DNA of 64,000 bases from Tetraselmis striata (lineage: Eukaryota; Chlorophyta; Chlorodendrophyceae; Chlorodendrales; Chlorodendraceae): contig VCJN01003357.1 of assembly GCA_006384855.1 (NCBI GenBank), positions 1 through 64,000 on the forward strand. The letters run 5' to 3'. Below the pieces are notes generated by a model that ran no database searches, had not been told where the DNA came from, and was given only the letters and a program-made list of their open reading frames with translations. The stretch's first letter is position 1. Every line of letters begins with the position of its first letter. Positions 1-64,000 of this stretch are shown in pieces. The translations under genes and the position numbers were made by a program.

Positions 1-15
1 TAATTCACACCAGTC
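1..15 (+). mobile_element. Extreme 3' tail of a LINE-1-family copy lying left of the window
   Basis: The first bases match the last bases of the LINE-1 family defined by the copies at 40160-42117 and 48110-50070 (tail GTAATTCACACC). The orientation is plus, so the body of the element would lie outside the window. A GTACC-rich stretch follows, as next to other tails of this family. Confidence 0.35.
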
Positions 16-206
16 TCGGTACCCATACATAATCGCTGGCTGTACCCCGCCGTACCCATACTCGTGTAGGTAGCACCACGGCTGGTGTGTCATTGCTCTT
101 GTACTACGTATATAATGGTGCGAAGTACTTGTAAAGTGCTAACTAGGAACGAATCCACCGCAAGAAGCAGTAATCCTTACGGGTAGGAGATCAACACATA
201 ACTAGC

Positions 207-257
207 TTGCTGTTAGTTCTGTTTGTAGTGCGCTTTCGTGAAAGCCCTAATGTAATA
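207..257 (+). repeat. Short retroposon-like tail, copy 1 of 3
   Basis: A stretch beginning TTGCTGTTAGTTCTGT and ending in TAATGTAATAAAC recurs at 2857-2915 (plus) and 22977-23042 (minus). The third copy ends in a (TAA)n-like run. A shared 3' end with an A/T-rich simple tail suggests a retroposon family. No coding sequence is attached to any of the copies. Confidence 0.45.
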
Positions 258-451
258 AACACATAACGAGCTTAAATAAAGCAGTTAAAATAAAGCTTAA
301 ATAAGTAATAAAACCGTCCACGAATAACCCGCCGCACGCGCGCGCGCGGTGCTTAGCAACTACTCGTACTACCCCCGTAGCTCGTACTATTACGAGTATC
401 ATCATATATATCCGCAACATGGACACGCGTACAGCCTCATCCAATGGGTAT

Positions 452-621
452 CGGTACTGGTGTGACTTCCAAAAAAAGCATGTAACAAATCAGCAGCAAA
501 AAACAGTTCAAAAAGATCGACACAAGCAGCCGCTTAAATACGGCCCGCATCCGCCCGCACGAGGCGGGATGGATGAGTGACGTGCGCCCGATAGCGACTA
601 TTGAGAGTCCGGTAGCGACTA
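452..621 (-). mobile_element. LINE-1-family 3' tail fragment
   Basis: The segment resembles the 3' untranslated tail of the LINE-1 copies at 40160 and 48110: a GTGTGA-type end, an A-rich stretch, then the GCGGGATGGATGAGTGA block. It is abruptly followed by a second tail of the same family. Two copies of the 9-mer TAGCGACTA (592-600 and 613-621) lie at its right edge. Confidence 0.55.
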
Positions 622-1356
622 GTGGTGTGAATACAAAATAGCCAGAAACAAATCCGCCGATAAAGCAGCACTAACTAAAGATCAACAAAGCAAGCCGGCT
701 GGAAGCGGATCGCATCCCGCATAAGGCGGGATGGATGAGTGATGCGCGCACGGTTCAAAGTCCGGGCCACGTGTGCAAGTGTGTGCGAGGGTGATCCACG
801 GACGTGTTGTGCAGCTTCGGCAACGGGATGGCGGACGAATTTCCGCCGTCTGTTGAGGCAACGAGCACGCTCTCGAGCCGCCACCAAGCTCAGGACTCCG
901 AAGAATTCTCTTGTGAGAAAGGCCTCTTGGTGAGCCCGGGTGGTGCACCGAGTGCCCCGCGATGAGAGGGCACCCCGATCCACGGCATGGCATGCGAAAG
1001 CACCGCGCACAGTGCAGCGCACTTCCGCCTTGCTCACCTCACCGCCCATTGTGCGGAATACCATGCCGTGTACTCCGACATGTCCATGATATCTCGAAGA
1101 GGGCCCTTTTGTCCCGGCTCGGTGTTGTACCACGCCGCATCCCGCACCGCCGATCGACCTCCATGATAAGTCGCCCAACCGCACCACAACCGAAGCGAGC
1201 GCTCAAACCGATCCACGGCCGTGGCCCGGGGCACCGCATTCTACATAACCCCGTACCTCATAGTCTTGCTTGAAGTAGTTCTCCAGGAGTACTCCAGGAG
1301 CGTGGGCTTCAAGCTCCCCGTCGCGTCGTTGAACCCGTGGAGGGAGAGCTCTCACT
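622..1356 (-). mobile_element. LINE-1-family fragment, 5'-truncated and degenerate
   Basis: On the minus strand this matches the 3' portion of the LINE-1 copies at 40160-42117 and 48110-50070. Shared protein-level stretches include VDRFERSL and ADRGALSSRGTRC. Similarity stops near 1356. The fragment is broken. No reverse transcriptase catalytic motif is present; only the region downstream of such a domain is expected here. Confidence 0.6.
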
Positions 1357-1956
1357 ATGAAGCCGAGAATTGTACGGGTACGGGTACCCATTGGGTGTAT
1401 CGGCGCATGACTACTCGGTGCTACATATTTGCTACGATTTGATTTCTTTATACGTTGTTTGCATCTTTTATTTTTTTGTTGCATTGAGGGCCAAAGGGGC
1501 CCGGCACGGATGATCCTAACGGTACCTACCTTGGCGCTACACTGGCAAGACATTACATTTGCACTTCCGGTTTTTCAAGCGACCCCCCCCCCCCCCCGCT
1601 AAGGCAAACAATCGACTACATGTAAAGAGCCAAACTGCTAACAAGCTACCATCAGTGCCACCATGATGGAGTGACATCAGTGGAACATCAAGCAACGCGC
1701 ACAACAACAAAGCAACACCAAATACGCTCTGATACTGCGCTTTGGTTCTGAAATGCTCGTTGTCATTGATATGCTTCCTTGGGGTTTATCATTGCAACAG
1801 CGATACGTGCAGCACGACGCGTATTATGATGCTCGGAAATGATGTAGCGACTATGTTGTACCAGTACTATCCCGCCCCGGTACTCTCAATTTGAATTATT
1901 CCTGGTCGAAACGCACATACGGATTGATGAAATGATGATACAAATATAGTAGCGAC
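1357..1956. other. Spacer without recognised gene
   Basis: No convincing coding exon was seen. A pure C run of 15 lies at 1583-1597 and two TAGCGACTA 9-mers lie at 1845-1853 and 1950-1958. The second abuts the SINE-like repeat that follows. Confidence 0.6.
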
Positions 1957-2103
1957 TAAAGTTCGCCCCGGGTCATCATCGGCGGAAGCCGCCCCAACTC
2001 GTGCGCCAACTGCCACTAGAACCCCAATCGTTGCCTCATTCGAACCCGAAGGGCTTATGCATCAACCGCCGGGTAAACCCGGGACACGGGCCGGACGATA
2101 TTG
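1957..2103 (-). mobile_element. SINE-like repeat, copy 1 of 4
   Basis: About 150 bp shared with 62959-63123, 63406-63562 and, more diverged, 36650-36818. Read on the minus strand, each copy has a TTCGAAT core resembling the pol III B box and ends in GGGGCGAACTTT. The copy at 63406-63562 is bounded by a 14-bp target-site duplication, which shows the family is mobile. Confidence 0.55.
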
Positions 2104-3589
2104 CCTTGAAATGACAATAAAGAATTGCCGCTATGCCGGGAACATGTGCCCGTAATCCGGACAGACGGTGTATAGGCAAGGCCAGCCAACCTATCCGCGC
2201 GTCGGCCCATTTTTTCAGGTCCTCATTCAAGTCGCGACTACGCCGATACCGAATCATCACTGAGTCGTTATTACAAGATGAGACAGCACCGGATACGAAA
2301 TTTGAAGTGATGATTAAGCTTTCACGACTTGGCCGGTCTCGAGCCGCCGACATACATATTCGTAGCTACTCGCTCCATTGAGCGCTCCAGTCAGTCTAAG
2401 TTCCCCGGTCAGATGGTCGGATCGACCAGGGAACTTGTACAAACAGGGTGTAAAGGCGGCAGTGAAATGATTATACCCGTCTCATCAACATGGCACATGC
2501 AAACAACGTTCTTGGCGGGGTCGCGGCGACGCGCGGCACGTGATGGTGCTCCAACGCCTGCGTCGCGTCGCTCGTCGGCTTGTGTTGCTATGACCCGGCC
2601 AGGTCATTGGCTGCAAGCGTACTCGCCGCGGCTGATGGCCTACCCCGGGGCGGTGGTTCCCATTGGTTTCATGTTTCCCTTTCGGTCTTATTTTTGGTCC
2701 TTCCTTGGCTGCAGTGCTTCCCTTGACCCTTTGGTTCGTGTCAGCTTCGTGGTTCGTTCGTGGTTCCCTTGGCTCTTCCTTGGTTCTTGGCCCCTTGGCC
2801 TCCTGCTCGGCTTGGTTTCATGCTTATGTCTCTCTTTTGCTGGCAACCTTTCATAGTTGCTGTTAGTTTTGTCTGTAGTGCGCATATGGTTAAGCACTGA
2901 TGTAATATAATAATTATACCCGCCGGGCTTCATTATACAGGATTTAACTACAGGATGCCTATTGATACTTGTTGGTGTCCAGCATTTATATTGATGTCCA
3001 CTGGTGATATGTCGCTAGTTGCGGTTGGGGGTTGCGGTCGCTTAAAACCGGAATACTGTCATGCTGAATTTATTTCGTCGACACACCCTCACGCGCTGAT
3101 TAAAAAAATGTCTGATGTTTACCCTTCGCGTCGCGAAATGCTGACGATGCGGGGAATACCGGAGCTACCTCATAAGATTAGTAGCGACTATATGCGCGAG
3201 GCGAAGAGACACGGTGCGCTTGAATGGTTACATGCACAACGTGCAGTATGCCATATGGAGCAGCGGGTAATGCTGCGGAATTGGCTAGGCTAGGGCGGAC
3301 AACTTGGGAGCACAACGCCTGAGGACGTCGTCTAAGGCAACTTATTATGAGGGGTCGCTGACCATTTTCCATCGTTTCTTCGAGGCCAGAGGTGTATCAC
3401 CCCTTCTTGCAACGGTGAAACAGTTGCGAACATTTACTGCTCACGGCATCTGTGAGCTACACAAATGTGTTGCCCCCCTTGTCAAGCATCAAGTGTAGAT
3501 TGGCCCGTGATCAGCCGTGGCCGTCGTTTCCGGCCGCGCCCTTCCATGTGCCATCGCTAGGCTCCCGCACCACCTCGTAACTGTATTGT
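2104..3589. other. Spacer without recognised gene
   Basis: Open frames here are not supported by similarity or by a coding-like composition. The stretch 2680-2830 is rich in TTCCTTGG/GGTTC words. A second copy of the TTGCTGTTAG tail lies at 2857-2915 and a TAGCGACTA 9-mer at 3182-3190. Confidence 0.55.
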
Positions 3590-3713
3590 AATATCTGTAT
3601 TGTCCTTTAATCTTACCGCCAGGATAATGACACTCGTATGTAGTCATTCCAATATATCTGTATTATCCTTTAATCTTACCGCCAGGATAATGACACTCGT
3701 ATGTAGTCATTCC
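3590..3713. repeat. Two-copy tandem repeat, about 62-bp unit
   Basis: The unit starting AATATCTGTATTGTCC and ending GTAGTCATTCC is present twice back to back (3590-3650 and 3651-3713) with two added bases and one substitution. It is a local duplication of unknown role. Confidence 0.85.
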
Positions 3714-3976
3714 GTGACATACTCGTAATAATCTGCATCATGCGCATATCACTCATCATCACGACGCATCATCATCGCAGGAGTATCCGGGGTATGCCTC
3801 TATAGAAGCCCGACAATCTCGCTGCGCTTTGGCCTAATCCGCGATAGCGCGCGCGGCAGTGCCAGTGAGCGGGCGCGCGGCTGTGAGCGGCGAGGCGCGC
3901 GGCAGCGGGCGGCTGGAGTAAATTATTTACTTCCGGTTTCGGCCGGGACCGCCACGGCGGCCGGCCTGCTGCTCGC

Positions 3977-5211
3977 GGGTGGAGGCTACGGCGGCATGGC
4001 GGCCGCCCTGCTACCCGAACGCCCCACCGCCCGCCCTGACCCTGGCACCACCCCGCCCCCGGGCCGGCACTCCTGCCGCCGGTTTGGCGGGCTGCTTGAC
4101 CTTCTTGGCCGGGGGCTCCGGGCTACTGCCCTCGTCGACGTTGTCGCCGGGGTTGCTTGCGTGGCGGCCAGGTTCTTGACCGCGTTGGTGTTACTGTGCT
4201 TGATGATGCCGCCCGCCCTCTTCTGCTGCGGCGCAAGCACGCCCACCAAGCCGTGGAGCTTTGGCGACGCAACGGTGCCCGCCAGCGGCATGCAGCGACA
4301 CGACTTTGTTGCGTTGAACACTCGATACGATCAGCTTACCGCCAAACGTAGGGACTGGGCGGGGGTCTGACACAACAACTGTGAAAGTCAATATGCGTGT
4401 TGATTGCTTGTTGCGGCGGTGGCTATGTAATTGAATAAGTGCGAAAACAAACGCGACTCACCTGCGTCTTCCCAGTGCGGCGTCACCTCGCAAACCTCCT
4501 CCTCGCTCTTGAATATCACGTTAGAAGGGGGCACTTGCCGGCTTGGTAGTACATCCCCAGCTAGCTATGCTGCCAGGCCTCTGCAAGGTCGAGGGCTTTC
4601 GCGAGTCGGTCCTCGCTCGGCAATGGTCCATTCTTCCTACCTACTTGGCCGTCCTTGCCCTCATCCTGGAAGTAGTGCCGAGTGAGGTAGTTCCGCACGT
4701 TCCCTTGCTTCATGTACATCACAAGGTGCACTGTCAGCACAACCCATACGGATGGTCGCAATGGGGTTGGGAGGAAAGGGGGAGGGGGTGTACCCTCGGA
4801 ACACGGCCATGACGGTCTCCCTGGCGTAGATGTGGTTTGCGGCTATAAGCCGGCACGGTAGTTGAAGGTAGCGTAGTAGATCCGCTCGATGTACGGGGGC
4901 GCGGCAATGGGAAACCTCTGCGTTTTCTTCAGAGGGTAAGGGATCCCTGTCTGAGTGTCGCGCGGCCAACAATCGTCAAAGACAACCGACAGCACCACCT
5001 TGTCCTGAGCTGCAGGAGCAACAACGAAGGTGTTGGCACGGGGCGGTCAACGCATGTGAAATTCAAGTCCTCTACGCAGTCATGTCAGCCACCCGCCGAC
5101 TCACTGTACTTTTCAGGGTGGACTCTAGCTTTCGGCTCGTGAGAGTATGCCTGGGATGGACCGTCGACGGAGGCGTTCTTAACACTGGTGCTCATGTCAG
5201 ATCCTGCGGGC

Positions 5212-5242
<31 letters not shown>

Positions 5243-5678
5243 CTCGGGTGTTGGGTTCAAGATCTAGGCACGCGTCGCATCGGGTACGCACGAGGTAAAA
5301 TACAGCGTGTCAACACCCTGATCGGACACTTGAAAACCTGCCTCAAGCAGGTTCTTCTTCCCGGCTTCGTCGTATTGCTTTCGCTCAGCGCATTTTTCTA
5401 GTATGTCCGCGAAAGCAAAGCCGAACGCGTCCTCACCCTGGGGTTGCTATGGGTGAACACGGATATGGCTGTTGGTCGCTTGGCTGCACATCCAGCCTAA
5501 CGACTCGGCCCGTGCTGCACAGAGCACCGAGTGGTATGGTCAGGCCCTCAGGCCTCACAGCTTTGCCGTAGGGGGTGCCTGAAATTAGCTTGGCGTGGGT
5601 GGTCATGATGGAGGGTGTTGGGGGATGAGCAGTTGCGGTACTGTCTGGCGGGTGCGAGTGTGCGTCATGTAGGTGCAT
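3977..5678 (-). CDS. Unidentified multi-exon gene or transposon-borne coding region
   Basis: I do not recognise the product. Several minus-strand stretches look like exons: a Met start at 5678 (MHLHDAHSH), a block at about 5440-5290 containing FGFAFADILEKCAERKQYDE, a block after a CCGCAG acceptor near 5205 (MSTSVKNASVDG), one at about 5010-4850 (DKVVLSVVFDDCWP, then RIYYATFNYRA), one near 4700 (RNYLTRHYFQDEGKDG) and a Lys/Pro-rich end near 4080 (SPEPPAKKVKQPAKPA). A run of 29 G at 5214-5242 would be a C tract in sense and falls in a putative intron, as seen in ELP4. A TATA-like box sits 65-75 bp upstream of the proposed start. The exon joins are not resolved and frames do not connect cleanly, so this may be decayed or belong to the neighbouring transposon. 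Confidence 0.35.
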
Positions 5679-5742
5679 CTGATGCTTTCAAATTAACTTA
5701 GTCCGGCGCCGCGCCTGGACGACTTCTCATCGCGCCCCGCTG

Positions 5743-5753
5743 TTATATATAGC
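5743..5753 (-). promoter_or_regulatory. TATA-like box upstream of the 5678 start
   Basis: On the minus strand the sequence reads CTATATATAAC, 65-75 bp upstream of the putative start codon at 5678. The spacing resembles the TATA boxes of the ELIP genes in this window. Confidence 0.4.
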
Positions 5754-6062
5754 GCACTACTCCGGCTTGCCGCGTATCCGTAGCGTAATATCCCGTATAT
5801 ATATCGTATATAGCGTTAACATGAGGACACATTCGACACACATTTTCTATAGAATCTTACTTCGGCCGTAGGTACCTCTTAATGGGGAATGGGTCGCGAT
5901 ATCTGGCGTATCCCGCTTTTTTTTTAAGTCGAATGTGCGCGTTTGCACAAGCCCAAACAGTGAGACAAGCGGCTGACTACGTAGTCAGGGCTGCCCACGA
6001 ATTGCAGTGCCGCAAGGGGCCGGTTGGCTCACGATGCAAAAGGAAATGTCGGTTTCTCCCAG

Positions 6063-9000
6063 CTAATTTTCCTCCCACGACTCCCGGCTTCTCCCGTAGG
6101 CGAATGATAAACACCCCCCGAATCTACCAATTCCTTCTAGCCAATCTCTGTCTTGACGAGCTGCCGCCGATACACTCGATCCGGATCGGCCTCCGCGACG
6201 TCTTCCCTGTCGTAGAGCAGGCCGTGCTCTACCCATGGCTCGCCGGTCCCCCGGGTGCACGTAGATGTTCACCAGGTCGGCGTACACAGTCACCTTGGTG
6301 AAGGTAGTTATACCCAACTCTTGATCGTGTCATATCTCCGCCTCCTCGTCCTCGAAGACAGTTGCCAGCTCGTCTTCACCGCGCAGGTTGAACTTGTAGA
6401 GTCGATCAGTCTCGTCCGTCACATCAAGCTGATTCCAGAAAGCGATGCTGCCTAATGCTTGCAATAGGTCCTCCTCCGTTCCCAACTGCTCTAGCTCGAG
6501 GTGCCGTCGCTCTGCGTCCTCGGCGGAGGTAGGTTTTTGCTTCTTGATGAGCTCCATCCTCCCATCCCTGACCACTTGGGCATGGTGTTAAAGATCACTA
6601 ACCTTCACGGTGCCGACATACTCCCAAAAGTCTTTGACTACCCCCAACACTAGTGCATGTGCTATCGGCAGCGGCCTGAATTCAACATAGCTTATATACA
6701 GCAGCCATCGCACAAATGGAGACATGCCCAAAGTGCCGGCTATTGTCTGCACGATGCGCCATGCGCCGGCCTCCAATGCCAGCTACCGCATATCTACGCT
6801 GGAGAGCTGCAAGTGGGCATAATCCTCGCAGTAGGCAATGCTGGGTTCGTAGTCATCGTCGGCTGTCTTTCCGTGCGATGCGTCCATCTCCACCATGTGC
6901 ACGCCGTATGTATAGCCGTCGCAGTAAGGGGCGTCTCGACGGCAGACTCCGAAGTAGTACTTGCATGCACCCGAAGCCGCCCATGTATGATCAACATCAT
7001 GTAGAGCAGTAATACGATACGATATCTGCAAGCACACACATACCGCATGCACAGTCATACCTTTTTTCTTATCCCTGCCCTTTGTACTCTGTAGCAGACA
7101 GTAGGAGCAACCGTGCCACGATGTAACTCCATCACGCTTATTCATAGCCTTGAAGCGTCCATGCATGTCAGCAAAGAAGACGCCAATGCATATTTGTAGT
7201 CCATCACCCCACATCGTACATGTCAGTGTTTTATACAAGCAGCAGCCAATCGTAGGCCATCATGCCTAGCACTTTAGGTTGACAGTGGGTGCACACATGA
7301 TGATCGATGCAAGTCACGGCGCGCTCTGGACTTCTTGCCATCGCTGTCAGTCACCTCATACACATCCTGAGCAGTTAGTGCGCCCTCCGCGCTCTGCGTT
7401 TTGGCAATTGCCTTGAGTGTCTCCTCCACATATATGTCAATGTGCTTTGGTGCAAAGGCCCATGGGATGATGATGAACACCTTCATGTTGCGCTTATCCC
7501 CTTGATTTGATGATGGCATGTCTTGACACCTGCAGTAGTAATAGGCCACACCGCACTACTACAGGTCAAAAGCACCCAAATATAATTATACTCATACATC
7601 TCGCAGCATATAACAACACTGGGGTACGAACCTAATGCCAGATATCCAGCGAAAGCATGCTTTGCTGTAGTGCAGCTCCACCCCATCTCCACATAAATCA
7701 TACTACACCCCGTTGTCTTTGAGCTGAAACTGCCCGTTGGTGGCCTTGCAGGCTTCCGAGTTCTAAAACCCATTGATAGATTGGTCTCGGCATGTGCCTC
7801 TGCGCACAGCCCATTCCTCATCCCAACAAAATTGCTTCACCACATGCAGCGTGTTTCGTGCAACAGCAACAAGAACCCAATTAGGCTTTGCGCTGACAAT
7901 AACGCTGCCGATTGTTTTACAGTCCCCTAGTCCGGTTTTCGTGGATGGGTATTTCTCTGGCAATGCGCGAGTGGGAGGATGGCACCGGCGGGGGCGTGGC
8001 ACCCACCCGCAGCCAACCAGACCGCGCAGCTAGGACTAACCCCCGCTACCCGAACCACGACGGCACCATGTTCCTGGACCTCTCCTCGGATGAGGACTAG
8101 GACGTGGGGGGTAGTGGGCCGGAGTGGGAGTACGAGGGGAGCGACGACGAGGACGATTTGGAGCTGTCCCCGACTCCCGGGCGCGTCCTGACGCCCCCGG
8201 AGCGTCTCGTCAAGCACGGCACCGTCGAGCGCGGTGCCGCTTACTGTTTGCCGTGCCTCGCAGAGGCGAAGGCCTTCAACATCACGGACGTCGATGGCGG
8301 GCAGCCCACCGGCCTGCTCTAGCTACAACTGAGCGCCGCAACGTGCATGTGCGATGGCGGTGGGGTTGGGTTGGGTGGTTGATATTTACAATTAACTAGA
8401 AATGCTAGTCGTACTCGCTACATGCCATTCTAACTTTTTTGTTGCCGCCCCCGGCCCGCCCTTCAGGATACCGGTCGGCACGCTCTGCCGGCCGTGCAAG
8501 CAGGACGCCGGCAGTCACCCACGCTCTCCCACCCCAAGGCAGTTAGACGGTCGGAAGCCCCGGCGTGCCGATGGGACGGTAGGCAAGTAAGGCGGTGTTA
8601 GCAACACGGAGTCCCCCAACATGCTTAGGGTTGCCGGCATTCTTAAAGATGCCCATGCCGGCCATGAGAGAGAGCAGTGCAAGAGAGTGCGGTAGGTAAA
8701 GAAGATGCTTGCTGACAGGAAGGCGGCGGCCATGCGCTAGCCGCGCGCTGTAATCTTTTCACTACATATCTCAAACATTGCATCGCAATTGTCATGAAAA
8801 AGCTATGACATTGTTTCTATGAGGGGAAAGGGCTGCGGTGCTGCGGCTCCCGTGGGCGCAGCCCGCTTGGTGCCCGGGAAGAGGAGGGGGCCAACGAGGG
8901 GGGGGGGGGGGGGGCGGGGGGGCTCTACGTGGGCGTAGCGCGCTTCTTGCCATGTGGGCCACGCTTCGGTCGCTCTGGTGTGGGCAGCTCATGTTAGTGG

Positions 9001-11425
9001 CTTTCATGAATTGTCATGTAACCAAGGACCTCCCCCTACCCTGAACTCTGGGTGCCTAGCAGCGCCCCTTTGGTAGGCAGTCTTTATGACCAAGTGAGCG
9101 TGCTCAGACCCGTGACAATCACAGTTCGGCAGGTCGCCATACTAGCTGATGTACTCAGGGATATGGCACTGCAAAATGTGGCAGTACACGGTGGCAGCAT
9201 CATTCTCACCTGGATCATTCACAAATGCTTGCACAAATTTCTCTACCACCTGCTTGACATGTTGTGCATGTGCAGAGGTGGCAGCTGGGCGGTGCCAAGT
9301 GCGCGAGCGCGGCTAGTTGGGTCCACGGGCTCCAGCAGCAGCTCCCCGAGCTGCTTGCAGATTTCCAATGCGGTCTGCACCTTCACATCATCGGAGGCGC
9401 TTACCGTTGGGTAAGTCAGGCCCGCCGTGATGCGGAGGTTGATGTGCAGGAGATCACGTATCTTATGCTTCGCTTAGATGTGTAGCAGTGGGGGCTTGAG
9501 GTACCTGCAATATGCATATAGTTATAAACAATCAGCAACATAGTATTGCCAATCAGCATAAAACATATTGATACATCTGCAAACGCTGCAAAACAATTCG
9601 AGATAACATACCTCTCCGCAGCATGCAGCCTTGCAAATTCCCTTAGTTCGATCTTGATTGATCTTCTGTGGGGGGACATCGCGGATCATCTTCTTGCAGC
9701 ACGGGCACGTGTATGCCTTATCCACGATGCCCTTTACAAAATTGTGAGACGCGCATGCATGCCGGCTAGATCCTTGTCCTTTTTACCGCCCGGGCTGGCT
9801 GCTCGGCGCGCTGCACCGCCTCGCCCTCACAGAGTTGCATCGCCTCAGCATGCAGCTCAGCGAGCTGTTCCTCCACGCGTGCGAGCTGTTGCTCCTGTGT
9901 TGTTGATTGTGCGGCCGCTAGGTGCGACTCCAACGAGGTGACCGCGCCATCGCGCCCGGCGTGGGGCGGGCAGCGTAGCGCCGTGGCCCACGCGCAGTGC
10001 TGACGAAGCGCCCAGCGCGCGCCGCGTTCGAGGCCTCGTCCTTGCCTTGTCGGGTCGAGGCCGTCTACAACAATACTTGGTTCCTTTGTTACTCGCGTTT
10101 TGCGGGCGACGGGCGGGCGGGCTGTTGCCTCATGCCGCGTCCGCGGGCGATTCGGTACCCCAGACAACACCATCGGTCAAACCCTGTAACTACGAGTGCC
10201 CCCCCTTCCCCCCCGTCCCATGGGCCTCTTGCCATTCTCTTGGACTGACCGACGACCGACCTGGTGGCCGGCTCGTTGTGTGAATGGGCCATGTGGCAGG
10301 GATGGCATGGCACCACCCCCGGCGGTTGTGCCTGACGTCTTTGTATTGTCCGTGGTTTATTCGGAATCCGAACTACGGTGCGAGTTACCGTTGGAAGCGG
10401 CGTGCCTTCGGTAGCAGGTGTTTCAGCAGCAGCTTCGACAGCCTCTCGAACACCGCCGTCTTTATGTTGCGCTTCAGCTTCCACTTACGTAGATTGAGCG
10501 CGGCATCCATCAGGGTGGCGTCGGCACATGCGTACAATTAATAACGGCGTCTGTTGTGAAGGGGGTGGAGGAGCATGTGTTAGCAACGGACTAGTAGGCG
10601 CCACACATGGGGGAGGGGGAGTCGACACGATACAAGCTCACCTCTTCCCGTCGTCGTACTTCCCCCGAGCGCTGCTGGTCGCGGTACTGAAGTCATACCT
10701 CGCGGCAGCGTCTCTTTCACTGTCATTGTCGCTGCGGCTGTCATCAGAGGGTTGCCTTCCACAACCCCCGCGACAATGCCGTCGGCGTCGCTATCGGCGT
10801 CGAGAAGTTCGCGTAGCTCATGTCAGGTGCAGCACATGCGCGCAAACATCTAAATGAACGCGCGTGTATCCCTCATCTTCAGCAAATCATCGTTTGCACC
10901 TTGCCAGTGCGACATTCTTACCAATACCTAAACTATGGGGCAACAACGCGGGCAAGCATCCCCCGAAGGCACCGTCGGTGGGTGCGCAAGGGCCGCACCG
11001 TCGGTAGGTCGTCAATGGCGCCTTGATGCAATATGCGCGTGAAATCGCCAAGCTGCTCTGTCGTCATGTACAACGGTTGTATCTCCGACTCAATTAGCTC
11101 TTCCGAGTCGCCGTCGTCGTAGATCAACTTCATCACGAGCTCCCTATCCGCCGGGTCTGCGTCCTCGTTATCCCATCTCCAACCGACGACATCGATGTTG
11201 GATGATACACACGGGTGAATATCACAGGGCGGCGGTGGGCCTATGGCAAATGTAACGGGGCGTCAGGGTGGGCAACGTGGGGGGGGGGGGGGGGGGTCGA
11301 CTACCTGGCTGGCTGAGAAAGCTCTTCCGCGTCCCGAACGTCTTGCTGATGATAACGCCCACGTGAAGCTCGGCATTCTTTTCCTGCGCTTCCATGCTTG
11401 CTGCCATGCCAACATCAGACGACAC
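6063..11425 (-). mobile_element. CACTA (EnSpm)-like DNA transposon, Tnp2-type transposase region
   Basis: Minus-strand coding blocks occur in the order expected for Tnp2-type transposases. An N-terminal block at 11425-11330 (HVGVIISKTFGTRK) and one at about 11200-11030 (MKLIYDDGDSEELIESE) together resemble a Tudor-like fold. A block at 10530-10395 (NLRKWKLKRNIKTAVFERL, then LLLKHLLPK) resembles the helix preceding Tnp2. A Cys pair lies at 9720 (YTCPCCKKMI). At 7500-7300 FAPKHIDIYVEETLKAIAK matches the 'APKN.. YL.P' segment, and at 7238-7080 FADMHGRF followed by WHGCSYCLL matches the conserved 'D.P... GC..CL' block. More fragments run to 6063. C tracts in sense (G in plus) at 8899 and 11279 probably lie in introns. 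CACTA termini and a 3-bp target duplication were not found, so the element limits are uncertain. It looks decayed. Confidence 0.5.
8068..8600 (+). pseudogene. Acidic coding-like fragment with paired-Cys motifs, inside the CACTA-like region
   Basis: A plus-strand frame starts MFLDLSSDED, meets a stop, and continues in the same frame with an acidic stretch (EGSDDEDDLELSP) and YCLPCLAEAKAF up to 8322. Further right, a second piece carries GTLCRPCKQDAGSH. Two CxxC-type pairs suggest a small zinc-binding protein. It lies opposite to the transposase and could be the second gene of the element. The in-frame stop suggests it is broken. Function unknown. Confidence 0.3.
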
Positions 11426-12247
11426 CGAACGCCCCTACCCGCCGCTGGGTATTGCGGGGCTCGCTGATTCGTTTCGGGGACGAGACGAGAGTGGCGGAGA
11501 GGGCGGCGTGGACGATGGCGGCGGCGACGGTATCGACGCATCACCCGGCTCGCCCCGCGTTTTGGTCTGACCGGGTCCGGATGGAGCAGAGGCATGACGG
11601 ACGTACGGTGCAGTAGGAGCGCCACCACCACCGGCTGCGACAGGCGCGGCGGTGTCCGGAGGCTTGGCGCACGCCTCCGTCCATCTGTGATTGTCGTAGA
11701 AGTGAGTCCTCGAGGCAGAGGCGCCACTCGCGCGGCAACACATTCTCTTGGCCACCTCTTCCCAAATTCCCTCGGCAGCGGTCTAGCCCTCCTTGCCCTC
11801 GAAACACGGCGCCTGGAGTTTGCGACACCCCATGGCACACCATTACTTGGCGCCGGCGGCTCGCAGCGGCGGGGATGCTCACGCTGCTGCGATGCATGGT
11901 TAAGTGTCCGCAGGACTTGCAGCAATAATCCAGCCGGCGGTTTGAGACCTAGGCCGTTGGCCGTTGCGTCGTCACGGAGCTTGTGAGAAATCTTTTGAAA
12001 AACGTTTTTTTTCTCGACTGAAGCAACATCACCAAGCTTCGAAATCGTCGAGCTTGTTGACGTGGCTTCAGTCTAGATAAGCGGGACATATAGTCTGTTG
12101 TTCAGATTCAAGAACGACAACGGTGATGCAACGCAGTAGGTATGTCCTCTCCATTTCTGGCTTGGTTCTGAAGTCAATGAACCCTACCCGTGCTTCATCT
12201 TTGTCGAGTATCTCGGGCTACATCCACGCGTGGCTTTTCAACCCCGG

Positions 12248-12283
12248 GTATACGCAAGGAACACTAGTATTCCTTGCGTATAC
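12248..12283. repeat. Perfect inverted repeat, 14-bp arms
   Basis: GTATACGCAAGGAA and its exact complement are separated by 8 bases. In the second copy of the block the right arm is missing (near 16435-16455), so the hairpin is either gained in copy 1 or lost in copy 2. Confidence 0.85.
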
Positions 12284-13524
12284 TGGACGTCTTGACTTAA
12301 ACAGCTGTGAACCCATCCACGAAGCTCAAAGTCGCTTTCATGAGGAAGAACTCCAAGACAAACCTCTTCAACATCTTCAAGAATGGCTTCCTTGGCATGT
12401 ATGCAATGCATAGATCGCAACATCTTGTCGACCCAAGTTCGCAATACATGAAGATGACATCATGCGTGGGGGCAGCCCTAAGTCAGTGGCGTTTGTTGTG
12501 CTCTCGTTGTAAACGGCATACGTGTGCTTGTCATTGTTTAGGGTTAGTAACGAATTTGATCCGGGGTCAAGATTTAGTACAATGTGACGAAAGGCCCAAA
12601 GATTACGGGTAGCCGCGTGAGACACGATGTGGGTCCAATGTACTATGGGGATGGCACAACATGCTACTGGTAGCATACTACGGAACGCGGGCGAGCCGGA
12701 AACGTCATCGCGACTACCGAGCCTAGCAAAAAAAGTGGCGATTACACGGTAGATACGGCGATTACACGCCCATTCCGTGGGAAGATCGCGATATTATACG
12801 GGCCATTATTGTATAATTACGAGACAATCTGGGAGGCTAGTGAGACATGAACATGACATCATACGTGGGGGCAGCCCTAAGTCAGTGGCGTTAGTTGTGC
12901 TCTCGTTGTAAAAGCCATACATACGTGTGCTTGTCATTGTTTAGGGTTAGTAACGAATTCGATACCCCGATGTCACGAGGGCAAGAATTTTATGCAGCAC
13001 GTATATGCGTTCTATGTGTACGGCTGCATGTCAAGAGTTAGCTCTATCATCGGGGAACACCTTGATAAAGGCGCGCTCTCCCCACCGTCGGCATGCACGC
13101 AAGTAAGCTGCAGCTCCCGAAAACGGCCAATAATGCAATTAAGGCTTGCTCCAAGACCATCCCACGTACATCTGCCATCCGCATTCAATGCCCCCTTGCT
13201 TGGTAGAGACGGGCTTCAGTCCGTACTGCGCAGGGGTGTAGTAGCCCTTGAGTCAGCGGGTGGGTCCGTATGGTCACATGCTAGGGCATCGTCCAGGGTA
13301 TGTCGTAGGGTTGGCCATCAATACGCTCTTATATTCGGCTATTGGGCCGCGCCTAGCGGGGCGGCCTGTACGCGGGGAAAGTCCGCCCGCGCGGGGCGAG
13401 TACATGGCCTTTCTTTATCGGGATGCGGGTCGCGCGGCAAGTCCCTGTATTAGGGTTTGTAGGAGAACCTAAAAATATTTGCATCGGGCCCCCCTACCCC
13501 TTTCGGTTATATTTCCACCGAGGA

Positions 13525-13595
13525 GGCCGGCAGGATTCGAACCAGCGCAAAGCGGAATCGCGAGTAGTGTAACAGGCATGCCCCCTCCCGCCACC
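13525..13595 (-). mobile_element. tRNA-derived SINE-like repeat, copy 1 of 3
   Basis: On the minus strand the segment contains a strong B-box match (GGTTCGAATCC) preceded by a stem and 7-base loop that resemble an anticodon arm, but no complete cloverleaf. Related segments lie at 17667-17725 and 25840-25900. The pattern suggests a tRNA-derived SINE rather than a tRNA gene. Confidence 0.45.
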
Positions 13596-15068
13596 TATCA
13601 CATCTCAAGCCGTTGATGAATATTATAGATTACTTATTTCATGAAACATGCGCCAATGTACCACTCGGCGGTCGGCGGCGCCGGTGGTGACGTGGCGATA
13701 CGGACAGATACGTACATGGCGAGACTTACGAGGCGGACTATAAACCACCGGCCTGCAACGGTAGGGGCTAGAATAGCCGCCATCAGTGACTGGCATGGCG
13801 GGTGCCAACATCGGTCGCGGTTACGGGCCAGATGGTCGCTAGCGAGTCCCTGGCATGATGGAGGGAGCTCTCAGAGAAATGCTTAAAGTGGTGGCAAATA
13901 AGCGGGCTGCACGCAAGCCCGGCACACGCTATCTAGCACTTACCTTATTCCAATTCCGCAATATTTACAAACGGGGCTTCAATCTTAGTTCAATCGATAT
14001 GGTTTCCACCAGCGGTTCTGTCTAGTGTTTCTAAACCTAGGTTGCATGAGGAGGGGAGCTGCAACGCAGCTTCTGGTGAAATATTATATCCTCCAAGATG
14101 GGTCCATAGCATTTGATCCAGCCTCAGATGTGCAGATTTGCAGAGGCGCACTCCCCACAACCCTACACCCGCATATGCGTTAACGTCGATAAAGAAGTGG
14201 ATTGTAGGCAAGAGGCTTTTGCTTATACTTCAAATGACATTGTAACTATCACTAAAGGTCAAACCCGGTGCAATTGCTAGAACAATAATACCTGAAAGTA
14301 CTCCGGCCCCCGACGGGCGGTTTCTTGGTCACACCGCCAATAAATACGCCGGGTTTGAGGCCGGCTACATTTTCTGGCAAGCCTTATGCCAGATTTTCCG
14401 TAGCATTTAAAAAAGCAATCTGTCCAGCCGTATCCCGACGCTGCAGCCCGCACCGCGGACTTGGCACTGGTTTTCAGCCATTCGGGCTGGAAGTCGCACG
14501 CCACTTGGTTATGATCCGCATACCATGGTCGGCGGTTGACCGCGGTTGTGGGCCATTAGCCTGCAGGGAGAATGCGATGCATGCTTATTTTCGCACATCT
14601 GTCAATCTGTGGCACATATTCTGCTATTGATTCGTAATTCATAATAATTACAAGCCAGCATTCACACGACACGCGCACCAAAAAAACCTCGCACCGTCGT
14701 GCCGTGCACGAGCGCGCTGCATGAGCCTACGGCTACATATGCATGGACGAGTTTCGAAATGGAGATCTCTGGTGGAGTGTCTTCTCTGCCAATCACGCCC
14801 CCCCTGTACGCAGCACGTACACGCCGGCGTGCCTCGCAGGACCTGCGAAGGGTTAGTTTGGGGGTGCACCGCCAACACGCTATGCATCGGCACTTGCAGA
14901 ACTCGAAGGACGGTACGGGGGGCGCACCTGAAACTAGCTTCCCGGCGACGACCTCGCCGCTAAAGACGCTACGAATTACGCGGCTACGTACACATCGGCG
15001 TACACATGGCAGATCCAGCAGGTGTTAGATGCTGAAAAAAAAACGGACACCGTTATCTGCGGAGAACT

Positions 15069-15509
15069 AATACCAGCAGTACCAGTAGTACCAGCAGCGA
15101 GTAGCGAGTACCAGTAAGGATTACCAGCAGCGAGCGTTCGCATTGTCAGCGCTTTGAAGTACAATTTTTTTCCATTACCAGCAGCGAGTAGCGAGTACTA
15201 GTACTCATATCCTCCCAACCGTGAGATCGTAATCGGACGGCTGTGTAATTAAGGACCGTGGGCGGGCGGGTGGGTGGGTGGATTATAGTACTTAGTAGTA
15301 CATGTTAGTAGATAAGCGCTTTAGCCATGCACCTAGCTATAGGCCCGATCCGCTGCACTTTACAGGTACCCGTACGGCAATAAAGCTCACCGCCGAAAAA
15401 TCGACGCTTCGCTGGATTAGCTATCAATCCCACTGCTGCCCCCAAACCCTAATTTAAACCTAGCCACAATGCACCGCGTGCCTTCGGTGCATAATATGTT
15501 GCATTACTG
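15069..15509. other. Spacer between the duplicated blocks
   Basis: Unique sequence rich in TACCAG/GTAGTA/GCGAGTA words (15070-15210), similar in style to the sequence flanking LINE-1 tails. No gene is seen. Confidence 0.6.
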
Positions 15510-16203
15510 TTCTTGCTTATGATAACGCCCACGTGAAGCTCGGCATTCTTGTCCTGCGCTTCCATGCTTGCTGCCATGCCAACATCAGACGACACCGAAC
15601 GCCCCTACCCGCCGCTGGGTATTGCGGGGCTCGCTGATTCGTTTCGGGGACGAGACGAGAGTGGCGGAGAGGGCGGCGTGGACGATGGCGGCGGCGACGG
15701 TATCGACGCATCACCCGGCTCGCCCCGCGTTTTGCTCTGACCGGGTCCGGATGGAGCAGAGGCGTGACGGACGTACGGTGTAGCAGGGGCGCCATCGCCA
15801 CCGGCTGCGACAAGCGCAACGGTGTCCGGAGGCTTGGCGCATGCCTCCGTCCATCTGTGATTGTCGTAGAAGGGAGTTCTCTAGGCAGAGGCGCCACACG
15901 CGCGGTAACACATTATTCTCTTGGCCACCTCTTCCCGAATCCCCTCGGCAGCGGTCCAGCCCTCCTTGCCCTCGAAATACGGCGCTTGGAGTTTGCGACG
16001 CCCCACGGCACACCATTACTCGGCGCCAGCGGCTCGCAGCGGCGGGGGCTGGTAGGAGGTAGTCACTGATGCTCACGCTGCTGCGATGCATGGTTAAGTG
16101 TCCGCGGGACATGCAGCAATTCAGCCGGCGGTTTGAGACCTAGGCCGTGGCCGTTGCGTCGTCACGGAGCTTGTAAAAAATCTTTTAAAAACGTTTTTCT
16201 CTC

Positions 16204-16261
16204 GACTGAAGCAACATCACCAAGCTTCGAAATCGTCAAGCGTGGTGATGTTGCTTCAGTC
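16204..16261. repeat. Perfect inverted repeat, 19-bp arms
   Basis: GACTGAAGCAACATCACCA and its exact complement flank a 20-base loop. The matching site in copy 1 (near 12017-12075) has a degraded right arm. A long perfect hairpin could be a terminator, a transposon end or a small-RNA precursor; nothing else distinguishes these. Confidence 0.8.
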
Positions 16262-17666
16262 TAGATAAGCGGGACATATAGTCTGTTGTTCAGATTCAAG
16301 AACGACAACGGTGATGCAACGCAGTAGGTATGTCCTCCCCATCTCTGGCTTGGTTCCGAAGTCCATGAACCCTACCCATGCTTCATCGAGTATCTCGGGC
16401 TACATCCATGCATGGCTTTTCAACCCCGGGTATACGCAAGGAACACCAGTATTCAGGACGTCTTGACTTAAACATCTGTGAACCTATCCGCGAAGCTCAA
16501 AGTCGCTTTGATGAGGAAGAACTCCAAGACAAACCTCTTCAACATCTTCAAGAATGGCTTCCTTGGCATGTATGCAATGCATGGATCGCAACATCTTGTC
16601 GATCCAAGTTCGCAATACATGAAGATGACATCATGCGTGGGGGCAGCCCTAAGTCAGTGGCGTTTGTTGTGCTCTCGTTGTAAAAGGCATACGTGTGCTT
16701 GTCATTGTTTAGGGTTAGTAACGAATTTGATCCGGGGTCAAGATTTAGTACAATGTGACGAAAGGCCCAAAGATTACGGGTAGCCGCGCGAGGCGCGATG
16801 TGGGTCCAATGTACTATGGGGATGGCCCAACATGCTACTGGTAGCATACTACGGAACGCGGGCGAGCCGGAAACGTCATCGCGACTACCGAGCCTAGCAT
16901 AAAAGTGGCGATTACACGGTAGATACGGCGATTACACGCCCATTCCGTGGGAAGATCGCGATATTATACGGGCCATTATTGTATAATTACGAGACAGTCT
17001 GGGAGGTTGGTGATACATGAACATGACATCATGCGTGGGGGAAGCCCTAAGTCAGTGGCGTTAGTTGTGCTCTCGTTGTAAAAGGCATACGTGTGCTTGT
17101 CATTGTTTAGGGTTAGTAACGAATTTGATAACCCGATGTCACGAGGGCACGAATTTTTTATGCAGCATGTATATGCGTTCTATGTGTACGGCTGCATGTC
17201 AAGAGTTAGCTCTATCATCGGGGAACACATTGATAAAGGCGCGCTCTCCCCGCCGTCGGGATGCACGCAAGTGAGCTGCTCCCGAAAACGGCCAATAATG
17301 CAATTAAGGCTTGCTCCAAAACCAGCCCACTTACATTTGCCATCCGCATTAAGTGCCCTCTTGGTAGAGACGGGCTTCAGTCCGTACTGCGCAGGGGTGT
17401 AGTAGCCCCCAGCGGGTGGGTCCGTATGGTTACATGCTAGGGGATCGTCCAGGGTATGTCGCAGGGTTGGCCATCAATACGCTCTTATATTCGGCTATTG
17501 GGCCGCGCGTAGCGGGGCGGCCCATACGCGGGGAAAGTCCGCCCGCGCGGGGCGAGTACATCGCCTTTCTTTATCGGGATGCGGGTCGCGCGGCAAGTCC
17601 CTGTATTAGGGTTTGTAGGAGAACCTAAAAATATTTGCATCGGGCCCCCCTACCCCTTTCGGTTAT

Positions 17667-17725
17667 ATTCGAACCAGCGCAGAGAGGAATCGCGAGTGCA
17701 ACATGCAAGCCCCCTCTCCGCCACC
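17667..17725 (-). mobile_element. tRNA-derived SINE-like repeat, copy 2 of 3
   Basis: Counterpart of 13525-13595 in the second duplicated block; it has lost the bases just outside the B box. Confidence 0.4.
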
Positions 17726-18363
17726 TATCACATCTCAAGCTGTTCATTATGAATATTATAGACTACTTATTTCATGAAACATGCGCCACTGTACCACTCG
17801 GCGGTCGGCGGCGCCGGTGGTGACGTGGCGATACGGACAGATACGTACATGGCAAGACTTACGAGGCGGACAATAAACCACCGGCCTACAACGGTAGGGG
17901 CTAGAATAGCCGCCATCAGTGACTGGCATGGCGGGTGCCAACATCGGTCGCGGTTACGGGCCAGATTGTCGCTAGCGAATCCCTGGCATGATGTAGAGAG
18001 CTCTCAGAGAAATGCTAAAAGTGGTGGCAAATAAGCGGGCTGCACGCAAGCCCGGCGGCACACGCTAGCACTTACCTTATTCCAATTCCGCAATATTTAC
18101 AAAAGGGGCTTCAATCTTAGTTCAATCGATATGGTTTCCACCAGCGGTTCTGTCTAGTGTTTCTAAACCTAGGTTGCATGAGAAGGGGAGATGCAACGCA
18201 GCTTCTGGTGAAATATTATATCCTCCAAGATGGGTCCACACCATTTGATCCAGCCTCAAATGTGCAGATTTGCAGAGATGCGCACTCCCCACAACCCTAT
18301 ACCCGCATATGCGTTAATGTCCATAAAAAAGTGGATTGCAGGCAAGAGGCTTTTGTTTATATT

Positions 18364-19432
18364 ATTTACATGAGCTAGCAGCAGAAGGCGATATCAAGAA
18401 ATCACCAAAAAAGGGACAATCAGAAAGGTCCTCTACAACGACTGCGAGGTGGAAGCAGTAACATGAGAAGACGCAAAATGGGCACGAGCCCACGCATCAG
18501 ACTTGGCCATCTGCACACCGGCAGAGAGAATGCCGCCTAGGGTACCATGCACGCAAGCCGAGACCCGCTGCAACAGCCCCCGCCGTGTGCGCGGCAGGTG
18601 ACGGCGGAACTCAACAGGTTGGCTGGCGACAACGTTCCGAAGTGCCTGAACGGATTGACCACGAAGGAAGCATGAGGTCGGGGCGGAAGGACCGCCAGGA
18701 AAGTTGCGCACAGCCAACAGCACCGCGAAGATGTAGACCACCGTCAAAGCGGACTTCCCGAGACGGCCGCGGTCCTCAACCACAAAAGGGTAGTACCGGT
18801 GAACACCCTGCACTGGGGCGGAAGACGCCCGGTCCGCTGCCAACTAACCATGCTCCGCCTCGGTCACCACGATTCCCGGGGTGCACCAGCGGGGGTCGTT
18901 GCTCCAAGTGGGGGTCGTGGAGGACACGCACGCGAAGTCGATCATGTAATCGCACGCCCCCCCCCCCCCCCCCCCCCCCCCCCCAAACCGCCAGCGTCAA
19001 GTCCGACGGCCGCGAGCGGTCCGACTCAAGTAGGGTCAAGTCGCCGGCTCCCGAACGGTCCCGGTCAAGCACCGCCCCCGCATCAATTGCCACAGATGCC
19101 CATAGATTCTTCAAAGCGGTATGCATGCGGTGCTTGTAGTTCGCTACGGGGCATATGGGTGGATGATCCACGATGAAATCCGTAGCGCTACGGTTCGAGC
19201 CATTTGTAGAGCAAAGCCATAAGGGATCAATACCACACGTGGGGCCAGGGCAAGTGACAAGCGCGGAACCTCCGTGTGGGCAAAGGCCCAGTACCCGCGC
19301 AGCGGCGGCCGAATAAGCAACATGGGGAATCTTGCGGGCTGACTCGTGATCCGACTAGGAAAGCGATAGGGAGACCGGCCCGCACGCGCTGTACATGCGC
19401 ATGGTATCAAGTCGCGAGGCCGTGGCACCATT
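18364..19432 (-). mobile_element. LINE-2-family insertion, 5'-truncated, with 17-bp target-site duplication
   Basis: The insertion is bounded by an exact 17-bp direct repeat, AGGCTTTTGTTTATATT, at 18347-18363 and 19433-19449. The corresponding site in copy 1 (about 14208-14236) is empty, so the insertion postdates the block duplication. The minus strand encodes the C-terminal part of a LINE polyprotein: SDRSRPSDLTLAV, then after a 28-base C/G run IDFACVSSTTPTW, TPGIVVTEAE, and RYYPFVVEDRGRLGKSAL. This order resembles the restriction-like endonuclease domain found C-terminal to reverse transcriptase in some LINEs. The frame is interrupted by a stop and by the homopolymer. The 3' end is CTGCTAGCTCATGTAAAT. 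Confidence 0.75.
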
Positions 19433-21229
19433 AGGCTTTTGTTTATATTCCATGATGACATTATATCAGTAAAGGTCAAACCCGGTGCAATTGCTAGAAC
19501 AATAATACCTGAAAGTATTCCGGCCCCCGACGGGCGGTTTCTTGGTCACACCGCCAATAAATACGCCGGGTTTGAGGCCGGCTACATTTTCTGGCAAGCC
19601 TTATGCCGGATTCACGGAAGCATTCAAGCAAGCAAATGTCCGGCCGTATCTCGACGCTGCAGCCCGCACCGCGGACTTGGCACGGGTTTTCAGCCACTCG
19701 GGCTGGAAGTCGCACGCCACTTGGTTATGATCCGCATACCATGGTCGGCGGTTGACCGCGGTTGTGGGCCATTGGGCCTGCAGGGAGAATGCGATGTATG
19801 CATATTTTCGCACATCTGTGGCACATATTCTGCTATTGATTCGTATTTTATAATTAAGTACAAGCCATCATTCACACGACACGCGCACGAAAAAATCGTC
19901 TCGTACAGTCGTGCCGTGCACAAGCGCGCTGCATGAGGCTACATATGCATGAACGAGTTTCGAAGTGGAGATCTCCGGTGGAATGTCTTCTCGATGCCCC
20001 CCCCCTCCCTGTGCGCAGCACGTACACGCCGGCGTGCCTCGCAGGACCTGCGAAGTTTTAGTTTGGGGCGCCCCGCCAACACGCCATGCAACGGCACTGG
20101 CAAAACTCGAAGGACGGTACGGGGGGCGCACCTGAAACTAACTTCCCGGCGACGACCTCGCCGCTAATGACGCTACGAATTACGCGGCTGCGTACACATG
20201 GCAGATCCAGCAGGTGTTAAATGCTGGAAAAAAAACGGGCACGTTATCTGCGGAGAACTTACTAGCGACTACATGTAGTCTGTGGAGTCCATTGTTTCGA
20301 GTAACCGCCGTCCTATCCTAACCAAATCACTGATTTGGTGACCCCCTGCTTTCTCCCGTATACGAGCTCGTACACGAGAATAGTATGCAGGACAGCATCC
20401 TGCAGGTGTCGTCCTGACCAGGGTTGCCCTGAAGGGGCTTCAGTTCAGGCCACTTCAGGCTTAAGTCCCGAATTCAGCTGAATTCAGTTCAGGCTGAATA
20501 CCCAGCGAAAATGGCCTGAATACCCCCTACCTGAAGTCCCTCTAAACGTACGAGTTTTCAGTGTAGCGGCTAGCGGTAGAATCCATTCGCTCTAATATGT
20601 CCGAATCCGCAGAGAAATTGTACTATAATCGCCCTAGGTGTCGCACATGGCCGCATCCGTACCAGGCCCACATGAAAGGCATATAGTACATGATGGAGCG
20701 CCATTAGTATATTGCGCAGTGTTAAACGGTGTTTTCCGTTTCTGTCATGCGCCATCCTGCACTTGCTGTATTCCTTGGTGGGGCGGCAACGCAGGCTGGC
20801 GCCCGCCGCCAAGGAATACGGAATACAGCATCACCAAATGGCGCGCGATCACATCACTAAACTCTCCACTCTCAAGTCTCAAGTCTCAACCCTACGCCCA
20901 GTCCCCCCCCCCCCCCCCCCCCCGCCCCCCTGATTATGGATTATGGAAGCTGATTATGGGAGCCGCGCATGTTGCCTCGGAGGCCGCCGAACCTTACGCC
21001 GGCGCTACGGAGGCCGAAGACGACATGCATGCCGCCGGCCACGAAGAGAGCATGCATGCTGCCGCCGCCACCAGGCTCGCGCCCCGGCCCATTCCGCCAT
21101 ACGAACCGCCGTAACGTTGGCGAATCGTCGCAGTCCGCTTTGCCCCGGCCCGACAGTGCCAGGGCTGAACCACCGATAGGACTTGACGGTGACGATGAGC
21201 AAGCAGCCGGCATCCCATGTGATGTTGTA

Positions 21230-21955
21230 GACATGCCCAACTCCATTATCTACTGACTGCTATATGTGTGTTGGATGTGTACGTGCAGAGTTTCACCTTG
21301 AGCAAGATTCAGAATAAACTTAAATCTTGCATCACCTGGACCAAGAAGTCCTCCAAGGGCTGTTACGCGCTGCTCCTCGCATGCCGTGAGATGCGGGTGA
21401 AGGCTGTCAAGTTCATCACACCAGTGAAGACGCGCTTCACCAGCGTAAGTGTACACAACATGCCGTGCTGTTTTGTATTACTCCTGAGCTGATGTGCATG
21501 CCCTGTCGTGCTGCAATACAACATACTGACATTTGTATTGACTGTTTGCATGTGCACGTCATACATGGAGCATGCTGAGGAGCCTTATCACGACACGTGC
21601 TGTGGTGGATCACCACCTGTATGGCACAATGCCACAAACCGCCAGCACAAACTTGCGAGAGCGGCAGCCCACCCATGCGGAATGGTCTGTGGCAGCGGCC
21701 ATGGAGGATGTGCTGTCCCACCCCTGCAAACTCGGAATTGGAATTGGCACGTATGTTGCTTGCAATCCTTGCTAGTCAGATAGGGTGTGAGCGTGTGTGC
21801 TCTCTCGCTGGCGGCCCAGTCACGCATAACCTGCGGAATAAGATGGGTGTGGGGAATATGGCCACTGAAGTATTAATACACAAGAATGTAGATCTGGTTG
21901 CACAGGTGGACGCTGCTCTCTCGTACAACTATGGCTAGGAGTGTTACATGCTCTC
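21230..21955 (+). pseudogene. hAT transposase remnant
   Basis: Plus-strand exon-like blocks match the catalytic half of hAT transposases. First comes a segment ending AVKFITPVKTRFTS (about 21285-21444) with a GTAAGT donor directly after it. Then SLITTRAVVDHHLYG and STNLRERQPTHAEWSVAAA (about 21575-21740) correspond to the 'L...R.AV..LYG... R.P...+W..A' region. Finally VDLVAQVDAALSYNYG (21890-21938). The N-terminal BED-finger region and the C-terminal dimerisation block are not recognisable, so the copy is probably inactive. Confidence 0.6.
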
Positions 21956-22189
21956 TGTCAAGCCGGATATCAAGGCCACCGAATCGTAAGGAAGTCATCA
22001 AGACACTGGTAGCCTGGAAAGGCGGGAGGGTCGGGGTTTCTCATCAAAGTTATGTAACAATTTTTTTACAAGCACTAAGTAATTTATTGGCCTCTGTCTC
22101 TTGGGGGGGTGGGGGTGGGGGGGGGGGTAAGGGGGCGCAAAGGCACGTCGGCCCGCCGACCACCTCGTGCTCAGCGGAACGGCATGGGC

Positions 22190-22262
22190 ACACGTATATA
22201 CATATACACGTACATATATATACATACATATATATATATACATACATACCTATATATATATC
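22190..22262. repeat. TA/CATA microsatellite
   Basis: Alternating TATA and CATA words (with CATACATA blocks), located inside the hAT element. Confidence 0.9.
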
Positions 22263-22493
22263 ACTCCATATGCATGTTCGGGGGTCCATGTGTTATCATG
22301 CTTGCCGCTAGGTATTAGTGACTCAATAGGCGCTGCTATGCCCACACCACATACAGTATATATAGTGCCTTGAGGGGGGTTCAAGCGCGGTGTTCAGCCT
22401 GAAGACCCTTCAGCTGAATTCAGCCTGAAGTGCCTGAATTCAGTTCAGGCTGAACTGAATACCTTTGGGGGGGGGGTGTTCAGGGCAACCCCG

Positions 22494-23398
22494 GTCCTGA
22501 CCAAATAGAGCGGGCGTGTCTGCATATCTCACGATTTCAACTAATGACGCCATCCGCGCGCGTAACGGTAGCCACTCCTCCCCGCCGCGCCATAGGTTGC
22601 GGGTTGCGGCTCGGAGCCACGCCCGTGCGCATAATGTCCATACTCACTGACGGTATCGCATTGCGCCGCCTACCTGTGGCACCCGCCTACCACCATGGCG
22701 CCGCTCAGACTGGCGCACACATGGCGGGCGCGTCCGACTGCTCGCCGCCCGCCCTGTGTTGCTCGTCGTCATCGGGTTGGGATTAGAGCGAAGACTTGGT
22801 CCTCTTTCTGTACGTTAGCAAAATAAGGCCCCTAGGCGAGAAACGCTGACTGACTGAGGGTCTAGGGTATTAGATGCTCCTCGATAACATTCAATATCGA
22901 TGAAGCTTTAGCCGGCACGGACTGACGAAAACTTGTGCGACAGGGGCCACTTCGCGCGAACACTGTAATGTAAGGATTGTTTATTATTATTATTCCATCA
23001 GGGCTTTAACAAATGCACATTAAAAACAGAACTAACAGCAAGGATTATTGTGTTTACTTCGTCGCTACATCTCAGCAATTCAGTGTGGCCTAGCCCCCCC
23101 CCCCAAAACCGTTTAATATTTTATCACGGGTACTTTGCCTTCGCCCGACCTTGCTACCCGCCGTGTAACCAAACCCATCAGTACCTCTGCTGGCACCAGC
23201 TCTTTTCAACGGGCGGAACGGGGCTGAGCGATACAGCACCAGCATGTATGCTCTCAGCAGCACTTGATTGCACCCCAGTCGCCCCAGCATCATCATCAGG
23301 GCAGGCACCGGTCGGCAAGCGTGACTGCGCGTCGTCTAAGTGCACTGCAGCGTCGGCGGTGGGTGGCGCTCGGCGTGCTACGCCTCGGCGCCGGACGG
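22494..23398. other. Spacer upstream of ELP4
   Basis: Holds the right hAT target duplication, the minus-strand (TAA)n-tailed retroposon piece at 22977-23042 and a short C run near 23094. The 5' untranslated region of ELP4 is expected near its right end. No TATA box was recognised. Confidence 0.5.
22977..23042 (-). repeat. Short retroposon-like tail, copy 3 of 3
   Basis: Minus-strand match to 207-257 and 2857-2915, ending in (TAA)n. See the first copy. Confidence 0.45.
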
Positions 23399-23895
23399 AT
23401 GAAGGGCAGCAGCTTCGTGCGCAAGGGCGCCGCCAACGTGCAGGGTGAGCTGCTGCCGCCATCGAATCTTCAGGGGGACTGGGGCAGCTTGTGCTTGCTT
23501 TGGCTTCGGGAGGGGGGAGGGGGGAGCGGGTGTGGGGGAGGGGGGGGGGGGGGGGGGCGGAGGTCCACGGAGGCACGGGAGGGATGCGGTGGCCATCCCA
23601 GGCTAATGCTACAGGGCCAACGGAGGGACTCCTCAGCTGGCGGCACAAGCGCGGTTAGGTCCGTCAAGTGCGGCTGATGTGACGGAGATGGGCGACATGA
23701 GTAGCGAACCCAGAGAAAGAGGGAGAGAGGGAGAGATATAACCGATGGGGCGAAAATGAGCCAGCGGGGGTGGGAGAGGGGGAGAGAGAGCGCGCAGGTG
23801 TGGCGAAAGTAAGACTTGCAGGAGAGGGTACAATCGGGGATGGGGCGCGCGCGCAAGAGACAGACAGATAGATAGATAGATAGATAGATGGATAG

Positions 23896-23937
<42 letters not shown>

Positions 23938-23962
23938 CCCCCCCCCCCCCTCCTCTGCCCCC

Positions 23963-24000
<38 letters not shown>

Positions 24001-26982
24001 CAGACAGGCAGACGCAGAGGCAGAGAGAGCGCTGATGCGACGGAGCTCCCCCCCACCCCGCGACCCACCCCACGCACACACACATTCTGCGCCCCCCTCT
24101 CATCCGCACCCCACCCACCACCATTTCCGCCGCCGCTTTTTTGGTAGATCCGGGAACGAGGCCCGGCCTGCACAGCCAGACTCTGGTGTCCTCTGGCGTG
24201 GCGGGCCTGGACCGGCTGCTTGGCGGCGGCATCCCGCTGGGCACTGTCTGTCTACTGCTGGAGGTGCGGCGGCCCTCCTGGCCAGCTCGCGCCCTGCAAC
24301 ACCCCCGCCAAGCCCTGCTCACTACGCCCCCCCCCCCCCCCCCCCCCTTTTCATGTCGGCTGCCTCCCCCTCACCCACCCCGGGCTGCACAGGATGGCAG
24401 CGCCCGGCAGTGCTCCTCCCTAGCGCGGTGCTTCCTTGGCGAGGGGGCAGCTTGTGGGCAGGTTGGCCTCGACCTCAATCCCACCCCCAACCCTCATCCA
24501 CCCCCACATCCCCTCCCCCCTCAACCTCCGCCCCCCCTCCCCCGCCCCTTTCACCTTCCCCCTCCCTCTGCCTCTCTCCTTCCAAGCCCGCCCCCACCTC
24601 TTCACTGCCATTTGCCCTTCCCCCCCTCTTCTCCTCCCCCCATGCACACCAGACTGCACATTTCAACGCAACTACGAGCCCCCAGCATCATCCACGCGGA
24701 TAACCAACCCCCCCGCCCCCTCTCCCCTTTCCTTAACTCGCCCATGCCCCCCCAGAACCTGTGCTGGGCGGCGCACAGCACCAGCGGCGGCGCAGCGGCA
24801 TTCATCCCCGCGCAGCAGCGCGGCGGGGCATCTACCCGCGGTGGCGGCAACGGCGCGGAGGAGGAGGAGGACCGGGGCGAGCCCCTGCGCATTGCGTGGC
24901 AGTACCGCCGCTACATCAAGAAGAAGGCAGACGCGGAGGCAGCGGGGGCGGCGGAGGCGGCCGAGGCCGCCAGCAAGCAGCGACGGTGGGGCGGCTGCCT
25001 GCCTGCCTGCCAGGGCAGGGGTGCAGAGGCAGCGCGCAGGCGCTCGTGCCTGCCGTGCCCAAGGGTTGGTGAATACATGCAGCGAAGCCATTTTCAGCAT
25101 TTAGGGCTTTCGGCCACTACTGTTCGTATACCTTCTGTTGCCATTGATTTACATATGTTTATGATATAATGCGCAATTTAGTGTGAGTGATGATGCAGAT
25201 GCCGGCATACACATGAGTGTTATCATTGATGGCGGAATGTGATGCCCCCCTCCGACAATAATGCCCCCCCCCCCCCCCCCCCCCCCCCCAAACACACGCT
25301 TCTCCCTGCACTCTAGTATCAGCACCGGGTGCTGCAGCTGATTGCCATGGCGCCCATGTTTCCCAGGGGCAGCTCCGCCTCCGCCTCCGCCTCGCGTCGA
25401 GCCTCCAAGGCGGACTGGTGCCACAGCTTCGACCTCGGCAATGGCATTGGGCAAGAGGGCCTCCGGGCGGTGCGTAACCCTAACCCCCTTTCACCCCCCC
25501 CCCCCCCCCCGCACTTTACCGCCTTCCCTCCCCCGCTCCCCCCGCTACAAACATCTGACGCAGCCAAAGCGGGAACAGAACAAACACCGGCTTAAACATA
25601 AGAGACGCACGGACTACTTTCTGTTCACTTCTCACTTGACCGCATCATGGGACTATGAGGCCGCGAGCTGCTGGCCGCCGCCTCTACTAGGAACTCCGGA
25701 AAGCCCCAGAAAATCGTGTTTGTCAGCGAAATCCGGCATGAAAGTTTATGAGTACAAGTACTGAGGGTAGCGGCGCGAATCGAAGTGCCTGGCGCGCCGC
25801 TCGGTCTATCTAACATCACTTAAGTAATGAGTAATCGATACGCAGGATTTGAACTGGCGCAGAGCGCAATCACGAGCACAACAGGCAGCGCCCGCCCGCC
25901 TCATCATGTGACTTATAATCTGTTGTCTAAACGGCATATGCCAGCAAACATGCACAATATGCAAGCGCATGTGTATGTACACGGGTGCCGACGCGGCAAT
26001 GATAATTTTGCGAATAAGAACCTGCCCTGCCTGCCAGAGGTCAAAGATTGACGAAACTATAGCGGAACTAAAACGAATGTTGGTTGCATGCAAGCCCAAT
26101 TTCAGGCTCATATTACCAGGTAGGGTTCTCAGAAGTGCGTTGGCTTCCGTATGTACCTTGTTGGCACCATCTGCATATACATTTACGCGTGTAGGTACGT
26201 ACACACCTATACACGGACGCATACACACACGCGCATACACGCATGTGTGTGTGTGTGTGTGTGTGTGTGTGGCGGCCCTACTCCTCCCTTTTCTACTCCC
26301 TCGCGCCGCTCTCGCCTAGCAGCCACACGCGCACGCCACGCATGCCATACCGGCGCCCACCCTCATTCCTGCCGATGTGCTGTATGCAGTCCAAGTGCAC
26401 TGTGGCGGTGGTGGACGGCCAGGCGGAGGGCGCGCCGGCGGGGGAGCGGCTGCGCGCGGGGGTCCGGGACCTGCTGGCGCGCGTGGCGGAGGGCAGCGTC
26501 GGCGAGGGTGAGCGCTGCCCGGCGGCTTTCGATTAATGGCTGATGACAGTTATTCAGAGTCTTCTCATCCAACTCTCCAAATGTCTGTGCCTGGGCCACA
26601 TCCTCCTCCTGCACCTGGCTGCACTCTTACGCGCCCATCATGACCCGGCTCTCAGGCGCTCCAGTGCCCCCCCCGCCCCCCCCTGCCCCCACACACACTC
26701 CCTTCCGCTCCCCCCTCGCCGGGCAGGCGGCACGCGCGGGCCGCTCTCGGTGGGCCGCCTCGCCGCGCTGTCACTGTCACACCCCGCGTGGCGCCTCGCG
26801 CCCGCCGACCTCCTGCACCTCCTCTTCTGGCTGCGCACCGCGCTGCGCGACACGCGCTGCGCCGCGCTGGTGAGCCTGGACGCGCGCGCCTTCCCGCCCG
26901 GCTTCCAGCAGCGCGCGGTGCACCTTGCGGACACGGTGGCGCACGTGCGGGTGCGATCCCCCCCCCCCCCCCCCCCCCCCCA

Positions 26983-27014
<32 letters not shown>

Positions 27015-28970
27015 TTGCCACTGTCGCCGCCGCCACTGGACCCGAAACCTGTGCGCCCTAGCGATTGCCCATTCCATTTTGGCACGTCCAGGCCGCATAT
27101 GTGTGTCCCCAAGTGCGAGGCGCCGGCCGAAAGAGCAACCAGAGTACATATCCACTCTAAAAGACAGAGCCGGATATCACTGCTCGTGTCGATGAGGCTG
27201 ACCGCCATTCTGTTCGCGCAAGTCGGCCATAGACCAGGGAGCAAGAGGCATGGAACTTATTCGGCCTCACTGGTAGCTGCGGCCTCTCAGCATGCGGCTC
27301 ATACAAATTAGGCCGCTTTTGGCTTCCTTTGCATAGGATGCAATCAAGCTGCGGAGGCCGTTTGCGGTTTCTCGGTGCTAGCCGAGTGCGACCCCGGGTC
27401 GATTAAGGCGCACGCTGCCACACTCGCTGCGGCTTGTGAGCAAGCAGCGCCCGTAAACGTTCTTTTTTGGCACAGTATATCTCGGTACCAAGAGTGTTAT
27501 TCACAAATAAAGAATCTTCCTGTTTTGTGATTTCTTTTTTTTGCGAGTTATGTTGTACCCAGATTGCGCCGAAGATCTTTCCCGAGTATCAACGGCTGTT
27601 ATCGGTACGCCTGTATGTAATATATGTGTTGCAATCAGCCCGCATACAGCTGACACAGCTCCATTTGGTGGGCAAGGTGACAATACGATACTTCCGCCAC
27701 AATGTGGTTCCGAGTGCGTAGGTACGAGCATCGGTTCTTCCCAGGGCTTCCCTTAAATGAGATAACCGCCTAAAAGGCTGTCGTAGAGGATTGGGTCCCG
27801 CTGCAAGGATTTCACTGCGGCTGCCAGTCCTGCCCCCGGGGAGGGTACCTTCCCTTCGGTGTCAAAGTCACGGAATGAAGCGGGACCCGCATTATTTATC
27901 TTTATATAAAATGCTGGGTTTGATCTCTTTCTGTCTCCCGACTTAGTTGGGGTGGTCTGGTACCCTTCCTAGGGTCATCATACCATGCCCTCAACTTCTG
28001 TCTCTCGTCTGCCTAGGCCACTGCTACAGCCTCTAGAGCATGATGCAGTTATCTGGCCTGTTTACTGCTGCTGCTGGACATCACAGTGAACCGGCCTCGC
28101 GCGCCACCCTACCCCCCCCCCCCCCCCCCCCCCTCTCGGAGTATTGCATTTAATAGACTGCCGAGACAGGGGACGAAGCAGTGTTGCGCTGAATAAACTC
28201 GCCACATCCGTCGCACAGCGATCCATCACTGTCGCTAGTTTCCCGGCAGCGCATGCCCCCCCCTCCCCCGTCCACCACCCCCCCCCCCCCCCCCCCCTCC
28301 CCTCCTGTACCAGACTGAGTCCTGGTGCCGCCGCAGGCGCTGCGCAGCGACGCGCTGATGGTGGCGCTCGCGCCCGACTCCTCCACCGCCACCGGCGTGC
28401 TCAGCCTGCTGCGGCTGCCGTCGTGCGGCGCGCTGGGCGTGGTGCCGCTGGGGCCGGAGGGCACCGCGTGGCTGCTGCGCCACAAGCGCCGCCGGCTGGT
28501 GCTGGAGGAGATCGACATCGACCCCGACGCGGAGCAGGCGCTCGCCGAGGCTGGCAGCGCCACCGGTGCCCCCCCCCCCCCCCCCCCCCCCTCTCCTTTG
28601 CCCCGTTCTCACGATAGTCACATCCTCCCGCATCGGCGCCGACGGCTCCTCCACCGCTCAGCCCCCCTCCCTGGCTCTGCTCTGCCAGTGATGAGCGCAC
28701 ACCCAAAGCGCAACGACCTTCCCGTCTCGAAAACGTCTCCTGTTTGTGACAGCCCGTTTTGCAAGAAACCTGGGAAGGGATTGGGCCTCCGGATTTCGCC
28801 ACCCCGGACAGTCACACGGTCTACGGCAGTCAAACCGAGAGCGGCGCACCTCTGGGAGTCGATGTGGATGCGCTGTTGTGTGCGCTGTTGTGTGCGGCCT
28901 GTTCGTTACCGCATACGGTTGTGTCTTTGGGTTCTACGCTCGGTATTTTCAGTACAGTACTGGATGGATG

Positions 28971-29023
<53 letters not shown>

Positions 29024-29215
29024 CACTTAGACCAGTAGGAAACACTACTGGGTGATACGATTTAATGAATAATGTTTCGTCGGAGAATTCCTTACCCCCC
29101 CCCCCCCCCCCCCCTGACATGCCGCGGCACTCTTCCGCATGCAGGCGCCAGCGCGGTGAGCCTCCTGTGCGCCGCACCAGCCGCCAAGAGCGGCGCCGGC
29201 AAGCTCGACTTCTGA
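23399..29215 (+). CDS. ELP4: Elongator complex protein 4 (ELP4), nine exons
   Basis: ELP4 is a RecA-fold subunit of the Elp456 ring of Elongator, which modifies wobble uridines of tRNAs. Proposed exons are 23399-23444, 24148-24263, 24393-24461, 24756-24985, 25367-25469, 26390-26507, 26727-26950, 28337-28565 and 29145-29215. Every intron is GT..AG and all phases join, giving 401 aa, close to the family's usual length. Family landmarks in order: a basic N-terminus (MKGSSFVRKG), LVSSGVAGLDRLLGGGIPLG (exon 2), RCFLGEGAACGQ (exon 3), LRIAWQYRRY (exon 4), WCHSFDLG (exon 5), LSVGRLAAL and LLFWLRTALRD (exon 7), LPSCGALG and HKRRRLVLEEIDIDPD (exon 8), and the terminal KLDF (exon 9). Introns 2, 4, 5, 7 and 8 contain long C runs; intron 1 has a G run and microsatellites. 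A TGTAA poly(A) signal lies 254 bp after the stop. Single copy here and apparently intact. Confidence 0.93.
23858..23998. repeat. Compound microsatellite in ELP4 intron 1
   Basis: In order: (GATA)n, (GA)n, a C run of about 13 and (CA)n, directly adjacent to one another. Confidence 0.95.
25840..25900 (-). mobile_element. tRNA-derived SINE-like repeat, copy 3 of 3 (ELP4 intron 5)
   Basis: A diverged relative of 13525-13595 with a weaker B box (AGTTCAAATCC on the minus strand). It lies in intron 5 of ELP4. Confidence 0.4.
25970..26095 (+). repeat. Dispersed repeat in ELP4 intron 5 (pair with 34085-34225)
   Basis: A block with GCGAATAAGAACCTGCCC followed by a GACGAAACTATAGCGGAACT-like end is also present in inverted orientation at 34085-34225. 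The two copies are clearly related but diverged; family unknown. Confidence 0.6.
27770..28085 (+). repeat. Dispersed repeat in ELP4 intron 7
   Basis: The part from 27900 (TGTCTCCCGACTTAGTTGGG and onward) matches 42705-42860 and 51545-51690 in array units A and B, including CCTAGGCCACTGCTAC. It is a third copy of an unidentified repeat. Confidence 0.7.
28977..29021. repeat. (GA)n microsatellite in ELP4 intron 8
   Basis: An uninterrupted GA run. In ELP4 sense it lies before the C run at 29096-29114 and the last exon. Confidence 0.95.
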
Positions 29216-29468
29216 CGGGCTTGCCGGACGCCACCTTCGGAGGAGGCTACTGGCTGCCGGGAGAGGGGGGCGCGCGGAGGGGCTGCCTACCCATGCCAAT
29301 GCCTACGACACCATCGCCACCACCGCTGTGCCGGGGCCATGCTTCCCTGGAGTCTCATGCTGGCTCCGTTCCACGTTGGCGGCCATTATGCACCGACCAT
29401 CACACTGGTTCTTACGTACCACCTCACGTACCGTTGCATTACTTGTGGGCAATAGGGTGGGCAAGGCG

Positions 29469-29473
29469 TGTAA
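29469..29473 (+). terminator. Candidate poly(A) signal of ELP4
   Basis: TGTAA, the usual green-algal polyadenylation signal, 254 bp downstream of the ELP4 stop codon. Confidence 0.4.
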
Positions 29474-31152
29474 TGTGACTCCATGAGGGCGATACGGGTA
29501 CCGTAGTGGTGAAATTGTAACGCATGTCAGCCCGCTGGGGGCATTATAATGCTTGCACGTGATGATCACGTGATGACTTTCAGTGGTCGCTACTAGTCGC
29601 TCTAGTCGCTCGCTACTGACGATACCAGTAGTGCTGACCGCTGCGCGGGCGAGCAGGGGCAGAATGATCACGTGCGCATGATCACGTGCGTATTTTTCGC
29701 TGCCATGTAGCATATTTCTCGGTTGTGTATCACTTTAGCAGCCACAGCGGCCAGGAGCCAGAATCCTTGCCACTATACAGGTAGGTAGGACCCCTCCCCC
29801 GGAGAACCGGTGTGATTTCTGCCATCCGACTGCACCAGGCTAGTTCCAGCGAAGGAGAATCTGCCGATAATATGCTGTTAGACGAATGGTAAACCACCGG
29901 CTCAGGCGCACCCTACCTATAATTTCTAGCTTCTGCCGTGATGGCTGCATGGTGGCGCCATTCTATGGCTGCCGTCTGTGATATGCCTCGCCCCACATCT
30001 GGCATGGCAAAGCGCGCCACATGAGGTGGTAGTCTAAAATCCGAGCGGTGCATGTGCGACCCTCGGCGGGAATCAGGCTCGGATTCCACGCGCCAAGCAT
30101 GCATTCAATCATTGTGGCTTGCACGATAGTGAATGCAGCGGGGTCAGTTAGCACATTGCTGTACGCTCGTGCGGAGGCAAACTACCTCGTGCAGTGGGTG
30201 CTGAAACAGTCTGCTGATATAGCGGACGTACACACTGCATGGGGAGCTACCGTAATATATGAATTCAGCGCACGGGCTGCACACACAAAAAGTGGCGCTG
30301 CCACTTGCAAGGCGCTCGACAAACAAATGTCTCTTTGTGGCGGCATCGGCCCAAAGCTTGTTGGAGATGGGGTGGTAGATAGTCGAGAGAGGACGATAGC
30401 GTACTGCCTGCAACAGACACTGCCATTGCCACGCGGCGTGGGAAATAGCGAAAGGCATGTTTGGTGGTGGCCTGTGGGCCTGGGCCACACCGATTTGCTG
30501 CAGAGATTAAGGATGAGGCAACAGAAGCTCAAGACCAAGAATTATTAGAAAAATATTTAGTTACAAGGATTAGTTACAATGATTAGGAATTTGTAGTTGG
30601 ATCCGTGAGGGGACCCAACTGCCAGCAGACCTGGGGCTGTCCCGGGGGCTGTCTCGACACGCGGTGCGTTTGTCAGAAACTAGTGGGCAGCTGAGGCTGT
30701 TCCTCACAACAGCCAGTATTTTCAGCATCTCCCGCCCACCCGCTCCGGAGAGTGCAGCTGCGTCTTCACAGACACCGCTGTTACTCAGTGGCAGGACATA
30801 GTCGATAGAGGACGATAGCGTACTCCCTGCAACAGACATTGCCATTGCCAGGCGGCGTGGGTAATAGCAAAAGGGCGTGTTTCCACGCATCAGCGGCGGT
30901 GGCTATATGATTGCATACTCGCTTGTCGACTACATAAACTGTCGAGTAATAATGTATGTAGCTAGTGGCATTTAGTATATATACACATTATATATAATCA
31001 ATAACATAACTACGGCCGACAACGAACCGTGCGCGCGGCGGCGTGAATCCTGTGCGGTCGATTGGCAGGTGACGGTGGAGTGGTGGACTCGTCGCCGCAC
31101 TAACAGCATACTACCGTCGTGGCCTGGGATGAGAGTTACCCCCCCGTGGTTG

Positions 31153-31504
31153 TGTAATTACTCAAGTAATTACTGGTTTACGTCCCTCCAAGTCTTTCCT
31201 TTAGGAGTAAATGGCCATGGCTCCGCCGCTGGCGTGTTTGGCGCGCGGGGCGCGCGGCGCATTGCTGTTTACATGGCCGGCAGCGCGCGGCATGCCCCCA
31301 CCACATGGCGCTGATGAAGCAATCAGTGCGCTGAAACGTGCTGATAAGGCGTTGAAGATAGCAACCACACGATCTGACTGCAAGGCGCTGATGATAGAGT
31401 GATACGGTCCTGCTGTATAGGGGGCGGCATGGCTTGCTGGGAAAGGGGGCCGGGGGGGGGGGGGGGGGGGGGGGATGTAATTACTCGAGTAATTACTGGT
31501 TTAC
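31153..31504. repeat. 294-bp segment flanked by a 29-bp direct repeat
   Basis: The two 29-bp copies (31153-31181 and 31476-31504) differ at one base and include GTAATTACTCGAGTAATTAC, which is a perfect palindrome in the right copy. The enclosed segment ends in a run of about 22 G and contains a short open frame (DEAISALKRADKALKIATT). This resembles a small insertion with a long target duplication. Confidence 0.75.
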
Positions 31505-32689
31505 CTCAACCCGTGTATTTGCGTGCAAGTGGTAACTCTGATCCTAGGTCGCGGCCGCCTCCCTGCCGCCGCTGCTGCCCTATATTCCAACAGCGTTGGC
31601 TGAACTTGGGCCCGGCTGCCGTAAAATGCGACGCCGATATGGGCAGCCATATGGGAGTGCCCGCACGCCGCCGTCCCACGCCATATTGAGCTACAAGCGC
31701 CAACACAATAGCCAACGCATAAGCAGCGATGGGGCGTTGGGAAGGCCGATAGTAAGGGATGCGCACAGGTCGTCGACAGCAAAATACGTCGTCAGCGATA
31801 CACGCAAGGGAAGGGGTGAGGGGGTTAACTCGGGCAACGCGGTCTGGTGCCAATCGCAATAATGATATTCTGGTGGGGTAGCCGCCCTGCGGAGTGGCGC
31901 GGACTGCCGACCCTCTCTATTGATAGCTTATAAATCGCCGCGAGGCTTCAAAATTTCCCCAGGCGCCCTGCTCGCGCTAGGGACTGCTAGGAATACTGCG
32001 CCACGGCTTTTCATCATGCTGCTGCGTGTGCCTACGCGGGCGGAAGCTCTCACGAGCCGACTAGAGCATACGAATGACAACGCTGGCCAAAATGGAAAGT
32101 GCAGCTCACTTGTTTTCGGAGCCAATGCGCAAGCGGTGCTGTCTTTTTTCATCCTGGTTTCGGAGCAGGTCGTTTGCTCTCTTGACTGGTGCGCAGATGG
32201 CAAGGCCCCGCGAATTGTCTATTATCATTGAATGGTTTCGGAGCGCCGTCATCACTACATGGAGACACTGCTGTACGATACACCAGTTCGCGTAGGGTAC
32301 TCGTTTTGAAGACCGTGGGCGGGTTTCATATCCGAAATGTATATTTGGCAACGCTTTTTGACCATGTGGCACATGCTCGTGTGTATGGTTAGCACGTGAC
32401 CAATCACGCTCCTGCTTCATCATCCCGCCGTGGCGCCGTCAGCCCCATCCCTACCCGAGACACACAAGACGAGGCACCTGGCGGCCACTATATGCCTGTG
32501 CTAGCGCGCTGCTACCGCGGTATGCGCGTTGTGGCCGGTGTATCCGATCGGCATCGGTGGGACGGGCTGGGTTGACGAGGCGGGTGGTCACGTGGACGCT
32601 AAGTTTTGAGCAAATGACGTTATACTTAACTGTATAAACCGGATACTAATTATTACTCGTACCCGTTTCGGTACATTGCATCTCAGGCT

Positions 32690-32770
32690 TGTGATCCTGC
32701 TGCACCTGGCTTGAACCCCGGGTGGATTATGACCCCGCTGCAATGCGGGTGCACTCACCAGCTGTATCAT
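32690..32770 (-). mobile_element. tRNA-like (possibly SINE) segment
   Basis: The minus strand reads an A-box-like AGCTGGTGAGTGC and a B-box-like GGGTTCAAGCC with TCATAAT between, reminiscent of tRNA-Met, but the arms do not form a full cloverleaf. I take it as a decayed tRNA-derived element. Confidence 0.35.
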
Positions 32771-33862
32771 TCTATATTTATTGTGTAGGTTGCCAGGCGA
32801 GCGGAAGGATTATCATCACGTGCTTGCAGCTCCTGCGCCGGTAGTTTCATATTCATTCATTTTAAATAATACGCAGTCTTTCTCGAAGGTGCTAAGTAGT
32901 CGCTACTGAGTACTCGCGCATGCTGATGCAGAGCTCCAGCCGTGGATAGTGTTACTGTCCCTTTCGCATGGGCAACCAACCCGTTCAACTTGTCGCGATC
33001 AGCTGTTATTTACAGCGTGTGACTCTTTGTCAGCGACAGGAACTGGGCGAGGGGATGCGAGGCGAGAGGTTTACAGATGGCAGGGCCCCCGTCCGATCTC
33101 CTACATGATCTTACTCGTGCTGCTTGCTGAATGGCCAAGCTATCGTGTGACAAGGTTGGTGGGGCTTTGTCACCCGCCAGCTCCTGCCTCAAGTAGTTGA
33201 GTAATTCGATTGGCCAGCGAGGCCGGCGCGGGATTTCATTTTGCCCGGCCATCTCTGATTTAGTTCCCGTCATTCACCATATAGGAAGCCATTGCTCCCA
33301 TCAGAGCCTTCACTTGCAGTGCCCCGCCCTTGTAACCCAGGTGTAACTGCGGTCCGCTGCCTCGTCTGCCTCAAGCGGCGCTTCATCTTCCTTGATCTTT
33401 GTCAGAGCTGGAGAGGTACCGCCAGCAGCAAAGGGCAGCAGGCAAGCGCTGCAGTCCGCCGGGCTGTCCCGCCTCCAGCTGCAAACCAGCTTCCTTGCCT
33501 TTTACCTGGAGTGGCTGCGAGCCCGTAGCGGCAGAGGGCAGTGTATCGTATACATATATCACGAGCATCCCCTCACACATTCGACATGCGCCTATTCCAG
33601 TACCGGTATACCTTGCTAGCACAGTCATTCTATTTTCAAGAACCGGGACGTAGGGCGTTGGCTTAGAGAAGACGAGGCACACAAAGGTCGCCATGAAGAT
33701 CCTTCATCACCTTGCCATCCGCACTAACAAAGATTCACCCTCCTGATGCTTCATCCGCAGCGTCCGTCCTGTTTTCCGAATATTTGCGCCAAACATGCGA
33801 CACGGTGTCTCTTCCCCAAAATACAGGTATTCAACCGGCTTATCAAGCTTTCGCGACATTAT

Positions 33863-34008
33863 GACAACAGTCTATTCTTTTGATCCAATATCTTCCAACA
33901 GTCTGTTAACTCCAATATATGACAACAGTCTATTCTTTTGATCCAATATCTTACAACAGTCTATTAACTCCAATATATGAGAACAGTCTATTCTTTTGAT
34001 CCAATATC
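33863..34008. repeat. 58-bp tandem repeat, 2.5 copies
   Basis: Units start GACAACAGTCTATTCTTTTG at 33863, 33921 and (variant) 33979, with few substitutions. Confidence 0.9.
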
Positions 34009-34629
34009 ACGACTCACATACAGTGACGGCGCACATCGAGGAACCTATGCAGCCCTCTGTGCTTGCTTAGGTGTTGTAAACTTCAAATCGCGCTTGCAGA
34101 CATCTTAAAGAAAGTTCACTGTATTTCCGCTATGGTCTCTCTACATTTGATGTCTGACAGGCAGGGCGGGTTCCTATTCGCAGTGTTCTTTTGATTGCGT
34201 TGGCACCCGTACACGACAATGTTGTCCGTATACGCACGAGTACGTGTGTGCATTTGCATGTACGTTTCCTTGCGTTTTGCTTGAGGGGCGGAGGGGGGGA
34301 GGGGCAGAGCATCAAATGCCCATCTGAGAATGACCCGGTGAGAGCCATCGTTCCAGCACTTCTGCGACTGAGAAGCCATGCTTGAAAAATAAAAATAAAA
34401 AGCCTACCTGTGAAATTCGGGGATGTGGTTGGTGATGGAACAGATGGAGGTGGACATTCCTCAGGCAAGATAGCACTTCGCGAATACATGTGCGGGTACA
34501 TGTCTGAGAGGGGGGGGGGGGGGGGGGGGGAACGAGAGAGAGAGAGAGAGAGAGAGAGAGTCTGATGGGTCCTGCAGTCCTATTGCTAATTCGGGCATGG
34601 CCAAAGAGGGCATCGTGGCGCCGCCCGCC

Positions 34630-36255
34630 TCATTGGCTGCCTGTGCGCTGTTGGCGGCAGCTCTCTGCCTCGCGGATAATGAACGCCGCGAGGTCCATCC
34701 AGGGGTCCATCCCCGCATCCCAGATGCCCGCCTGGTCGAGGAGGCCGCCCGGCAGAGGCAGGGTGCTCATCATGTTGACGTCGTAGAACAGCGGCTCGGG
34801 CGCGGCGGCATCCCTCAGCGCCGCATGCTCCGGGTACAAGAACTCCACGCTGCCGCAGTCTGCGCCGCACGCCGCCATAACGCTCACCACGCTCGTGGCA
34901 ATGTCCGGCGGCACCGCCCACGCGTGCACGCTGCGCTGCACCTGGTGCACCTGGCACGCTGTCGACATGCAGGCGCCAAAGTCGCCCGGGTCGCGGTGCC
35001 AGATGCGCACCGCGCACTGCACCGCGCCGTCCGCCACCCACACCCGGAACGTCTCCCCGCCCGCCGGCGCCACGTACTCCTGCAGCAGCGCCATCCCGTC
35101 CGCGCCCACTCCGATGCTGCCCGCCGCAACGGCTTCCTCCAGCTCCTGCTGACTTTCCAGCCGCACAATGCCCGCGCCAAAGCCGCCTGAGTGCGCAGCA
35201 AAGCTGGGGTCACGCAGAGGACGGGGCGCCGGCAGCCATTCCTCGCATGCTGCGAGACTGGACACCGCAGCATTGCGTTGGGTTCGCGGGTTGCAGAAAC
35301 AACAAACTGTGATGTACCATAGAATCAGATGTTCTGTGCCTTATTTGCGGTGTGGTCTGATAGATTGTCCCATAATTGTTTCATTGCCAGGTGGTCAAAG
35401 CAGCCATATAATCCGTAATGAAACCCAAGCGTGGTTACGGCGAGTCCATGCACATGCCACACCTGAGTTTGGCTTGAGCAGGAGCGGGAAGCGCAGGCCG
35501 CCCAGGCCGCCCGGCGGTGGCAATGCGCGCACCATCAGCGACCGCGGCGTGGCCAGGCCGGCTCCCTCCAACGCCACGTGGTGCAGCACCTTGCTCATGC
35601 CCGTGCCGTATGCCTTGGCACCATTGATGACGCGGACGCCCGTGCGCTCTGCGGCCGCCAGAAGGGTGAGCGTCGCCTTGGCTAGCGGCGGCGCCGCGGC
35701 GTCGCTCACGCGGTTCACCAGCACGTGCGGCTTGCGGAGTGCTGCCTGTGACGCAGCGGTTCCAGGCGATAATATATCCCAGCTTCTACATGTGTTGCCC
35801 CCCCCCCTCAAATAAAGGCCACTTCAAAGTCTTCAACTCCATAATTATTAAATATTCGTGGACTACATTTTGGAACTAGACCAGAGGCAGGCGCATGGAG
35901 TCGGCAGGCAGTCAAGTGGTGCGCTCTTAGCCTACTGATGATGCAGTCAGTTCGAACATGTACCTCCTCTGCAAGTAGAACCTCACGAGAGCATCTCCTC
36001 TATTGCCTCACGAGCTTGTCCGAGTCGGTGGCGCACCTGTGGGCTCAGGTCGACAACGGCGTCCTCCACGTCCAGCACGCGGACCTCCGCGCCCGGTACC
36101 GCGGCCAGCATGCGCTCCACCAGCAGCCTCACCCACACCTGGCGGCGGTGCGCCGCCAGCGTGAGCACGTCGATGCGCAGCGGCCCCTGCGAAGCGTCGA
36201 TGCTTGTCGGCGTACCGGAGGCCGACGCCATAGCGCCGCCAGCAATTGCTCCCAC
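34630..36255 (-). CDS. ATP-grasp (RimK-like) ligase, three exons
   Basis: A 352-aa protein with an ATP-grasp fold, the family that joins a carboxylate to an amine or thiol through an acyl phosphate. Exons (minus) are 36255-36037, 35745-35463 and 35186-34630; phases join. Landmarks: an N-terminal pre-grasp domain (VLVNRVSDAAAPPLAKATL after exon junction 1); ERTGVRVINGAKAY, then KVLHHVALEGAGLATPRS, as in RimK/glutathione synthase; the ATP-binding segment FPLLLKPNSGGFGAGIVRLE around residues 160-176, created exactly across exon junction 2; LLQEYV and FRVWVADG; and the metal-binding YDVNMMSTLP at about 302-311. The substrate cannot be told from sequence. A second Met at 36231 is also possible. 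It is convergent with ELP4. A C run (35799-35807 in plus) lies in intron 1. Confidence 0.8.
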
Positions 36256-36649
36256 GACGGCCTGTGAAGCCCTGATCCCGCCTGCTGTCGCTGCGTTATG
36301 ACTGAAGTATGGCTAGTGTTCGCGAGTAACAGGAAACCCAATATACCCCTATGCTTCCTGTATCAGTAGGTCGCGCCGCTGCCGCTGTGCGTGGCGTTGT
36401 GAATGGTGGTGGCCGGCGCCGAGAGAATGGGCATGGGCAAATGGTGTAGCGGCCTACAGCGAGCCACACCAGCGCCAACAGGCACAGCGACGCCATAGCA
36501 CGTGGACGCGCGCGTACCTGTAGCGACTATCTGTATACTGCGTCAAATATGCGCACAGGAAGTCATCGTCCGGGCGGCCCACTAAAGTTTATGTGGCGAC
36601 AGCTACCGTATAAAGGAATATATTTCTAATTAATAACAAAGTTTACTTT

Positions 36650-36818
36650 AGCGGCTGAGAACCGCCGAAGCCCAGGAGCACTTGACCTCTCGCGCCAACT
36701 GCAGTCGCAGGTCGGGCATACACGTAGCCATCATACCATCATTGCCGCCTCATTCGAATAAACCCCGAAGGGCATCAAAACTAACCAGGTTAATCCGGGA
36801 CACGCCCGGTTGATATTG
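36650..36818 (-). mobile_element. SINE-like repeat, diverged copy
   Basis: Related to 62959-63123 and 63406-63562 (shared CACTTGACCTC, CGCCAACTGCAGTCG and GACACGCC blocks) but with insertions. It lies just left of the tandem array. Confidence 0.5.
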
Positions 36819-37098
36819 CCCGTTATTGCTACTACCAACTACATCGCCCGGTCGATATCTGTCCACCTGTGTAAAACTCACACAGAAATTATAGGATATG
36901 CGGAGTAGCTATTTGCTGTATTAATCCTATACCGTTATGGGTCGACCACTATAGATCGACGAATATACATTGGATCGTCGATCCAATACACGCGATAAAT
37001 CCTGCCGTGTTGTCAAAATGCGGTAGAGGGGTAATGTTAATATTTGGCTTTGCGTGCGTTGTCACTGCGTGCTCTGTGCCCCTACATGCTATTGAACT

Positions 37099-37590
37099 AT
37101 GCATGTGACGTACCGATTCATCATATTATTCGTGACTGATATTCTGAACCTGGCGGGCACACCAGTGTTCTTCATCAACCTGGGTCAAATTGGTCCAACA
37201 GTCTTGCAAGAACCTTTTATCATGTCAGCTTGTTGGCAAAGCTGCAATCACATCATCTTGCGATTCCTGCTTCTACGCAATCAGACGCAATCAGAGCAGC
37301 TGCTGGAAAAGCCATTACCCCGCAAGAAGTTGTCTCGGTCTCCCAGAGGCAGTCACACAGAAGAAACCACCATATGCCACGTAAGGAAAGTGCGCCTGGA
37401 AATTACTGCTATCGGCGACCCTGTGAACACACCCGACTCACTGCCATCGCAGGTTTACCAACCAATACATCTTTCAAGTAAAGAGGAACTGGCATTTAAC
37501 GTTGCAAGCCATGGGAAGAAAGCTGAAGACCGGCAATCTGCATTCTCAGCGGATGCCTCGCATTTCATGTCTCAGGTTGGAAGCTGCTAG
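37099..37590 (+). CDS. Conserved open frame of unknown function, unit A
   Basis: A 163-codon frame (MHVTYRFIILFVTDILNLAG...) that is also open in unit B at 45052-45546, where one codon is added (GPT becomes GPPT). In unit C the frame is broken. I see no domain, and an alternative frame also stays open, so the case for coding rests only on an in-frame indel and may be chance. Confidence 0.25.
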   Translation: MHVTYRFIILFVTDILNLAGTPVFFINLGQIGPTVLQEPFIMSACWQSCNHIILRFLLLRNQTQSEQLLEKPLPRKKLSRSPRGSHTEETTICHVRKVRLEITAIGDPVNTPDSLPSQVYQPIHLSSKEELAFNVASHGKKAEDRQSAFSADASHFMSQVGSC

Positions 37591-37887
37591 CCGCAGGTGA
37601 CATACCTCCAACGGATGCTCGCCGCCCATGTCAGACGCATAATTTCATCTACTTGGTAGAGTTTCTATCCGGAGGGGAGCTTCTATCTCTTGCTTATTTG
37701 CCACCTGCTGACAGGTGTCCCTGCTGGCTCCGCTGCATGTTACTGTACGCAAACTGAAGCAGCCTACAGAAGGGGCAGGCACAACGCTGTTAAAGGTGTG
37801 ATCCTCTGTTGCGGTCAGAAGGCGATAGCCTGGAGTGGGGCTGTTGTCAGAGAGTGCGGCGATTGAACAAAGTTTGGCATTACTCCG

Positions 37888-38019
37888 CTACTGGGATGTG
37901 AGAGGTGCGCAAGTCGAAAGCCCCCACCTTCCTGCATACTCAGTCGCAAGCGTGTGAAAGTAGGGATGGATAGAGCCAGGCGGCTCATCCGCACCCACTT
38001 CACAGCCACTCATTACAGC
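37888..38019 (-). pseudogene. FLV2 3' exon remnant, unit A
   Basis: Matches the fourth exon of FLV2 in unit C, with the pyrimidine-rich TTGCAG acceptor at the same place and the GCEVGADEP and GSIHPYFHTLA segments preserved. Exons 1-3 are absent because of the A/B deletion. The frame closes at 37888 in this unit. Confidence 0.75.
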
Positions 38020-38160
38020 CTGCAATGGCAAAAGAGGTGAGGAAGTGAGTGACTGCTATATGCGTACTAGGAAAGGTATGCATGTGTACCGTTGCATTGT
38101 ACGCTGGCCGAGCGCGGGCAAAGTTCAACTTCTCGCCAACTTCATGTGGAAAGCGATCAG

Positions 38161-38515
38161 TGAAATAATTGCGCACTTTACCGGAGCTGGCACGGGAGCA
38201 GCTGGGCAAGCTGCGAGGGGCCAGTTTCGTAACGGCTGGTGGGATCGGCGGCGGGCAGGAGTTTGTCATTGACGCTCTCAGCCGGGAGATGGCAAGCTTA
38301 GCATTCAGCCGCTAACATTTCCAGACTGCCGTTACAGCTTTGGGCTGGCGGCTATCACTGGCTTTCCGCCCTTCTGTAGCCAAGGGGCAGTCCAAGCAGG
38401 CTGTAGTATTGAACAAAAGGAAACTCCAGGGCGCATACATCCCCAATTTGAGGCATTTGGGTATGAGCTTGGACGGCAGTTGGTTAACCTCATGACGGAT
38501 TCAACCCATGCTGAC
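38161..38515 (+). pseudogene. FLV1 3' half remnant, unit A
   Basis: Homologous to 57981-58347 of the intact gene: ELAREQLGKLRGASF, then TAGGIGGGQE and, after a shift of frame, FGLAAITGFPPFC. The 5' half with the signal peptide and flavin-phosphate loop is missing; the left breakpoint is at 38160/38161. Two bases are lost within the GVGIQP-coding region (GAGCTTAGC for GAGCGTAGGC), so the frame is also broken. Confidence 0.88.
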
Positions 38516-39048
38516 TGGTGCAGCGTGTTGGCTATGGCATTTGCTGCACAACATAAAGGTACGATTGTAACTGTAACTGTGAATTGCGTTCCGGACAAAA
38601 TTGGCCGACTTTAATTATCAAAAACTTCTGACTGCTGGGCAGACAGGCGCACAAGAGTTAGGATTGATTTATCTTTTGTGCAGCATATATTGACAGAATC
38701 AACAGCAGTCTTTACCTTCGCAGATTTGCCCATGAGTATATCAACATTGTAGGATCAGGAAGTTTTAATACACGCTTTGTCTCAAAACCACGCTCAGCAT
38801 CTGATGTATGATGTACGATTTGAACATATTGCATGCACGAATTCTGCCCAGAACAAAAAATGTGCAGTGCGTTAGGATCTATTGCTTGCAGCTGTTCCCA
38901 ATGCTTTGTATAATCATATACCATAGACCGCGGAGACAAGTATTTCACAACATTGTTTACAATGGTCTGTATTGCATACAGCTACGTTATCGACCGCATA
39001 AGTGTCCAGTTAATAGCGCTACGTCCATGTATGACATGGCTACATGGA

Positions 39049-39053
39049 TTACA
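39049..39053 (-). terminator. Candidate poly(A) signal of ELIP unit A
   Basis: TGTAA on the minus strand, 38 bp after the ELIP stop codon; conserved in unit B. Confidence 0.5.
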
Positions 39054-39090
39054 CGTCCACAAATTTATTGCTATGTGAATCTTAGTTTGC

Positions 39091-39639
39091 TTAGAAGAGA
39101 GGGCTGCCCTTGATGGCCTCGTACGCCAGCAAAGAGGCGAAGCCGATCATCGCAGCGCGACCGTTCAGCATCTCAGCGCCAGGGGTGAATGGACCGAACT
39201 TCATCTGCTTCTTGCCCTGCTTAGCCAAAGGGATCAGTGACGCGGTTGTTAAGAGAGCCACGACGAAGATCATCGGGCCGGGGATGGACGAGAACTGTGC
39301 GCCGACAGTCTGCCCGGTGGATAGCTCGGCTCCGAGAGCGGCAGCGAAGCCGAGCATCGCCAAGCGGCCGTTGATGACTTCCGGGGCTGGACCAGAGAAC
39401 GCCATAGCGTCACCTAGGGCGACGCCCTTAGGAGCGGGCGGCGGAGGAGGAGTCGCAGGGGCAGACTCAGCCTTAGGAGCCTCGACCTTGGGAACCTCGG
39501 CCTTGGACTTCTCGCCATCAGCTCGGACGACGAAGCGAGCGGGGCGGGCGGAAGCAGCCTTGCGAGGTCGCAGGCAGTGGGCAGGGCGCACGGCGCCACG
39601 GGCGGCGATGGCAAATTGAGAGGACATGACAGTTGCCAT
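39091..39639 (-). CDS. ELIP: Early light-induced protein (ELIP), array unit A
   Basis: A 182-aa single-exon thylakoid protein of the chlorophyll a/b-binding superfamily. ELIPs bind pigments transiently and protect photosystems under high light or cold. The start at 39639 is chosen because the upstream in-frame Met (39789) would run the frame through the TATA box. Residues 1-40 are a basic, Ala-rich chloroplast transit peptide ending VVRA. Residues 41-72 are an acidic then Pro-rich linker. Helix I (about 83-104) carries EVINGRLAMLGF, helix II (about 121-139) is GPMIFVVALLTTASLIPLA, and helix III (about 152-175) carries EMLNGRAAMIGF; the E..NGR motifs bind pigment and lock helices I and III. 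A TATA box lies about 92 bp upstream and a TGTAA signal 38 bp after the stop. Convergent with the FLV1 remnant. Intact. Confidence 0.95.
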   Translation of the reverse strand: MATVMSSQFAIAARGAVRPAHCLRPRKAASARPARFVVRADGEKSKAEVPKVEAPKAESAPATPPPPPAPKGVALGDAMAFSGPAPEVINGRLAMLGFAAALGAELSTGQTVGAQFSSIPGPMIFVVALLTTASLIPLAKQGKKQMKFGPFTPGAEMLNGRAAMIGFASLLAYEAIKGSPLF

Positions 39640-39730
39640 CGTGGTAGAAGGTTGGAGATTATAGTACGTGACCAAAGAGTGGTAACGAGGGCGGATATTG
39701 AAGATGGTGCCCCTATCAGAAGGTGGTGAC

Positions 39731-39741
39731 CCTTTATATAG
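39731..39741 (-). promoter_or_regulatory. TATA box of ELIP unit A
   Basis: Minus strand CTATATAAAGG, about 92 bp upstream of the start codon. The same box is present at 47681-47691 in unit B. Unit C has a TATATATA version near 59604-59616. Confidence 0.75.
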
Positions 39742-40159
39742 CCTGCAGTGTGTGTGCTTACTGTCGGCTCGCTGCAGTGGGGGCCGCACGAAGGCGCCGC
39801 AGCAATTCTAGAACTCCGAAAGCCACCCTGGGGCTCCCCTTCCGTGCTGTCTTCACTCTGCTGTCGACCGTCGGTTTCGTCGTTTCGAGCGCGAATTCCT
39901 GCCCGAAATTCGCGCCACGTCACTATAGGTATGCGTGCCAGCAGAATCTACCGAAAAGTGTAGCAATATGATGGTACGTCTAAGCATGTGCAAAGTACGA
40001 GAAACGGATACTATGGGGACAACTACAAGAATACCCGTCGACGAATAACAAATATTCGGCACCCGGAAGCGTCCCGCTGTCGTGGCAGCGTCGGCGCAAT
40101 ATGATAAATCCATGCCGCGACGACACCGCCACCGCCGAAGACATCGTCCTGGTACCGGT

Positions 40160-42117
40160 GTGAATTACAAAAAGGGCAGTTCCGCCCCCATAATTAGAAA
40201 ATCAGCACAGCAAGCCGCCTAAAAGCGGCCCGCATCCCGCATAAGGCGGGATGGATGAGTGATGCGCACACGGTTCAGAGTCCGGGCCACGCGTGCACGT
40301 GTGTGTGTGTGGGTGATCCTCGGACGTGCTGTGCAGCTTCAGCAACGGGATGGCAGACGAATCTGCGCCGTTTGATGAGGTAGCGAGCGCGCTCTCAAGC
40401 GGCCACCAAGCTCAGGACCCCGAGGAAATCTCTTGCGAGCAAGGCCTCCTGGTGAGCCCGGGTGATGCACCGAGTGCCCCGCGATGAGAGGGCACCCCGA
40501 TCCGCAGCCAAGCATGCGATACCACGCACTGGGCGGTGCACCCCCTTGCTCACCTCACCCACTGTGCCGAAGACCATTGATGCCCGTGTACTCCGACATA
40601 TCAAGGATGTCTCGAAGAGGACCGTTCTGTCTGGGCTCCGTGTTGTGCCACGCCGCATCCCGCGCAGCCAACCCCCGTTGTATGTCGCCCAACAGGGAGC
40701 GCTCAAATTGATCCATAGCCGTGGCCCGGGGCACTGAAGTGTACTTGACCCCGTACCGCATAGTCTTGAACTCCAGCAGCGTGGACTTCAAGCTCCGGGG
40801 ATCATAACTCCCGGTCACGACGTTGAACGCCGGAAGGGAGAGCTCTGCGTCCGGCACTAGGTCCTTGAGTTCATCCCTGGATACGGTGTTGCCGAGAGGC
40901 ACTGCCTGCTGGAACAAGTCATCCACATCCCGCCGTACCGCGATACCTAGGTCGTGAACACAGTGATCGCGGAAGGCATCTGCGATAGCGTCGTGCTGTA
41001 ACTACACGCCAGTGAGCGTCTCCAGGCGCCGGGAGGTTCATGAGCGCGTCGCCGTATAGGTCAACAGTGACGGGGTTGTGCTCCGTCGAGGGCAGAATGA
41101 TCTGGCACCCAACCACCGGGGCCAAGCACGAGCTAGGCAGAAAGAAGTACCCGGCAGCGACCTCCCGCAGCTCATGCGGAGTCATGGCTGTCCGCGCGGT
41201 GGGGATGGCCACTGTCCACATGCCTGACGCCGCGTCGAGCTGGTTGAACAAGATCCGTTCCCTACATGTGGCAGGGAGAGCGTACACCACATTTCGAAGC
41301 AGAGAGTTGGTGGCCCGGTCTAGAAATGTTGTCAGCTCCTTTTGCGAGCCCGACACAGCCTCCACTTCCCGCTCCATCTGGCGTGCATCTGCGTCGCCGA
41401 GATGGCCAACAGTAGTCGCTTGGAGGCGGCCCCACGCCTCGCGCATCTCCGCGGCGTAGCTGTCCGACCCATGAGCATCGTTTAGGAAGTGGTCATACTG
41501 GCGGGCCGCGGAAGAATTTGCGTTGAAGCTGCCTCGGCCAAGTACGGACCCGAGCTGTGGGTCGAAGAAACCAGGGGTGGGGGTGTTGGTGCCGGAGTTC
41601 CTAGTCAGGAACCTTGGGAGGATGGCATTCATGCAGCCGATGAAGGCGGCATCACGAACGGTAGCCATGCGGCGGATGCCAGCTCCCTTCAATCGAGTGG
41701 GGAGGTGAAGCATGCTGCGCGCCCTGGCCACTGCATCCTCGCTCAAGGTAGCCACCTCCGCTGCCATGGGGTCGGGGTCGTGCAAAAGCTCCGCCAAGAA
41801 ATCGGTGACCACCGGATTGGTGTCGGTGCCGTACGTGGAGGGATCAAAAGAGACCCCTAGCACCCGTTCGACCGCCGCGAGGATGGTGGCATCCACCGCC
41901 TCCGCAAAGGCCTCCACCTCGGACGGAAGACAATTGCGGAGCCAATACCCCGCCTTGTGTTGCATGCAATGCTTGAGCAGGGACCATGCGTGGTGATGCA
42001 AGCAAGGCGTGGGTGTACCGACGGCTTGGCTTGGCAGACATAAGCTTGCTCAGGCTAGCGTCCACCTCCTCTCGTAGCTCCTCCGCCTTGCCGCGCATGT
42101 ACGCCTGCAACCTATAT
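40160..42117 (-). mobile_element. LINE-1-family copy, unit A, with TSD
   Basis: Bounded by the 10-bp direct repeat TGGTACCGGT (40150-40159 and 42118-42127). The minus strand has a long coding region (40919-42001 and flanking frames) typical of the part following reverse transcriptase in algal LINE polyproteins: LPTRLKGAGIRRMATVRDAA, FLDRATNSLLRNVVYALPAT, PGDAHWRV. The 5' part with endonuclease and reverse transcriptase is absent, so it is a truncated, broken copy with a few interruptions. The 3' end reads GTAATTCACACC. Assignment to a LINE rests on the common 3' end, 5' truncation and target duplication, since no RT motif is visible. Confidence 0.65.
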
Positions 42118-42689
42118 TGGTACCGGTAGTAGTGACGACGACTCGCGATCAAATGCGATATGAAGTCCAATAGCATGTCAATGGTCATTGTACTTTGCGA
42201 TCCTTGTTCCCGCTATGCGGCGGCCCCTTTTGTAATCCGGGCTTACCTCTTTTGGCATGCCTTCTGACCCTTTTTTTCCGGTCAGTATGATGTCCGAACA
42301 CTTTGCACTAAAATCCTGTAACCTCCGCAGCTCACGGCTAATCGTATTGATTCCGGGTTGGGCGCCCTCCGCGGTCCGGTGATAAGGTGTGTGCAGGTAC
42401 TTTCTCCTGATGGAGCCAACGTCTGAATAACCCCGTGCAATCTCTTTTTGCCGAAACCGGAGATTTCCGTAATTCCGAAAAACATACCATTTGCTTCCGA
42501 TAGCGCTGGATAGATGCCTTATTAGCTGCCGTGCTACTTTGTCCCCGTTTAAATCATCCGAATCCCGTAACCCGAACATAGATGTATTTTCTTCCGGCGC
42601 CCCTGCGCAGTCTGATGAGTTCCGGATTTATTCTCATCCGTATCCGGTGGTGTTCGCCCACGAGGTTCTCGTCGTTGTCCGGGGGATCT

Positions 42690-42860
42690 GCGTTTATTTT
42701 TAAATGCCAAGCTTGATCTGTTTTTGTCTCCCGACTTAGTTGGGGTGATGTGGGTACCCTTCCTAGGTTCATCATACCCTGCCCTCAACTTCTGCCTCTC
42801 GCCCGCCTAGGCCACTGCTACTACCCTTGGGGCATGACACAGTTTTACGACCTATTTACT
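42690..42860 (+). repeat. Dispersed repeat, unit A
   Basis: Matches ELP4 intron 7 (27900-28085) and 51530-51690 in unit B. Unknown family. Confidence 0.7.
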
Positions 42861-43164
42861 GGTGCTGATGACTTCGCTGAAAAACACGTTGATCTTCCCC
42901 ATTTATGCCCCAATTTAGGCTATTCTTGCCCTTTTGGTGTGTATTTCGGCATTGATGTTGTTTGCAGTACCCTTCCCTGTATTCCAGTCGCTTGCCTTGC
43001 CTTGTTTTGTGGCTGGACTTGCCGGAATATAAACGGACCATATATATTTTCTTTGCATGGGGGTGACTTGATGTCATCTCCGTTTTCTAATCCTTGCCTC
43101 GCAGGGCGATCAAGACCGGGCGCAGCCCGTGCGATGGATGCAGCGCGTCGCCTGTGCATCGCCT

Positions 43165-44053
43165 TCACATTGTGAGAGGCATGTGACCATCTGGCGCCGT
43201 GGAGGAACTCAGACAGAAAATGAGACATGGCCAAACGCTATGCCTCCGCCGTTGGCTACTGCCCCGGAAATCTGTACTTAGCGGGATGTGCAAACATTTT
43301 TTGCTGAATGTTGGCATCGCCATCATCATGGACGCAAGACGATGCGTAACGGGAGCAGATATGCGTTCCCAAGGGACTTGCCGCATGCGTTATCGCTATT
43401 GGCGAACGCCATGCGTGAGGTGGGGGTGCCCAAACACGCCAACCCCGTGTATGCTGCGAGCGTCGTCAAACATTTGAGCGGATCCAAGCGTTACCGGGTG
43501 AGCTGGCCTACAGCAGTTGCGGTGCAGCTGTGCCTTTGGACTACGCAACCTTGGTGGACCTGGTCCAATTCGTGGACAGCAACCTGATTTCGCGGGCCAC
43601 CACTGATGGGGTGAGCATTGCCGTTGTGCATCACATGTTTACATGGCGTTGTATTTGTGGGGTGCCGCCGCTTGCGGCTTTGAGGCTGGCACCATGGAAC
43701 TGACATGGTTCCTGATGCACGGCGCGGATCTGTTGCCCGCCTGGGAGCTGACTGTTGTTGGTCGCCTGAACGCGCGGATGATCGTGTTTATTTTTGTGGG
43801 GAGAGGGGGGGGGGGTCGCTGCTGCACCCCGAGAAACCTGCCGGCTCACAGCGGCGTCGTGGGGCTGGGTCTGCTGCCACCCGGTAGCGAGCTGCTCTGC
43901 TCGCTCTGTTGCGTGGGCAGTTAGGCTGCTGCCATGGCTTACGCCAGATGGCCGTCGGTAGATTTTCATTTCGTCCCAGGAAGGTTGAACGTCCTGCCGG
44001 TTTCCAAGCGCATGGCATGAGCATTGCCGCCATGAATTTCCGTATTAAAGGGC
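43165..44053 (+). mobile_element. Tyrosine-recombinase element fossil, unit A
   Basis: Plus-strand coding-like pieces match those of unit B (52010-52950): ALSLLANAMREVGVPKHA, LDYATLVDLVQFVDSN and LTWFLMHGADLLPAW. The copy stops abruptly at 44053 against the minisatellite, before the C-terminal block that identifies the family in unit B. It looks broken in several places. Crypton-like or DIRS-like origin cannot be decided. Confidence 0.4.
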
Positions 44054-44279
44054 ACTCGAGCCCACTATAGGTCTGAAGTAAACAAACAACTCTTTCACTG
44101 CCCGGATTTTCACGCTCAGAATTGCCATTTGGTGACGTTTAAGGGGTCTGCAAGTCCCAAAACATGTTTTCAAACTTTGTAGCCCAATGTTAGGCCCCAT
44201 AACAGGCACCTAGGTGCAACCCATACTGCCTCAGACTCGAGCCCACTATAGGTCTGAAATAAATAAACAACTCTTCGTT
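44054..44279. repeat. 181-bp minisatellite, about 1.2 units (unit A)
   Basis: Same unit as 53160-53702, but only about one copy. Confidence 0.85.
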
Positions 44280-45051
44280 ATAGCGTTTCCCCAAATCAGG
44301 AGACTTTTTTGCTCGCGATGCAAGGAAATTTCTGGGATTCCGCAGTAATCACTGCTTTGGCACAATGCCTATCTTTCCTCCCACACCTCCCGCGCTGCGT
44401 CGTGGCAGTAGTGCATTGGAAGGACTTCAATATGGGTCATTCTCATGGTGAAGCTTGGGTCATATAGCGCGTCGCGTGATATGCTACCAATGGCCTACAA
44501 TTTTAGGCCCTTTTGCGCACTGACAAAACTGTAGGGGTAGCGGCGCGTGCACGAATGCGATGCCACGTCATCTCCCAAATGGCACGACACTCCCACAATT
44601 TATTTATTTACTATCATATCATCCGTGCGTAAAAGCTTGGGGGCATGCGCATCCCCATGAAGCTGAAACGCGTGCAATCGCATTGTGCAAGTTTCTGTTG
44701 ACAAGCGGCAAGCGTTTTTTATTTCACTGTCAGCGGAAAAAGAGCACTACAGAAAATGATGCATCAGCGCGACGTTTTGGAGGGTGCGCTGCAACAAAGG
44801 TCATGGGACCTATGCTTCAGTATGAGTAGAAGACTATACGTAGTTTGGGCTATATGCTAGTGTGCAGCGATATGCCCACATGCAGATTCGTGGAGGGGCA
44901 AACTTTTGATGGAACCATGTACACTAGATCGATCCAATACATGCGATAAATCCTGCCGTGTTGTCAAAATGCGGTAGCAAGGTGTAAAGTTATTATTTGG
45001 CTTTGCGTGCGTTGTCACTGCGTGCTTTGCGCCCCTACATGCCATTGAATT

Positions 45052-45546
45052 ATGCATGTGACGTACCGATTCATCATATTATTCGTGACTGATATTCTGA
45101 ACCTGGCGGGCACACCAGTGTTCTTCATCAACCTGGGTCAAATTGGTCCTCCAACAGTCTTGCAAGAACCTTTTATCATGTCAGCTTGTTGGCAAAGCTG
45201 CAATCACATCATCTTGCGATTCCTGCTACTGCGCAATCAGACGCAATCAGAGCAGCTGCTGGAAAAGCCATTACCCCGCAAGAAGTTGTCTCGGTCTCCC
45301 AGAGGCAGTCACACAGAAGAAACCACCATATGCCACATAAGGAAAGTGCGCCTGGAAATTACTGCTATCGGCAACCCTGTGCACACACCCCACTCACTGC
45401 CATCGCAGGTTTACCAACCAATACATCTTTCAAATAAAGAGAAACTGGCATTTAACGTTGCAAGCCATGGGAAGCAAGCTGAAGACCGGCAATCTGCATT
45501 CTCAGCGGATGCCTCGCATTTCATGTCTCGGGTTGGAAGCTGCTAG
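45052..45546 (+). CDS. Conserved open frame of unknown function, unit B
   Basis: A 164-codon counterpart of 37099-37590 with one inserted codon. Function unknown, coding status doubtful. Confidence 0.25.
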   Translation: MHVTYRFIILFVTDILNLAGTPVFFINLGQIGPPTVLQEPFIMSACWQSCNHIILRFLLLRNQTQSEQLLEKPLPRKKLSRSPRGSHTEETTICHIRKVRLEITAIGNPVHTPHSLPSQVYQPIHLSNKEKLAFNVASHGKQAEDRQSAFSADASHFMSRVGSC

Positions 45547-45715
45547 CCGCAAGTGACATACCTCAAACAGATACTTGCCGCCCATATTAGACGCATAATT
45601 TCATCTACTTGGTAGAGTTTCTATCCGGAGGGGAGCTCCTATCTCTTGCTTGCCACCTGCTGACAGGTGTCCCTGCTGGCTCCGCTGCATGTTACTGTAT
45701 GCAAATTGAAGCAGC

Positions 45716-45970
45716 CTACAGAAGGGGAAGCACAACGCTGTTAAAGGTGTGATCCTCTGTTGCGGCCAGAAGGCGATAGCCTGGAGTGGGGCTGTTGTCA
45801 GAGAGTGCGGCGATTGAACAAAGTTTGGCATCAATTTGCCGCTGGGATGTGAGAGGTGCGCAAGTCGAAAGCCCCCACCTTCCTGCATACTCAGACGCAA
45901 GCGTGTGACAGTAGGGATGGATCGAGCCAGCCGGCTCATCCGCACCCACTTCACAGCCACGCAATACAGC
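45716..45970 (-). pseudogene. FLV2 3' exon remnant, unit B
   Basis: Counterpart of FLV2 exon 4 (RGCEVGADEPAGSIHPYCHT). The upstream exons are deleted. The frame stays open to 45716 but has no start context. Confidence 0.75.
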
Positions 45971-46110
45971 CTGCAATGGCAAAAGAGGTGAGGAAGTGAG
46001 TGACTGCTATATGCGTACTAGGAAAGGCATGCATGTGTACCGTTGCATTGTACGCTGGCCGAGCGCTGGCAAAGCTCAACTTCTCGCCAACTTCATGTGG
46101 AAAGCGATCA

Positions 46111-46465
46111 GTGAAATAATTGCGCACATTACCGGAGCTGGCACGGGAGCAGCTGGGCAAGCTGCGAGGGGCCAGTTTCCTAACGGCTGGTGGGATTGGC
46201 GGCGGGCAGGAGTTTGTCATTGACGCTCTCAGCCAGGAGATGGCGAGCTTAGCATTCAGCCGCTAACATTTCCAGACAGCCGTTAAAGCTTTGGGCTGGC
46301 GGCTATCACTGGCTTTCCGCCCTTCTGTAGCCAAGGGGCAGTCCAAGCAGGCTGTAGTATTGAACAAAAGGAAACTCCAGGGCGCATACATACCTAATTT
46401 GAGGCATTCGGGTATGAGCTTGGACGGCAGTTGGTTACCCTCAAGACGGATTCAACCCATACTGA
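46111..46465 (+). pseudogene. FLV1 3' half remnant, unit B
   Basis: Homologous to 57981-58347 of intact FLV1 with the same left breakpoint as unit A, so the deletion predates the A/B duplication. It carries the same 2-bp loss and further substitutions. Confidence 0.87.
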
Positions 46466-47040
46466 CTGGTGCAGCGTGTTGGCTATGGCATTTGCTGCAC
46501 ACCATAAAGGTACGATTGTAACTGTAACTGTGAATTGCGTTCCGGACAAAATTGGCCGACTTTAATTATCAAAAACTTCTGACTGCTGGGCAGACAGGCG
46601 CACAAGAGTTAGGATTGATTCATCTTTTGTGTAGCATACATTGACAGAATCAACAGCAGTCTTTTACTTCGCAGATTTGCCCATGACTATATCAATGTCG
46701 TAGGGTCTGGAAGTTTTAATACATGCTTTGTCTCAGTACCACGCTCCGCATCTGATGTATGATGTACGATTTGAACGTATTGCATGCACGAATTCTGCCC
46801 AGACCGAAAAGGTGCAGTGCGTTAGGATCTATTGCTTGCAGCTGTTTCCAATGCTTTGTATAATCACATACCATAGACCGCGGAGACAAGTATTTCACAA
46901 CATTGTTTACAATGGTCTGTATTGCATACAGCTACGTTATCGAACGCATAAGTGTCCAGTTAATAGCGCTACGTCCATGTATGACATGGCTACATGGATT
47001 ACACGTCCACAAATTTATTGCTATGTGAATCTTAGTTTGC

Positions 47041-47589
47041 TTAGAAGAGAGGGCTGCCCTTGATGGCCTCGTACGCCAGCAAAGAGGCGAAGCCGATCAT
47101 CGCAGCGCGACCGTTCAGCATCTCAGCGCCAGGGGTGAAGGGACCGAACTTCATCTCCTTCTTGCCCTGCTTAGCCAAAGGGATCAGTGACGCGGTTGTT
47201 AAGAGAGCCACGACGAAGATCATCGGGCCGGGGATGGACGAGAACTGTGCGCCGACAGTCTGCCCGGTGGATAGCTCGGCTCCGAGAGCGGCAGCGAAGC
47301 GGAGCATCGCCAAGCGGCCGTTGATGACTTCGGGGGCTGGACCGGAGAACGCCATAGCGTCACCTAGGGCGACGCCCTTAGGAGCGGGCGGCGGAGGAGG
47401 AGTCGCAGGGGCAGACTCAGCCTTAGGAGCCTCGACCTTGGGAACCTCGGCTTTGGACTTCTCGCCATCAGCTCGGACGACGAAGCGAGCGGGGCGGGCG
47501 GAAGCAGCCTTGCGAGGTCGCAGGCAGTGGGCAGGGCGCACGGCGCCACGGGCGGCGATGGCAGATTGAGAGGACATGACAGTTGCCAT
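47041..47589 (-). CDS. ELIP: Early light-induced protein (ELIP), array unit B
   Basis: A 182-aa paralogue of the unit A gene with the same start context, TATA box (47681-47691), transit peptide and three helices. Protein differences from unit A are few: F9S in the transit peptide, Q145E between helices II and III, and G97R inside helix I, where EVINGRLAMLGF becomes EVINGRLAMLRF. A charged Arg in place of a helix-packing Gly next to the pigment-binding motif could impair folding or pigment binding. The reading frame is otherwise intact, so the gene may be expressed but altered. Convergent with the FLV1 remnant. Confidence 0.93.
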   Translation of the reverse strand: MATVMSSQSAIAARGAVRPAHCLRPRKAASARPARFVVRADGEKSKAEVPKVEAPKAESAPATPPPPPAPKGVALGDAMAFSGPAPEVINGRLAMLRFAAALGAELSTGQTVGAQFSSIPGPMIFVVALLTTASLIPLAKQGKKEMKFGPFTPGAEMLNGRAAMIGFASLLAYEAIKGSPLF

Positions 47590-48109
47590 CGTGGTAGAAG
47601 GTTGGAGATTACAGTACGTGACCAAAAAGTGGTAACGAGGGCGGATATTGATGATGGTGCCCCTATCAGAAGGTGGTGACCCTTTATATAGCCTGCAGTG
47701 TGTGTGCTTACTGTCGGCTCGCTGCATTGGGGGCCGCACGAAGGCGCCGCAGCAATTCTAGAACTCCGAAAGCCACCCTGGGGCTCCCCTTCCGTGCTGT
47801 CTTCACTCTGCTGTCGACCGTCGGTTTCGTCGTTTCGAGCGCGAATTCCTGCCCGAAATTCGCGCCACGTCACTATAGGTATGCGTGCCAGCAGAATCTA
47901 CCGAAAAGTGTAGCAATATGATGGTACGTCCAAGCATGTGCAAAGTACGAGCAACGGATACTATGGGGACAACTACAAGAATACCCGTCGACGAATAACA
48001 GATATTCGGCACCCGGAAGCGTCCCGCTGTCGTGGCAGCGTCGGCGCAATATGATAAATCCATGACGCGACGACACAGCCACCGCCGAAGACATCGTCCT
48101 GGTACCGGT

Positions 48110-50070
48110 GTGAATTACAAAAAGGGCAGTTCCGCCCCCATAATTAGAAAATCAGCACAGCAAGCCGCCTAAAAGCGGCCCGCATCCCGCATAAGGCGGG
48201 ATGGGTGAGTGATGCGCACACGGTTCAGAGTCCGGGCCACGCGTGCACGTGTGTGTGTGTGGGTGATCCTCGGACGTGCTGTGCAGCTTCAGCAACGGGA
48301 TGGCAGACGAATCTATCTGCGCCGTTCGATGAATCGAGCGCGCTCTCGAGCGGCCACCAAGCTCAGGACCCCGAGGAAATCTCTTGCGAGCAAGGCCTCC
48401 TGGTGAGCCCGGGTGATGCACCGAGTGCCCCGCGATGAGAGGGCACCCCGATCCGCAGCCAAGCATGCGATACCACGCACTGGGCGGTGCACCCCCTTGC
48501 TCACCTCACCCACTGTGCCGAAGACCATGCCCGTGTACTCCGACATATCAAGGATGTCTCGAAGAGGACCCTTGTGTCCGGGCTCTGTGTTGTGCCACGC
48601 CGCATCCCGCGCAGCCAACCCCCGTTGTATGTCGCCCAACAGGGAGCGCTCAAACCTGATCCATAGCCGTGGCCCGGGGCACTGAAGTGTACTTGACCCC
48701 GTACCGCATAGTCTTGAACTCCAGCGGCGTGGACTTCAAGCTCCGGGGATCATAGCTCCCGGTCACGACGTTGAACGCCGGAAGGGAGAGCTCTGCGTCC
48801 GGCACTAGGTCCTTGAGCTCATCCCTGGGTACGGTGTTGCCGAGAGGCACTGCCTGCTGGAACAAGTCATCCACCTCCCGCCGTACCGCGATACCTAGGC
48901 CGTGAACACAGTGATCGCGGAAGGCATCTGCGATAGCGTCGTGCTGTAACTACACGCCAGTGAGCGTCTCCAGGCGCCGGGAGGTTCATGAGCGCGTCGC
49001 CGTATAGGTCAACAGTGACGGGGTTGTGCTCCGTCGAGGGCAGAATTATCTGGCACCCAACCACCGGGGCCAAGCACGGGCTAGGCAGAAAGAAGTACCC
49101 GGCAGCGACCTCCCGCAGCTCATGCGGAGTCATGGCTGTCCGCGCGGTGGGGATGGCCACTGTCCACATGCCTGACGCCGCGTCGAGCTGGTTGAACAAG
49201 ACTCGTTCCCTACATGTGGCAGGGAGAGCGCACACCACATTTCGAAGCAGAGAGTTGTTGGCCCGGTCCAGAAATGTTGTCAGCTCCTTTTGCGAGCCCG
49301 ACGCAGCCTCCACTTCCCGCTCCATCTGGCGTGCATCTGCGTCGCCGAGATGGCCAACAGTAGCCGCTTGGAGGCGGCCCCACGCCTCCGTCGCGCATCT
49401 CCGCGGCGTAGCTGTCCGACCCATGAGCATCGTTTAGGAAGTGGTCATACTGGCGGGCGGAAGAAGTTGGGTTGAAGCTGCCTCGGCCAAGTACGGACCC
49501 GAGCTGTGGGTGGAAGAAACCAGGGGTGGGGGTGTTGGTGCCGGAGTTCCTAGTCAAGAACCTTGGGAGGATGGCATTCATGCAGCCGATGAAGGCGGCA
49601 TCACGAACGGTAGCCATGCGGCGGATGCCAGCTCCCTTCAATCGAGTGGGGAGGTGAAGCATGCTGCGCGCCCTGGCCACTGCATCCTCGCTCAAGGTAG
49701 CCACCTCCGCTGCCATGGGGTCGGGGTCGTGCAAAAGCTCCGCCAAGAAATCGGTGACCATCGGATTGGTGTCGGTGCCGTACGTGGAGGGATCAAAAGA
49801 GACCCCTAGCACCCGTTCGACCGCCGCGAGGATGGTGGCATCCACCGCCTCCGCAAAGGCCTCCACCTCGGACGGAAGACAATTGCGGAGCCAATACCCC
49901 GCCTTGTGTTGCATGCAATGCTTGAGCAGGGACCATGCGTGGTGATGCAAGCAAGGCGTGGGTAGGTGTACCGACGGCTGGGCTTGGCAGACAGAAGCTT
50001 GCTCAGGCTAGCGTCCACCTCCTCTCGTAGCTCCTCCGCCTTGCCGCGCATGTACGCCTGCAACCTATAC
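48110..50070 (-). mobile_element. LINE-1-family copy 1, unit B
   Basis: Counterpart of the unit A copy, starting after TGGTACCGGT (48100-48109). On its right the flanking repeat is TGGTCAGGT, followed directly by a second LINE-1 copy. Broken. Confidence 0.65.
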
Positions 50071-50079
50071 TGGTCAGGT

Positions 50080-50942
50080 GTGAATTACAAAAAGGGCAGT
50101 TCCCCAGAATTAGAAAATCAACACAGCAAGCCGCCTAAAAGCGGCCCGCATCCCGCATAAGGCGGGATGGATGAGTGATGCGCACACGGTTCAGAGTCCG
50201 GGCCACGCGAGCACGTGTGTGTGTAGGTGATCCTCGGACGTGCTATGCAACTTCAGCAACGGGATGGGAGACGAATCTGCGCCGTCTGATGAGGCAGCGA
50301 GCACGCTCTCGAGCGGCCACCAAGCTCAGAACCCCGAGGAAATCTCTTGCGAGAAAGGCCTCCTGGTGAGCCCGGGTGATGCACCGAGTGCCCCACGATG
50401 AGAGGGCACCCCGGTCCGCAGCCAAGCATGCGATACCACGCACTGTGCGGTGCACCCCCTTGCTCACCTCACCCACTGTGCCGAAGACCATGCCCGTGTA
50501 CTCCGACATATCAAGGATGTCTCGAAGAGGACCCTTGTGTCCGGGCTCTGTGTTGTGCCACGCCGCATCCCGCGCAGCCAACCCCCGTTGTATGTCGCCC
50601 AACAGGGAGCGCTCAAACCGATCCACAGCCGTGGCCCGGGGCACTGAAGTGTACTTGACCCCGTACCGCATAGTCTTGAACTCCAACAGCGTGGACTTCA
50701 AGCTCCGGGGATCATAGCTCCCGGTCACGACGTTGAACGCCGGAAGGGAGAGCTCTGCGTCCGGCACTAGGTCCTTGAGCTCATCCCTGGGTACGGTGTT
50801 GCCGAGAGGCACTGCCTGCTGGAACAAGTCATCCACCTCCCGACGTACTGCGATACCTAGGTCGTGAACACAGTGATCGCGGAAGGCATCTGCGATAGCG
50901 TCGTGCTGTACACGCCAGTGAGCGTCTCCATGCAACCTATAC
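50080..50942 (-). mobile_element. LINE-1-family copy 2, unit B, internally deleted
   Basis: Begins with the family 3' tail and ends at the same 5' boundary as its neighbour (TGCAACCTATAC), followed by TGGTACCGGT (50943-50952). About 1.1 kb of the middle is missing compared with unit A. The head-to-tail pair suggests unequal recombination at the target repeats rather than two insertions. Confidence 0.65.
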
Positions 50943-51410
50943 TGGTACCGGTAGTAGTGACGACGACTTGCGATCAAATGCGATATGAAGTCCAATAGCA
51001 TGTCAATGGTCATTGTACTTTGCGATCCTTGTTCCCGCTATGCGGCGGCCCCTTTTGTAATCCGGGCTTACCTCTTTTGGCATGCCTTCTGACCCTTATT
51101 TTCCGGTCAGTATGATGTCCGAACACTTTGCACTAAAATCCTGTAACCTCCGCAGCTCACGGCTAATCGTATTGATTCCGGGTTGGGCGCCCTCCGCAGT
51201 CCGGTGATAAGGTATGTGCAGGTACCTTTCTCCTGATGGAGCCAACGTCTGAATAACCCCGTGCAATCTCTTTTTGCCGAAACCGGAGATTTCCGTAATT
51301 CCGAAAAACATACCATTTGCTTCCGATAGCGCTGGATAGATGCCTTATTAGCTGCCGTGCTACTTTGTCCCCGTTTAAATGATCCGAATCCCGTAACCCG
51401 AACACAGATG

Positions 51411-51419
51411 TAGCGACTA
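51411..51419 (+). repeat. TAGCGACTA 9-mer, present as an insertion relative to unit A
   Basis: Unit A reads GATGTATTTTC and unit B reads GATGTAGCGACTATTTTC at the homologous place, that is GCGACTA added at a TA. Exact copies of the 9-mer or its complement also occur at 592, 613, 1845, 1950, 3182, 20263, 32897, 36521 and 63214. Confidence 0.8.
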
Positions 51420-51529
51420 TTTTCTTCCGGCGCCCCTGCGCAGTCTGATGAGTTCCGGATTTATTCTCATCCGTATCCGGTGGTGTTCGCCCACGAGGTT
51501 CTCGTCGTTGTCCGGGGGATCTGCGTTTA

Positions 51530-51690
51530 TTTTTAAATGCCAAGCTTGATCTGTTTTTGTCTCCCGACTTAGTTGGGGTGATGTGGGTACCCTTCCTAGG
51601 TTCATCATACCCTGCCCTCAACTTCTGCCTCTCGCCCGCCTAGGCCACTGCTACTACCCTTGGGGCATGACACAGTTTTACGACCTATTT
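51530..51690 (+). repeat. Dispersed repeat, unit B
   Basis: Same repeat as 42690-42860 and ELP4 intron 7. Confidence 0.7.
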
Positions 51691-52009
51691 ACTGGTGCTG
51701 ATGACTTCGCTGAAAAACACGTTGATCTTCCCCATTTATGCCCCAATTTAGGCTATTCTTGCCCTTTTGGTGTGTATTTCGGCATTGATGTTGTTTGCAG
51801 TACCCTTCCCTGTATTCCAGTCGCTTGCCTTGCCTTGTTTTGTGGCTGGACTTGCCGGAATATAAACGGACCATATATATTTTCTTTGCATGGGGGTGAC
51901 TTGATGTCATCTCCGTTTTCTAATCCTTGCCTCGCAGGGCGATCAAGACCGGGCGCAGCCCGTGCGATGGATGCAGCGCGTCGCCTGTGCATCGCCTTCA
52001 CATTGTGAG

Positions 52010-52950
52010 AGGCATGTGACCATCTGGCGCCGTGGAGGAACTCAGACAGAAAATGACATGGCCAAACGCTATGCCTCCGCCGTTGGCTACTGCCCCGGAA
52101 ATCTGTACTTAGCGGGATGTGCAAACATTTTTTGCTGAATGTTGGCATCGCCATCATCATGGACGCAAGACGATGCGTAACGGGAGCAGATCTGCGTTCC
52201 CAAGGGACTTGCCGCATGCGTTATCGCTATTGGCGACCGCCATGAGTGAGGTGGGGGTGCCCAAACACGCCAACCCCGTGTATGCTGCGAGCGTCGTCAA
52301 ACATTTGAGCGGATCCAAGCGTTACCGGGTGAGCTGGCCTACGGCAGTTGCGGTGTAGCTGTGCCTTTGGACTACGCAACCTTGGTGGACCTGGTCCAAT
52401 TCGTGGACAGCAACCTGATTTCGCGGGCCACCACTGATGGGGTGAGCATTGCCGTTGTGCATCACATGTTTACATGGCGTTGTATTTGTGGGGTGCCGCC
52501 GCTTGCGGCTTTGAGGCTGGCTCCATGGGATTGACATGGTTCCTGATGCACGGCGCGGATCTGTTGCCCGCCTGGGAGCTGACTGTTGTTGGTCGCCTGA
52601 ACTCGCGGATGATCTTCTTTTTTTTTGGAGGGGGGGGGGGGGGAGGGGTCGCTGCGGCACCAAGAGAAACCTGCCGGCTCACAGCGGCGTCGTGGGGCTG
52701 GGGCTGCTGCCGCCCGGTAGCGAACTGCTCTGCTCGCTCCGTTGCTTGGGCAGTTAGGCTGCTGCCATGGCTTACGCCAGATGGCCGTCGGTAGATTTTC
52801 ATTTCGTCCCAGGAAGGTTGAACGTCCTGCCGGTTTCCAAGCGCATGGCATGAGCATTGCCGCCATGAATTTCCGTATTAAAGGGCACTTGCGAGCCGCG
52901 GGGCTGTATCAAGGTCGCACTTCGTGTGAAACGTTGCCGTTTGGAGCATG
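52010..52950 (+). mobile_element. Tyrosine-recombinase element fossil, unit B
   Basis: Coding-like pieces in order: MAKRYASAVGYCPGNLYLAG, MSEVGVPKHANPVYAASVVK, LDYATLVDLVQFVDSN, LTWFLMHGADLLPAW, then MSIAAMNFRIKGHLRAAGLY followed by QGRTS. The last block resembles the region before the His-x-x-Arg of tyrosine recombinases in Crypton- or DIRS-type elements ('HL.AAGLY.G.T.H'). The copy is fossil and broken in several places; the family is not certain and no ends were found. Confidence 0.4.
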
Positions 52951-53159
52951 ATGTTGTTGCGGGAGGTGAGAGCGTTACACATGCGTCCCGTGGGCGCCAT
53001 CGCCATGTGAGAACTCCATTGGGTTCTGTGCACCCTGGCTGCCATCGGGACCGGCTACACATGGATATGGTCTCAAGACATTGAGGCGGATTGAGGCGTA
53101 CGAGGTCGCGTTGGACAGCGCATGGCAAAAGCGCTTTCATGTATTAAGGGAACTTATAC

Positions 53160-53702
53160 TGCCCGGATTTTCACGCTCAGAATTGCCATTTGGTGACGTT
53201 TAAGGGGTCTGCAAGTCCCAAAACATGTTTTCAAACTTTGGGGCCCAATGTTAGGCCCCATAACAAGCACCTAGGTGCGACCCATACTGCCTCAGACTCG
53301 AGCCCACTATAGGTCTGAAGTAAACAAACAACTCTTTCACTGCCCGGATTTTCACGCTCAGAATTGCCATTTGGTGACGTTTAAGGGGTCTGCAAGTCCC
53401 AAAACATGTTTTCAAACTTTGTAGCCCAATGTTAGGCCCCATAACAAGCACCTAGGTGCGACCCATACTGCCTCAGACTCGAGCCCACTATAGGTCTGAA
53501 GTAAACAAACAACTCTTTCACTGCCCGGATTTTCACGCTCAGAATTGCCATTTGGTGACGTTTAAGGGGTCTGCAAGTCCCAAAACATGTTTTCAAACTT
53601 TGTAGCCCAATGTTAGGCCCCATAACAGGCACCTAGGTGCAACCCATACTGCCTCAGACTCGAGCCCACTATAGGTCTGAAATAAATAAACAACTCTTCG
53701 TT
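53160..53702. repeat. 181-bp minisatellite, three units (unit B)
   Basis: TGCCCGGATTTTCACGCTC recurs at 53160, 53341 and 53522, an exact period of 181 bp with very few changes. Unit A has about one unit at the same place. Confidence 0.95.
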
Positions 53703-55133
53703 ATAGCGTTTCCCCAAATCAGGAGACTTTTTTGCTCGCGATGCAAGGAAATTTCTGGGATTCCGCAGTAATCACTGCTTTGGCACAATGCCTATCTTTC
53801 CTCCCACACCTCCCGCGCTGCGTCGTGGCAGTAGTGCATTGGAAGGACTTCAATATGGGTCATTCTCATGGTGAAGCTTGAGTCATATAGCGCGTCGCGT
53901 GATATGCTACCAATGGCCTACAATTTTAGGCCCTTTTGCGCACTGACAAAACTGTAGGGGTAGCGGCGCGTGCACGAATGCGATGCCACGGCATCTCCCA
54001 AATGGCACGACACTCCCACAATTTATTTATTTACTATCATATCATCCGTGCGTAAAAGCTTGGGGGCATGCGCATCCCCATGAAGCTGAAACGCGTGCAA
54101 TCGCATTGTGCAAGTTTCTGTTGACAAGCGGCAAGCGTTTTTTATTTCACTTTCAGCGGAAAAAGAGCACTACAGAAAATGATGCATCAGCGCGACGTTT
54201 TGGAGGGTGCGCTGCAACAAAGGTTATGGGACCTATGCTTCAGTATGAGTAGAAGACTATACGTAGTTTGGGCTATATGCTAGTGTGCAGCGATGTGCCC
54301 ACATGCAGATTCGTGGAGGGGCAAACTTTTGATGGAACCATGTACACTATATCGATCCAATACATGCGATAAATCCTGCCGTGTTGTCAAAATGCGGTAG
54401 CAAGGTGTAAAGGTATTATTTGGCTTTGCGTGCGTTGTCACTGCGTGCTCTGCGCCCCTACATGCTATTGAATTCTGCATGTGACGTACGGATTCATCAC
54501 ATTATTCGAGACTGATATTCTGAACCTGGCGGGCACACCAGTGTTCTTCATCAACCTGGGTCAAATTGGTCCTCCAACAGTCTTGCAAGAACCTTTTATC
54601 ATGTCAGCTTGTTGACAAAGCTGCGATCACATCATCTTGCAATTCCTGCTACTACGCAATCAGAGCAGCTGCTGGAAAAGCCACTACCCCGCAACAAGTT
54701 GTCTCGGTCTCCCAGAGGCAGTCACACAGAAGAAACCACCATATGCCACGTTACGAAAGTGCGCCTGAAAATTACTGCTATCGGCGACCCTGTGCGCACA
54801 CCCCGACTCACTGCCATCGCAGGTTTACCAACCAATACATCTTTCAAATAAAGAGGAACTGGCATTTAACGTTGCAAGCCATGGGAAGAAAGCTGCAGAC
54901 CGGCAATCTGCATTCTCAGCGGATGCCTCGCATTTCATGTCTCGGGTTGGAAGCTGCTAGCCGCAGGTGACATACCTCCAACGGATGCTCGCCGCCCATG
55001 TCAGACGCATAATTTCATCTACTCGGTAGAGTTTCTATCCGGAGGGGAGCTTCTATCTCTTGCTTATTTGCCACCTGCTGACAGGTGTTCCTGCTGGCTC
55101 CGCTGCATGTTACTGTACGCAAACTGAAGCAGC

Positions 55134-56567
55134 CTATAGAAGGGGCAGGCATAACGTTGTTAAAGGTGTGATCCTCTGTTGCGGCCAGAAGACGAAAGTC
55201 TGGAGTGGGCTTGTTGTCAGTGCGGCGATTAAACAAAGTTTGGCATTACTCCGCCATTGGGATGTGAGAGGTGCGCAAGTCGAAAGCCCCCACCTTCCTG
55301 CATACTCAGACGCAAGCGTGTGAAAGTAGGGATGGATAGAGCCAGGCGGCTCATCCGCACCCACTTCACAGCCACTCATTACAGCCTGCAATGGCAAAAG
55401 AGGTGAGGGAGTGAGTGACTGCCATATGCGTACTAGGAAGGGCATGCATGTGTACCGTTGCATTGTACGCTGGCGGAGCGCTGGCAAAGCTCACCTTCTC
55501 GCCAACTTCATGTGGAAAGCGATCAGTTTGACCCACCTGACCCGGGTGACAGAGCACTGCAACGGTTCAGAAATCCACCAGCAGGGCAACTGCCAATCAC
55601 GTTTAGCTGCAAGATCTGTACTCAGCCCCCACTATGTTCTAGGGAGCCGGTCGCACAAACAAACGTATCCGCTGAGACCAATCGCACCTGACAAAACGGG
55701 GGTTGCCCAGTGATGGCCACAAGCCCAGTGGAGAAGTTCCAATTGTCTCTGAAAGAGGGCACCGTAAACCCGGCGTTCTATCACAGAGAAGCCAGTTGTT
55801 AGGCCTATCAGCAAATCTCACCAGGCAGCAGCACAGTAAGTCAGTATCGGGGGTTGGACAGCCATTTACGTACTTGGAGCCTGGTGTTAGTGGCCTGGAT
55901 TATCGCCTCCGCACCCGCCGACACGGCTCCACCTGTTGCGAACCCAGCGGCTAAGCGCCCACGCAGCACCGGGTGCTTCTGCGCGAGCTGTGATGGGCAC
56001 AAATACGACAAGGGCTAAGCGACACGTGAGTAATCCTGAAGCTGATTTTCTGCCAATCAGGTGCAGCACTCACGGTCTTCCATGGGCAACAAATATCACT
56101 CGACGCCCGGGATGCCCCGCCTCGCGAAAGCCAGGGATTCAGTGATGTGTTCTTATCGCGCTTCTGTAGTAGCATTTCAAAGAAGGCAACGGGTCTCGCA
56201 CCTGTGCCAGCTGCTCGGTGAATAGCGCCACAGCCGCGCTCGTCTCCCCCTTCAGCGTCGGCCCCCCTACTAGCACCACCTCTGCCCAGTGAGCTTCCTC
56301 CACGCCGCACTGCCGCACCGGCAGGACGCGGAGCCGCTCCTCACCAAGCCCTGCCGCTCTCATGCCACGCGCAAGTGCGAGCGCCAAGCTCTTGGTGTGC
56401 CCCGATGTCGACTCGTACGCAATGAGAACGTTGGGCTCAGCCGGCTCCGCCTGGGCCGTTGCCAGCGCATGCCCCTCCAGCCCGCGGCGAGACGCCCATC
56501 CGGCGGTGGCACCATCCACCGCCAGGTACAGCCATACTAGCAGCGGCAGTAATACGCTTGACGCCAT
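55134..56567 (-). CDS. FLV2, flavodoxin-fold protein with signal peptide, four exons
   Basis: Predicted exons (minus) are 56567-56202, 55987-55874, 55777-55688 and 55385-55134; all GT..AG, all phase 0, about 273 aa. The start at 56567 opens a signal peptide (ASSVLLPLLVWLYLAVDG); a Met 54 codons upstream would bury it. Residues 46-61 hold the first strand and flavin-phosphate loop (NVLIAYESTSGHTKSLA). Then AEVVLVGGPTLKGE, exon 2 LRGRLAAGFATGGAVSAG, exon 3 GFTVPSFRDNWNFSTGLVAI and TGQPPFC, and exon 4 GCEVGADEPPGSIHPYFHTL align segment by segment with FLV1. The fold is that of WrbA-like quinone reductases and flavodoxins. The C-terminal tail after EYAGR differs between array units, so an alternative donor (AAG|GTGGGG) and another last exon are possible. 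Probably a lumenal or secreted redox protein (inference). Confidence 0.7.
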
Positions 56568-57058
56568 GTTCCCCCGACGCTTCCGCCCCTTGCACGATAT
56601 ACCGATAGTATGGCACTGCGTGCCTCGCCGGCTTTCAAGCTTGCTGCTGTAACCCCCACGAACTGCGGGGTCGTCGATACGAAGCTTGCGATCCACTGCA
56701 ACGGACAGTCGGACACAGCACCGCTGCACCGATACCAGTAGGGATCGCCCGATAGGCAGGATGGGACAGTGGCAGAAGGGAATGTCAGCCCGCCACGTAA
56801 TTTCGAACTAAGTACCACTCGCGACAGCACCAGCAGCGACGTGTGTCGGTGGAAGGGGATACCACGTTGCGATCTCCGGTGATAGCCGCTAAGTGAGATT
56901 ATGTCGACAGCATGTCGCGCGGGCACGGGTGTTACTACCGGGGTGCTACACCTACAGTAGCAGAGTTGATCGATTATTACTGCTACATGGTCGGCATTCT
57001 CCCTGTAGTAGCCCATTCATTGTATGAGTACACAATTCCGGGTTTATAATATAGGTAT

Positions 57059-57093
57059 TATAAACGCCTTCTGCTGCTAGCTCATGTAATTAA
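57059..57093 (+). mobile_element. 35-bp LINE-2 3' tail with 13-bp target-site duplication
   Basis: The segment contains 25 bases identical to the 3' end of the LINE-2 copy at 18364-19432 (CTTCTGCTGCTAGCTCATG and neighbours). It is flanked by ATAATATAGGTAT at 57046-57058 and 57094-57106. It lies in the roughly 880 bp between the divergent FLV2 and FLV1 starts. Confidence 0.75.
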
Positions 57094-57448
57094 ATAATAT
57101 AGGTATGACCTGTACGCACGTACTACGGTATTGTCTTGCGGATCTCGCAATAAGAAACTACAGAATAAGATTGGAATCATTACGCCGATACGATATATGT
57201 ATTTCGAGCTAGAACGTTGCTCCATTATGATGGTGTCCTACAGGTACAGGGTAGTCATCGGGTGACAAGCCCCAAGACGCGCTGCCCCGCGGCCTGCTCA
57301 GCGCGAATCTCGGGACGTGTGGCATGCCGAGCGCGGATGACGGCGTAGCTCCGAGGCGCTGAAACGATAACGCATCACAGCCAGTTCGCAGTTACTGACC
57401 AACGCGATACAGTGACAGGGCACGCACCTGGATTGATAGCCACCACAC

Positions 57449-58348
57449 ATGTCAACGTCTACAGTGGGGGCCACGGGACCGATGGACGCGAGCCCGAGGC
57501 GGACGCTGCTCTCGCTGCTGCTGCTTCTGCTGGTAGCCTCGCGGGTGCGGCCGCATGGGGATGACGAAGGCCCGCAAGTATCCTTTTTTGTAGACTCATG
57601 GCAGCAGCATGATGCAGCGCCCCAGGGGCTGACTGGTGTGCTAACTTTCGGCCTAGAAGATAGTGTCGCGAGTAGCAGCAGGGGGCTTGGCCACGGACAC
57701 CACGGCAGAGGCGAGGAGGACGACCACCATGGCCACGACCCCAGCTCCAGCGGCCTGAGAGGCGGGAGCATCCCGCATATCCTCATAGTCTACGCCTCGC
57801 AGACTGGACATACGGAGCAGCTAGCACATGTGGTGCTCAACGGCGCTCTGGACCTTATCCCTTCGTGCCATATTGAGGCAGTTCCATTGGCCAGAGCAAA
57901 CCACAGCGTTCTAACTGAGTGGGCTGACGTGTTGGTGCTTGGCTCCCCAGTCATCGACGGCCAGCCTGCATCAGCTTTGGTGAACTATTTGCGCACAGTA
58001 CCGGAGCTGGCACGGGAGCAGCTGGGCAAGCTGCGAGGGGCCAGTTTCGTAACGGCTGGTGGGATCGGCGGCGGGCAGGAGTTGGTCATTGACACTCTCA
58101 ACCGGGAGATGGCGAGCGTAGGCATTCAGCCGCTAACATTTCCAGACTGCCGTTACAGCTTTGGGCTGGCGGCTATCACTGGCTTTCCGCCCTTCTGTCG
58201 CCAAGGCGCAGCCCAAGCAGGCTGTAGTATTGAACAAAGCGAAATTCCAGGGCGCATACATCCTCAATTTGAGGCATTTGGGTACGAGTTTGGACGGCAG
58301 TTGGTCAATCTCATGACGGATCCAAACGCTCCTGCAAACCCATATTGA
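57449..58348 (+). CDS. FLV1, intact flavodoxin-fold (WrbA-like) protein with signal peptide
   Basis: A 299-aa intronless frame. A second Met at residue 12 (57482) directly precedes a signal peptide (SPRRTLLSLLLLLLVASRV) and may be the true start. A low-complexity His/Asp/Glu-rich stretch follows (GHGHHGRGEEDDHHGHD, about 81-97) and could bind metal. The flavodoxin domain begins near residue 109: HILIVYASQTGHTEQLA contains the flavin-phosphate loop (115-122), then ADVLVLGSPVIDGQ, ASFVTAGGIGGGQELVIDTL, and GLAAITGFPPFCRQ, with Cys residues in C..GAAQAGC. The family reduces quinones or carries electrons with FMN. It is divergent from FLV2 and convergent with an ELIP copy. A TGTAA signal sits 52 bp after the stop. 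The signal peptide is unusual for WrbA-like proteins and suggests an ER-routed or lumenal role (inference). Confidence 0.85.
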   Translation: MSTSTVGATGPMDASPRRTLLSLLLLLLVASRVRPHGDDEGPQVSFFVDSWQQHDAAPQGLTGVLTFGLEDSVASSSRGLGHGHHGRGEEDDHHGHDPSSSGLRGGSIPHILIVYASQTGHTEQLAHVVLNGALDLIPSCHIEAVPLARANHSVLTEWADVLVLGSPVIDGQPASALVNYLRTVPELAREQLGKLRGASFVTAGGIGGGQELVIDTLNREMASVGIQPLTFPDCRYSFGLAAITGFPPFCRQGAAQAGCSIEQSEIPGRIHPQFEAFGYEFGRQLVNLMTDPNAPANPY

Positions 58349-58399
58349 CCGGTGCAGCGCGCAGGCCATGGCACTTGCTCTACACTAGAAACATACGAT

Positions 58400-58404
58400 T
58401 GTAA
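58400..58404 (+). terminator. Candidate poly(A) signal of FLV1
   Basis: TGTAA, 52 bp after the stop codon; also conserved beside the FLV1 remnants of units A and B. Confidence 0.5.
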
Positions 58405-58967
58405 CTATGACGTGTGTTTGGCAAAACTTTGGCTGACTCTTATTATCAAGAACTGCCGACATCTGGGCAGAATGGCACTCCACAGCATTTATCTGTTGTT
58501 TAGTATATATTCGCAATATCAATAGCGGTCTGGACTTTAGACGACATGCGCCCATGATTATGCAACAGACTCACAGACTCAGGGAGTTTTGTACATGCTT
58601 TTTTTCCAGCAATTGTCGCACTCAGCATATGATATTGAAACTGCTATTGTCCCAGTGCAAGCATCTCAGGCACACTTTTCAGCTACTGCATGTCCACACT
58701 CATTAAAATAAAGTGTGGTATGCAAGGATTCCTTATTTGCAGCTGTCCTCCATGCTTTGTACCATAGCTCATAACTTGACTTGCGGAATACTTATGTTGC
58801 GACATTGTTTACAAAGGTTTGTACTCTGTACGGCCACGTCACTGCTGCAGTTTCCACAACCTCGCAGGTCAATGGCGTAGTTAGCGCTACGTCAATAATA
58901 ACATCGTGTTATTGGATCTTTGACTTCACACGTCCACAAATTTATTGCTGTGTCTATCTACATCCTA

Positions 58968-59502
58968 TTAGAAGAGAGGGCTGCCCTTGAAGGCCTCGTA
59001 AGCAAGCAGAGAGGCGAAGCCAATCATCGCCGCGCGGCCATTCAACATCTCAGCGCCAGGGGTGAAGGGCCCGAACGTCGTCTCCTTCTTGCCCTGCTTG
59101 GCAGAGGGATCAGAGACGCTGTCGTGAAGAGGGCTACGACGAAGATCATCGGGCCGGGGATGGACGAGAACTGTGCGCCGACAGTCTGTCCAGTGGACAG
59201 CTCGGCTCCAAGAGCGGCGGCGAAGCCGAGCATTGCTAGGCGGCCGTTGATGACCTCGGGAGCGGGACCGGAGAACGCCATCGCGTCACCTAGGGCGACG
59301 CCCTTAGGAGCGGGCTGCGGCGGAGGAGTCGGAGAGGGCAGCCTCGGTCTTGAGCGCCTCGGTCTTGGGCTCCTCGGCCTCAGCCCGGACGACGAAGCGA
59401 GCGGGGCGGAACGGAGGCAGCCTTGCGGGGTCGCAGGACAGAGGCAGGGCGCACGGCGCCACGGACAACGACGGAGGAGCGAACGGACATAACGGTCGAC
59501 AT
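58968..59502 (-). pseudogene. ELIP pseudogene, array unit C
   Basis: Clear homologue of the unit A gene along its length, from ATG 59502 (MSTVMSVRSSVVVRGAVRP) to the TAA at 58968. Frame is lost at least three times: an extra base in the transit-peptide region (59415-59425), one in the Pro-rich linker (59325-59345) and a missing base after helix II (59095-59110). Helices I and II (EVINGRLAMLGF, PMIFVVALFTTASLIPL) remain in one frame; helix III is in another. Either a dead copy or, less likely, sequence errors. A TATA-like stretch remains upstream. Confidence 0.8.
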
Positions 59503-60148
59503 GTCGCCCGGCAGTGTGGATAGCGGAGACAAATAACAGAGGACTAAAATAATAGAAGCGAATGATGGAAGACTGTTAATTGTTCACTTCAAGGTGGTGA
59601 TCATATATATATAGCCTGCAGCGTGTGTGGGCTTTCTCTCGGATCGCTGCATTGGGGCCGCATAAGGGCGCCGCAGCCGTGTTCCAGAACTCCGAAAGCC
59701 AACCTGGGGCTCCCCTTCCGTGCTGTCTTCACTCTGCTGTCGACCGTCGGTTTCGTCGTTTCGAGCGTGATTTTCTGCCCGAAATTTGCGCCACGTCACT
59801 ATAGGTATGCGTGCCAGCAGAATCTCCCGAAAAGTGTAGCAATATGATGGTACGTCTATGTATATGCGAAGTACGAACCACGGATACTATCGGGACAAGT
59901 ACAAGAACACCCGTCGACGAACAACGACAGACTGCATTCGTCGGCACTCGGAAGCGTCGCGCTGTCGTGGCAGCGTCATTTATATGATCAGTCCATGACG
60001 CGACGACACCTCTACTGGTACCTGTACCGCCGAAGACATCTACTTTACTGGTAAAAGGAAAGTAAAAGTAAAGTACTTTACTGGTGCCGGTATTAGTTAA
60101 TAGTCCACGTGACGACGACTCGCGATCATGTACTACTACCACAACCTG

Positions 60149-60203
60149 TGTGAATTACAAAAAGGGCAGTTCCCCATAATTAGAAAATCAACACAGCAAG
60201 GCG
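60149..60203 (-). mobile_element. LINE-1 3' tail, unit C
   Basis: Only the first 55 bp of the LINE-1 tail remain where units A and B carry about 2 kb. A second short tail starts at 60307 (GTGTGAATTACAAAAG). Confidence 0.6.
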
Positions 60204-60733
60204 CCGGATTACTCGGTCTGCCCCAGACCCGAGTACCGGCAGTGCTGCGCGGGCCTGCGGCGGTACCGGAACTACGACGTACAGTATCCTACATCAGACG
60301 AGACTGGTGTGAATTACAAAAGCGCAAGTTACAAGAAACTACTTCTAAGTAGGACGCTACATCAATACGCAGCAGGCACGCAAGTTATTATAAATAAATA
60401 CTCTTTATATACTAATTTAAACCATACAAATGAAGCGTGCTGCCGCCGCCGGGTACCTGCTACTCTAGGATTTATACTGCTACTGCTGGTACCCGTACCC
60501 GGATCCGCTTACCGTACAGGAAGTGCTACGGGCCTACGAACCTGATGCGACTCGAGGAATGCGGAAGCAGATGTACTCACCGTCACATGGCCATGTCCCA
60601 GGGTTCGCAGACGAGGTCCATAAAGGTCGACGAGCCACCCATTACGTTGTCACATAACACATTTTAAAATCTACACCAAGCTACGGTAGTTATATTTGCT
60701 TTACCTACGCTCATTTCAAGGTTTGTCGTCACC
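60204..60733. other. Spacer upstream of ELIP4
   Basis: Contains a second LINE-1 tail fragment (about 60307-60350) and GTACC-rich DNA. The ELIP4 promoter is expected near 60640-60720; no good TATA box is seen. Confidence 0.5.
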
Positions 60734-61267
60734 ATGGCCGCTGTAATGATTGTCCGTCCTTCCATGGTCGCCCGCGGTGCCGTACGGTCTGCCTCTGGCC
60801 TGCGCTCCGGCATGGTAGCCTCCGTGCGCCCCTCTCGCGTCGTCGTCCGGGCTGAGGCCGAGCAACACAAGACCGATACCCCAAAGGTCGAGGCTGCCCA
60901 TGCGACTCCTCCTCCGTCTCCCGCACCTAATGGGGTCGCCCTAGGTGACGCTATGGCGTTCTCTGGTCCCGCTCCGGAGGTCATCAACGGCCGCTTGGCT
61001 ATGCTCGGCTTCGCTGCCGCTCTCGGAGCCGAGCTGTCCACCGGGCAAACCGTCGGCGCACAATTCTCGTCCATTCCCGGCCCGATGATCTTCGTCGTGG
61101 CTCTCTTCACGACCGCGTCTCTGATCCCGCTTGCCAAGCAAGGCACGAAAGAGCAAAAGTTCGGGCCTTTCACCCCCGGCGCTGAGATGCTGAACGGCCG
61201 CGCGGCGATGATTGGCTTCGCCTCTCTGCTGGTGTACGAGGCCATCAAGGGCAGCCCTCTCTTCTAA
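60734..61267 (+). CDS. ELIP: Early light-induced protein (ELIP4), outside the array
   Basis: A 177-aa intact single-exon ELIP in opposite orientation to the others. Transit peptide to about residue 36 (VVVRAEAEQ follows), a shorter Pro-rich linker (TPPPSPAP), then GDAMAFSGPAPEVINGRLAM (helix I), PMIFVVALFTTASLIPLAKQ (helix II), a variant KEQKFGPF loop and EMLNGRAAMIGF (helix III), ending KGSPLF. Its mature domain is nearly the same as in units A and C, but the flanks and transit peptide differ, so it is an older duplicate rather than a fourth array unit. It is head-to-head with the unit C pseudogene. TGTAA at 61448-61452 is a likely poly(A) signal. No introns in any copy. Confidence 0.95.
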   Translation: MAAVMIVRPSMVARGAVRSASGLRSGMVASVRPSRVVVRAEAEQHKTDTPKVEAAHATPPPSPAPNGVALGDAMAFSGPAPEVINGRLAMLGFAAALGAELSTGQTVGAQFSSIPGPMIFVVALFTTASLIPLAKQGTKEQKFGPFTPGAEMLNGRAAMIGFASLLVYEAIKGSPLF

Positions 61268-62958
61268 GGAAAGTACCGAGGTACAATTAACTATGTGGAC
61301 ATCGTCCTACCGACAACCGCACTCTCAGGGGCACCTACAAGTAGGACCGCGTGACTTACAAGTAGGACACGCGCACGCAGTTTCGGAATCAACTGCATCT
61401 TTCCCTCTATTTGTAAGGTATCTATACTGTGAACAAACCCAATAAATTGTAATTAAATTGAACACAAGCAAACTCTGATAGTTACGACGAGCTCGCAGCA
61501 AATTAGATTGGCGTTGACACCATTCTTGCACAGAAATGCTGCCACTACATTTCATTTCTTCTGGTACACCTACAATTATCTGCTGGTGTCCATCATTTAA
61601 TGATGAGATTGCAAAGTGTGCAAGCGGTGGGTGGGTGTGGGGGGTTATCACTTTGAAGGGGAAGTACCTAGATCGAAATGATACTGTGACACCACATATC
61701 GCACACACAGGCATGCGCATCTCCGTCGAGCTCTATGAGTGTTGACAAACCCACCGTCATGGGAAATGGGTACAAATTGCATCTTCATCCTGCAAAATGA
61801 GTCCCCAGGTGTCTAAACTGCGGAGGCATATGTGTAATACAGATTCACCAGGAAAGTGTTTCCATGCAACATAGCATATGTACCGCGGATGCGCTGTTGA
61901 GCAATGTACCTGACTGCCACGCCGTTTATATCTGTTGAGCATGCTCACATAACTGATTGGTATTACTGCACCTTGATGCCATGATATGGTGAGCCGCGCA
62001 ACACCAGTCACGCTGTTGAGCTATGCGGGTATTCTCCTCACTACTTCCCGCATGTGTTTTGTAATGCTGTAATGGGTCGCCCATCATGCTGCACAGCAGA
62101 ATATCACACAAGTCCGGACGGCAGCAGGGATAGCCGATCCTCGTTCTGCAGACAAGTGAATGCGGGATTGAGTACATCATTGCATGTGCAAGGTGACTGT
62201 GTTCTGAACGGCGGGTTCACAGGTATGGGCAGCGCGTACCAACCGAATCGGGATAGAGTATTTGCCCGTCACATAGGGCCCCTGCCCCCTGCCCAGCTTT
62301 GGGGCGATGTCATGCCTACTGCTCTTAGGAACACGATACCCGTGAGCGTGAGCGATAACCTGCAATACAATATGTAACGGTACAGACTAGCGCATAGGTG
62401 GCAAAATTTGAACGGCGGTGCCCATCCATGTTTCGGTCCTCTTCTAGTGTTTCTTTAAATTTCTATTTCATTCTACTACATATTATTCTACTCTCATCTT
62501 CCAATCATTGCTTAAGGTACACCGTACTAGACTGTTGTGACGCAATAGAAAGGACCGAGTATATGATCCTTAAGCATGTGCATTATTGCTGCAATACATC
62601 CCTAATACTGGTACTTGAGCCGGTAACGACATACTACGTGCTGATACTATTTGTACTGCGGTTAACGAATACCAGAAGTACATCTGCTCATATGCGTGTT
62701 AATCGCGTTCCGAGTGTTTGTAGTGGAATACTCTAGACCGTCAGTCCGTCACCTGCGTAACGTTGTGCGATATCAGTGTGCATCGGTCTGCAATCCATTC
62801 CTTCGCTATCATCTAACGTCAAACAAAGCACGAAAAAAAGGGCTGCAATGCAAACCCAGATAGTGTACTTTATGCTTTCCAAAATTGATTTGAAATACGG
62901 CTAGTATCTATTTGTTTACTCTATTAGTTTCGTTCTGCATGCATTAAAAGTAAAAGTG
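61268..62958. other. Spacer without recognised gene
   Basis: Contains the ELIP4 3' region (TGTAA at 61448). The longest open frame (62054-62377, plus) shows no domain or repeat support. Nothing else recognised. Confidence 0.55.
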
Positions 62959-63123
62959 AAGTTCGCCCCGGGACATCGGCCGAAGCCGCCCCAGCACTTG
63001 ACCTCTTGCGCCAACTGCAGTCGTAGGTCTGGCATAGCCCGTAGACCGCCATTGCCTCATTCGAACCTTGAAGGGCTAATGCATCAACCGGGGAAACCCA
63101 GGACACGCCGGGACGATATTGCC
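62959..63123 (-). mobile_element. SINE-like repeat, copy 3
   Basis: About 90% like the copy at 63406 by eye. Minus strand B-box-like GGTTCGAATGA. The left flank is A-rich. Confidence 0.6.
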
Positions 63124-63405
63124 GAAATACATCGGCCAGGAGTAGAACCCGGTACCTCTCGCGTACGAGACGACCGCTCAACCCTAGCCGAACCGGGCGG
63201 TACCTGCATGCTTTAGTCGCTACCCGTACTCGCGAACTCAAAAATCCGGCCATGTCCTCGGCCCGTCTTCTGAGGGTGCCCTCCCGAACGAGAAAGTGTC
63301 ACTTCGGAGTCGGCAGCGCCCCATCGGAGCCATTATCGCTTTTGGTACCGGGAATCTCGGCGCGTTCGGGTGAGTATTCGTCATTCCACTCACCGCTGTG
63401 CGGTA

Positions 63406-63562
63406 AAAGTTCGCCCCGGGACATCAGCCGAAGCCGCCCCAGCACTTGATCTCGTGCGCCAACTGCAGTCGTAGGTCTGGCATAGCCCATAGAATGCATG
63501 GCCTCATTCGAACCCCGAAGGGCTAATGCATCAACCGGGTAAACCCGGGACACGCCGGGCCG
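63406..63562 (-). mobile_element. SINE-like repeat with 14-bp target-site duplication
   Basis: A 157-bp element flanked by the exact direct repeat ACCGCTGTGCGGTA (63392-63405 and 63563-63576). On the minus strand it carries GGTTCGAATGA about 50 bp from its 5' end and finishes GGGGCGAACTTT. Length, target duplication and B-box-like core fit a SINE. Confidence 0.7.
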
Positions 63563-63731
63563 ACCGCTGTGCGGTACCCGAATTGCGTAATGACCAAATC
63601 CCAGTTACATTATTCCAGTATACCTTAAATCTTGCTCGAATCTTAAACGGGATTGCCGGGAAACGGGATTGCCGTTGTTGCGTTCCGTAGGCGGTTATAC
63701 TGTACTCGTACGGTACTCGTAACGGTACTGG

Positions 63732-63757
63732 TGTGAATTACAAAAGGGCAGTTCCCT
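63732..63757 (-). mobile_element. LINE-1 3' tail fragment
   Basis: GTGTGAATTACAAAAGGGCA, preceded by GGTACTG and followed by TGGTACTGGTACCGGTACC, that is a minimal tail set into the GTACC-rich target sequence. Confidence 0.55.
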
Positions 63758-63789
63758 GGTACTGGTACCGGTACCTTCGTACCGTACAA

Positions 63790-63810
63790 GCCCCCCCCCC
63801 CCCCCCCCCC
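63790..63810. repeat. C homopolymer run
   Basis: About 21 C in a row. It is one of at least sixteen G or C runs of 15 or more in the window. Confidence 0.95.
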
Positions 63811-64000
63811 TCCCCCCGGCCCCGGTGTATACTCGTACGAGCACCGGCAAAGGAGGGGGACGGGGGGCTCCGCGCGCCGGCGCGGCACTGTCCGCTTGCG
63901 CCTCTGCGTCCCGGCGCGCCACTTAGTTTTAAGTATGCGGCAGCCGACTCGCTGCTGCTGAACGAATCAAGCATACATTACAGTCAAAAGTTAATTGGAG

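Follow-up and report, generated by a model that had tools for sequence, protein, structure and literature searches.

How did a cassette of two flavodoxin-like genes and an ELIP gene come to stand three times in tandem in the green alga Tetraselmis striata, and has ELIP dosage risen with it? Self-BLAST of contig VCJN01003357.1, whose first 64,000 nucleotides are the stretch analysed here (the window), revealed three direct units at 36978-60205, bearing out the tandem array of the original prediction and placing its limits (36979-60203) within 2 bases of ours. The units, to which no strand is assigned, are Unit 1 (U1, 36978..44926), with ELIP1, a flavodoxin-like pair most of which is gone, and then a repeat nest; Unit 2 (U2, 44929..54349), a recent copy of U1 whose first ~120 bp are U3-like; and Unit 3 (U3, 54352..60128), with the pair kept and a broken ELIP. 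The right end of U3 (~60128) is defined by an 18-bp flank in common with U1 at 42134, the only exact matches to which in the 86.5-kb contig are at 42134 and 60111. The last 62 bases of the BLAST range (60144-60205) are a LINE end of U3's own, beyond U3 proper. Unit lengths are unequal (~7.9, ~9.4 and ~5.8 kb, respectively) because U1 and U2 hold the repeat nest between cassettes. By BLAST, U1-U2 identity was 96.8% (5,162 alignment columns), 97.7% (1,969 columns) and 99.4% (873 columns), and U1-U3 identity was 94.3% (1,190 columns) and then 77.3% (2,078 columns, with many gaps). Since ten unrelated pairs of stretches from the window aligned at only 38-48%, chance resemblance of the units is excluded, and a 1-kb query taken from the start of the unit matched the 224-Mb assembly three times, always on this contig. 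The triple repeat is confirmed as a real feature of the assembled sequence. The predicted order FLV2 (-), FLV1 (+), ELIP (-) was found in all three units, as remnants in U1 and U2, and so was the complementary loss: U1 and U2 combine an open ELIP with flavodoxin remnants, and U3 a preserved pair with a frameshifted ELIP. No RNA family reached its gathering score.

In U3, FLV1 (57449..58345, + strand) is a one-exon open frame of 299 aa with a putative signal peptide recognized by eye, and FLV2 (55293..56567, - strand) was modelled by eye on GT-AG sites and by alignment to FLV1, giving four exons at 56567-56202, 55987-55874, 55777-55688 and 55385 to ~55293 (putative 3' end). Both carry an S-x-[TS]-G-H-T stretch that we take to be the FMN phosphate loop, a likeness to flavodoxins and WrbA-type NAD(P)H:quinone oxidoreductases, to whose fold (PDB 2ark; NCBIfam NF002999) the pair is distantly similar over the domain. 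FLV1 matched PDB 2ark with an E value of 4.5e-6, and against Pfam Flavodoxin_1 (cut-off 25) FLV2 alone of the pair passed, with 30.6 bits compared with 18.0-19.3 bits for FLV1. Unlike these proteins, the pair missed every NCBIfam flavodoxin and WrbA equivalog cut-off (best 35.4 bits vs 141, with models built for bacteria and archaea), has N-terminal segments that, judged by eye, resemble secretory signals and not plastid transit peptides, and shares a C-terminal PPFC...GC...PG.IHP stretch. A reading of the pair as flavodoxins in the photosynthetic sense is therefore not supported; FLV1 and FLV2 may rather be secreted or endomembrane FMN redox proteins. Flavodiiron proteins were ruled out, as neither FLV1 nor FLV2 has a metallo-beta-lactamase Pfam domain, and single-sequence fold prediction for FLV1 was unusable (mean pLDDT 36.9). 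As had been proposed, the pair appears to be single-copy, being found once in genome searches.

U1 and U2 lack, at one common junction, a 2,454-bp stretch present in U3 only (55528..57981), the limits of which may move by 2 given the 2-bp (GT) microhomology at the junction. The deletion fuses FLV2 exon 4 to the C-terminal part of FLV1, with exon-4 remnants at 37927..38019 in U1 and 45878..45970 in U2 (- strand, lengths borrowed from U3) and FLV1 C-terminal remnants at 38160..38503 in U1 (from about codon 178) and 46111..46454 in U2 (+ strand). Since parts of both genes remain at this junction, the opposite scenario, in which U3 gained the flavodoxin-like stretch by insertion, was rejected.

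The ELIPs (E1 to E4 in the comparisons below) are all on the - strand within the array. ELIP1 (39094..39639) and ELIP2 (47044..47589) are open and 182 aa long, and ELIP3 (58968..59502) is broken by three frameshifting length changes (+1, -14 and -1 relative to ELIP1). A fourth, open ELIP lies nearby, inverted and just outside the array (ELIP4, 60734..61264, + strand), and was absent from the earlier account. The chlorophyll a/b-binding domain PF00504 (cut-off 22.3) was matched with 43.0 bits by ELIP1 and 46.9 bits by ELIP4, and with 32.5 bits by ELIP2 in the genome search; the proteins would be three-helix LHC-like proteins, with putative transmembrane helices and plastid transit peptide assessed by eye, and would act in thylakoid pigment-binding photoprotection. 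The LHC motif E..NGR.AM.GF occurs twice in E1, E3, E4 and E5, and twice in E2, the first time with Arg for Gly. The genome holds at least 10 ELIP-like loci (12 rows, with 150 of 344 candidates scored), and among the 10 examined ELIP2 alone has this Arg, the other nine having Gly; the change is possibly damaging. The claim that ELIP dosage has risen is not supported by these results, in that ELIP2 was gained, ELIP3 is broken and ELIP2 itself carries the Gly-to-Arg change. Provided that neither copy was damaged at that time, the first duplication would already have given the array its present number of two open ELIPs.

The repeats between the cassettes provide further landmarks. U1 contains a 5'-truncated LINE-like element (40150..42127, - strand) with a 10-bp repeat at each end, and its unfilled site is present in U3, immediately to the left of the 62-bp LINE end mentioned above, the 10 bp being a target-site duplication. 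The same 10-bp repeat borders a nested pair in U2, where an extra truncated copy is found that is exclusive to this unit (50070..50930, - strand), and occurs once more at 63763; this further occurrence and the LINE end beside the unfilled site weigh against the history proposed below. Truncation, terminal repeat, copy number (2,789 first-look candidates, 40 of them scored) and an FNADDG stretch, presumably a reverse-transcriptase motif, suggest that the element is LINE-like; no Pfam family was found for it in the window frames or in one longer copy. Two other repeats lie between U1 and U2, one at 42153-44062, found on 4 other contigs among 40 scored candidates, and one at 44099-44914, found at 34 other places among 40 scored candidates.

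The units are of unequal age. ELIP dS was 0.028 for E1-E2, 0.372 for E1-E3, 0.416 for E1-E4 and 0.460 for E3-E4, and the tree left the relations of E3, E4 and E1/E2 unresolved. This gap of more than 10-fold between unit pairs leads us to reject a one-step triplication: U3 split far before U1 and U2 did (dS 0.37 vs 0.03), and the single event implied by the original prediction has to be given up. By block, U1-U3 identity was 95.9% in the unit start, 93.9% in the FLV1 remnant, 65.2% in the intergenic stretch, 85.2% in the ELIP and 81.5% upstream of it, and U1-U2 identity across the same blocks was 95.7-98.8% (unit start, 96.2%). That U1 and U3 are 94-96% alike at the left and 65% alike in the adjoining stretch makes gene conversion or earlier exchange between their left parts likely.

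The start of U2 is itself a hybrid. Its U3-type portion spans 44929..45051, at the right end of which a crossover would fall, between U1 37097 and 37099. Up to U1 37097, 7 events join U2 with U3, 1 joins U1 with U2 and 2 join U1 with U3, and beyond it the respective numbers are 11, 34 and 28, columns where all three units differ being omitted. Identities to the left and right of the break were 97.6% and 94.6% for U2/U3, 93.4% and 96.5% for U1/U2, and 94.2% and 96.1% for U1/U3. A best-break permutation over the 53 events of the U2+U3 and U1+U2 kinds gave p=0.0038, for a hybrid start that comprises 10 events left of the break and had been seen before being tested. U2 opens as the downstream U3 and carries on as the upstream U1, as would be expected of unequal crossover, and conversion of the start alone could mimic it; such a start speaks directly, if not uniquely, for the unequal recombination originally proposed. 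The near-equal U1-U3 and U1-U2 identities in the unit start point to an exchange history more tangled than a single crossover.

We believe that the following history is the probable one. A tandem duplication of the FLV2-FLV1-ELIP cassette long ago would have given rise to U3 and to the ancestor of U1 and U2, and one 2.45-kb microhomology deletion in the left copy would have removed most of both flavodoxin-like genes. The LINE-like element and other repeats would then have occupied the space between the copies, before the recent duplication. U2 would have arisen afterwards as a second left-type unit, by unequal crossover of the left and right copies at their similar unit starts, and this would be why its sequence is of U3 type at first and of U1 type from there on. 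The left 1.5 kb would have been homogenised by conversion or earlier exchange, and the ELIP of the right unit would have decayed. The units, their common deletion junction, the occupied and empty element sites with the target-site duplication, the hybrid start, the unequal ages and the mosaic identities are read directly from the sequence; what we infer is that a crossover, and not conversion, shaped the start of U2, the order of the deletion relative to the homogenisation, and the timing of the ELIP3 break. As an example of genes being born and decaying in tandem the array is clear but not unusual, and the order of the deletion, the retroelement insertion, the unequal exchange and the homogenisation can be worked out from this one locus.

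Such a crossover is compatible with the possible, though doubtful, view that the array was retained for the protection which additional ELIP would give the alga under light or cold stress. ELIP arrays are reported to accompany desiccation tolerance in land plants (PMC8558194), Chlamydomonas ELIP3 is reported to help the alga survive high light and cold (PMC9916820), and E1-E2 dN/dS was 0.27, a value drawn from 7 changes only. However, with both first copies intact, the number of open ELIPs in the array would not have risen; moreover, ELIP2 carries the Arg described above, and at least 10 ELIP-like loci were found genome-wide.

It is unlikely that U2 is instead the other haplotype of U1 (or a second strain's version of it), misjoined in tandem by the assembler at the repeated unit start. 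Of seven contig pairs compared elsewhere, four showed 96.9-99.2% identity along all of the fetched sequence, a range that includes U1-U2; unmerged haplotypes may thus be present in the assembly, with U2 as a possible allele of U1. A misjoin within the unit start would likewise yield a hybrid start, and a paper on a snow alga cautions that the extent of duplication in the genomes of cold-adapted algae may be exaggerated (PMC11457085). The surroundings speak against it: a 2.5-kb left piece matched itself plus short dispersed sequences, and second full copies were lacking in the assembly for a 2-kb left piece, for a 2-kb right piece (two other rows, of 62 bp) and for the flavodoxin-like stretch (41 other rows, all <50 bp). 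The array's surroundings thus show no evident sequence from another haplotype. The U2-specific LINE-like insertion and 30 private unit-start events are compatible with a tandem copy and a haplotype alike.

It is likewise unlikely that U2 formed without crossing-over, the U1 block being duplicated through replication or end joining and the first 120 bp of the copy then being converted from U3; this account coincides with the history preferred here except for the U2-forming step. The mosaic identities suggest that conversion operates in the array, and the mere 2-bp microhomology of the 2,454-bp deletion suggests that end joining acts there too, but the U1|U2 and U2|U3 junctions share one position next to the same repeat (99.4% over 873 bp), and a single crossover in the unit starts would account for both in one step. 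Finally, we regard as distinctly improbable that the cassette is a true module of a head-to-head secreted flavodoxin-like redox pair and an ELIP whose copies split the labour, the left units having turned into sources of ELIP once the redox pair and the sequence between its genes were lost, and the right unit having kept the pair and given up its ELIP.

Among the titles and abstract beginnings listed in searches of open-licence papers, none concerned this cassette. C. reinhardtii ELIP(2), in Table 1 of PMC9916820, and the ELIPs found here have in common two LHC motifs alike in form (EIVNGRLAMLGF, ELLNGRAAMIGF), whereas ELIP2 of the array has Arg where the table lists Gly, Ala or Ser. The best single-domain PDB matches of a light-harvesting protein were 7d0j, 9is4 and 6kac, of which 7d0j and 6kac come from Chlamydomonas. 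In cold-adapted Chlamydomonadales, many near-identical gene copies are described, light-harvesting genes included (PMC11457085), whereas the present array is mosaic. In resurrection plants the mean is 20.7 ELIPs per species, as a rule arranged in large arrays (VanBuren et al. 2019, as cited in PMC8558194), and the copies stand in tandem as they do here. The T. striata array is nevertheless far from an expansion of ~20 ELIPs, with three copies, two open and one broken, and at least 10 loci genome-wide, and ELIP dosage is overstated by copy number where some of the copies are disrupted or bear a substitution that may be damaging. It further differs from the resurrection-plant arrays (PMC8558194) in that a three-gene cassette, and not the ELIP alone, was copied.

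The window takes bases 1-64000 of its contig (86,511 bases), which belongs to the assembly of a photosynthetic eukaryote, 2,903 contigs and 224 Mb in size. Self-BLAST disclosed three direct units from 36978 onward, U1 (36978-44926), U2 (44929-54349) and U3 (starting at 54352), in agreement with the three-unit tandem repeat of the original prediction. BLAST identity between U1 and U2 was 96.8%, 97.7% and 99.4% across three blocks, and that between U3 and U1 was 94.3% in the first 1,190 columns and weaker beyond. When 1 kb of the unit start (the first ~1.18 kb of each unit) was searched against the whole assembly, it matched three times, all in this array. The mosaic tandem array is real; the best account of its origin is that an old duplication was followed by a recent unequal exchange and that the units lost genes in a complementary way. 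The same contig carries a second, independent tandem duplication at 11341-20259, which aligns at 92.5% identity across 2.9 kb and at 89% across 0.86 kb; a long frame at its left edge (11266-12072) had no Pfam match. Left of the array, a frame at 34633-35340 weakly matched RimK-like ATP-grasp, at 19.1 bits for a cut-off of 21. Within the repeat left of U3, a 181-bp unit is present in about three tandem copies (53158-53698); its U1 counterpart (44054-44275) holds little over one.

Between U1 and U3, identity was high in the unit start (95.9%) and the FLV1 remnant (93.9%), fell at about 38510 to 65.2% for the following 0.5 kb, and stood at 85.2% in ELIP and 81.5% upstream of ELIP (ten unrelated pairs aligned by the same method gave 38-48%). 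Since these values are too unequal for copies of the same age, gene conversion or an earlier crossover probably affected the left part. Moreover, the unit start of U1 is nearly as close to that of U3 (95.9%) as to that of U2 (96.2%), which counts against a simple history. When two-state events were scored in the 1.18-kb unit starts (n = 83), 35 united U1 and U2, 30 U1 and U3, and 18 U2 and U3, the latter clustering in the first 120 bases (7/10 there versus 11/73 afterwards). The best break was at 37097/37099 (p = 0.0038; 20,000 label shuffles, with the best break refitted in each). Because the U2+U3 events are crowded before this break, U2 begins U3-like and goes on U1-like, a hybrid start that supports the unequal recombination proposed originally. 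U2 would have been generated by a crossover joining the U3 start on one chromatid to the U1 start on the other, and the 99.4% identity of the repeats left of U2 and left of U3 is consistent with this.

The complete flavodoxin-like pair is in U3. FLV1 (57449-58345, plus strand) is a single open exon of 299 codons and FLV2 (56567 to about 55293, minus strand) an exon chain with three introns with GT-AG ends; their start codons point apart and are separated by 881 bases. A two-sequence BLAST (E 6e-28) aligned 178 residues of the FLV2 exon chain and FLV1 at 32% identity. Both are similar to flavodoxin 2ark and, more distantly, to WrbA-type quinone oxidoreductases, under all NCBIfam cut-offs listed; FLV2 reached 30.6 bits with Pfam Flavodoxin_1 (cut-off 25) and FLV1 fell below the cut-off. 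We consider both strongly divergent because a genome-wide flavodoxin-family search (17 rows) listed neither. The FLV1 protein matched five rows in the genome, corresponding to one full copy and two array remnants, FLV2 exon 1 matched one, and the flavodoxin-like DNA stretch had one full-length match, the 41 other rows being all <50 bp. On these matches, the partner genes appear to be single-copy, as had been predicted. U1 and U2 have a common junction, at which the positions corresponding to 55527 and 57980 meet and overlap by 2 bp. This loss of 2,454 bp took FLV2 exons 1-3, the intergenic stretch, which presumably held both promoters, and roughly codons 1-177 of FLV1. As FLV2 exon 4 and the C-terminal part of FLV1 are still in both units, we infer that a single event, older than the split of U1 and U2, disabled both partner genes.

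The LINE-like element of U1 is bounded on both ends by TGGTACCGGT; in U2, TGGTACCGGT lies outside the element, and there is a second truncated element copy. One further occurrence of TGGTACCGGT in the contig is at 63763. The 18-bp stretch directly right of the U1 element has one other copy in the 86.5-kb contig, in U3, where it adjoins, by eye, a single, slightly different target copy with no element between. Since the target is empty in U3 and the element is in U1 and U2, insertion took place after the first and before the second duplication, a reading complicated by a separate 62-bp LINE end slightly further right in U3 (60144-60205).

ELIP1 and ELIP2, the ELIP genes of U1 and U2, differed at 7/549 sites without length change (dS 0.028, dN 0.008), and dS from ELIP1 was 0.372 for ELIP3 (in U3) and 0.416 for ELIP4 (outside the array). 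The predicted tandem triplication therefore stands for the number of units but not for their history, which the 0.372 versus 0.028 contrast resolves into an old duplication and then recent exchange. Relative to ELIP1, ELIP3 depicted length changes of +1, -14 and -1, each frameshifting, and ELIP4 a single one of -15, in frame; ELIP5, on another contig, aligned poorly at the N-terminus, with one +4 there, and has residues 11-182 in an open frame. The ELIP3 loss looks recent, because its core dN/dS versus ELIP1 is low (0.04 from codon 76, few amino-acid changes). Sequencing error at those sites is a less probable source of the length changes. In the first LHC motif, ELIP2 carries Arg and 9/10 ELIP-like loci Gly; the LHC motif table of PMC9916820, in the part available, has Gly, Ala or Ser, never Arg, at this position. 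ELIP4 (60734-61264) is open, inverted with respect to the array ELIPs and just right of the array, with little likeness to the ELIP1-3 surroundings beyond the coding part. About 3.6 kb further right there is a frame with an AhpC/TSA-type antioxidant domain (L038:844-1788 in a fetched locus; 41.3 bits, cut-off 27). A tree gave ELIP3, ELIP4 and ELIP1/2 no clear branching order, the three possible pairings having 11, 8 and 8 shared sites, which suggests that the three lineages parted at about the same time. The genome has at least 10 ELIP-like loci, one broken, among them L027 and L028, which may be two haplotype versions of a single gene. The PF00504 genome search gave 63 rows, with many light-harvesting genes. 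Five of these genes, with near-identical domain scores, are on contig C1767 (loci L010 and L011, 222-281 kb), a possible further tandem family.

That the array is a haplotype error of the assembly is conceivable, as four of seven contig pairs tested (loci L006/L007, L013/L014, L017/L018 and L027/L028) were 96.9-99.2% alike across the full fetched 3.2-3.5 kb and may be haplotypes, a second strain or recent duplicates. However, 2-kb pieces left and right of the array had no second full copy in the assembly, and a further left piece matched only itself and short dispersed stretches, which speaks against such an error at the array.

Among the titles and abstract openings listed in searches of open-licence papers, none concerned an FLV2-FLV1-ELIP cassette. 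According to the available part of PMC8558194, resurrection plants average 20.7 ELIPs per species and sensitive species 3.1, and resurrection-plant ELIPs generally sit in large tandem arrays. Beside that 20.7, the number of ELIP-like loci here (at least 10, one broken) is modest, and the array is a good worked example rather than a new kind of system.
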